Positions 1 to 42,162 of a stretch of DNA of 42,162 nt are shown here, piece by piece; position 1 is the first letter of the stretch, and each line of letters opens with the position of its first letter. The position numbers and the translations under genes are program-made. This stretch comes from Baffinella frigidus (Eukaryota > Cryptophyceae > Cryptomonadales > Baffinellaceae): positions 80,838 to 122,999 of the forward strand of contig MU646967.1 in assembly GCA_026770585.1 (NCBI GenBank). Direction: 5' to 3'. A model generated the notes under the pieces. That model was not told where the DNA came from. It ran no database searches and saw only the letters and a list, made by a program, of their open reading frames with translations.

Positions 1-57
1 GGGTGTAGGGTTTCGGGTGTAGGGTTTCGGGTGTAGGGTTTCGGGTGTAGGGTGTAC
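1..57. repeat. Degenerate telomere-like array, intron of the WD40 gene
   Basis: Repeats of GGGTGTAGGGTTTC fill the first 57 bases. On the minus (sense) strand of the WD40 gene this is C-rich. A GT donor on the minus strand at 57-56 starts this intron, which runs off the left edge. Confidence 0.75.
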
Positions 58-1016
58 AGCGTCGGAGTGCCCCTTGCGGCACAGCAGCTCCGCCCCGCTC
101 GCGTCCCAGAGCTTCCAGGTGCGGTCACGGCACCCTGCCACACAGATCGGTCCATTGGTTTTCGTGGCCCTGATTAACAAAAGCTCAGTACAAAAACTTG
201 TTGTTATCCGATATTTCGACCGGATCTTCGACCCAGCTCTTCCACGTGCGGTCGCGGCACCCTGCTCGGGGGATCCCAGCTCTGTCTCAGGCTGTTTCGG
301 CTCACCAGTTTGGTGAACCCCGGCTCTTTTCCACGCCAAAGTTGACGGGATTGTACCGCAGACCCAGCATGTCAACTTGAGAATAGTCGGTCACCCCGAG
401 TGAGGCAGAGCTAGGGATGGGCGAGTGCCGACAAGGTCACAAGCGCGGGCACCTCTTGGCAAGACACCAGCCTGCCATGTTCGGGAACAGCACGCGCACT
501 GACCTCCCGAGTTTGTGGAAAGCTGGGGCAAGCTTTGTTGGCATCAAGACCGTCTTCAAGTTTGGTTCTAGCGATCACCGAGGGAGTTTGCGAGTGGGGG
601 AAACTGAGGCCAGCAGGCTCCATGCAGGGTGTCAAAGACTTTTGACGATTCGGGAGCGGCGCCAACACCCCCAGGGTTTGCAGGTGGGCCAAACCTGAGG
701 CCAGCAGGCTGCCATCGGAGGACATCGCGACGCAGAGGACCGGAAGCGAGTGCCCCTGGTGGTGCTCCACGTTGAGCAAGCTGTCTCCCGTCAGGGCGTT
801 CACCACCCGCAGCCGCCCAGACGCCGTCCCGACCGCAATCGTCCCGCCGTTCCGTGGCGTGCCGGGCAGCGGGTCCTCCTCGGGCGGCGCCCAGCTCCGC
901 GCCAGCTGCGTGAGGCTTTTCCCAAGATCTCGCCCGAGCCCCATCAATGCGGACGCCGCGCTCCAGGGCTTCGCCGCCGCGCTCTCATCGGGAAGACGGG
1001 CGCGCACGGGCAGCAT
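58..1016 (-). CDS. WD40-repeat protein, 5' part (continues off the left edge)
   Basis: Two exons are visible on the minus strand: 1016-695 and 134-58. Joined, they give 133 codons in frame, ending at a phase-0 donor. The first 60 residues are Ala/Arg/Leu-rich with no clear domain. From about residue 63 the protein reads as beta-propeller blades: TASGRLRVVNALTGDSLLNV, then a GH-SDG-LLASG blade closed across the intron by CRDRTWKLWDASG. The GH dipeptide and the closing LWD are the WD40 signature; such propellers are protein-interaction scaffolds. The start is the first Met of the open frame, 105 bp from the divergent neighbour. The 560-bp intron holds family A element A1 and two echoes of its own flanking exons: 604-632 repeats the end of exon 1, and about 232-267 repeats the start of exon 2. 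The rest of the gene lies outside the window, so the subfamily cannot be assigned. Confidence 0.8.
271..419 (-). mobile_element. Family A element A1 (short TIR element in an intron)
   Basis: It starts with AGCTCTGTCTCAG and ends with GAGTGAGGCAGAGCTAGG, imperfect terminal inverted repeats. Inside is the near-palindrome GGCTCACCAGTTTGGTGAA, then CTCTTTTCC, AAGTTGACGG, GTACCGCA and GTCAACTTGAGAATAGTC. The same ordered motifs recur at least ten times in the window. It is about 150 bp with no coding capacity. Copies of neighbouring exon sequence lie on both sides of it. Confidence 0.8.
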
Positions 1017-1121
1017 GGTAGTCGGTGAAGGGGTGCAGGTTCAAAGCTGCGATCAAACCGGTCTGCAGGGCCGTGCTACACAAAAACCTTTTTTTCCGGG
1101 GTCGCATCTGTATCGGAGGCC
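1017..1121. promoter_or_regulatory. Putative bidirectional promoter / 5' leader interval
   Basis: Only about 105 bp separate the first Met of the minus-strand WD40 gene and the first Met of the plus-strand plastid-targeted gene, so both leaders and core promoters must overlap here unless transcription starts within coding sequence. No TATA box is evident. A T-run (CTTTTTTTCC) lies at about 1088-1098. This is inferred from gene arrangement alone. Confidence 0.4.
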
Positions 1122-2744
1122 ATGCCGATGCGCTCCGTGCTCGCCCTCACCCTCGGGGCTGCGGTCGCCGAGGCCTTCATGCTCTCCAACGGCGGCGTCG
1201 CCGCGCCAGCGCTCAGGGCTCGCGCCCCGCAGGTTGCGGCACAGTCTGTGCCAGCAGGGCTGGTGTCGCGCGCTGCCGCCACACCCAAGGCCCGGGCAAG
1301 GCTCGCGCTGCGCATGTCGGGCCTTCCTGCGCCCGCCGATCGTCCTTCGCCCTTCGAACCGGATTCTGACATGGCGAGGGGAGCGCGGATCCCCGACGGA
1401 GCGTACGAGGAGCTCTCCGCGTGGCTTTCGGTGAGACCCCGACGACCCAGCGCCGAGAAAGCCAGCGGGTGCAGCAGATTTGGACAGTGGCATCGAGTTC
1501 TAGGGAGCGAGGGGCATGCATTCGCCCGGGTCAACGTTCCCGGACACTAGCCGCCTCTCGAACCCCGCCTGTGCATGCCCCTCGCTCCCTAGCTAGAACT
1601 CGCCACACTGTGTGCGCTTACAGAGGGAGGGATGGCAGGAGGAGGTCGCGCAGTGGCTCGACGACGAGTGGATCGAGCGAAGCGTGCACCGCGACATCGG
1701 CAGCCTCGCCGGGAAGCTCATCGAGGAGGCGCGCCGCGCGGGGGACCAGGTGCGCTCCCTAGCTCCCACCAGCCCTAACAGTGGGAGCAAATCCTCTTTG
1801 TCCTAGCCCCCTGATGTGTACCACAGATCGCCAGATTCCGGCGACCTGTGGTACAAATCAAGCGGATTGAAAACAGGCGATTTGCGACCACGACGAGGGC
1901 TGATGGTCTGTCTCAGTCTTATTTGGGCTCACCGATTTGGTGAGCCCGGGCTCTTCTCCGCTCCAAAGTTGAGTCAGACTTTTACTTTCTTCGTACCGCA
2001 AACCCTGCCTGTCAACTTGGGGACAGTGTGAGAGTCAACCCGAGTGAGGCAGACCAGCTTCACATACTTGGGTGTCTAATCCTGCCGCGCCGAGTGTTTA
2101 GTAGCGTTTTTATGACCCCAAAACCGCGCCGTTTCCAGGACGTGACCACCCTCATGTTCGCGGTTGCGGACGGGATGGCGAAATTCGACTTCTACGAATC
2201 CGACGTCAACCAGTTCGACGTGCCTCCCCCCCTCCCACCCCGAAACCTGAAACCCAAAACCCGAAACTGTAAACCGTAAACCCGAAAACCCAAAACCGAA
2301 ACCGTTAAACCGAAATCCGAAACCGTAAACCCTCACCCCAAAACCCTAAACCCTAAACCCTAAACCCTGAACCCTGAACCCTACCACGTTAGGTGGCGAA
2401 CAAGGTGTCGGACCTCCTCCTGCAGAGCGCTGGTGCAAACGCCCCTCCACACCCTCCACCCCACACTTCACACCCTAAAACCAAAACCCTAAACCCTAAA
2501 CCCTTAAACCTACACCCCAGACCATAAACCCTGAACCCTGAACTGCAAATATTGAACCCTGAACCCCAAACCCTAAACCCTAAACCCTAAACCCTAAACC
2601 CTAAACCCTAAACCCTAAACCCCCAAACCCTAAAACCCCAACCCTCAACCCTAAACCCTAAACCCTAAACCCTTGCGTGCAGGGACGGACGTGTGCTGCA
2701 CGCAGCAGCCTTACAAGGCCTTCCCAGGGTACCCCGAGGTCTGA
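1122..2744 (+). CDS. Plastid-targeted protein of unknown function (5 exons, 205 aa)
   Basis: Exons 1122-1430, 1624-1749, 2139-2219, 2393-2432 and 2683-2744 join in frame to 206 codons including TGA. The N-terminus is a signal peptide (MPMRSVLALTLGAAVAEA) followed at once by Phe (AEA|FML). An Ala/Arg/Pro-rich, acid-poor stretch then runs to about residue 65. This bipartite layout with a Phe at the cleavage site is how plastid import is encoded in algae with red-derived secondary plastids. The mature part is acidic and helical: WQEEVAQWLDDEWIERSVHR, then FAVADGMAKFDFYESDVNQF, VANKVSDLLLQ, and a C-terminus with CCTQQPYKAFPGYPEV. I do not recognise the family. All introns are GT-AG and carry mobile or telomere-like sequence: a 105-bp hairpin element, family E and A elements, then CCCTAAA arrays. 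The exon joins are supported by frame only. Confidence 0.72.
1497..1601. mobile_element. Short hairpin (MITE-like) element in intron 1 of the plastid-targeted gene
   Basis: TTCTAGGGAGCGAGGGGCAT at 1498 is repeated inverted as ATGCCCCTCGCTCCCTAG at about 1575. The arms are about 24 bp around a loop of about 50 bp. It fills half of a 193-bp intron. I saw no second copy elsewhere in the window. Confidence 0.6.
1813..1904 (+). mobile_element. Family E repeat copy
   Basis: The segment begins GATGTGTACCACAGATCGCC and continues with ACCTGTGGTACAAATCAAGC and ACGAGGGCTGATGG. Related sequence occurs near 18130-18210 (CTGTGGTGGAAATCAAGCG, GAGGGCTGAAGG), 21860-21930 (GGATGTGTACCACAGCTCGC) and 26086-26135. 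It abuts element A2 here and A10 at 18124, so E and A may be parts of one composite unit. Confidence 0.5.
1905..2055 (-). mobile_element. Family A element A2
   Basis: Terminal repeats are TGGTCTGTCTCAGTCT and GAGTGAGGCAGACCA. The internal palindrome GGCTCACCGATTTGGTGAGC is followed by CTCCAAAGTTGAG, GTACCGCAAACC and GTCAACTTGGGGACAGTGTG. It lies inside the intron between exons 2 and 3 of the plastid-targeted gene. Confidence 0.8.
2229..2390 (+). repeat. Degenerate-to-perfect CCCTAAA array in an intron
   Basis: Units drift from CCCGAAACC to CCGAAACCGTAAACC and end as perfect CCCTAAACCCTAAA. C-rich on the sense strand, it directly precedes the acceptor at 2391-2392. Confidence 0.85.
2466..2680 (+). 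repeat. CCCTAAA telomere-like array in an intron
   Basis: More than ten perfect CCCTAAA heptamers are interspersed with CCCTGAA and CCCCAAA variants. It makes up nearly all of the last intron of the plastid-targeted gene, C-rich on the sense strand. Confidence 0.9.
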
Positions 2745-3499
2745 AAACACCACTCGGAACGCCTTAGACCGCTCGAGAGCGAACTCTGCACATAGAAGAC
2801 AGTCAGGGCCAGAACCTGGTCTTGGCTTTCAGGTGAAAGTCCCTCAAGACTTGGCCGAGGGCAGCGATGGTCTGAAACTCCACTAAGCCTCTCGCGCCGC
2901 CCCTGCTAGGTCCCTAAGGTCCTTTAGGTTTCGCGAACTCCCACATAGGCGGACACTGGAAACACGGACACTGGAACTGATCCCAACCCGGCCTCCGTGG
3001 GGGAGGATGCGTGTGATCGTGTTGGTATCAGTAAAAGTCGCTTACCCTACGCCTCTCCTTGTCTGCTTGCGAATCCACGCCAGTTCACACGTTGAAATGT
3101 CACACCGCAGCGTTTTAGGAGTTATGGCGCACGGTGTGCTTGCTTGACAGGGTGCAGCGTTTAGGTTTCAGGTTTTAGGGCTACGCGTTGAGGGGTTAGG
3201 GCTAAGTTTTGGCATGGTTTCGGAGGAGCCGAGCGACTCCCATCTGTGAGAATACGGTGTCCAACACCTCCTCGCCACAGTCATCTCGCGGGTGTCCAAC
3301 GTGAACCCTAACTCGTAAACCCTCAACACTAAACCACTCGGCCGTAAACTCTCAACGGTTTAGGGTTCACCTCCTCGGCCTCTGTTGATTCGGGACCAAC
3401 CGAGGCGACCGACCAACTAAGCCAACAGGTTTCAGGGTGTAGGGTTTTCGGGGCAAGGTGAAGGGTGTAGGGTTTCAGTTAAGGGCTTGGGGTTCAGTG
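2745..3499. other. Intergenic stretch with G-rich telomere-like fragments
   Basis: I see no convincing exon here. TTTAGG-type degenerate repeats occur at about 3160-3210 and 3425-3495. A short duplication, GGTGTCCAACRYC, appears at about 3259 and 3290 and again at 3510-3530 (GTGTCCAATGTCT twice). Confidence 0.5.
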
Positions 3500-6146
3500 A
3501 TGTCTCGGTGTCCAATGTCTGGGTGTCCAATGTCTATTGACCGACCGGGTCGAGTGCGGGGGGCGCAGGATCCCAACTCCGTGACGGTGCCTGAGGTTGT
3601 ACGGGGAGGGGACGAGGGGGGTGGGGGGAACGAGGGGGAGGCCGGGGGCGGGAAGAAGGAAAGCGCCTTCCCCGTGATGCTGCCGCAAGGGGAGGTGGAG
3701 AAGTGGGTGTTCCTGCAGCAGGGTATCGACGGTCGCATGGACCCTGCGCTCCTCAACCACGCCGTCCTCTCCGCCCTCGGGTCTGATTCCACCCCTAAGA
3801 TCACAAATCTCACCCTTAATATACCGAATTCCACCCTGAAGATAACAAACGTCACCCTTAATGCAACAAACTCCACCCTTGAGACAACACAGAAGTGTGT
3901 AACCTACACGGTCTGCAGCGGGAGGGTACCTAGGGAGAAGACTGAGCATGGGCCCTGCGCTCCTCAACTGCGCCGTCCTCTCCGCCCTCGGGTCCGCCCT
4001 CTTCCAGCTTTACAGCGACCACACGTGTTTTGTATTTATACTATTTTGTATTTAATACAGTGCAGTGCATTTAGGTATGTTTTTATGATAAAGAAGGTGC
4101 GAACGAGAGCGCGCCCCGCACGACTGATCCGGGCAGGTTTTGCTCACACAAAAATCGTGGGGGGCTGTCTCGTAACGCGTTGCTGCCGTCCGTGCAGGGT
4201 GGAGTGGCGGGCAGACGACTCCAACAAGTGAGAACCCCCGTGCACCCCCCCCCTCCGCCGCCCTTCTTTCGCCCCCACGCTCTCGGAATACTGTCTAGCT
4301 CTGCCTCACTCGGGTGACCAACAATCTTTAAGTTGACATGCTGGGTGTGCGGTTCAAATTCGTCAACTTTGGGGCGGGGACGAGCCCACGCCCACCACAT
4401 TGGTGAGTCCAAATGGACAGAGACAGAGGTAGATACTGTGTTGCTTTGAAAGCCGGGAATGGTGGTGCTCCGGAGGCAATCCGACGCTGCCAAGCTTGCA
4501 CGCGCCTCTTCAAAGCTTGCATCCCCGCCTCTTCAAATTTCTCCTCCCGAGGGTTAGCGTTTAGGGGTTAGCGTTCAGGGGTTAGCGTTCAGGGTTCCTG
4601 ATTTATGGGTTAGGGGTAAATCCTACATGAGTAGGGGTTCTAACCCACGGGCGTTTCCGCGCAGGGTGATTATAGACACGTCCAAGGTGGACAAGGAGCT
4701 GTGGGCATCCCTCGAGTGGGGCGCGCAAGGCTCTGTCCCCGACTTTGTCTTGGACCCCCGGGTCGCACGACAGCTCATGGTGCCTCCCAACACACGTCTG
4801 TTTCCCCGTTGGAAATGGGGGTGACGGCCACCTGGCCGGGCCCTCGGTGAGAGACTTTACGGTTGGCGTGTTTGTACGGGGGGGGGTCCGATTCCTGGCC
4901 GTCTCCTGGAACACACCCGCGCTCGTTTGAGGTTCGGAGGGCTGTTGAGAACCTGCGCGGTGGACACGGAGCTGTGGGCTTCGCTTGATTGGGAGGGGGA
5001 GGGGTCCGTGTCGGACTTGGTTTTGGACCCCTCACCGCCAGAGAGCAGCAGGCGTCACCCCCGTTTCCAACTGGCAAACAGTCGTCCTCTCTTGTTTGGC
5101 TGGTCGCCGTTCCACGCGAGGCGTTGAACGGCGAGCAAGCCTATATTTCAACTCTCCAATTTGTACATGTGAAGCATTCTTGGTGGGAATTGGAACCGTG
5201 CCTACCGCTTTTCGGTAGGGAACGTGACCAACTCTCATACAAACCTGGACGTGCGCCTGCAACCGACATTTAAATAGAGGACTTGCGCCGCCTCGAGTGG
5301 TTACCCCCATCTCATCGTCTATGCGCTTGACAACAATTACTTTACAAGGGCGTTTTTTACTTTACAAAGGTGCTTTACTTTACAGAGAGCCCCCCCTGTT
5401 GCAGGAAACGTTGGAGGAGAGGCTGCAGGATTGCAACCGCGAAGTCGAGGATCTGGATGCCGTCCTCGAGGCCCTCCTCGGACAGGTAACCCCAGAACCC
5501 TAATTCCGGGCCTGTATATCCCGAGGCGGGCCTGGCTATCCCGAGGTGGGCCTATCCAACCCGAAGCGGGCCCATCCCATGTCGTTCCTGATGCGAGCCT
5601 GCCCCATGCCGTTCCTTGTGGGGGCTGACGCAGGCGCTTGTCACGCCGAGGGCAGGCATGCAGCGGGCCGAAGCTTCAGGGTTCAGGGGTTGCAACCCAC
5701 GCACGCGATTGCAGCAGGCGCTTGGCATGCAGCGGGCAGAAGCTTCAAGTGGGGGTGGTTCGGATGATCTTGACCCTAAACCTTAAAGCCTGCACCCTAA
5801 AGCCTGCACCCTAAACCCTAAACCCTAAACCCTAAAACCTAAATCCTAAATCCTAAACCCTAAACCCTAAACCCTAAACCCTAACCCTAAACCCTAAACC
5901 CTAAACCATGGGGCGCTGTGTAGTCCAGCGGGCAGCATCCAACTTCATCGCATAAGCACTGAACCTCACCATCAGCTCTAAACCCTAAACACCGCACAGT
6001 AAGCACTAAACACAGACCCCCTCCCCATCCCCCCGGACCCCAAAATTCCTGGATGCTATCCCCTAACCCCTAAACCCTAAACCCTCAACCAGGAGGCGCT
6101 GCTCATGCAGCGGGCAGAAGCCAACCCAGACTTCCTCGCGCGCCAG
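3500..6146 (+). CDS. Unrecognised multi-exon gene, helical/coiled-coil product (incomplete model)
   Basis: Four exons join well: 4198-4227, 4665-4779, 5405-5485 and 6093-6146 (VEWRADDSN / VIIDTSKVDKELWASLEWG / ETLEERLQDCNREVEDLD / EALLMQRAEANPDFLARQ). An upstream exon is clear from its reading (EVEKWVFLQQGID, MDPALLNHAVLSALG), within an open frame at 3500-3790, but its start and donor are uncertain. I could not place what follows 6146 firmly. The product is charged and helical, with a short coiled coil at EERLQDCNREVEDLDAVLEA. I do not recognise the family. Echoes are abundant: 3948-4000 repeats about 3737-3787; 4944-5035 repeats about 4680-4757; 5653-5678, 5722-5748 and 5909-5950 are decayed copies of the 6093 exon start; and 6327-6360 repeats 6130-6170. 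Confidence 0.55.
3790..3892 (+). repeat. Short tandem repeat inserted between exon copies
   Basis: About four units of roughly 24 bp share CACCCTTAATRYAMCRAAY and CCACCCTKAAGATAACAAA. They lie between the 3737-3787 exon segment and its echo at 3948-4000. Confidence 0.65.
4294..4435 (+). mobile_element. Family A element A3
   Basis: It starts CTAGCTCTGCCTCACTCGGG and ends CAGAGACAGAGGTAG. Internal motifs are AAGTTGACATGCTGGGTGTG, CGTCAACTTTGGGGCGG and CACATTGGTGAGTCC. It lies in an intron of the unrecognised gene, in plus orientation. Confidence 0.8.
4780..5095. repeat. Inverted repeat flanking an exon echo
   Basis: CGTTGGAAATGGGGGTGACG at about 4806 pairs with CGTCACCCCCGTTTCCAAC at about 5053, and the pairing extends through ACACGTCTGTTTCC / GGCAAACAGTCGTCC. 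Between the arms lies a second, diverged copy of the ELWASLEWG exon (ELWASLDWE, 4970-5035). This looks like an element that captured or duplicated the exon end. Confidence 0.6.
5767..5910 (+). repeat. CCCTAAA telomere-like array
   Basis: Perfect and near-perfect CCCTAAA units, C-rich on the gene's sense strand, lie between echoes of the 6093 exon. Confidence 0.9.
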
Positions 6147-6465
6147 GTTGCGAGCACCCCCCCTTGAAACCACTTCACACTGCCCCCCCCCCCTGGATCC
6201 ACTTACAAGTGACCGACGCCAATCTTCCCCGGATTTCCGGGGAAGATTGGTCACGTTACTGACGAAAGGATTTGCAATTTGTAAGGGAATCGTTCAGATG
6301 GACCGATTCCCGAAAAGGCGGTTTCCATCTCGCGTCAGGTTGCGAGCCCCCCTTTAAAACAAAATGGATCTCGTACCAGAGCGTTTTAGAATTCTACCAC
6401 GGTCCCGAGTTTACAATCGACTTGTGGCGAGTTTGCCGCCACTCCACACCTGAAAGAGCCCCCCC

Positions 6466-6628
6466 CACGCAGCGGACTACAAAGGGATTTCTTGAATAAC
6501 CCGGGATTGGATAATCCATAGACCCTACGGTAGGCCATACCGTAGGGACATATGGGGGTTCCTACGGATAAGGTGACAAATTTTGGTTGGGACTCGGCCA
6601 TCTTTTCCCTTGGTAGCCCGCTGTGCGG
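6466..6628. mobile_element. Family C element C1
   Basis: Its imperfect terminal inverted repeats are CACGCAGCGGACTACAAAGG and CCCTTGGTAGCCCGCTGTGC. The interior has AATAACCC, GGATAATCCATAGACCC, CCGTAGGGACATATGGGGG and TCCTACGGATAAG. Four related copies occur in the window. About 163 bp, no coding capacity. Confidence 0.8.
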
Positions 6629-6699
6629 CGTACCAATGATGACTCGTTTTTTCTTTCCTGCTGCGAACGAAGCCTGCGCGGATTAGTTACCCGCCCTGG

Positions 6700-6821
6700 T
6701 ACAGGGGTACCTCGCTCATAAGAAAACGCCCCCCCCCCTAAGACCACCATAGGGCCCTGGGCATAGCCCTACTGTAGGGTCCTAGGTGGAGGCGCTTTCT
6801 TATGAGCGAGGTACCCCTGTG
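6700..6821. mobile_element. Family B MITE B1
   Basis: Long terminal inverted repeats (ACAGGGGTACCTCGCTCATA ... TATGAGCGAGGTACCCCTGT) extend through AAGAAA and a C-run, with GACCACCATAGGGCCCT / CTACTGTAGGGTCCTAG in the centre. About 122 bp. It is one of eight similar copies. Confidence 0.9.
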
Positions 6822-6948
6822 CACAATCGCCGTGTTTTTAGTCAACTGACGTACTCTCTGGCAGGCGTGCGTCGCATGGCTCCACCACTTCGGAGGGTAT
6901 TGATCGCTGGTCAAGTCATGGTCAAACCACCTCGAGAGCAACAGCTGT

Positions 6949-7070
6949 GCAGGGGTACCTCCTCTAATAAGGAGCCGCGCCCCCCCCTAGGACCACCGTA
7001 GGGCCAAAAGTCTCGGCCTACTGTAGGGTCCTGGGAGGGTGCGCCTCCTTATGGGCGAGATAGCCATGTA
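6949..7070. mobile_element. Family B MITE B2 (diverged ends)
   Basis: Same architecture as B1 but with altered termini: GCAGGGGTACCTCCTCTAAT and CTTATGGGCGAGATAGCCAT. The centre is GGACCACCGTAGGGCC / GGCCTACTGTAGGGTCCT. It is only about 130 bp from B1. Confidence 0.8.
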
Positions 7071-7496
7071 GTCGAACACGGCCTCCTCGGGTGGGAATAC
7101 ATCTGTGGTCAAACAAGGCTTCTTCCGGATGAAAGACATGGTGGCCATCTTCGTTGTGATATGACTGCACGCGGATTTTCTCTCTGATGCGTCGCATGGC
7201 TGCACTACAGGGTTGAAGGGGTCCGATTCTGTACAGCAGGCCTTTTCCTAGCATCCGAGCGCAGGACCTAGGGCGGTCCTAGAGGCTCCTAGCAACAGGC
7301 CTAACGTAGGACCGTACATGGGTTACTCGCGTTCCAGAGATTCTAGTGCGCATCCCCCATCCCCACGCGTGCCACCAACCTGCCTGTGTCCGGCGACATC
7401 GCAGCAAGGCCCCCATCAAACTCCGCAACTGTGTGTGCCTGCACCTCCCACTTCAATTTTAGGTCCTTTGCCCGGTCGCCTCCTCTACGAGCGCTA
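7071..7496. other. Intergenic, no gene recognised
   Basis: No exon is supported. A partial family B core is visible at about 7263-7315 (GACCTAGGGCGGTCCTAG, CCTAACGTAGGACC). Confidence 0.4.
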
Positions 7497-7614
7497 CATA
7501 AGTACCTCGCTCATAAGAAACCGCCCCCCCCCTAGGACCACCATAGGGTGGTCCTAGGTGGCCTACTGTAGGGTCCCAGGTGGGGTCAGTTTCTTATGAG
7601 CGAGGTACCCCCTG
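7497..7614. mobile_element. Family B MITE B3
   Basis: GTACCTCGCTCATAAGAAAC opens it and GTTTCTTATGAGCGAGGTAC closes it. The core is GGACCACCATAGGGTGGTCC. The 5' ACAGGG end is degraded to ACATAA. Confidence 0.85.
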
Positions 7615-8150
7615 CACCCGGCCATCCCCAAGACCAACGGCCAGCATCCTCCGCAGCACTTGCAGCTCCCTTCCGTCTTGACGCGGAAGCAGAGAGAGAA
7701 GTGTGTGTGTGTGAGAGAGGGAGAGAGGGAGGATGATAATCCTTTACTCCATTTAGGTCCTTTCCTTCAGGTCCTTGAGGTTTTAATTTCTCCCAACATA
7801 TGCCAACGACACGCCCTTCCGTAGAAAGCACTGCAAAGAAAGCATGTTTGCTTTCGGGACGCGTTTCGCTTTCCAGTGCAGAGGCTCGTGAAGAGGGGAT
7901 ACAGGGTGGTTCTCTTGGGGTGTTTGGAGGTAAAAAAGGAAAAAAAGTCCACAAACTTCCTCTAAAGTCATCTGTTGACATTTGAAAAATCAACTTGTCA
8001 ACTTTTCGAGAATCTCGCACGGCTGGGCGGGGGCTTGCGCGCGAAAGGGGACAGAAGGAGAGGGTTCTTGAGTGCAAGAACCGTCTTGCAAGATGTCGAC
8101 GATCAATGTTAGGACCCAGCCCTTCCGATCCCCTGATCCCCTCTCCACAG

Positions 8151-8204
8151 GTGCCTCACCATCGCTCGGTAGGCCAGCAAGCGGAAATCCGCCTTCGACG
8201 ATGA
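8151..8204 (+). other. Possible terminal exon overlapping the DRG start (speculative)
   Basis: After an acceptor CCTCTCCACAG, a phase-0 frame reads [17 protein letters not shown] then TGA. That TGA overlaps the DRG start codon (ATGA at 8201-8204). It could be the last exon of the upstream unrecognised gene, whose last firm exon ends phase 0 at 6146. Nothing else supports it, and it may simply be DRG leader. Confidence 0.15.
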
Positions 8205-11200
8205 ACCGTGATGCTCCGCAGGAAAAGATCCAGGCGATTGAGCTGGAAATGGCCCGGACCCAGAAGAACAAAGCTACTGAGGTGCCCTCCCTCTCCTGCC
8301 CCATCAGCATCATCAGACCAACGCAGGAGAGGGAGAGGGAGGGCACAGTAGGTAGTCTGGACGAGACCTGACACGCTCGGAACGCGCAGGGCCACTTCGG
8401 CGTGATGAAAGCGAAGATCGCCAAGCTGCGCACACAACTCCTCGAGCCCGCAGCTGGTCAGGCGAACGCGGGGACGGGGTTTGACGTGGTGAAGTACGGG
8501 GACTCGCGCGTCGCAATCATCGGCTTCCCCTCGGTACCACCTAGCTCTCCTCACTCGGGTTCACCGACTCTTCTCAAGTCCCCGTGCTGCGTCTGCAGTA
8601 CAAATCCATCAAATTTGGAGCGGAAATGAGCCCGGGCTCGCCCAATTGGTGCTCCCAAATAGACTGCGATAGAGCTAGGATCCCAGAAGTCCATCCCGCC
8701 CGCACCGCCCTTCCCTCTCCTCGCGTTCTCCTACCCACACAGCGGGCTGCTCCCAAGGGATTTTCTGGTCAGATTTGAGGCATTTCCGATATGTTATTCG
8801 TAGGAACCCCCCTATGTCCCTACGCTATTGTGTACCGTAGGGCTCTACGTCTTGTCGCTTATGGGTTATTCACGAAAACCCTTAAAGTCCGCTCTGTAGA
8901 CTGTTACGCCACTAGGACTACAGCGTGGGAGTGGTGAGGGTGCTGCGGGGTGAGGGGGCGGACGGCGTTCAGGCCCCTCGCGCCGCGCACCAACCCCAGA
9001 ACGTCCACTTGAGAATAGTCAGTCAACCCTCGCCAAGCAGGTGGGCAAGTCCACCGCGCTGGCGCACCTCACTTTGACGGAGTCGGAGAGTCCTAGTGTC
9101 GGGACTCTTGCTAGGAGCTCACACCCCGCGCCCTGCGCTCTAACCTCGTCAACTTTGGAGCGGACTCTGTCAACTTTGGACTGCGTCCCAGGGAGGAGCG
9201 GTAGCGCCTGTCGGACTATTGACAAGTTGACGTGGTGGGTGTGCGGTACGAATGCAGGTGGGCAAGTCGACAGCGCTGGCGCAACTGACGGGGACGGAGT
9301 CGGAGGCGGCCGCCTACGAGTTCACCACGCTCACCTGCATCCCGGTATCATAAGTCAACTCCTCGCGACTTTCATAAGTCAACGCCTCGTGACTGATCAC
9401 ACCTTGTTCCGCGAACAACACCTACTCAGATTAGTCGTCGTCCGCGTGCAGCCCCTGCCCAGTGCAGTGCAGAGAAAGATGGAGGTCTTACCTCACATAA
9501 TTTATTACTTGATTTTTTTCCTGCCATGTCGAAATTATGTTAATATATAAATGCTTTACTATTACCAGTATGATCTAATTGTGAAGTGATTTTTGTTGGC
9601 AGTAAGACATGAATTAATACGTTCTCTCGGGTAAGGTAGGGGTTATGGTTTAGGGGTCAGCGGCCAGGAGTTAGGGGTGAGTTTGACTTCCGACGGCGGG
9701 TGTGGCATCGCTTTGTACTCCCAGGCTGCAGCTTGCGGGCGGGTTCTGAACCCTCAACCCTCAACCCCAGGTGCGGGCGTTGTCTAATCCCTCAACCCTG
9801 AACCCCAGCTTGCGGGCGGTATCTAACCATCTCTGCCTGCACCGCAGGGGATCATCCACTACAAGGGCACCAAGATCCAGCTGCTCGATCTTCCCGGGAT
9901 TATTGAGGGCGCGGCGTCAGGCAAGGGCCGCGGCCGACAGGTTCGTGCCCCTGTCTATTTGGGCCAACCCATTTGGTGAGCCAAGGCTCTTTTCCGCTCC
10001 AAAGTTGACGGATTTGCACCACGCAACCAGCACGTCGACTTGAGGATAGTCAGGCAACCGGACTGGGGCAGAGCGTCAGGAAAGGGCCGCGGGCGACAGG
10101 GGCGTTGGCCGTGTGCCCGCGCCCAGCATCCTAGCTCTGCCTCACTTGGTTAGATTGACAGTGGCTGACTTCAAGGCGACCGTGTTGGCATCAACACATC
10201 GCTCTCTCTCTCTCGCGCGCTCGCGCGCTCTCTTTCTCTCTCTCTCTCTCACACACACACACGAAAAAAAACGTTTGTCTCTCCAGAGAGACCTGCACCA
10301 ATACCTCTCCCTTTCGTGGTCAGGTTATTTACCTCTCCCTTTCACGTACAGGTTATTGCTGTGGCGAAGTCAGCGGATTTGATCCTGATGTTCTTGGACG
10401 CGACGAAACCGGACGCGCACCGCGCCGCTCTCGAGAAGGAGCTCGAGACCACTGGTGCTGTTACCGAATCCCGACTTTCATCCCGACTACCGAGTATTTA
10501 ATTAAAATACTCGCTACCATGGGGAATAGTTTTCTCCCCTTCAGGAATTAGGCGGATGGCTCCAATTCTCTACAGACGGACAGTATTTCAAATCAATGTC
10601 TGCCGCGATTAAATTACGGGTTGGCGTTGAGGATTTAGTCACCACAGGTACAGGGTTGAGGGTTGTGGGTCTGAGAGTTTTGGGGTGTAGGGTAGGGTGT
10701 TGGGTTTAGGTCGAAAAGGAGATCGAGACCACTGGTGCTGGGATTTGGGTGTAGGGGTTAGGGATGAGGGAAGATGGTTCATTGTTGACGCTTGCTATCA
10801 CATCTACTGGGTTTAGCGTCCAGACCACAGGTACAGGGTTGAGGGTGGAGGGTTTAGACAGGGTCAGCGGTATCTCAAATACAGGAAACTCGTGGCTCCG
10901 ATCTCACAAACCGCGTCACGACGACGCGGTGATGCTCACGCGGTTTGCTGAAGTGTCTCTCCCGCAGGCATCCGGCTGAACCGCCCTGAGCAACCTCATA
11001 ACCTGCTGGTATTAATAAAGGTGTCTCTCCCGTAGGCATCCGGCTGAACCGCCCGCCGCCAGACATCTACTTCAGGAAAAAGAAGACGGGTACACCCTAC
11101 ACCCTCAACCCTCAACCCTCAACCCTCACCCCTCAACCCTAAACCCTGAACCCTGAACCCCAAACCCAAAACCCTAAACCCTAAACCCTAAACCNNNNNN

Positions 11201-14200
11201 NNNNCCCTAAACCCTAAACCCTAAACCCTAAACCCTAAACCCTAAACCCTAAACCCTAAACCCTAAACCCTAAACCCTAAACCCTAAACCCTAAACCCTA
11301 AATCCTAAATCCTCAACCCTTAACCCCAAACCCCAAACCCCAAAACCCAAACCCCAAACCCTAGCCCTAACCCCAAACCCCAAACCCCAAACCTCAAACC
11401 TCACCCCCCAAATCCCAAACCCCCAAACCCTCAACCACACACCCTAAACAGGGGGGCTGAAGTTCAACTCGATGGTCACGTTGACCAAGCTTGGCGCAAA
11501 CCCCGAGGATACAGTCAAGAAGGTGAGGACATAACCAAAGATAGCAAAAGGAAATCTGCTCGACGTGTAGGTCAATAAGATCTATTTCAACCGAGCGATT
11601 TTCAATGAGTTCAACGAAAATACATGGACCGGTCTGCAAAGGGTCCATGTGTGGTGGGAAGAGAGTCTTCTTCTTCTTCTTCCTCTTCTTCTTTATTACT
11701 CTCGATGCAGGTCCTAGATAGGCCCTTACGCCTTGAGCTGAGTGATGTGTGGCTGTGGTGGAGAGGGAGTTCACCTTGATGATCCCACTGACCAAGCTCA
11801 GCGCGCGCCCCGAGGATACGGTCAAGCGGGCGATGCTGCTCCTCCCACCGAAAATTTATAAACAACTGTTTTACTATTACTAGTATGATCCAATCGTGTA
11901 GTAATTTGGATCCAATCGTGTAGTAATTTTGATCGAACTGTTTGGTCATTGTGACCGACTGTGAAGTAATTTTGATGAAATTGTGTAGTAAAAACAAACC
12001 GTTTCCCCAGGTGCTCGCGGAGTACAGGATCCACAACATCGAAATTGTGATGAGAGAAGACTGCGGCGTCGACGACATCATCGACCTGGTCCCCCCCCCG
12101 CCCGCCCCCACCCTGCTTCACGCACTATGCTTACGTTGACATTCTTGGTGGCTGGTACCACTTTGGGCCAAAGTTGACGCGTGTGTGCCAGAAACCCAGC
12201 ATGTCAAGTTAAGCATATTCCGTCAACTCAACGGATCCATTGCTAGAGATGCTCACTGCAAGTTCATCTTGCGAAATGTTCGCGGACAATGTGACACGCA
12301 CCGTACAAACCTGGACGCGACTGTGAACCCTGGTATTTAAACAAAACCGTAAACCCGAAAGCGTAAGCAGGTTGAGGGCAACAGACGCTTCATCAAGTGC
12401 CTCTACTGCTACAACAAGATCGACCAGGTGCCACCCCTACACCCCAAACCCTAAACCCTAAACCCTAAACCCTAAACCCTGAACCCTGAACCCTGAACCC
12501 TACACACCCGAAACCCGAAACCCAAAACCCAAAACCCCAAAACCCAAACCCCAAACCTCAAACCTCAAACCCCAAACCCCAAACCCACAGACGGCACAGC
12601 AGGTAACAACGGAGAAGGTGGAGGTGCTGGCCTCGCAGCCGAACTCGCTCGTCTCTAAACCCTTACCCCGAACCCCAACACCCTAAACACCAACCCCTGA
12701 AACCTAACAATCAACAATGAACGCTAACCACTAAGCAGACACCGAGGTCTTCACGGATGCAGTCCATCTAAACGATTTGTGCTAGAATATTATCCATTGC
12801 AACGGATGCCAACCGGAATGTCCCCCGAGAATTCGGGGGAAAATATCTTCGGTCGCTGCTAAGTGGACAATGAACAATAAACAATCAACATAAACAATAA
12901 ACAATAAACAATAATATACCCTGAGCCCAAAGCCCGGAACCACCAGGTAACAATGGAGGAGGTGGAGGTTCTCGCGTCGCAGCCGAACTCGCTGGTGGTC
13001 TCGTGCCATTCTGACTTCAACATGGACCGCCTCCTCTCCAAGGTCCTCTCCTTTCAATCCCTCAACCCCCTACCCCAACCTCTTAACCCCACACCCCACA
13101 CCCTCATTGCTCGGTACAAATACGCCTCCTCTCCAAGGCCTAGCGCTGCCTCAGTCGGGTGCTTGCCTCGATCACTGATCATTTTCACACCACACGTTGA
13201 CGGGTTTGGACCACAACCCGGAGAAATTAACTGTCGTAGCCGAACTCGGTGGTGGTCTCGTGCCACTCTAACTTCAACATGGACCGCCTCCTCTCCAAGG
13301 TGCCAATCTCAAAATATTTCGTCTGCGCGGTTTGGGGTTTGGGGTGTGGGGGACTCCAGACCGTTAAGACTCGGTGGTGGTCGCGTGCCACTCTTAACTT
13401 CAACATGCACCGCCTTCTCTCCAAGGGCCTCTCCCTCTTCCCCAACCTTAGACCCTGCACCCTGGGCTTCGAATCCTAACCCCTTTCGCAGCTCCAAGCC
13501 CTTAGCCCCACTCCCTAACCCGTAACCCGTAACCCGTAACCCCCAAACCCTATCCACGATGGTCTTTCGAGCATCATTGGAGCTTCCTGCGAGCGTCTTG
13601 GGAGCTGGCCCTCCGGTTGGAACTGAGTAGTAACTAAGGCGGCCTTGTTCGTAGATGCGGAAGATGCTCCCAACCCTGAACCGCGGACGACCCTCAACCG
13701 TGGAGGTTCAGGGCTGCCAGCCCCGCCTAAGCCGCTAAGCCCCTGAAGCCCTGAACGGCAAACCGTGTTCGCAGATGTGGGAGATGCTGGCGCTGGTGCG
13801 GGTCTACACGCGGCGGCGGGGGGAGGCGCCGGACCTCGAGGAGCCCTCAATCCTGACGAGCGCGCGGGGGGGTGTCTCCGTCAAGACCCTCTGCGCCCAC
13901 CTCCACAAGGACCTGGTGCGCACCACACAGACACACCATCCTTTGGGGCTGTACCGTCCCCGGTACAGCCGACGGTGGGGCCGTGGCTAAAACTGGTGAA
14001 TGGTTTAGGGTTAAAGGTACGGGGGTGTGGGTAAAACACGCGGGTGCGTAAGCAGGGTATTTTTAGGATAGTCGCGCCCGTGAAGGACACACTCGGTTTG
14101 TACCACGGCGTCAGTCGAGGAGCCCGCAATAACCTGACGAGCTCGAACGGGGGCGGGTTTTGGGGTTAGGGTTTAGGGGTTAGGGTTTGGGTTTTGGGTG

Positions 14201-15845
14201 CGGGGGGGGCGTGACCGTCAAAACAATCTGCGCCCACCTCTACAAGGATCTGGTGCGTCCCCTGGCGGCGCCGAAACGAAGCAAGAAGCCACAGTTGACG
14301 GTTCAGTACCAGTCACTGAGACTAAATCGTCGACTTTATGGGACGAAACCGTCAACTTTTGCGGCTCGCCCTCAACCCCAAACCCGACACAGATCAAGGA
14401 GTTCAAGTACGCGCTGTGCTGGGGCCAGAGCACAAAGCACGCGCCCCAGCGCGTTGGGAAGGACCACATCTTGATGGATGAGGATATCGTTCAGGTTACG
14501 ACCCTCCCCCCCCCCGGGGACCCTGCACGTTAAAACCATAACGCTCGAATCTTGAACCATAAACCATAAATCTCAAATCATAAAACATAAACCATACACC
14601 AGAAATCTCAAATCTCAAATCATGAACCTCAACCTCGAAAGCCCAAAGCCCACAGCCTGAACCCCCACTCCCCATAACAAAAGGTGTTCAAGAAGACAGC
14701 GAAGGAGTACGGGATGGAGAAGAAGGGTAAGGTCCTAACCAAGCAAGGCTGCCTCGCTGATCCTAAGAAAGAGGTCCGAAACCCGAAACCCCAAAACACG
14801 AAACACGAATCCCCAAAACCCGAATTCCGAAACCCGAAACCCGAGACCCAAGAGCCAAAATTCTGAAGCAGGTAGTCAACTACAGCCGAGACCCGAGGCC
14901 CGAAGCTCGAAACCCAAATCCCCGAAAACCGAAACCGGAAGCCTACAGCGGGTAGTCAAAACGCACCCGAGACCCGAGACCCGAGACCCGAGACCCGAGA
15001 CCCAAAACCAACGAACGCAAGGCTACCTCGCGGAGCCCAAGAAAGAGGAGACCGATCCCAACCCCTGTCACACGGTGGTCTACGAGGTAATCGTTTTATC
15101 TTAAAGTTAGTCTCGTTCAATTTCAATTATTCGAGCGGATTTCCGGTACACCATTACCCCACACCCCAACGCAGGTAGACAAGATGCCCCATCGAAACCC
15201 TCAACCCTAAACCCTAAACCCCACACCCTAAAACCTAAACCCTACACCCTAAACCCTGCACCCAAACCCCTAAACCCCAAACCCGAAACCCTGAACCCTG
15301 AATTCTAAACCCAAACCCCAAACCCCAAACCCCAGACCCTAAACCTTGAACCTCAAACCCTAAACCCTAAACCCTAAACCCCAAGCAGGTCGACAAGGCC
15401 CCCCACAAAGGGCCGTCCTCGAACAAGCACGACGGCGGCAAGGTTTACCTAAACCCTAATCCCTAAACCCTAAACCATGACCCCTAAACCCTAAACCCTA
15501 AAACCTAAACCCTAAAAACACCGCTGCCGAGCGAGGACGGGACACAAGTTTCACCTGACTCCTTCAGGAAATGAACTTCTAAAAAGAAAAATCCAAGGTC
15601 GGTTTTCGGCCTTGGCTTTTCATTTCGTGCCCAAATCGCTCTACAGCGGAACCCTCAACCCGAAACCCGAAACCCGAAACCTGAAACCCGAAACCCTAAA
15701 CCCTAAACCCTAAAACCTTAACCTAAACCTGAACCCTAAACCCTAAACCCTAAGACCTAAAACCTTAACTCCAAACCCTAAGCCCTGAACCCTAAACCAG
15801 GCGAAGAACAGTGGCAAGATGGGCAAGAGCTCGGGCTTCGCCTAA
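8201..15845 (+). CDS. DRG1: Developmentally regulated GTP-binding protein (DRG family, OBG/HflX-like GTPase)
   Basis: Sixteen exons join in frame to 437 aa: 8201-8281, 8390-8533, 9258-9344, 9848-9940, 10352-10454, 11036-11089, 11452-11522, 12011-12088, 12371-12427, 12947-13042, 13775-13915, 14393-14494, 14684-14726, 15022-15086, 15389-15442, 15801-15845. The N-terminal helix is [21 protein letters not shown]1 GFPSVGKST spans the exon 2/3 join, G3 is [19 protein letters not shown]4 is NKID, followed by [16 protein letters not shown] and a TGS domain ending [16 protein letters not shown]. DRGs are ribosome-associated translational GTPases that work with a DFRP/ZC3H15 partner. DRG1 is preferred over DRG2 from the N-terminus and TGS wording. 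An unusual basic C-terminal tail of about 65 residues (from [14 protein letters not shown] to [10 protein letters not shown]) follows the usual family end. An in-frame upstream ATG at 8093 is possible. Most introns hold exon echoes. Confidence 0.93.
8540..8683 (+). mobile_element. Family A element A4 (DRG intron 2)
   Basis: It runs from CTAGCTCTCCTCACTCGGG to GATAGAGCTAGGA. Internal motifs are GTACAAATCCATCAAATTTG, GAGCGGAAATGAGCCCGGGC and CCAATTGGTGCTCCCAAATA. It begins seven bases after the exon 2 donor. Confidence 0.85.
8736..8899. mobile_element. Family C element C2 (DRG intron 2)
   Basis: It begins CACACAGCGGGCTGCTCCCA and holds TTATTCGTAGGAACCCCCC, CTATGTCCCTACG, GTGTACCGTAGGG and GGGTTATTCACG, the reverse complement order of C1. 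The far terminus is decayed (GTCCGCTCTGTAG). Confidence 0.8.
9001..9257. repeat. Echo of the P-loop exon plus scrambled family A pieces
   Basis: 9041-9090 is a near copy of the start of DRG exon 3 ([11 protein letters not shown] versus [11 protein letters not shown]), both preceded by an AG. Between the copies are rearranged family A fragments: CGTCAACTTTGGAGCGG, then TGTCAACTTTGG, then GACTATTGACAAGTTGACGT with GGTGTGCGGTACGAATGC. The first copy has no usable in-frame donor, so 9258-9344 is taken as the true exon. Confidence 0.75.
9946..10101 (-). mobile_element. Family A element A6 plus echo of DRG exon 4 end
   Basis: The element (CTGTCTATTTGGGCCAACCC to GACTGGGGCAGAGC) starts six bases after the exon 4 donor at 9940. 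Immediately after it, 10073-10101 repeats the exon end (GCGTCAGGAAAGGGCCGCGG, ending GCGACAGG). The pattern is exon end, element, second exon end, as expected for an insertion flanked by a long target duplication. Confidence 0.85.
10200..10262. repeat. CT/CG/CA microsatellite
   Basis: A run of CTCTCTCTCTCG, CGCGCTCGCGCGCTC, CTCTCTCTCT and CACACACACA units lies in DRG intron 4. Confidence 0.9.
10606..10870 (+). repeat. G-rich degenerate telomere-like repeats in DRG intron 5
   Basis: GGGTTGAGGGTTGTGGG, GGGTGTAGGGTAGGGTG and similar units are G-rich on the sense strand, one of the exceptions to the C-rich-sense rule. 10722-10742 inside is an echo of the exon 5 end (GAGATCGAGACCACTGGTGC). Confidence 0.7.
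10952..11035 (+). repeat. Tandem duplication of the DRG exon 6 acceptor region
   Basis: GTGTCTCTCCCGCAGGCATC, continuing CGGCTGAACCGCCC, at 10952-10988 is repeated from 11021 with period about 69 bp (CCCGTAGG instead of CCCGCAGG). Only the second copy continues with the family residues [10 protein letters not shown], so the downstream acceptor is functional for a full-length protein. Confidence 0.85.
11095..11450 (+). repeat. Long CCCTAAA array with assembly gap (DRG intron 6)
   Basis: About 20 perfect CCCTAAA heptamers are flanked by CCCCAAA and CCCTCAA variants, C-rich on the sense strand. Ten N at 11195-11204 mark a gap of unknown true size in the middle. Confidence 0.95.
11195..11204. 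other. Assembly gap (10 N)
   Basis: Ten undetermined bases lie within a perfect heptamer array. The array length there is unreliable. Confidence 1.
11772..11835 (+). repeat. Echo of DRG exon 7
   Basis: ACTGACCAAGCTCAGCGCGC and CCCCGAGGATACGGTCAAGC repeat exon 7 (about 11475-11522) with several substitutions. It lies 250 bp into intron 7, beyond unrelated filler. Confidence 0.8.
12140..12250 (-). mobile_element. Family A element A7 (decayed)
   Basis: AAAGTTGACGCGTGTGTGCC, CCCAGCATGTCAAGTTAAGC and ATTCCGTCAACTC are in family A order. Both ends are eroded. Confidence 0.6.
12435..12590 (+). repeat. CCCTAAA / CCCCAAA array (DRG intron 9)
   Basis: Perfect heptamers grade into CCCTGAA, CCCGAAA and CCCCAAA units just before the first echo of exon 10. 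Confidence 0.85.
12593..13426 (+). repeat. Four copies of DRG exon 10 (one functional, three echoes)
   Basis: Copies lie at 12593-12656 (start portion only), 12947-13042 (complete, functional), 13233-13302 and 13366-13426. Shared cores are CAGCCGAACTCGSTSGT, TCGTGCCAYTCT and AACTTCAACATGGACCGCCT. The fourth carries an extra T that shifts frame. Family A sequence (13143-13232) sits between copies two and three. Confidence 0.88.
13652..13774 (+). repeat. Echo of the DRG exon 11 start
   Basis: TTCGTAGATGCGGAAGATGC at about 13649 mirrors TTCGCAGATGTGGGAGATGC at 13768. The intervening 100 bp is filler. Only the second copy continues into the TGS-domain coding sequence. Confidence 0.75.
14106..14256 (+). 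repeat. Two echoes of DRG exon 11 3' half
   Basis: 14106-14142 repeats the GAGGAGCCCTCAATCCTGAC region. 14195-14256 repeats GTCAAGACCCTCTGCGCCC through the donor (CACCTCTACAAGGATCTG, then GT). A G-rich telomere-like stretch (14155-14200) separates them. Confidence 0.8.
14746..15021 (+). repeat. Echo of DRG exon 14 and degenerate CCCGAAA filler
   Basis: GCTGCCTCGCTGATCCTAAG, followed by AAAGAGG, at 14746-14776 copies exon 14 at 15022. Between them lie CCCGAAACCC and GACCCGAGACC-type tandem units. The echo abuts the exon 13 donor (GGGTAAGG). Confidence 0.8.
15174..15388 (+). repeat. Echo of DRG exon 15 start and CCCTAAA array
   Basis: CAGGTAGACAAGATGCCCCA at 15174 resembles CAGGTCGACAAGGCCCCCCA at 15386. 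The intervening 190 bp is a CCCTAAA/CCCCAAA array. Confidence 0.8.
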
Positions 15846-17265
15846 CGTACTTCATCCGTGAGGACAGAGCTCTGTTGGTGGGGTTAGAGTTTCGGGTTTC
15901 GAGGCGGGCCCTTCCTAGGACTCTCTCCTCACACAGGGCCCGCGCCTGTCCTCTCATCACAAGAGTGCGGGCCTCGCCTAGCTTGCGAATAGTCGGTGAA
16001 CGCGAGTGAGACAGCGCTAGGAGGCGTTGTGTCGAGAGGCTTCGCCACGCGGGGTGTGATTTGGGGGTGGGGGGAGAGACATTGTGAGACGGAGTGTACT
16101 GGTGAACGAACCTGGAGGACTGTCCTGGAGGCGTGTCTGCTTGCACTGCTCTACTTGAAACAAAGCCGGGCCATCCTGCAGATACGTTGCTGTGTCCGCT
16201 CATCGTGGGAGCTTGCAAAACCTGCAGGGCCTACATGTAACAGATCTGATGCGCCAAGGACACCTGGAGGGTTGGTGTGTAGGGGTTGAGGGTTACCGCA
16301 ACAGTAGGGCTCCCTAGGGAGCAAAACACCCACCTAGGGATCGGCTTTCACTGCTCTGCTGCGCGGAGGGTACCGTGGGAGATACCTTTATTAATGCCAT
16401 GTATGCACCCCCGCCGAGGCTGTGTCTTGAGAGGGACCTCTGATTACTGATTACTGATTACTGAATTTATTAAAGAGGGTTCGCCGTTATTGCCTAACCC
16501 GTGCCATTGCCAGACTATGATCGGTCCATTTCATACCCCGCTCAGTCTGTCTCCGAGGGATGCTCCCCGAAGATTGGCGCAGATGAAGTAAACGACGAAG
16601 GAGAGGTTTGGTAGGTCCACGAATTTTGATAGACTTATCAGCCTAGTCTCATCGATATAGACCTACCATTCCGGGTGGGGTCTGGTTCTTGAAAAGGGAG
16701 GAGTTGGATTGGTTAACCGATCATCCGATCGGTTATCCAATCCAGCTCAGGTCGGCTCCTTCAGGGAGTCGACTCTTCCATCCGGCTGTATGTGGTTGAA
16801 TTTACCCCGTGGCTATTCCGCGATGGTTGTACCACATTTGACCTTCCAAGACTCATGCTTCCACCTCTCATAGGTTTGACCTTCCAGAGAGGCACTTAGT
16901 GGGGCATGTCATAAGGTCCTGTGGACCTTCTGAGTCGTCTGCATGTATGCATGTGTGGCTTAAAGAACCTGATCCTGTAAGGTTCAACTCTCTCTATCTT
17001 TGGTTCATGATTGTCGGCTGTTCGTCTCACCTGATGTATGGTTTTGGGCGGCGGTTGTATTTTGGACCCCCCAAAGGGTCATTATTTAGATAGTTTTAAG
17101 GTGACCTATTGAAAAGCTTTAAGGTGACCTGTCCCTACACCCCCTAAGATGCCTGCTCATTTTCAGATTGGGAACCGTATCTCACACATGTGAGCGCCGC
17201 GGTGGTGTATGTAGGGCCCTCCCTACACTTTAATGTACAGGAGTTCCTCGCTCACAACGTGTGAG
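15846..17265. other. Intergenic stretch, no gene recognised
   Basis: A family A terminal fragment (AATAGTCGGTGAACGCGAGT, GAGACAGCGCTAGG) lies at 15986-16022. ATTACTG is tandemly repeated at about 16443-16464. A palindromic stretch GGTTAACCGATC/GATCGGTTATCC is at about 16710-16735. The stretch is less GC-rich than the genes, and no open frame looks conserved. It includes the DRG 3' flank. Confidence 0.5.
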
Positions 17266-17751
17266 AGACGCTGGCAGGTGATTTCATAGCGGTTCCCTAC
17301 TGCGCCACACCCGTGAGACCTCGAAAGAGGAAGGAGCGCACGCGGTTCCTCCTCAACGAGCGAGAGCGAGCGAGATCCGCCAAAACCAAAGCATTGATTA
17401 ATTCGAGGCTGTAAACGGGGTAAATCTCTGTCTAAAATTGACGATATGACTTTTCCCGATCATCGGTACCGATTGGGCTGCGTGACAGGATCAGCCTTTA
17501 TCCTCTCTTATGGTGGTATTAGCGCGGAGGAAGAACCTCGTGCTCTCTTCCGAACAAGAGATCCCAGTCGAGGCAGAGGAGCGGCCCAAAGAAGCAAGTG
17601 TCAAAGAGCAGGTCGCGCTTCAGCGCCTCGTAGCTGACGTGGAAATGCAGGAGGCTCGATCGCCGGTCATGGATGTCCAGGCCCCGTTTATGAAGGAGGG
17701 AGCGCCGATTGTGGAGGCTACTGAATGGCCGTGGCTTATGGTAGCCTTGTC
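17266..17751 (+). repeat. Left arm of a 486-bp inverted repeat
   Basis: From AGACGCTGGCAGGTGATTTC to TATGGTAGCCTTGTC this segment is the reverse complement of 18563-19048. The arms are equal in length, with about six mismatches by eye. Open frames inside include a basic stretch RPRKRKERTRFLLNERERAR and an acidic one SEQEIPVEAEERPKEASVKE. Neither is recognised. Confidence 0.93.
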
Positions 17752-17790
17752 AAGGGTTCCTACCGTGCTCTGGCCGACGACAGCGCGAAG

Positions 17791-17928
17791 TACAGGGGTA
17801 CCTCGCTCATAAGAAACCGCCCGCCCCTCCCTGGGACCATCCGTAAGACTCTAGGAAAAGGCCACTGTAGGTTCCCAGGGGGTGGCGGCTAGGGGGGGGC
17901 GGCTTCTTGTGAGTGAAGTACCCCTGTA
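17791..17928. mobile_element. Family B MITE B4 in the loop of the inverted repeat
   Basis: It runs from TACAGGGGTACCTCGCTCAT to GTGAGTGAAGTACCCCTGTA, with core GGGACCATCCGTAAGAC / CCACTGTAGGTTCCCAG. The outermost TA on each side would fit a TA target duplication. Confidence 0.88.
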
Positions 17929-17989
17929 TCCCGACGAGACCCACCCTCCGAGAGTCAGCATCGCCTGTCTCAAGTCCCTGGATTGGAAG

Positions 17990-18210
17990 CTCTGCCTCGC
18001 TCGGGTTCACAGATTGTTCTCAAGCTCACATGCTGAGTGGGTGGTACCAATCCGTCAACTTTGGGGAGAAAAAGAGCCTGGTCTCACCAAATTGGCAAAA
18101 CCACATCGACTGAGACAGAGTTAGGATTTGCACTTGAGTGAGGAGCCCGACGATCTGTGGTGGAAATCAAGCGACTCGAAAAAGACGATTGGCTCCCACG
18201 CTGAGGGCTG
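17990..18210 (+). mobile_element. Family A element A10 followed by a family E piece
   Basis: CTCTGCCTCGCTCGGGTTCA starts the A element and GACTGAGACAGAGTTAGGAT ends it (17990-18124). Internal motifs are GTACCAATCCGTCAACTTTG and CTCACCAAATTGG. Family E-like sequence (ATCTGTGGTGGAAATCAAGC) follows directly. Confidence 0.82.
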
Positions 18211-18562
18211 AAGGACGCTGGGAAGCCTCTACCGAGAGGGACTATTGTGACTACCAACAAGGCAGCAAGATACGAACACGGCCTCCAGGAATGCAACCCG
18301 ACGGAGGACACTGGAGGATTGGAGCGACTGAAACTGTGTTTAATCAAAGTGAACACACCAACCAGAGCACATTGAGTTTCTGCGCAAGGTTTGTTGACGC
18401 TCAGAAAACACCGCGCACCGAAGCACCGATAGTCTCTGGCAGGGAGGCCGTTATGAATACCGACATGGCCTCCAGGTATGCAATCCAGAGGAGGCTCTGT
18501 TTGAGAGGCAGCGAGGGGCTCTCGCGGGGAGGGGAGCACTCAAGCTTCGCGGGCGTTAAAAC

Positions 18563-19048
18563 GACAAGGCTACCATCAGCCACGGCCCTTCAGTAGCCTC
18601 CATAATCGGCGCTCCCTCCTTCATAAACGGGGCCTGGACATCCATGACCGGCGATCGAGCCTCCTGCATTTCCACGTCAGCTACGAGGCGCTGAAGCGCG
18701 ACCTGCTCTTTGACACTTGCTTCTTTGGGCCGCTCCTCTGCCTCGACTGGGATCTCTTGTTCGGAAGAGAGCACGAGGTTCTTCCTCCGCGCTAATACCA
18801 CCATAAGAGAGGATAAAGGCTGATCCTGTCACGCAGCCCAATCGGTACCGATGATCGGGAAAAGTCATATCGTCAATTTTAGACAGAGATTTACCCCGTT
18901 TACAGCCTCGAATTAATCAATGCTTTGATTTTGGCGGATCTTGCTCGCTCTCGCTCGTTGAGGAGGAACCGCGTGCGCTCCTTCCTCTTTCGAGGTCTCA
19001 CGGGTGCTGCGCAGTAGGGAACCGCTATGAAATCACCTGCCAGCGTCT
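18563..19048 (-). repeat. Right arm of the 486-bp inverted repeat
   Basis: This is the reverse complement of 17266-17751. It ends 91 bp before the INO1 start codon, so the INO1 promoter or leader overlaps or abuts this arm. The 811-bp loop carries B4 and A10. Confidence 0.93.
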
Positions 19049-19139
19049 TCGATCGGTAACCCGACGTGTCGCGGCTACTCCTAGCCTCCCCCGCAGAGGA
19101 GTGCTGGCCTGGTTGCCTGGTGGGGAAGGGTAAGACAGG

Positions 19140-22100
19140 ATGTCTAGGCAGATCTTTCTGGATCAACCATTCACGGTGGAGAGCGAGAATGTGACCTACA
19201 CGGAGGATACTATCACTGCGGACTATGAATACCAGACCACACAAGTAGAGATGCGCGGGGGCAAGAACATCGTGCGACCGGTCACACAGCGATTCACGTT
19301 CAAGACTGAGCGAAAGGTTCACCCCCCCTCCCCCCCATCCAGGCGTGCATCCTCCCTCGCGAGCATCCCGATCCGCTGCCGCACGTCGCCGTCATGCCGC
19401 GTGACCCCCCGCATGCCCCCACCCCCCTCCCAGGTGCCGAAGCTGGGGATCATGTTCGTGGGGTGGGGCGGAAACAACGGGACGACAGTCACGGCGGGAA
19501 TCATCGCCAACCAGAAAAAGTTGACATGGGAGACCAAGGAGCGAACTATAGCAGCCAACTTCTTCGGCTCTCTCACCCAGGTCCCCCCCCCCCTCCCCAT
19601 CCCTTCCTGCCAACGCCTAAGCCACCACCGTACAGGCACGGGGGTTTTCTGGTAACTGGGCGAGGTCCGGTTACCGTTACCGGTTTTCGGCCGATCCGGG
19701 GTTACCGGCGGTAACCAGGTTACCAAATCAGGGTCTCCTTGAGGGTCTCCTTGAGCCTTGAGGGCTGGGGGCTGGGGGAGGAAAACGGTAACTCGGTAAC
19801 CCTAAGAAACGTGGAGCCATTTGAGCCCCATCGGTACCAGTTGGCCCCCCTACCCTAGGACCCTGAAGTAGGCCTATGCATAGGGCCCTACGGTGGTCCT
19901 AGGGGAGGGGCGGTTTCTTGTGAGCGAGGTACCCGTGAAATTGTGTCTTTCAGCTTACAGTCTTCGAGTCTTTGACGCCTACTGTAGTACTGTTGGCAAG
20001 GGCCCTTGACCCCGGGTTACCGCCTAAGGGGGAAAACGAGATTTTTGAGTTACCGGTTACCGGGTTACCAAGTCGGTAACCCGGGAGGTCCGGTTACCGA
20101 AACCGGATTTGAGCCCCGGTTACCGAAACCAAAAAAAAGTCACCCCCGTGCCTGGCACCGTACCTTCCTCCGTTTAGTTTCTTTGCCCTCCCCTTTCCCC
20201 GGACAGCATCTCCGCCCCCACGGGCCTGACCTCGCGCCCAGCACACCCCACCTCCCGCAACCTCGGGCGCCGCACGGCTATCAGTGACCGCGCGTCCCTT
20301 CCCCTTGGCACAGGCGTCAACTCTGTCTGAGTAAAACTGGACTGGCCGTACTATCATTGTATCTGCCTTGTTGAACAAGAGAGTCTGCTCTGAATGAATT
20401 TTATGGTGATGCCAGTTTTAATCAGGCTGGTCTGGACCCCCCACAGGCGTCAACGGCGCCGCTCGGGGCAGACGAGCACGGCAACTCAGGCCACGTGCCG
20501 TGCAAAGAGCTAGCTTTCTCTCAGTCTATTTTCGCTCACTAGTTTGGTGAGACCGGGCTCTTCCCCGCTCGAAATTTGACGGAGGTGTGCCGCGAACCCA
20601 GCGTGTCAACTTGTGCATAGTGAGTGACCGCGCGTCGCACCCCCCCCCACAGGCGTCAACGGTGCGGCTCGGGGCGGACGAGCACGGCAACTCAGTCAAC
20701 GTGCCTTTCAAAGACATGCTCCCCATGGTCCACCCTCCGCCCGAAACCCTGCATCCTGTCCCCTGCATCCTGCACACCTCACCCTGCACCCTGCACTCCT
20801 CAACCCCGCACCCTCAACCCTACAGGCTACACCCCAGATCCCAAACCCCAAACGCTGCTCCCGACCCCGAACCCCGAAATCCAGCACCCGACACCCGAAT
20901 CCCGAATCCCAAACCCTAATCCCGAATCCCGAATCCCGAAACCGCACACCCGCCACCAGGTGGACCCATGCGATCTGGTGATTGGCGGATGGGACATTTG
21001 CGGCCAGGACCTCGGGGTCGCGATGCGCCAGGCCAAGGTCTAACTCTCTCTCTCTCAAACGCTCATTTCGGCTCACCAATTTGGTGGGCCTGGGCTCTTT
21101 TCCGCCCCAAAGTTAGATTTGTACCGGGAACACAGAGGGTCTACTTGAAAATAGTTGGTCGACCCGAGTGAGGTAGAGCTAGAAGACCCCCGCGCACGCC
21201 TTCCCTCCCCCCTGTCTTTTTAATGGTTCGGGTTCGCTGCTGAACCCACCCTCCCAACCCTACGAGCCGTGCTTGTTTCTCGGACCGTAAAAAAACGGGC
21301 CGCAAATATCCGTGGTCCCATTGTTTCAATACCGGGCAACACCCTGGTCCCGTCTGATTCGTACCGGGAACCCCCCTGGTCCCGTCCGGTTAGTACCGGG
21401 GAAACCCCTGGTCCCGTCTGATTAGTACCAGGAAACACCCTGGTCTTGTCCGGTTAGTGCCAGGAAACCTAACGTGTGCCGCGTGTTCAGGTTCTGGAAC
21501 CGGACCTTCAGCGCCAGGTCACAAGCCCCCCCCCCCAGCGTCGCACGGTTGACTGAACCGCACAGGTTTTGCACCAGAACGGTGACTAAACCGCGCAGGG
21601 TTAGTACCAGGAACTCCTCTGATTAGTTAACTGCATCCAGGACTCCTGCGAATCCGGGTGCCCCACATACGCCCTGAGAGTCTGGCTCTGCCTACGTAAA
21701 TCTGGGCTCGCCATAGAAAGAGTTTAAGTTGCCCCTTTCTACTTAGTTTAAGTTGCCCCTTTCTACTTGGGTTTCTGCTCTAAATAAATTATATGACGAG
21801 CCCAGTTTTACACAGGCAGAGTTAGAGAGTGGGGTCAGCGAATCCTTCTTGTTGGGTCTCTGGATGTGTACCACAGCTCGCTGGAATCCGAAGAATCCGG
21901 CAGGCTCGAATCGGGGGATCTCCTGTTCAAATCATATAAAAAAATGCAATTCGCTCTAGGAAAAAGAGAGAAAGCTGTTTAAAATTTATTTGGTTTCTAC
22001 TGGAGGTCGCGGGTGTGGCTACGCCCACGTCGAACACTCAGCCATCCCTTGAGATGGTTTGTTGGTTCGATTGTGGGTGTTGTCTGCGATCCGAATGCAC

Positions 22101-25100
22101 GCATGTTTCCTCTCTCAGCAAAGTCTCCTTGTTCTTCTTCTGTAGTATTCTCGGCCTGACCATATTCCCTATTTCCTCAACCCTGTTCTCTAAACATTAT
22201 CCCCTGAACCCTCTTCCCCAACCCCCAACATCCAAACCCTAAACCCTAAACCCTAAACCCCAGCCCCTAAACCCCGACCCTAAACCCTAAACCCCAAACC
22301 CTAAACCCCTTCAACAGGTGTACGATGCCATGGCAAAACTCACACCCCTCCCATCAGTATTCCACGGCGACTTCATCGCGGCCAACCAGGTGTCGGGTGT
22401 TATCTTTTAGGCTGTGGGCTTTGGGGTTAAGTCTTCTAGGCTTAGGGGGTTTTCGGTTTGACTGACGGGATTACTGGGAACTCCGTGTCACGTATCTGGT
22501 TTGGGGTTTCGGGTTTCGGGTTAGGTGTCAGGGTTGAGGGGTAGTGGTCAGGGTTTAGGGTTTAGGTGTACCACCACAGCGATTTCATCGCTGCTAACCA
22601 GGTACAAAACACCCGAAACCATACACCTGAAGCCCTTTTGCGGTTTAGGATTTGTGAAGGCGAACCCTGAACCATAACCAGGTCAACCCTTAACCGGGAC
22701 TTAGAGAGAGCCTAGCTCTGTCTCAGTTACTCCGGGTTCCTCAACCCGAAACCAAAAATCCCAAACGCTCAACCCTATACTCTCGACCCTAAACCTTAAA
22801 CTCTCAACACTGAACCCTAAACCCGAAACCTGAAACCCGAAACCTGAGACCTTAAACCCTAAACCCTAACCCCTGCACCCTGCACTCTAACCCCCAATCC
22901 CAAACCCCCAAACCCCCAAACCCCCAAACCCCCAAACCCCATAACCTAAACCCGAAACGGTACACGCAGGCGGACCGCGCGACAAACGTGATGAGCGGGA
23001 GCCAGCAGGAGCAGATGGAACAGGTTTCGAGCCCTGTCCCGTCCAATTAGTACCAGGAGACACCCTCGTCCCGTCCATTTAGTACCGGAAAACACCCTGG
23101 CCCCGTCCGGTGAGACAAATGTCATGAGTGGGAGCCAGCAGGAGCAGATGGAACAGGTTTCGAGCCCTCCCTCCCAGCGCGTTGGTGTGGTCCCATCCGG
23201 TCAAAACACCCTGGCCCCGTCCGGTTAGCACCGAGAAACACCCTAGTCGTTTCCATTTAGTACCGAGAAACATCCTGGCCCGTCCGATTAGTACCAAGAA
23301 AATGGTCCCGTCCGGTTAGTACCGGGAAACACCCTGGTCTTGTCGTGGATCTGATACGTGGGTCTCATACGAAATCCGAATTAAATTAAAACAACGTTTT
23401 AAGGTTTTAACGGTGGGGTTTCTGGCAGGTGCGAAAGGACATCCGCGACTTCAAGTCCGAAAAGGGGGTGGACAAGGTCAGCGAGCGCCCTCAACCCCTG
23501 ATCCCCACACACTCTTACCTTCCTGGTGTCACACCCTGAACCCTGAACCCTGAACCCTGGACCCTGGACCCTGGGCCCTGCACCCTGCACCCTGCACCCT
23601 GCACCCTGCACCCTGCACCCTGCACCCTGAACCCTGAACAAAATCCCCTACCCCACAAACCCAAAACGTGAGAGACAGCCCTGCCTTATCATGCGTCTTG
23701 AAACGAGGCAAGCCAGTAGGTTACTTCGCAAGCTAGTGAAGTTACCTGGCAAGGAAGTAAGTTTAGTAGGTAACGTACGTGGGACACTCGCAGGTGATCG
23801 TGCTGTGGACGGCGAACACGGAGCGCTTCGCGGAGGTGCAGGTTCGTGGCCTTACCCCTAAACCCTGGACCCTGAAACATAAACCATAAACCCCAAACCC
23901 TAAACTAAAGACCCCAAACCCTCTACTTTCCTGGCATGCCATACCCTAAACCCTAAACCTCAAACCCCAAAGACTAAACCCTAAACCCTAAACCCTGAAG
24001 CCTGAACCTAAGCAGACGGGAATCAACGACTCGGCGAAGAACCTGCTGGCCGCCATCACGCGCGGGGAGGAGGAGGTTACCCCCAAGCCATAAACCCTAA
24101 TCCAGGAAAAGCATTCTCCCAAAGCCTAAACCCTACGCACTAAACCGTGAGCCCTGCGCTCTCAACCCTCAGCCCTAGCGCTAAGACCGAAGCCCTACAC
24201 GCTAAGACAAAACCCTCCTAGCATCCGTAGCGTGGGGGAGGAGAAGGGTGGTACACCCTAAACCCTGAACCCTACACCCTAAGCCCTCACACCTAAAACC
24301 TGCACCCTACACCGTAAGCCCTACGAACCCTACACTCTAAACCTCCTCCAACCCCTAAACCCTCAATCCTAAACCCTTAACCCTAAAACCTCACTAAACC
24401 CCAAACTCCAAACCGCAACCCAGGTCTCCCCGTCAACCATCTTCGCAGTCGCCTCCATCCTCGAGGGCTGTTCGTAAGCCCCCTCCCCCCGAACCCTACA
24501 CCCCCCGAACCCTACTCAACCTGAACCCTACACCCCGAACCCTAACCCCACCAAGCCTCAAACTACAGACACCAAATCACAAATCCAAACCCTAAAGCCC
24601 CCCCCTTCCCCCAAACCTCAAAACCTCAAACCCCCTCAACCCCAAACCCATAACCCAAAGAATGCAACCCAAAACGTAAAAAACCCAAACCAAAACCCTC
24701 AAAACCCCAATTCCCAAACCCCCAAACTCCAAACCCCAAACCCCAAACCCCAAATCCGAAACCCCAAACCCCAAACCCCAAACCCCAAACCCGGCGAGTA
24801 TTTAATAACTCGGTGCCATAGGGAATTGGACCTTTTCCTTCAGGAATTATGCGGATGGCTCCAACGGGCGGACAGTATTTAAATCAAACTCATCCAATGA
24901 AAACTTGAAAAAAAACATCCAACTCACCCAAAGAAAATTAAACTCACCCAATGAAAACTCGCCCGATTGCATCAGGTACATCAACGGGTCGCCGCAGAAC
25001 ACGTTCGTCCCGGGGCTGCTCGAGCTTGCGGAGGAGCGACAGGTCCGTCCTCAACGCCACACCTCGACCCCAAACACTAAAAACTAAACACTCAACTCTG

Positions 25101-28100
25101 GCGCTGCTCAAGTTGGCATTCCACCTTTGAGCTCGCGGAGGAGTGACACGTCCGTACACTACCACACAGCCACACAGCGGGGTGCGAAGGGATTTCGTAA
25201 ATAACCTACACGTGGATAATCCCTAGGACCCTTACGGTGGGCAATCCGCAGGGACTTGGGGTTGTTTCTACGGATATTGCAGCCGATTCCTGGTAGCTGA
25301 GCCACCAAGAATCTCTTCATGGCCCGCTGTGCGGAACTAGCTTTCACAGGGCGACCTAATCGCCTGCAGGCAGGGTCAGGCAGGCGATTAGCGGCTTTCT
25401 CGTGTCTCTTAATGAGTACGGGAGCACCCTGGATTCGAGCCTGCAGCAATCCTGCGGCCTTTTTTCTTTTGAACCATTCCTGTGCCACTCGAGGCTGAAA
25501 AACGGACTATTGGTAGAATCTGTTTCTCCCTAAATGTCCTAAATTTTAATAATGAAAGTGATAATGATAGTAACGATGATGAGTAATTGTGGCCATCTCG
25601 AACGGCAGGTGTGCATCGGCTGAACCCTTCAACTGATTTTCGCTAACCCTGGGCGGTCCTAAGCCCTAAACGATCGTAAACCCCGAGCCGGGTTTTCACA
25701 AACCGTGTTGGTGGGCTCAACGCCCCTTGACAAATGCATGGTATGTGGCCAGGTGTTCATCGGTGGGGACGACTTCAAGTCGGGGCAGACCAAGGTCAAG
25801 TCTGTCCTCGTCGACTTCCTCATCTCTGCGGGCATCAAGGTGCAGTCCCGCCCTAAACTCTAAACTCTAAACCCTAAACCCTAAACCCCAAACCATAAAC
25901 CATAAACCATAAACCATAAACCCCAAACCCCAAACCCCAAACCCCAAACCCCAAACCCCAAACCCCAAACCCCAAACGCAGGTGAAGTCGATAGTGAGCT
26001 ACAACCACCTGGGAAACAACGACGGCAAGAACCTCTCAGGTGCCCTACCCACCCGGGAGCATACCGCCCGTCCCCATTCCCTGGATGTGTACTGGAGCTC
26101 TTCAGATTCCCACTCAAGGCGGATCGTGGCCTTTTCTTAAATGCTGGTTTTACGCTCGCGTACCCTAGAGCAGTTTTCGCATCTGTTGGCCACAAACCAT
26201 CATGAAACAAAGGATTTTTTGACAACGCTGGTACCAAACAGTCGACGTTCGCCATTCTTTCTTTGTGTTCGTAGCCAGCAGATGCAAAAACCGTTCTACC
26301 AATCCAATTCCTCTTTTTCGATTACCTGACGATGTGGACCAAATCGTCCGCGACTGAGACGAGAGATCCCTCTGGACGGACGGAGTTGACTGAATGTTTT
26401 CGTGCGCAGACCCGATGCAGTTCCGGTCGAAGGAGATCTCGAAGTCGAACGTGGTGGACGACATGGTGGCCTCGAACCGCATCCTCTACGCCGAGGACGA
26501 GCATCCAGACCACGTCGTCGTCATCAAGTGAGCGTTCCGAACGTGCTTCTACATTTGTGTCATAATCAGGGGTTTTGGGGGTATCTTAGCCTCGGCATAG
26601 CTTTACCATCGCACAAAAACTACCCGCAAGATAGCAAAAAGACGATATAAAAGCACCCGTAAGATAGTGGACGGCATGGTGGCCTCGAACTGCATCCTCT
26701 ACGCCGAGGACGAGCATCCAGACCACGTCGGCGTCATCAAGTTAGTCGCTACCAACGACCGCGCCCCGTGCAATCGTTGACTAAACCGGGCTGTTTTTGT
26801 GTACCAGCTGGTATATAAAAAAGTGACTAGTCTGACCAGGCTTTGTACCAGGAAAATCTCGAGTTTGTCAACATATGTATGGGGGACTATCAGTGTCTTG
26901 AAAATATGTCATTTTGGGCCTCGAAATGCATCATTCAGGGCCTTCAATACATCATAAGGGCCTCTAAATGCATCATTGGGGGACTTGAAATGCATCGTGT
27001 GAAGCCTAAAATGGAGTGTGCGGCAGGTACGTGCCCACCGTGGCCGATTCGAAGCGCGCTATGGACGAGGTACAGCCTTACTCGACCCTGAAACCCTGAA
27101 CCCTGAACCCTGAACCCTGAACCCCGAACCCTGAAATCTACACCTTGAAACCCAAACCCTGAACCCTGAACCCTGAACCCTAAACCCTACTGACTACACC
27201 CTACACCCTACACCCTACACCCTACACACCTTGCTGCGCCCTGGACTCTGAGCCATGCGCGCGTCGCCCCCCCTACCCATCGCTGCTAACGTGTACCCCT
27301 GAGCCCTAACCCCAATACCCTGAGCCCCAAACCCCGAAACCCACACCCACAAATTCCAAATCCCAAATCCCAAACCCCAAACGCCACCCCCAGTACACAT
27401 CGGAGATCTTCATGGGCGGGACCAACACGATCGTCATGCACAACACCTGCGAGGTCAAAACCCCAAACCTTAAACCATAAACCACAAACCATAAGCCATA
27501 AACCATAAACCATAAACCCCAAACCCCAAACCCTAAACCCCAAACCCGCAACCCTAAACCCCAAACCCCAAACCCCAAACCCCAAACCCCAAACCCCAAA
27601 CCCCAAACCCCAAACCCCAAACCCCAAACCCCAAAACAACCGGGCTCCCCCAAACACTGAACCCCAAACCCTCAACGCCAAACGCCAAACCCTGAACGGT
27701 TGGCAGGACTCACTGCTAGCAGCGCCGATCATCCTGGACCTGTGCCTCCTCACGGAGCTCTTCGAGCGCGTCTCCCTCAAGAAAAAGGTCCGCCCCGGCG
27801 CCGGCCCTCTCTGTCTATATTTTTAAGTGTGTTGAAACTGCGCCCCCCCCCCTTGCTGTTCAAGAGTGGCCAACCTTGAATATCTTGCGAGCCATACATA
27901 TGGGGCAGACACACCAGAAACTCTCAACCCTAAACCCCAATCGGGAGAAACTCATCTACCCCCCCCCTTCGCAGGAGGAGGCGACGTTCCAGCGCTTCCA
28001 CCCGGTGCTCTCAGTCCTCTCGTACCTCCTCAAGGCGCCGCTCGTTCCGTCGGGCACCCCCGTCGTCAACGCTCTCTTCGCGCAGCGCCAGGTGAGCGCA

Positions 28101-28419
28101 GATTTGCCGGGGGCGTTGGAGCCGTTTTGGTACCAGCGCGTACTTTTACTTTGTAAATAGTGCCCTGACCATCTCATTCCCGATGTGTGGCAGTGTCTGA
28201 CCAACATACTGTGCGCGTGCCTGACCATCAACTCACAGATGTTCATGTCTAACACCCTCTCCCTGGCAGTGCCTGACGAACATGCTGCGCGCGTGCCTGG
28301 GCCTCCCCCCCGACAACTCGATGCTCCTCGAGCACAAGCTCCACCACCAAGAACCCTCCGCGAACCACCACGCCTCGCGCGCCCACGCCGGCACCAACGG
28401 CCTCGCCAACGGCCACTAA
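19140..28419 (+). CDS. INO1: myo-Inositol-1-phosphate synthase (20 exons, 538 aa)
   Basis: Converts D-glucose 6-phosphate to 1D-myo-inositol 3-phosphate with NAD+, the committed step to inositol lipids and phosphates; normally cytosolic. Exons: 19140-19316, 19434-19580, 20653-20727, 20960-21037, 21491-21517, 22318-22389, 22970-23023, 23429-23476, 23794-23841, 24016-24075, 24424-24473, 24976-25042, 25753-25839, 25982-26039, 26410-26527, 27027-27069, 27394-27453, 27707-27787, 27975-28091, 28270-28419. All join in frame to 539 codons with stop. Hallmarks in order: [18 protein letters not shown] (NAD-binding loop), [128 protein letters not shown]. An Ala/His/Asn-rich tail extends slightly beyond the family end. 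No plastid presequence is apparent. Sixteen of 19 introns are phase 0. Several exons have echoes. Confidence 0.97.
19832..19937. mobile_element. Family B MITE B5 (one end degraded)
   Basis: The right end is intact (GCGGTTTCTTGTGAGCGAGG, TACCC). The core ACCCTAGGACCCTGAAGTAG / CCCTACGGTGGTCCTAGG is recognisable. The left terminus is lost near TCGGTACCAGTTGG. It lies in INO1 intron 2. Confidence 0.75.
20446..20652 (-). mobile_element. INO1 exon 3 echo plus family A element A11
   Basis: 20446-20509 is a near copy of INO1 exon 3 with its acceptor (CAGGCGTCAACGGCGCCGCT, GACGAGCACGGCAACTCAGG). Family A sequence (20507-20630; TTCGCTCACTAGTTTGGTGA, GTGTCAACTTGTGCATAGTG) follows, then the true exon at 20653. 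An earlier CAGGCGTCAACTCTGTCTGA at about 20312 may be a third start. Confidence 0.85.
21038..21183 (-). mobile_element. Family A element A12 (INO1 intron 4)
   Basis: It begins at the exon 4 donor itself (GTCTAACTCTCTCTC). It contains CGGCTCACCAATTTGGTGGG, CCGCCCCAAAGTTAG and GTACCGGGAACACAG, and ends GAGTGAGGTAGAGCTAG. The element boundary coincides with the 5' splice site, as expected if it supplied the donor. Confidence 0.82.
21326..21480 (+). repeat. Family D minisatellite (33-bp unit)
   Basis: About four units of CCTGGTCCCGTCYGRTTAGT plus ACCRGGAAACAC lie in INO1 intron 4. The same unit recurs in INO1 intron 7 (23034-23345) and weakly at 21598-21640. Confidence 0.88.
22195..22317 (+). 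repeat. CCCTAAA array before INO1 exon 6
   Basis: Perfect and variant heptamers, C-rich on the sense strand, end at the CAG acceptor. Confidence 0.88.
22495..22600 (+). repeat. G-rich telomere-like repeat and echo of INO1 exon 6 end
   Basis: GGGTTTCGGGTTAGG-type units (22495-22568) are followed by 22571-22600, which repeats the exon 6 end with its donor (GATTTCATCGCTGCTAACCA, GGTA). The G-rich orientation on the sense strand is atypical. Confidence 0.8.
23034..23345 (+). repeat. Family D minisatellite enclosing an echo of INO1 exon 7
   Basis: CCGTCCRRTTAGTACC units surround 23109-23157, which is a copy of exon 7 and its donor (GACAAATGTCATGAGTGGGA, GAGCAGATGGAACAGG, TTTCGAGCCCT). Identity with exon 7 continues about 12 bp past the donor. 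Confidence 0.85.
23530..23640 (+). repeat. CCCTGAA/CCCTGCA heptamer array (INO1 intron 8)
   Basis: Heptamers of CCCTGAA, CCCTGGA and about eight consecutive CCCTGCA form discrete variant blocks rather than random decay of CCCTAAA. Confidence 0.85.
25104..25155 (+). repeat. Echo of INO1 exon 12 end
   Basis: GCTGCTCAAGTTGGC and GAGCTCGCGGAGGAGTGACA with CGTCCGT resemble the end of exon 12 (CGAGCTTGCGGAGGAGCGAC, AGGTCCGT). Confidence 0.75.
25183..25334. mobile_element. Family C element C3 (INO1 intron 12)
   Basis: Termini are CACACAGCGGGGTGCGAAGG and CATGGCCCGCTGTGCGG. The interior has ATTTCGTAAATAACC, GGATAATCCCTAGGACCC, TACGGTGGGCAATCCG and TTTCTACGGATATTG. Confidence 0.82.
25856..25980 (+). 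repeat. CCCTAAA, CCATAAA and CCCCAAA block array (INO1 intron 13)
   Basis: Four heptamer variants occur as successive homogeneous blocks: CTAAACTC, CCCTAAA, CCATAAA (four), CCCCAAA (nine). The intron is 142 bp and is essentially all array. Confidence 0.9.
26669..26741 (+). repeat. Echo of INO1 exon 15 end (73 bp)
   Basis: GGCATGGTGGCCTCGAACTG and CATCCTCTACGCCGAGGACG, with GTCATCAAGT, repeat exon 15 at about 26457-26528. It is about 95 percent identical, but the donor dinucleotide context is changed (AAGTTAGT instead of AAGTGAGC). Confidence 0.88.
27075..27390 (+). repeat. CCCTGAA/CCCTACA/CCCCAAA array (INO1 intron 16)
   Basis: Heptamer blocks of CCCTGAA and CCCTACA precede a non-repeat patch, then CCCCAAATCCCAAA up to the acceptor. 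C-rich on the sense strand. Confidence 0.85.
27457..27640 (+). repeat. CCATAAA/CCCCAAA block array (INO1 intron 17)
   Basis: A CCATAAA block is followed by at least twelve consecutive CCCCAAA heptamers. Translated in reverse it gives an artefactual Phe/Gly/Val/Trp repeat. Confidence 0.9.
28194..28243 (+). repeat. Echo of INO1 exon 20 start
   Basis: GTGGCAGTGTCTGACCAACA and TGTGCGCGTGCCTGACC repeat the acceptor and first codons of the last exon (28265-28300). Use of this upstream acceptor would give [15 protein letters not shown] and then a different frame, so it is probably silent or yields a truncated isoform. Confidence 0.82.
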
Positions 28420-28888
28420 CGCCCCGCCGAGAGGCCGTTGGAAGCGTCGCTTTCGACGCTTTCAACGCCTGCAACGCGCGTGTAACGGCTGCAACGCGCT
28501 TGTAACGGCTGCGGTTGCACCTCCCAGGGGGAGGGGCCCGCTGGAGGGGGTTCTGGGAGTTGCACGGTCTCCCCCTTATGAGGAGGGGGCTACTGCATCC
28601 CTTAAAAGTAGGAGCGTAATAGGCTACTCGCCACTTAAGGGATGCTTAAGGGATACTTAGACGGGGGGGGGGGCTCGCCGCCATTGCGGCGAGGATTGAT
28701 GCGTGCAGCGGAATGACCTTTGGATGACTTTAGGAGATCCAGTCGACTTTGCGAGATCTCTACGTCTAGTGATGTGAAGTCCGGAGGCTTTGAGGCGTAG
28801 GAAGACACACCCCTGGTTTACAACAGTAAACGCAGTTATAGGAATCAAGAGGCGGCTCATTAAGAATGTGACGCCCCATGTCACTCAC

Positions 28889-29012
28889 TACTGGGGTACC
28901 TTGCTCATAAGAAAGCGGACACCCCCTAGGACCACCGTAGGGCCCTGGACAGAGGGCTACTGAAAGGTCCGGGGAGGGGGGGCGTTTTCTTATGGGCGAG
29001 GTACCTCTGTAG
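28889..29012. mobile_element. Family B MITE B6
   Basis: It runs from ACTGGGGTACCTTGCTCATA to TTATGGGCGAGGTACCTCTG, with core GGACCACCGTAGGGCCCTGG. Confidence 0.88.
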
Positions 29013-29308
29013 CTGAAATGCATCCCTACATGAGACTCCTAGGATAAGTCCTAGCATACATGGAGGACCCTCAGAGCGGTGCGTGTCCTAGTCGTCGTGG
29101 CGGGTTCTAGCATGCAAATTTCCGCTATTTGATCGCACTCCTGACGAGCGCGGCATGATATTGAGGAGAGAGGCCTTGATGAATGCCAACGCGGCCGCCA
29201 CATCACCCCCACAGAGGCCATGTCTCAACAGGGGCGATGAGAGAGAGGTCGTGCGCACTCTGCACGTTCTGTAACAACAAATTGATGCGATTGGAGTGGG
29301 TGAAGCTG

Positions 29309-29432
29309 TACAAGGGTACCTCGCTCATAAGAAACTGCCCCCTTCCCCTACGACCGCCATAGGCCCCTAGGCATAGGCCTCCTGTAGAGTCCTCTGGGGG
29401 GGGCGGTTTCTTGTGAGTGAGGTGCCCCTGTA
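29309..29432. mobile_element. Family B MITE B7
   Basis: It runs from TACAAGGGTACCTCGCTCAT to TTGTGAGTGAGGTGCCCCTG, TA, with core CGACCGCCATAGGCCCC / CTCCTGTAGAGTCC. A TA flanks each end. Confidence 0.88.
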
Positions 29433-29775
29433 ATGATCAGGGTGCGTAACCCAACTCGAGCAGCTTCAGTTTCTGCCCGAAGGCAGTGGACCCTCGGCAG
29501 AGAGGAAAGTGCGCGTATTCAGGATCGAAACCAACATGGTCACCATGCATTCCCTTGCGTGAAGGCCTTGCAAGAAAAGGGCCGCTATGTATGCACCCCG
29601 CTGAGGCTGTGTCTGCAGGACCTATGCCGTAAGTGGCGAGCCTGTTACGCTCCTGCGTAGGCCTAAGTAGGGGCATGCGACCTGCTGGGGGTCGAATATG
29701 ACCCCCTCGCCACTTGCGGGATAGAGATGTCAAACACCCTCTGGACACTCGCGATGCACGATGGCCACTTCCGTC

Positions 29776-31250
29776 CTACGCAACTTCCAACACCATCCGC
29801 AACATCTCCGGGTCCAGCGCTCTCACTAGCGACGCCGCACCCAGCCGCTCCTGCAGACCTGGTTGAGGGTTGAGGGCTTAAGTCAACCAGGACCACTGTG
29901 GGCGGCCGCCTGGCTGCAACCGAGGCTGTTTCTGACCACTCGCATGTAGGAGGTGGAGTTAGAATCCATCCGGAAAATGCTCGTATGAGCGGCCGACACT
30001 TTCGCAATAAATTATCTCTCTCTACCCACTCGCATCCTGCGCGGTCCCAATCAACCCCCCGCTGCCCCCCGCCCCCCCCTTCATTTCCTTTTGGTTTTGG
30101 ACCTCGCGAGTGGACGGAATCAACTTAGGGACGCCGGCCCGAAGAAGAGCCCCGGCGCTGCTGCTCCTGAGGAGAATACTCAACCGCCGCGCCCTCACCT
30201 CGCGCGCCGCCTCGCGCGCCGAGGTCGTCACGTCCCCGGCCGTCCCCGCACGGGTGAGCGTTCGCGGCTGTTCGAGGGCAAGGGGCGGGGAGGGGTCGAG
30301 GAGGTCGCGGCGCGCCCGGACCTGCGAGATGATGTCGCGGAGCATGGCGCGATGCCGGGCCGTCTCCATGCTCGGCACCGCCACCTTCATTGCCTCGGCC
30401 GCGCCCGTGCGACGCGCCGCACGCGGGGGGGTCGCGTCATGCTTGGCGCGGTGCTTGGCGAGAATTGCGTAAAGGCGCACGGAGCTACCGTTCTTGAAAT
30501 GAGGGTTGTTCTGGTTGGTGTCTTGCTCGGCGCTGTCGGCGCTGAGGGCGATCCGCGGCAGTGGCGATGGGTGTGCTGGCGCGACGAGTGAGGGCGACAG
30601 CGACCGCACACTCCGCGCCGCTCCACTCTCGCCCGAGTTCTCCCACGCTTGCGTTCAAACGCGATGCTGCGAAGGCTCGTCGTCTCCGCCGTCAGCATGG
30701 CCACCACCTGGTGTAGCGTTTTCAGTTTAGGGTTTAGGGTTTAGGGTTTATGGCTTAGGGTTTGGGGTTTGGGGTTTGGGGTTTGGGGTTTCGAGTTTGG
30801 GATTTCGGGTTCTGGGGTTTGACCTCGAGATGGCCCGCTGATGCCGCGATCACCAACACATCCGCCCCCGCGTCCACCAGCATCCGCACCATGCCTTTGT
30901 TGGGGTTTAGGGTTTAGGTTTGAGGGTTTAGGGTTTAGGTTTTAGGGTTGGGGGTTTAGGGTTTAGGGTTTAGGGTTTAGGGTTTAGGGTTTAGGGTTTA
31001 GGGTTTAGAGTTCAGGGTTTAGGGTTTAGGGTTTAGGGTTTAGGGNNNNNNNNNNAGGGTTTAGGGTTTAGGGTTTAGGGTTTAGGGTTTAGGGTTTAGG
31101 GTTTAGGGTTTAGGGTTTAGGGTTTAGGGTTTAGGGTTTAGGGTTGAGGGTTCAAGGTTGAGGGTTTAGGATTAAGGGTGTGGGATGGACGGTGCAGGTT
31201 TTAGGGTTGAGGGCTACCGTCGTGGCCTTGCGAAGCGGCCACATGCAGCA
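29776..31250 (-). CDS. Ankyrin-repeat protein (5' exon(s) not found)
   Basis: Minus-strand exons: 31250-31218, 30894-30824, 30707-30647, 30575-30103, 29850-29776 (stop TAG). They join in frame to 236 residues plus stop. The first three give an ankyrin unit and the start of another: LHVAASQGHDGMVRMLVDAG, ADVLVIAASAGHLE, VVAMLTAE. After them comes a basic, non-ankyrin region: YAILAKHRAKH, then MKVAVPSMETARHRAMLRDI. The C-terminus is LVRALDPEMLRMVLEVA. The 71-bp intron 30576-30646 was placed by frame only. The 5' end is missing: the 31250 exon enters in phase 1 and no in-frame Met lies upstream before a stop. Introns carry TTTAGGG on the plus strand, hence C-rich on the sense strand. Ankyrin repeats mediate protein binding; no specific function can be assigned. 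Confidence 0.7.
30724..30822 (-). repeat. TTTAGGG/TTTGGGG array in ankyrin-gene intron
   Basis: TTTAGGG and then TTTGGGG blocks on the plus strand, so C-rich on the gene's sense strand. Confidence 0.88.
30900..31185 (-). repeat. Long TTTAGGG array with assembly gap (ankyrin-gene intron)
   Basis: More than 25 heptamers, mostly perfect TTTAGGG on plus, are interrupted by 10 N at 31046-31055. True length is unknown. Confidence 0.95.
31046..31055. other. Assembly gap (10 N)
   Basis: Ten undetermined bases inside a perfect TTTAGGG array. Confidence 1.
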
Positions 31251-31472
31251 CTGAGAACCCACCATTCAGGATTTTGAAATGTTGTGGCGGGAATTTCACC
31301 CCAAGTCAACTTGCTGCTCTCTGGTGCCTTTCAGATGACTTAATAAGTTGAAATGTGTCGCATCCAAAAAAACAAAACAAGCAGGAAATATCTGGGAGAA
31401 AATAAAAAAATAAAAAAGCTCCTCCTTGTCCCATCAAAACACCCCTCGTCCGCATCAGCAACCCCCCCGAAG

Positions 31473-32367
31473 ATGGCGCGCCGCCCCAACGCAGAGAGGC
31501 ACTCATGCATGAACAGGTCAGCACCCTCTCCTCTTTCTCCATTTCAAGCTGCCAAGAAAAACATTTTAACTCCCTCTCACCTGTGCCGAAAAGGGGGAAA
31601 GCTTGTGGGAAGGAGGAGCGGAAGGAAGCCGCGCAGTTTCAGGTCGCTCCCCTTTCTGGGCGTGGTTGCAGCTCCTCTCTCGCACCTTGTGCCTGCCGCG
31701 AAGCTCCGGGATCTCGAGATCCTCTTCTTCCAACCTGCTCACTAAAATGAAGGTTGAGGGGTTTGAGCGGACCGTGTGTCCCCGACACACTCACCAGCAG
31801 TGGGTTCACCTTCGCAGAATCTCGAGAACGCCAACCCGGACGCGGATGCCGCGTATACCGCCAACCCGCCGCAGGTGATTTCCTGCGCCCCCTCCACAGA
31901 TCCTTGTAGCACCCCAAACAAACCCACGAGATGGTGCTCGCAAAAGGGGCCAAGAGCGGCGCATCCTGCAGCGTTCAACGAGGCTTGTGCAAAGGTGTCC
32001 CCCCCCCTCCCGAAACCTGCATTGCATAATCTGTGGGATATACAGACGGTACATCCAAACCCAATAGCTCACAACGCCATCTTGGTTTCGATCCGGAAAA
32101 CCTAAAAACAAATCTGTTCGATACGCTTGTTGCGACGGCGGGCGTGTTGAGACGTGAATTAATACTCTCACTCTCCAGATCACGACGCACCCCCACCTAG
32201 TCAATCAAGGCCGTTTCAGAAGGGAATAGAGGATGGGCACCTTGGATCCAACCAAATGATGATATTTTCTGAGCAATCGTTTCTCTCTCCCACAGGCGCC
32301 GCCTGCCTGCGACGGGCACACGCTCTGCCTCGGAGACTTCTTCCCCAAGGGCACCACCGATAAGTGA
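31473..32367 (+). CDS. Tentative small five-exon gene (89 aa), unrecognised
   Basis: Exons 31473-31516, 31594-31642, 31818-31874, 31947-31994 and 32296-32367 join in frame to 90 codons with a TGA stop. The reading is MARRPNAERHSCMNR, a Lys/Glu-rich piece KACGKEERKEAAQFQ, NLENANPDADAAYTANPPQ, RAAHPAAFNEACAK, and APPACDGHTLCLGDFFPKG. The third and last exons look most exon-like, with good CAG acceptors and no stops; exons 2 and 4 rest only on frame and AG/GT. The product is hydrophilic with five Cys and no recognised domain. It would be divergent from the ankyrin gene across an A/T-rich interval at 31330-31425. Confidence 0.35.
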
Positions 32368-33545
32368 GAGATCCCGAGGGGGCTTGCTCCTGTCGATGCT
32401 GGTGGAACTTCTGGCAACAAGTCGCAGTTAGGCATAGCCAGAGTGACTTGTCCCCAGATGACTTCAGGCCTGTCCCTGGATGGGCCCTACGGGGACCCGC
32501 AAGCTCTAACTCTCTGACTTCTTCCCATCACCCACCTGAGAGCTCACCTTGCGCGAGCCCCCCCTCGGGAGGCGCGTTCCCACCTGCATGGGATTAGCCC
32601 TAACTTTCCCGCGCCCCTCGAGCACGGGCCCGCTTCGGGACCCCGCCTCAGGACTGGTCCTGAGGCGGGCCCTAGCGGTCCTGGACCTGTCACGGACAAG
32701 ATGGCGGCAAGAGCCTGTCCACTCTTTGAGCTACACGAGTTGGTACTCCCCAGAGGCGTCAAGAAGCTGCAGGATGAGCCGCGCAGGGTAGTGTGTGGCG
32801 AACGAGTACCAACGAAGGCTGCCACTCAGGTGTGTTCACCAATACACTGGTAGCCCACACACCAGTCGGTTTCAATAATTCAAAAAAAGCTGGCAGGTGT
32901 AGGGCTGGCCACCATATGTCCCCACCTGCGGAGGCTTCCGCTTGTCGCTCTTACACTCTTTTATTCCACACACATCGAAACCAATACAACCCCCCCGCGG
33001 GGTTTGTTGCACGTCAGGGTCCAGAAAAGCCTCGTCTGTTTTTCCTGTTGCGAACGAATGGAAGTCTCCACACTCTTTGATTCCACACACACGCACACAC
33101 CTCGAGGCGGGCCTATCCCAGGCCTCTACTTAGAGGGTCCCCGCTCCTAAGGCGGGCCTCTGCCCCCTTCTAGCTAGGCCCGCCTTAGGGTCTACAGGGG
33201 TACCTCACTCATACGAAAGCCCCCCCCCACCCAGGACCCCCACCACAACAGGGCCGTAGGCATAGCCCTACTGTAGGGTCCTAGAGGGAGGCGCTTTCTT
33301 ATGAGTGACGTACCCCTGTAGGGTCCAGAGGGGTGGGGTGCTTGCGCAGCCTCAGCACACACTCAAACCTAGTCTGAATAGGGGGCAAACATGCCCTGCC
33401 CGCCATGTTGGTATCAATCAACGCCTCCATCCGCCCCCTCATGTTGCGAGGCGTCACCCCCCTCCCTGGCGCCTGAGCCTCAGGATAACCTGCTGCTCGC
33501 GGAGCCTCAAGCACAACCTGTTCTTCGAGAGCCTCACAACCTGTG
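32368..33545. other. Intergenic stretch with hairpin and repeats
   Basis: A perfect 13-bp hairpin (CCCGCCTCAGGAC, TG, then its complement) lies at 32642-32669. A duplicated ACTCTTTKATTCCACACACA occurs at about 32953 and 33071. GGCGGGCCT repeats occur at 33100-33180. An AGCCTCARGAYAACCTG repeat occurs at 33477-33545. No gene is supported. Confidence 0.5.
33192..33320. mobile_element. Family B MITE B8
   Basis: It runs from CTACAGGGGTACCTCACTCA to TTATGAGTGACGTACCCCTG, TA. TAGGGTC precedes the left end, and the same heptamer is formed at the right end (TA plus GGGTC), a possible target duplication longer than TA. Confidence 0.9.
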
Positions 33546-36500
33546 TTACCCCCGGTGCTTCCGGTGCCGGGCGACAAGCTCTGCGAGATGAGACTCTGGA
33601 ACCGCCTTCCGCAGAAGCCTGCCGCGATCCCAAAACGTTGTTTTAGTACACATTGTATAGCATTCTGGCGTTTGAGTAAGAATTGAAAAACAATGGCGTT
33701 GTAGCAACATTGTTTAGCGTTTCAGCACCAGCTGTAGCGTTGTTAGCACCAGTTTTAGCGTTCTAGCACCGTCAACTTTTGCCGCCCTAACTTTTGCCGC
33801 TCTCGATTTTTTTTTCCCTTTCAGAAGGAAGTCTCGAAAGTGCAACCCTAAACCCTGAACCCTAAACCCTGGACCCTGAACCCTGAACCTTAACCCCCAA
33901 CCCCTAAGCCCTAACCCCTAAGCCCTAACCCCTAAGCCCTAAACTGTAAACCCTGACCCGAAACCACGTGTTTCACACCTTGTTCCAAACGACGTTTACT
34001 TCAATACCACGCTAGTTCATATGTGGAAATTTCAAGACTTGAGTGGGGCGGGCAGGTCCCAGGTTTAGGGTTTAGGATTTAGGGGCGGGGGGGGTACGGA
34101 TGCTGAAGCAGCTCTGCGGCTGTGGCGCGCTTGGCCGGGTCCACCGTCAGACACCCTGGGTTGCGGATTCGGAGTTAGGGAGTAGGTGGTTTCGGGTTTC
34201 GGGTTTCGGGTTTCGGGTTTCGGGTTCGGATATCTCGTTTCGGGTTTCGGGTTTGACAGAGTACGTAAGCTGACCTCACCTCACCTCGTTCGCCTATCAT
34301 CGTGGGATGCTGAAAGGATTCGGGTTTCGGATTTCAGGTTTCGGGGTGTTTCAGGTTTCGAATTTCGGGTTTCGGGTTTAGTGTTTAGTGCTTACGGTTC
34401 AGGGTTTGTGAGGGAGAAGGGAGGAAAGGGTTTTGGGGTTAGGGGTTAGGAGAGTACGTGCGTAGAAGTCCATGAAGGTGCCCGAGTACTTTGACATCTG
34501 CTTCAACTTCGGAGTTCCCTGCTCGGAATTGGAGCGGTTAGGAATGTCATTTCGAATGCCACAAGTGAAACTACGAGAAACGCAGTTTAGATGCACACTC
34601 GTTGGACCCAACAGGCGCACAGCAAAAAATAACTTTTTGAAAACGTAGAGGTGGGAGGGCACCTTGGTAGCAATGAGGTAGAGTGCGCGAAGCGGCTGCT
34701 CCTTGAGCCAGGGAGGCTCGCCCTCTGCCATCTCTATCAGCAGGATCCCCAGGCTCCATATGTCCACCTGAGGTTTCGGTTTCGGGTTTCGGGTTTCGGA
34801 TTCAGGGTTAAGGACGCAGGGTATCGGGTATCGGGACCTTCTGCTCGTACTTGATGACACAGACATGTTTAGTGTTCATTTTTTGGGTTTTCGTGTTTCG
34901 TTTTCAGGGTTTCTGGTTTCTGGTTTCTGGTTTCGGGTTCAGGGCCACACAGTGGACTTCGAAGGCATTTGCGACCGAACGCCCGGTTGAAACGGCATTT
35001 GATTCAATGTCCGTGTACGAGCAATCCAACAATTAGTGCCACGAAACTAAATAGACCGTTCTGCGAAGCCCACTGTGTGGTTCCTACTTCCTAATCACGG
35101 AAGGTTTAAATAGGGTGCTTCAGCGTTCTCAAGTGGTGTGTGGGAATGCATCTTCTGGCCGTACTTCATCCAGCGGGCCAGCTTCGGCGCTATCCAGTAC
35201 AGGTTTCAGTGCTTAGGTTTTCGGGTTTACTGTTCCAGGTTCAGAGCGTAGGGTCTCGGGTGTGTGGTTCAGGAGGAGGGTTCAGGAGGATGGGTGGGGA
35301 GGATGGTTCAGGAGGAGAGGACCTGCTGGTCGTACTTCTCGCCGCGGACCAGCTCCGGGGCCATCCAGTACGGCCATTGTTACTGTTTACTTTTCGTATT
35401 TCGTGTTTCATATTTCGTGTTTAATCTTGAACCGTTCTGCGACGCCCACCGTGTGGATACGGTGCAGCTCATACATTATGCGGTGGTTCTGGTTCAGGAG
35501 GAGAAGAGCACCTTCTGGTCGTACTTCATGCCGCGGACCAGCTCCGGGGCCATCCAGTAGGGTGTTCCAACCTGCCAAAAGTCACCTTTGCTGTTGAGTT
35601 ATGAAAACTGCCGCGAGGGTGGAGTGTTCCAACCTGTCTACCGCGGGGTGTGCCTGTGAGTTCTGCAACAAATCTCCGGTTTTCGGGTGTATGGTTCCGG
35701 GTTTCGGGTCTCTGGTTTCTGGTTTCTGGTTTCGTGTTTCGTGTTTCGTGTTTCGTGTTTCTGGTTCAGTGAGCGCACCATTGGATGGCGCTGGGTCATC
35801 TCCAAGAGCTAAAGTGTTGAGTGTTTAGCTAGTGAGGAGCTACGAGCGCTGCGCGCGTGTATGCAAGGAAGGGAACGACAGACCATTGAATGGCGCTGGG
35901 TCTTCTCCTGAGTGAGCTGTACGCAGAACCCGAAGTCGGCCATCTTTACCTCTCCCCGCGAGTTCACCAGCACGTTGTCCGACTGTTGGGATTTACGGTT
36001 CAGGTTTTGGGGTTAGGGTTTTGGGTTATGGGTTTTGGGTTTGGGGTTTTGGGTCTCAAGTTTCGGGTTTTGGGTTTTGGGTTTTGGGCTTTGGGTTTCG
36101 GGTTTTCGGGGTTTCGGGTTTTCGGGTTTTCGGGTTTTCGGGTTTTCTTTTTTTCGGGGTTTCGGGGTTTTGGGGGTCGGGGCGCCGTAGGCGGCACCTT
36201 GATATCGCGGTGTATCCTCGCGAGCGAGTGGAGGAACGCGATCGCGCCCAGCGACCCTTTCAGGAACCTGTGTTACGGTTGGGGGTTCAGGGTTTATAGT
36301 TTAGAGATTAATGCGCCAATGGATCCTGAGGCTAAGATAGCAGATTTCACTCTTGAGATGGCAGGAAACAGCGCTTGAAGTTGAAAGTGATTTCGCAAGC
36401 AATTTGTGGCGACCAGGATCCACTCAAGAGTCTCGCCCAGATCAAAGGTCCGGGGGGGCGTTGGGGGGTAGGGGTCTGTGTTTAAGGTTTCGTGTTCCGG

Positions 36501-39071
36501 GTTTCAGGGTCTCGGGTCTCGGGTTTAGGGTTTAGAGCTTGGGCACAGCCTCGGTGGACGTTCATACATGGCGGCCGTTTCGGTTGTAATGAAGGTCTCT
36601 CTCTCTCTATATATATATATATCTCTTGGGTTTAGGGCGTGATACCCCGCCATCTCAGCCTCGGAGAGCTCGAGTTTCTTGGTCTGGTAGGCTTGCAGCA
36701 GGTTCGTGATCGAGCCTCCGTCCATGTATTCCATCACGACCTTCATCATGCGAATTTATTATTTAGTTTTAGTCTTAATTCAGTCTTAATTTAGATTAAA
36801 TCCGTTGACATTGGAAACCGTTAAAACCAAATTAAGAAAAAACGTGTAGTAACTTGAATTCCCGGAAAGTTTAAACTAAATTAGTTGCTTGGTCTGGCAG
36901 GCTTGCAGCAGGTTCGTGATCGAGCCTCCGTCCATGCATTCCATCACGACCTTCATCATGGAAATTTATCATTTAGCTTTGATCATTTCCGATCCAGCAT
37001 GCAAAGGAACACGATAACTAATCCCAGCAGGCATTGACCAGAGCGTTGACCAGAGATCAGTGGGTACAGGTGTTCCCAGTAAATCAACTCTAAGTGGCAC
37101 GGGAGTTCCCAGAAAAGCAACTCTCCAAACAACGGGATGCGTAGGGATTTCGTGAAAACCCCGTAAGGCAACAATCCGTAGACCCTACGGTAGGCAATCC
37201 GTAGGGACATAGGGATATTCCTGGGGCTATCCTGACGGAAAGTCGCTAAATTTCGGCCAAAAAATCCCTTTGTAGCCAGTGGTTTTTCTCACCCAGAAGC
37301 AGCGTTCGAACATGAAACGAACATAAAGCAACTCTGAGTGGCACGGGTTTTCCAAGTGGAGCGACTCGCTGTCTCTGTGTAAAGCGACTATGCAGGTTTC
37401 GCTCACCCAGAGGCAGCGCTCGAACATGTAGCTCTCGATGTATCCCACCACGTTCGGGTGCGCCTGCTCACAGTTTGACCACTTAGCTCTCTGCTGGGTT
37501 CAGGGAATGCGGATGCGAGATATGGGGTTTGGGTTTAGGATTTAGGGTTAAGGGATTAGGGTCTGGGGTTCAGGGTTTAGGGTTTAGGTTTTAGGGTTTG
37601 AGGTTTGAGATTTAGGGTTTAGGGTTTAGGGTTTAGGGTTTAGGGTTTAGGGTTTAGGGTTTAGGGTTTAGGGTTTAGGGTTTAGGGTTTGGGATTTCTT
37701 GTTTAGGGTTTAGGGTTTAGGGTTTCGGGTTTAGATTCTATGGGTTAGGGTTTAGGGTTCAGGGTTTAGGGTTTAGGAGGGGGCTGCTAGGCGCCGAGGT
37801 GCGTATCATTACGATTTCGTTCTCGAGGGCAGGGGGGTCCGTGATCTTCGAGAGTGCAAGTTTCTTCACCCTAAACCCTCCTCCCAAACACAACACATTG
37901 TGTTTCGGAGGAGCTTTTTTTCACAGACGCTGTACTGGGTACACCCGTGCCACTCGAGTTGCTTTACTCTGTGCACTCGTCAAACGGACTATGCTCAAGT
38001 TGACAGCCTGGGTTGATGAGTACAAATCCGTCAACTTTGGAGCGGAAAAGAGACTGAGGTGCGCATCATCGCAATCTCGTTCTGGAGCCTGAACCCCCCC
38101 AAAATCCTTAACACTAAACCCTAGAGAGTATGGTCCAGGGTCAACCCCTAAACCCTAGAGATGATGGTTTATGGATTATGGATCAGGGTGTAAGGTTTAG
38201 CCACCGAAGTACGCATCATCGCGATCTCGTTCTGGAGGGCAGGGAGGTCCGTTGTCTTCGAGAGCGCGAGTTTCTTGACTGCCACGCTCCTGTGCGCTTT
38301 CAGCTCGCGCGCCTGATGTAGGGTATAGGTTTTAGAGTTCAGGATTAATTGATCAACCGATGCTCTGTCAGCTTGCACGCCTGCGAACCCGATCCCACCT
38401 CAGATGTTCCCTGAATAAATGATGAATTGTTTCCCAAGTAAATAGCGCGCGCTAACTATGTACTTAGGGGCCTGAAACCCTCCTTAATAGATTAAACAGG
38501 CGGAGGTGCGTGGTCTTGGAGAGCGCTCTGGGGGTTGCGGTTTCAGGTTTCAGGGTTTTGCGTGCAGGTTTCAGGGCTTGGGGGGGTTGGTTTAGGGGAT
38601 TGGGTTTCGGGGTTTCGGTTTAGGGGTTACGGGTGTACGGGTCTAGGGGTTTGGGTTGAAGGGTTTAAGGTGTGGGGTTCCGGGTGTAGGGTTTAGCGTT
38701 TAGGGATTAGGGTTTCGGGTTTAGGGGTTCGACCAGATAGATGGTGCCCATCCCGCCCTGCCCGATCGCCTTGGGCGAAATCTCGTACTTGGTCGCCTGC
38801 GTCATGGTTCAGGGTTTATTGAGCGTGTTGAGCGTGCCGACGAGGACTCAGTTTCGTTTTTAGTTTTCAGGATTCAGGGCTTAGGCTGTAACTTCAGAGG
38901 AAAAGGGGTTTACTGTAAAGCAGATAGCCCCCCCCTTTTTCGGGTTCTCATGTCCCCCCACACACACAACGGGTGTCGGGTTTCGAGTTTCGGGTTCGCA
39001 CGGCTTCGGGCGTCGGGTTTCATGTCTCAGGTGGCGGGGCGACGCACAGGGACGTCGTGGAGAAGAGAGAC

Positions 39072-39125
<54 letters not shown>

Positions 39126-40790
39126 GACGGCGAGGCGCGCCTCGAGGGACGCCTCGCACTACTTGGCACACTATTCCTGAGTTGCCATGCTGGGGCCCCG
39201 GTACAAATCCGTCAACTTTGAAGCGGAAACGAGGCTGGTGTCACCAAGTAGGAGAAGACAAATAGACTGGGGCAGAGCGGGGCGGCACCGGGTCGTCGCG
39301 GAGGAACGTGACTGCCAGACGCGCCTCGAGGCAAGCCTCGCATTGGGAGGGGAGCGCTGCCTCTCACCCCAGGCTATGTTCTGCTCCAACGTCGACGAAT
39401 TTGTACCACGAAGCCAGCATGTCAACTTACGAATAGTCAGCCAACCCGCCCGAACCCCGAACCCTACACCCTGAACCCTGGTGAGACGCACCGGGTCGTC
39501 GTGGAGGAAGGTGACAGCCAGGCGTGCCTCGAGGGAAGCCTCCGATTGGGAGGGCAGCGCTGGCTCGCACCCCTGCTCCATCTGGAACCTGGTTGCGTAC
39601 AGGTTGTGGGGATTAGGGGGTAGGGTTTACTGAAACCTGGTTTGGCGTTTGGTGATGAGGGGTTAGGTTTCGGGGTTGGGGTTTGGGGGTTAGGGTCTCG
39701 CACCCCTGCTCTATCTGGAAGCTGCCACTGAGAGAAACGCGCGTTTGATAGGTTACTGTGAGACGAGACAGGTTATGGGGCACGAGCGTTAGGGTTTGGG
39801 GTGTGGGCGATAGGCCTAGTCGGGTGTGTGGGTTAAGGGCTAAAGCTCCCAGAACCGCTCAGTTTGATCCTGGGACTGGGGGGCAGCGCTGGCTCGCACC
39901 CTTGCCCTATCTGGAACCTGTGTTACAGAGAGAAACATGCGTCAGGTTCAGGTTCAAGAGAAGAGAACATGGCGTTTGGGTACAGCTCCCATGACCGCTC
40001 AGTTCAAGTCTCGGGCTGCGAGTGCAGCGCTGGCTCGCACCGTTGCTCCATCTAAACCCTAAACCCTAAACCCTAAACCGTCTGAGAGGGGCTCACAACC
40101 TGAGGATGTCGATAATGGCGTCGCCGTTGGCTTGCGCCTCCTCCCGCGTGATCTTCGCGCGCTCTAGCAGCTCCGCCCATCCAGGCGGGAGCCCCTTGAA
40201 CCCGGTCGCTGCTCGGTACGAAACGGCCGATTTGTTCAGAGTGAATAACCCGTTAGCGCATTTAAGCGCTCTAGCAGCTCCGCCCATCCAGGCGGAAGCC
40301 CCTTGAAATCGGTCGCTGATCGGTACGAAACGGCCGATTTGTTCAGAGTGAATAACCCGTTAGCGCATTTAAGCGCTCTAGCAGCTCCGCACATCCAGGC
40401 GGGAGCCCCCGGAAACCCGTCGCTGCCGGGTACCAAACGGCCGTTTTTTTCAGAGTGAACAAGCCGTTAGGGATTAAGCGCTCTAGCAGCTCCGTCCACC
40501 CGGGCGAGAGCCCCCGGAAACCGGTCGCTGCACGGTACGATACAGTCCATTTGTTCACAATGTATAACCCTTGAGCGTGGCAGCATCCATATCCAAAGAA
40601 CCGGACGGGAGCCCCCCTAACGATTTAATCTGAAACTGAATTGGTATTGGCGATACCTGAGGAGACGGGGTTCGGGTTGCAGGTTTCGGTTCTAGAGTTT
40701 GGGGGCTCGCAACCTGAGGAGACGTCGGCCTGGACGTGGACGCGGTGCTCGAAGTTGAACGGCGCCGATATCTTCATCTCCCGCGCCCCG
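33546..40790 (-). CDS. p21-activated kinase (PAK/STE20 family) with CRIB domain
   Basis: A Ser/Thr kinase regulated by Rac/Cdc42/Rop GTPases, acting on actin and polarity. Minus-strand exons: 40790-40714, 40208-40100, 39588-39492, 38796-38734, 38312-38205, 37463-37407, 36740-36646, 36267-36198, 35982-35884, 35571-35512, 34767-34663, 34518-34458, 34155-34098, 33618-33546. They join to 376 residues plus stop, entering in phase 2 (first exon missing). [24 protein letters not shown], then [10 protein letters not shown]. Kinase: [12 protein letters not shown] (Gly loop), SVAVKKL (Lys), [71 protein letters not shown]. Ser replaces the usual activation-loop Thr (RHSMVGTP against the family STMVGTP). 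Tail: [15 protein letters not shown]. Thirteen introns, eight phase 0. Nearly every exon has at least one echo. Confidence 0.95.
33842..33955 (+). repeat. CCCTAAA/CCCTGAA array on the antisense strand of the PAK gene
   Basis: Heptamers CCCTGAA, CCCTAAA and CCCTAAG are C-rich on plus, so G-rich on the sense strand of the last PAK intron. It is an exception to the orientation bias. Confidence 0.8.
34945..35082. mobile_element. Short TIR element in the PAK intron
   Basis: CCACACAGTGGACTTCGAAG at 34945 and CTGCGAAGCCCACTGTGTGG at about 35062 are inverted repeats around about 95 bp. A related end (CTGCGACGCCCACCGTGTGG) is at about 35434. Confidence 0.6.
35143..35511 (-). repeat. Two echoes of the PAK activation-segment exon
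   Basis: 35143-35200 and 35320-35377 repeat most of the exon at 35571-35512 (plus-strand core TCGTACTTCWTSCCGCGGAC, CAGCTCCGGGGCCATCCAGTA). The nearer copy still reads [17 protein letters not shown]. The farther one reads [11 protein letters not shown] third shorter relative, TCTGCTCGTACTTGATGACA, lies at about 34838. Only 35512-35571 has the complete GTPYWMAPE with acceptor and donor. Confidence 0.88.
35765..35810 (-). repeat. Echo of the PAK DFG-exon end
   Basis: ACCATTGGATGGCGCTGGGT with CATCTCC mirrors ACCATTGAATGGCGCTGGGT at 35882, including the donor-side bases. Confidence 0.8.
36000..36175 (-). repeat. TTTTGGG/TTTCGGG block array (PAK intron)
   Basis: Blocks of GGGTTTTGGG and GGGGTTTTCGGGTTTTCGG fill the intron between the HRD and SDN exons. 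C-rich on the sense strand. Confidence 0.85.
36895..36962 (-). repeat. Echo of the PAK hinge exon (VVMEYMDGG)
   Basis: GGTCTGGCAGGCTTGCAGCA through GACCTTCATCATGG repeats 36679-36748 with about three differences (TGCATT for TGTATT). In the echo the Tyr of MEYMDGG becomes Cys. Confidence 0.88.
37117..37285. mobile_element. Family C element C4 (PAK intron)
   Basis: AACGGGATGCGTAGGGATTT to AAATCCCTTTGTAGCCAGTG, with CAATCCGTAGACCC and TACGGTAGGCAATCCG inside. Confidence 0.8.
37295..37345 (-). repeat. Echo of the [11 protein letters not shown] exon end
   Basis: TTTCTCACCCAGAAGCAGCG and TTCGAACATG, followed by ACATAAAGCAACTCTGAGTG, mirror 37398-37425 and flanking intron, placed directly beyond element C4. 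Confidence 0.8.
37510..37782 (-). repeat. TTTAGGG telomere-like array (PAK intron)
   Basis: About 20 TTTAGGG heptamers, with a perfect run at 37612-37690; C-rich on the sense strand of PAK. Confidence 0.92.
37793..38092 (-). repeat. Two echoes of the PAK VAVKKL exon with family A element A14
   Basis: 37793-37865 and 38056-38092 repeat the exon at 38205-38312 (plus-strand cores GAGGTGCGYATCATYRCRAT and CTCGTTCT). A truncated family A element (37990-38062; TCAAGTTGACAGCCTGGGTT, GTACAAATCCGTCAACTTTG) joins directly to the second echo. Confidence 0.85.
39066..39122. repeat. GA microsatellite
   Basis: About 25 GA dinucleotides interrupt an echo of the 39492-39588 PAK exon (CGTCGTGGAGAAGAGAGAC before, GTGACGGCGAGGCGCGCCTC after). 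Confidence 0.95.
39120..40055 (-). repeat. Multiple echoes of the PAK linker exon with family A pieces
   Basis: Besides the functional exon 39492-39588, copies lie at 39046-39165 (split by the GA run), 39278-39372, 39697-39722, 39876-39922 and 40014-40052. Shared plus-strand cores are CGGGTCGTCGYGGAGGAAS, GCGCCTCGAGGSAAGCCTC and GCAGCGCTGGCTCGCACCC. Family A pieces lie at 39180-39275 and 39374-39446, in opposite orientations. Confidence 0.85.
40159..40575 (-). repeat. Tandem array of four ~107-bp units carrying the PAK CRIB-extension exon start
   Basis: Units start at about 40159, 40265, 40372 and 40475. Each has GCGCTCTAGCAGCTCCGYCC, the codons for [12 protein letters not shown], a GGTCGCTGCYCGGTACGA acceptor zone, and spacer ATTTGTTCAGAGTGAATAAC. 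Only the 40159 unit runs on into [17 protein letters not shown]. The others end in a shared spacer. Confidence 0.92.
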
Positions 40791-41275
40791 CTGCACACCA
40801 CACTGTCTTACATACCCAAAGACGTTTTCACACAGCAGGCTACCAAGGGATTTTCGGCCAAAATCGGGCCGACTTTCAGTTAACTTATCCGTAGGAACCC
40901 CCATGTCCCTACGGGTTGCCTACCGTAGGGTCGTAGGTCTTATCGTTTAAGGGTTATTCGACGTTAAAGGGTTATTCGCCGACATCTTCATCTCCCGAGG
41001 CCCGCTGCCAGGAGGAAACACGTTTATTTCGTCTCACAGATCTGGCGGGTCGGGGCTCGTTTTCGCTCTTAAGTTGACGGGTGTGTACCACGCGCCCAGC
41101 ACGTCAACGTGTGGATAGTCTGTGTGTCTCGCCGATATCGTCATCTCCCACGACCCGCTGCACACCACAGTGTGTTATTCAACAGAAAGCGAGACTTTTG
41201 CGAATGTCAACATGGCGTGAGATAGGCCCGCCTCGGGCCACCGAGATCTTCATCCACCACGGCACGCAGTGTTAG
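40714..41275 (-). repeat. Echoes of the PAK CRIB exon 5' edge with elements C5 and A16
   Basis: The acceptor and first codons (plus-strand core GCCGAYATCTTCATCTCCCG) recur at 40761-40805 (functional), 40978-41014, 41131-41170 and, weakly, 41239-41275. Family C element C5 (40830-40970) separates the first two and family A element A16 (41049-41128) the next two, so echo and element alternate. Confidence 0.85.
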
Positions 41276-42162
41276 AGCGGTGTTCTCGTGTTGAGTGTTA
41301 GAGCGGTGTTCTCAGCTGTTGGCCACGGACCAACCAAGAAGATGAAAGCATGTGTCCACTTTTCAGCCTCTTGCACAGGAGGATGCGAGGGTTGTTTTGC
41401 TCCGGCGCATAACCCCCCTTCCCTATGTTTTCACGAACACATGTCCATTGCGACGCGAACGCCAACCCTGCAACCCAAATCCCATCCCTAAACCCTGAAC
41501 CCTACACCCAACCCCCTAGACCCTGAACCCCAAACCCTAAACCCCCAAACCCGCATTCCACTCAAAGTGACAACCATAAGCTAACCCCGAAACGCTACAC
41601 CCTGAACCCGCATTGGAACCCCCAAGCCCCCCCGAAAGGAGGCATTTCACCCTAAACCCTAAACACTCAACCCTCAACCCGAAACCCGAAACACCAAACC
41701 CTAAAACCTAAACGCTCCTCGGGGCAGCCGCACCACGCGGCGACGACGCTGACGACGCACCTCAAACCGCCCCTCGCATATCCTCTCTGAAACAAACTCT
41801 ACCAGATGTCCCCAGGTGCTACCAGGAACTGGCACACTCCGAGCGTCCATCTAAGGTCAGAGCCCCCCCCGCACTGCGCGACGACAACCGTAGCTTCAAA
41901 CCCTCAACGATAATCCCAAATTCCTCACCCATAATTCCCAATCTCAAATACCTCCTCTGGGGGCAGCCACACCTCGCACCCCCCCCTCCTCACCCCTCCT
42001 CCTCTTCCCCCCCCCCTCCGACGCTGCGCAGAGGCGCCCCCCTGCTCCTCTCTGTTCCCTAAACACCAAGCCCTAAAACCCCAATTCCTAAACCCGTATT
42101 CATAATTCCTGAACCCTGCACCCCCCAGGGGCAGCCGCACCCCCCCCCCCCCCCCCCCCCCC
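41276..42162. other. Right-edge stretch: telomere-like repeats, possible exon copies, poly-C end
   Basis: GTTAGAGCGGTGTTCTC is tandemly duplicated at 41273-41311. CCCTAAA/CCCGAAA units run through 41480-41715. GGGGCAGCCRCACC recurs three times (about 41720, 41958, 42127). On the minus strand this reads VRLP or VWLPPEE and could be echoes of a further upstream exon, perhaps of PAK. The window ends in more than 20 C, which may be an assembly edge artefact. Confidence 0.45.

Follow-up and report, generated by a model that had tools for sequence, protein, structure and literature searches.

Exon-edge duplications within introns of Baffinella frigidus suggest a repair-like process of intron lengthening

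In the human genome, repair-mediated duplications arise by the capture of proximal DNA, which serves as filler at repaired breaks (Pace et al. 2009, PMC2671141); the donors of the set presented there comprise 278 located in introns and 8 that include exon sequence. Small tandem duplications are also generated when CST/Pol alpha-primase fills in 3' overhangs (Schimmel et al. 2021, PMC8355091). Models of intron gain covered by a review (PMC3443670) include staggered breaks, where short direct repeats flank a new intron of inserted DNA, and the tandem duplication of an exon segment with an AGGT motif resembling splice sites, by which the segment turns intronic. Introners are whole, repetitive elements that make new introns in aquatic protists, with repeats of 3-9 bp in the families showing them (Gozashti et al. 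2022, PMC9860276); the main text of the latter study mentions neither 'Baffinella' nor 'cryptophy'.

The window analysed here is a 42-kb stretch of nuclear DNA of the cryptophyte Baffinella frigidus, an Arctic alga whose published genome of 534.5 Mb, with a repeat content of 41.1%, is 6.1 times as large as that of Guillardia (PMC9756366; the terms 'intron' and 'splice' each have a count of 0 in its main text). Three genes were modelled, INO1 with 20 exons, DRG with 16 and PAK with 13, which together have 46 introns. The INO1 and DRG model proteins are identical to Baffinella records with transcriptome support, and the end of DRG exon 14 and the last DRG exons were set by protein record P0121. 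An Rfam scan of the window gave no match at gathering scores, and INO1 had no relative among the viral contigs searched. Two runs of ten N occur in the window, both within telomere-like arrays.

The initial annotation had described copies of exon edges inside the neighbouring introns, and our analysis confirmed that these exon-edge echoes are real within the 42-kb window. Its 15 examples were split into 20 coordinate pairs (for 13233 and 13366 the partner is the exon end, at 12976 and 12983), and all 20 outscored 200 letter shuffles each, with direct-repeat scores of 22-83 as compared to shuffle maxima of 12-16. When whole exons of INO1, DRG and PAK were compared with introns, 24 of 92 exon/adjacent-intron pairs reached a score of at least 16 in sense orientation, as opposed to 0 of 2162 non-adjacent pairs; the antisense numbers were 4 of 92 (weak, 16-17) and 1 of 2162. 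At a score of at least 18, there were 23 sense and 0 antisense matches among the 92 adjacent pairs, and 0 among the 2162 non-adjacent pairs on either strand. Echoes were present in 22 of the 46 introns (48%) of the three modelled genes, so that the earlier statement that nearly every intron carries such a scar was too strong. The pair 14748/15022 is a real repeat, but the bases past its second copy are intronic according to the DRG protein record. Echoes beyond those already described were identified at 10431/10711, 13836-13920/14115-14257, 25022/25129, 37281/37395, 35777/35882, 38243/38502, 34836/35510 and 40159-40577, and several at about 39117-40060. Repeats at 102/229, 3735/3946, 4686/4959 and 5713/6091 lie in genes other than the three modelled and were left out of the counts.

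In total, 34 aligned copies were listed, using exon queries cut to 130 bp and ungapped extension. One echo is split and accounts for two of them, and three more, in PAK intron 1, belong to a simple tandem array of 107-bp units; outside PAK intron 1, whose rows measure 98-130 bp, the alignments span 25-98 bp. The features are given below with the position of the exon-joined ('true') copy where noted.

20643..20714 (+): INO1 intron 2/exon 3 edge, true copy; 72 bp, 90% identity to the echo at 20437-20508
20437..20508 (+): INO1 exon 3 start echo with AG; the spacer 20509-20642 is element A, 3' truncated
22574..22603 (+): INO1 exon 6 end echo with GT; true 22362-22391; 30 bp, 87%
23114..23168 (+): INO1 exon 7 end echo plus 12 intronic bases; true 22981-23035; 55 bp, 95%
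25129..25168 (+): INO1 exon 12 end echo; true 25022-25061; 40 bp, 80%
26667..26745 (+): INO1 exon 15 end echo; true 26454-26532; 79 bp, 95%
28188..28223 (+): INO1 exon 20 start echo with AG; true 28264-28299; 36 bp, 89%
9037..9088 (+): DRG exon 4 start echo with AG; true 9254-9305; 52 bp, 87%
10066..10105 (+): DRG exon 5 end echo, GT lost; true 9907-9946; 40 bp, 82%
10711..10740 (+): DRG exon 6 end echo; true 10431-10460; 30 bp, 93%
10953..10986 (+): DRG exon 7 start echo plus 15 intronic bases; true 11021-11054; 34 bp, 97%
11768..11833 (+): DRG exon 8 end echo, GT lost; true 11461-11526; 66 bp, 77%
12597..12652 (+): DRG exon 11 start echo with AG; true 12941-12996; 56 bp, 88%
13233..13301 (+): DRG exon 11 end echo 1; true 12976-13044; 69 bp, 94%
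13369..13434 (+): DRG exon 11 end echo 2, GT lost; 66 bp, 88%, one gap
14115..14257 (+): DRG exon 12 end echo; true 13836-13920; two aligned pieces
15010..15048 (+): DRG exon 14 end echo, GT lost; true 14737-14774
40979..41008 and 41130..41177 (-): PAK exon 1 start, two echoes; element A fragment 41054-41123 between them
40208..40577 (-): PAK intron 1 107-bp tandem array carrying the exon 2 start; no filler
39697..39724, 39869..39920 and 40006..40060 (-): PAK exon 3 start, three echoes
39285..39370 and 39117..39155 (-): PAK exon 3 end, two echoes, the latter without splice site
38502..38526 (-): PAK exon 5 interior piece in the upstream intron, without splice site; 25 bp, 88%
38053..38087 and 37788..37869 (-): PAK exon 5 end, two echoes, the latter with GT lost; element A fragment between them
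37281..37314 (-): PAK exon 6 end echo plus 12 intronic bases; 34 bp, 88%
36883..36980 (-): PAK exon 7 start echo plus 30 intronic bases; true 36673-36770; 98 bp, 93%
35777..35803 (-): PAK exon 9 end echo; 27 bp, 93%
35310..35373, 35148..35199 and 34836..34864 (-): PAK exon 10 end, three echoes, the second with GT lost

Most units have the structure T-X-T, in which an exon-edge duplication T of 25-98 bp, consisting of exon end plus donor or of acceptor plus exon start, surrounds other DNA, X, of at least 34 bp; the copies are closely linked to their source, with spacers of 34-645 bp where the two are separated. The splice site expected for the respective side, exon start in the upstream and exon end in the downstream intron, is present in 31 of the 34 copies; three are pieces without a splice site and none shows the wrong edge, a pattern which random pasting would not yield. 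The copies had been thought to keep the splice dinucleotide. In a tally of 35 rows, with PAK intron 1 and the PAK exon 1 echoes counted in and two rows lacking a splice site, this held for AG in 14 of 14 acceptor-type copies, but for GT in only 13 of 19 donor-type copies. Retention of 27 of 33 dinucleotides is about what neutral decay would leave according to our own estimate of 0.83 per dinucleotide. Ungapped echoes differ from their exons by 3-23%, and differences by codon position amount to 0.109, 0.077 and 0.198 (35 rows). Because the alignment of the DRG intron 12 row is poor, with 58 gap columns, the count was repeated without it, giving 0.094, 0.069 and 0.186 with 4 stop codons. These rates and stops reveal no coding constraint on the echo copies, and the notion that one exon copy stays functional is borne out, the decay of the other fitting neutrality.

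The duplicated segments are mainly exonic, with medians of 45.5 exonic and 5 intronic bases in a set of 30 rows that omits the three PAK intron 1 rows and the three without a splice site and adds two PAK exon 1 echoes. The intronic part of DRG intron 14 was entered here as 2, while the copy listing gives 1, and lengths, identities and intronic parts were typed by hand for the intronic-part, exon-zone and position-blind calculations. For INO1 intron 2 and PAK intron 10, ungapped extension yields values for the intronic part that are too low. In most copies homology ends no more than a few bases from the splice site, including several at 93-95% identity. For flank-extension scores, the 95th percentiles of a control with unrelated intron starts or ends, 22 and 29, equal or exceed every echo score; because introns share arrays, such scores do not test homology, and the alignments alone were used.

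Fragments of transposons, telomere-like repeats, minisatellite or unclassified DNA separate the copies from the exons. The spacer types proposed earlier, namely a transposon-like element, a minisatellite or a telomere-like array, do not cover every case, as several spacers are unclassified. The INO1 exon 7 spacer is mostly minisatellite with a 32-bp period, that of DRG exon 14 largely a degenerate telomere-like array, and the DRG exon 12 echo is apparently itself split by a short telomere-like array (14155-14199). The DRG exon 5 spacer is element A without its 5' end, fragments of element A flank the DRG exon 4 echo on both sides (8995-9029, +; 9214-9249, -), and oppositely oriented fragments adjoin the two PAK exon 3 end echoes. 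Element A is MITE-like. Judged by eye, one intact copy has a 7-bp repeat, each of the eight copies next to echoes seems to be cut short at one or both ends, and the spacers are heterogeneous, without a common element with constant ends; element A recurs in them only as fragments, and most spacers are not element A. A short extra copy at about 20283-20320, also seen by eye, suggests a nested second event at the INO1 exon 3 echo. An 18-base piece of element A had six matches in bacterial genome records, which were regarded as fortuitous and disregarded.

The duplications lie at exon edges, and intron-only ones are nearly absent in the three genes, a finding that is new here and was not foreseen in the initial annotation. 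Intron segments displayed no direct-repeat excess (8 sense and 12 antisense of 165) in comparison to 24 of 92 for exon edges; thus, unlike that of the human duplications, the source is not mostly non-exonic. Of 50 near direct repeats, 32 include modelled exon sequence and 3 intron-only pairs have no explanation, while position-blind breaks predict 2.8 detectable intron-only duplications per edge event. Arrays (6004 of 19760 intron bases) were masked in the repeat listing, the position-blind prediction and the intron-segment control, element A and other dispersed elements being left unmasked in the latter. A model with breakpoints confined to the exon +/-10 bp predicts a median intronic part of 6 bp, as compared to the observed 5, whereas +/-30 bp predicts 15. 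In ten selected copies of at least 90% identity, from which one PAK exon 1 echo at 90.0% was omitted, the mean normalised intronic share was 0.27 instead of the expected 0.5 (P 0.005). Survivorship alone was rejected as the reason for the exon specificity since the ratio predicted for intron-only versus edge events does not change with it. With intron-only duplications nearly absent and T mostly exonic, the position of the events thus requires further explanation.

With regard to the proposal that the events lengthen existing introns or create new ones, lengthening is evident, but no recent intron birth is seen in the sample: intron ends carry no intron-specific junction repeat, the observed mean of 3.37 bp comparing with 3.40 bp for shuffled pairings.

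How might such units arise? In our preferred view, held at about even odds, staggered breaks at exons undergo fill-in and closure around captured DNA, and only those duplications that carry a splice site survive. A staggered break or an opposed pair of nicks would open at or near an exon, fill-in of the overhangs would duplicate their sequence, and the ends would be joined around captured filler such as element A fragments, telomere-like repeats, minisatellite or other DNA. Duplications wholly within an exon, or spanning a whole exon, would destroy the message and be lost, whereas those with one splice site would place X and the spare copy in the intron, where they would cost little and persist. 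The exon-joined copy is used and the other is an intronic relic, and the existing intron would grow. Fill-in closed with foreign DNA had already been considered in the initial annotation, and it agrees with the mixed, often truncated filler; the copies are indeed colinear exon-edge duplications around extra DNA. It is further consistent with the adjacency and sense specificity of the matches, the expected splice site in most copies, the neutral decay, and a same-orientation direct repeat of 25-98 bp as an overhang would leave; the human filler duplications (PMC2671141) and 3' overhang fill-in (PMC8355091) provide precedents in the events described there. However, breaks would have to fall mainly in exons and some 10 bp on either side, a zone that fits the intronic parts but was added to accommodate the misfit of the position-blind prediction. 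The mainly intronic human donors (PMC2671141), the PAK intron 1 array without filler and the four weak antisense matches also speak against fill-in, and fill-in and end-joining are inferred from sequence in three modelled genes.

The same near absence of intron-only events, the fit of the exon +/-10 bp zone and the short intronic parts even in copies of at least 90% identity would be expected if nascent RNA, splicing complexes or open chromatin directed an integration or copying machinery to exons or splice junctions, where it inserted DNA and left long, variable target duplications, as target-primed reverse transcription can do. Yet no constant-ended element common to the spacers is seen by eye and element A is cut at various points, and we consider such targeting unlikely. 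Ordinary tandem duplication of an exon edge plus intron, followed by indels in the second intron part, is exactly what PAK intron 1 displays, its 107-bp units combining intron and exon parts, and the 30 intronic bases of the PAK intron 6 copy and about 20 in PAK intron 10 point the same way; since homology mostly ends near the splice site even in 93-95% copies and intron-only repeats are not in excess, this origin appears decidedly unlikely for the echoes. It is highly unlikely that the echoes are very long target-site duplications of element A or another DNA transposon, an idea raised at the outset: element A lies beside or between copies at several echoes, and its 5' end abuts the copy in INO1 intron 2, but the 7-bp repeat of the intact element, the truncated appearance of echo-side copies and spacers mostly free of element A weaken it. 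A short repeat of constant length around an intact element is not what we found; the repeats vary from 25 to 98 bp and enclose fragments, arrays or unclassified DNA.

Retention of AG in all acceptor-type copies could be taken to mean that the echoes serve as alternative or regulatory exons. This is hardly credible given a neutral-echo codon pattern beside a constrained exon, 4 stops, the loss of GT in 6 of 19 copies and a DRG protein record that includes none of DRG's echoes. Stitching of alleles or paralogues during assembly is similarly hard to believe; the assembly is a draft and the window contains runs of N, but the divergence of 3-23% is codon-structured and the colinear geometry recurs in three genes. 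Recursive splicing, in which AG|GT lets the insert splice itself out, was rejected by a hand count of exon ends: exons with donor-type echoes end in AG in 8 of 15 cases (29 of 46 overall), and those with acceptor-type echoes begin with GT in 4 of 9 (23 of 46 overall). Fork-stalling 'jump back' tandem duplication was rejected because homology of most copies stops at the donor. Insertion followed by copying from the intact allele needs an intact element A on the echo side, which the PAK examples contradict by eye. Such copying does fit INO1 intron 2 and DRG intron 5, also judged by eye.

The Baffinella units resemble the human events of Pace et al. (2009) in being short, closely linked duplications with filler, and splice sites or exon parts are occasionally duplicated in that set as well. 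However, the human donors reported there are almost all intronic or non-coding, with one inverted case, whereas in Baffinella exon edges are duplicated, all matches scoring at least 18 are sense and about half of the examined introns are affected. With the paired nicks and 3' overhangs studied by Schimmel et al. (2021), our proposed view shares overhang fill-in followed by end-joining, and small duplications, but the copies described there are in tandem, while those of Baffinella are mostly at least 34 bp apart and tied to splice junctions. A staggered break, again in the proposed view, inserted DNA and direct repeats at the edges are common to staggered-break intron gain (PMC3443670), where the repeats as reviewed are short and flank new introns; those of Baffinella are long, reach across a splice site that already existed and extend an old intron. 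As in the AGGT model of the same review, a duplicated exon segment with a splice-like motif has turned intronic, but 0 of 34 copies are flush with the intron end as that model requires, and no new intron was detected in the three genes. As with the introners described by Gozashti et al. (2022), an aquatic protist has its intron complement expanded by repetitive DNA, yet in Baffinella it is existing introns that fragments and arrays enlarge.

To our knowledge, intron growth has been less studied than intron gain or loss. As 22 of the 46 introns bear a decaying scar of enlargement, the length, age and position of the events are directly measurable. The scarcity of intron-interior duplications is a sharp signal which points to exon-directed damage or insertion, or to undescribed selection on intron edges. 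Our analysis suggests that a repair-like process lengthens introns by duplicating exon edges. It might be speculated, although we rate this as fairly unlikely, that the process in Baffinella is aimed at exons and their borders of about 10 bp, perhaps guided by transcription or splicing, with each surviving event lengthening an intron. If true, a long-acting process aimed at exons could be part of the reason for the long introns in a genome 6.1 times as large as that of Guillardia.

When the exons of the three modelled genes (INO1, DRG and a PAK-type kinase gene) were aligned to the introns at a score threshold of 16, sense matches reaching at least this score were obtained for 24 of 92 adjacent exon/intron pairs versus none of 2162 non-adjacent pairs (Fisher P 2e-35), and antisense matches for 4/92 and 1/2162, respectively (sense versus antisense, P 5e-5). 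All 20 coordinate pairs listed as exon echoes, i.e. decayed copies of an exon edge within the neighbouring intron, in the initial annotation are genuine, as each scored above its own shuffles. Its statement that nearly every intron is scarred holds in part: echoes are present, but in 22 of the 46 introns only. The whole analysis covers one window, one draft assembly and three modelled genes with 49 exons (3972 bp) and 46 introns (19760 bp):

19140-28419, plus strand: INO1, 20-exon model translating to 538 residues; echoes in introns 2, 6, 7, 12, 15, 19
8093-15845: DRG, 16-exon model yielding all 429 residues of protein record P0121; echoes in introns 3, 5, 6, 8, 10, 11, 12, 14
Minus strand: PAK-type kinase, 13 exons, located by comparison with relatives and with an incomplete Baffinella record; echoes in introns 1, 2, 3, 4, 5, 6, 9, 10

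By letter-for-letter comparison, the INO1 translation is identical at all 538 residues to P0001, which is recorded under the name Baffinella frigidus and belongs to a cluster of three member sequences that has a transcriptome source as well; P0121 is a single-sequence cluster found in NCBI and the MMETSP transcriptome. At the junction of DRG exons 5 and 6 (exons at 9899-10396), about 30 residues are missing from P0122, another transcriptome record, which may reflect either an assembly error or unusual splicing. Intron density is high, with 19 introns in the 538 codons of INO1 (features tallied over 8093-40790). In regions of other genes, outside the modelled set, the near direct repeats 102/229, 3735/3946, 4686/4959 and 5713/6091 look like additional exon echoes. 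Among the open-licence papers listed by full-text searches, some of them with capped lists, none describes exon echoes in Baffinella or cryptophytes as judged by title and abstract, and the main text of the Baffinella genome paper uses 'intron' and 'splice' 0 times (PMC9756366).

Among 34 aligned copies from the three genes, 31 contain the splice site proper to their side, upstream-intron copies comprising the acceptor and exon start and downstream-intron copies the exon end and donor; three are splice-site-free pieces, and none of the 34 shows the wrong exon edge or includes a whole exon. The exonic part extends 19-82 bp from the splice site, while the intronic part of separated, splice-site-bearing copies measures 1-30 bp (median 5; 30-row set). 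In most copies homology ends at or close to the splice site; it continues over 12/12 matching intronic bases beyond the dinucleotide in INO1 intron 7, while DRG intron 6 shows 15 homologous intronic bases, one of them changed, and PAK intron 6 shows 30, four of them changed. The copies had been proposed to keep the splice dinucleotide, which is true of AG (14/14); GT is retained in 13/19 and has hence been lost in some.

The spacers between copy and exon are 34-645 bp long, the longer ones of multi-echo introns holding further echoes. By eye, they contain the MITE-like element A (about 140 bp) or fragments of it, telomere-like heptad arrays, a 32-bp minisatellite, an AT-rich palindrome or unclassified DNA. 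PAK intron 1 is exceptional in consisting of tandem 107-bp units and lacking filler. Element A has 17 merged matches across the window; the eight that adjoin echoes appear by eye to be truncated at one or both ends, and longer copies reside in DRG and INO1 introns or unmodelled DNA:

275-425: element A, longer copy
1907-2053: element A, longer copy
4295-4428: element A, longer copy, with a 7-bp flanking repeat (by eye)
8540-8679: element A, longer copy
17988-18120: element A, longer copy
21066-21182: element A, longer copy

Further repeats occur in the window. Telomere-like arrays in INO1, DRG and PAK introns mostly have the C-rich strand (CCCTAAA) as sense strand, the minus-strand gene included; in the 20 introns where one exact heptamer outnumbers the other, the C-rich form leads in 17 and the G-rich form in 3 (P 0.0026), a bias which could stem either from RNA-borne spread or from constraints imposed by splicing (acceptors of the type TTTAG|G, CTAAAC resembling a branch site). 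The window has two gaps of ten N (about 11195 and 31047), both within such arrays, which the assembly may therefore show shortened. Outside the three modelled genes there is a second element, also short, whose inverted ends look GGGGTACCTCGCTCATAAGAAA-like by eye, and between genes there is a large inverted repeat:

6699-6820: second short element
6947-7069: second short element
7495-7611: second short element
28889-29011: second short element
29309-29432: second short element
about 33192-33321: second short element
about 17380-17740 and 18590-19030: large intergenic inverted repeat (by eye)

Exon and echo differ at 56/515, 40/518 and 104/526 sites of codon positions 1, 2 and 3 (35 rows); 90 of the changes are synonymous, 103 are non-synonymous and 6 create stops. 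Omitting the poorly aligned DRG intron 12 row gives 46/489, 34/491 and 93/499, with 80, 88 and 4 changes, respectively, and one copy per exon edge without PAK intron 1 gives 29/339, 26/340 and 59/345. This pattern is compatible with a rate of about 0.07-0.09 changes per site throughout the echo, to which the functional exon adds its free third positions. Such codon-structured differences speak against misassembly and likewise against echoes being coding exons, though some echo may have been used in the past.

The strangest aspect of the echoes, absent from the initial annotation, is their specificity for exon edges. If T-X-T events (a segment T duplicated on both sides of a spacer X) were placed anywhere in the genes, a calculation that corrects for masking and for the decay of both members of an intron pair predicts 2.8 detectable duplications wholly within introns per event crossing a splice site. 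After masking, the window contains 50 near direct repeats. Modelled exon is included in 32 of them, some rows overlapping (e.g. three for PAK intron 1); ten fall in unmodelled DNA and comprise both dispersed elements and probable exon edges of other genes, and eight are intron-intron repeats, which we read as four echo versus echo, one element A versus itself and three unexplained. The position-blind ratio is rejected with 3 intron-only versus 24 edge events (P 1e-11), and with the 8 sense intron-segment matches in place of the 3 (P 1e-8). In matched controls, intron segments gave 8 sense and 12 antisense matches in 165 tests and unmodelled stretches 14 and 20 in 213; sense matches do not outnumber antisense ones, so direct repeats are not in excess outside exons (24/92 for exons versus intron segments 8/165, Fisher P 2e-6).

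The breakpoints appear confined under a model in which each end of T may fall anywhere in the exon or within w bp of it, and only events spanning one splice site survive. With w=10, the predicted median intronic part is 6 (observed 5) and 64% are at most 7 bp (observed 70%), versus 15 and 25% with w=30 and 22 and 17% with w=100. Short intronic parts could be a product of their faster decay; however, ten copies of at least 90% identity, chosen by us, show the same bias (P 0.005). Selection favouring short intronic parts would, by reasoning rather than test, not be expected, because longer ones are harmless in donor-type events and would retain the native branch region in acceptor-type events.

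The best reading of the colinear T-X-T units, whose T is long and variable and whose X is fragmentary, is that staggered ends were filled in and joined around captured filler: filling in would generate the duplication T, filler captured between the copies would become X, and splicing would act as a filter on the events. Duplications linked to breaks have been described in human (PMC2671141) and at 3' overhangs (PMC8355091). However, donors in the human set, as described there, are mostly intronic (278 versus 8 including exon; PMC2671141), whereas the Baffinella duplications are exon-restricted, which therefore represents a departure that the fill-in reading leaves unexplained. Introns of the three genes are mostly in phase 0 (37/46), with downstream exons starting with GT in 23/46 and AG|GT junctions in 15/46. 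The ends of the 46 introns match their own exons no better than shuffled partners, and the suggestion that echo events create new introns thus finds no support in this sample; the companion proposal, that they lengthen existing ones, stands, as the events seen add to old introns.
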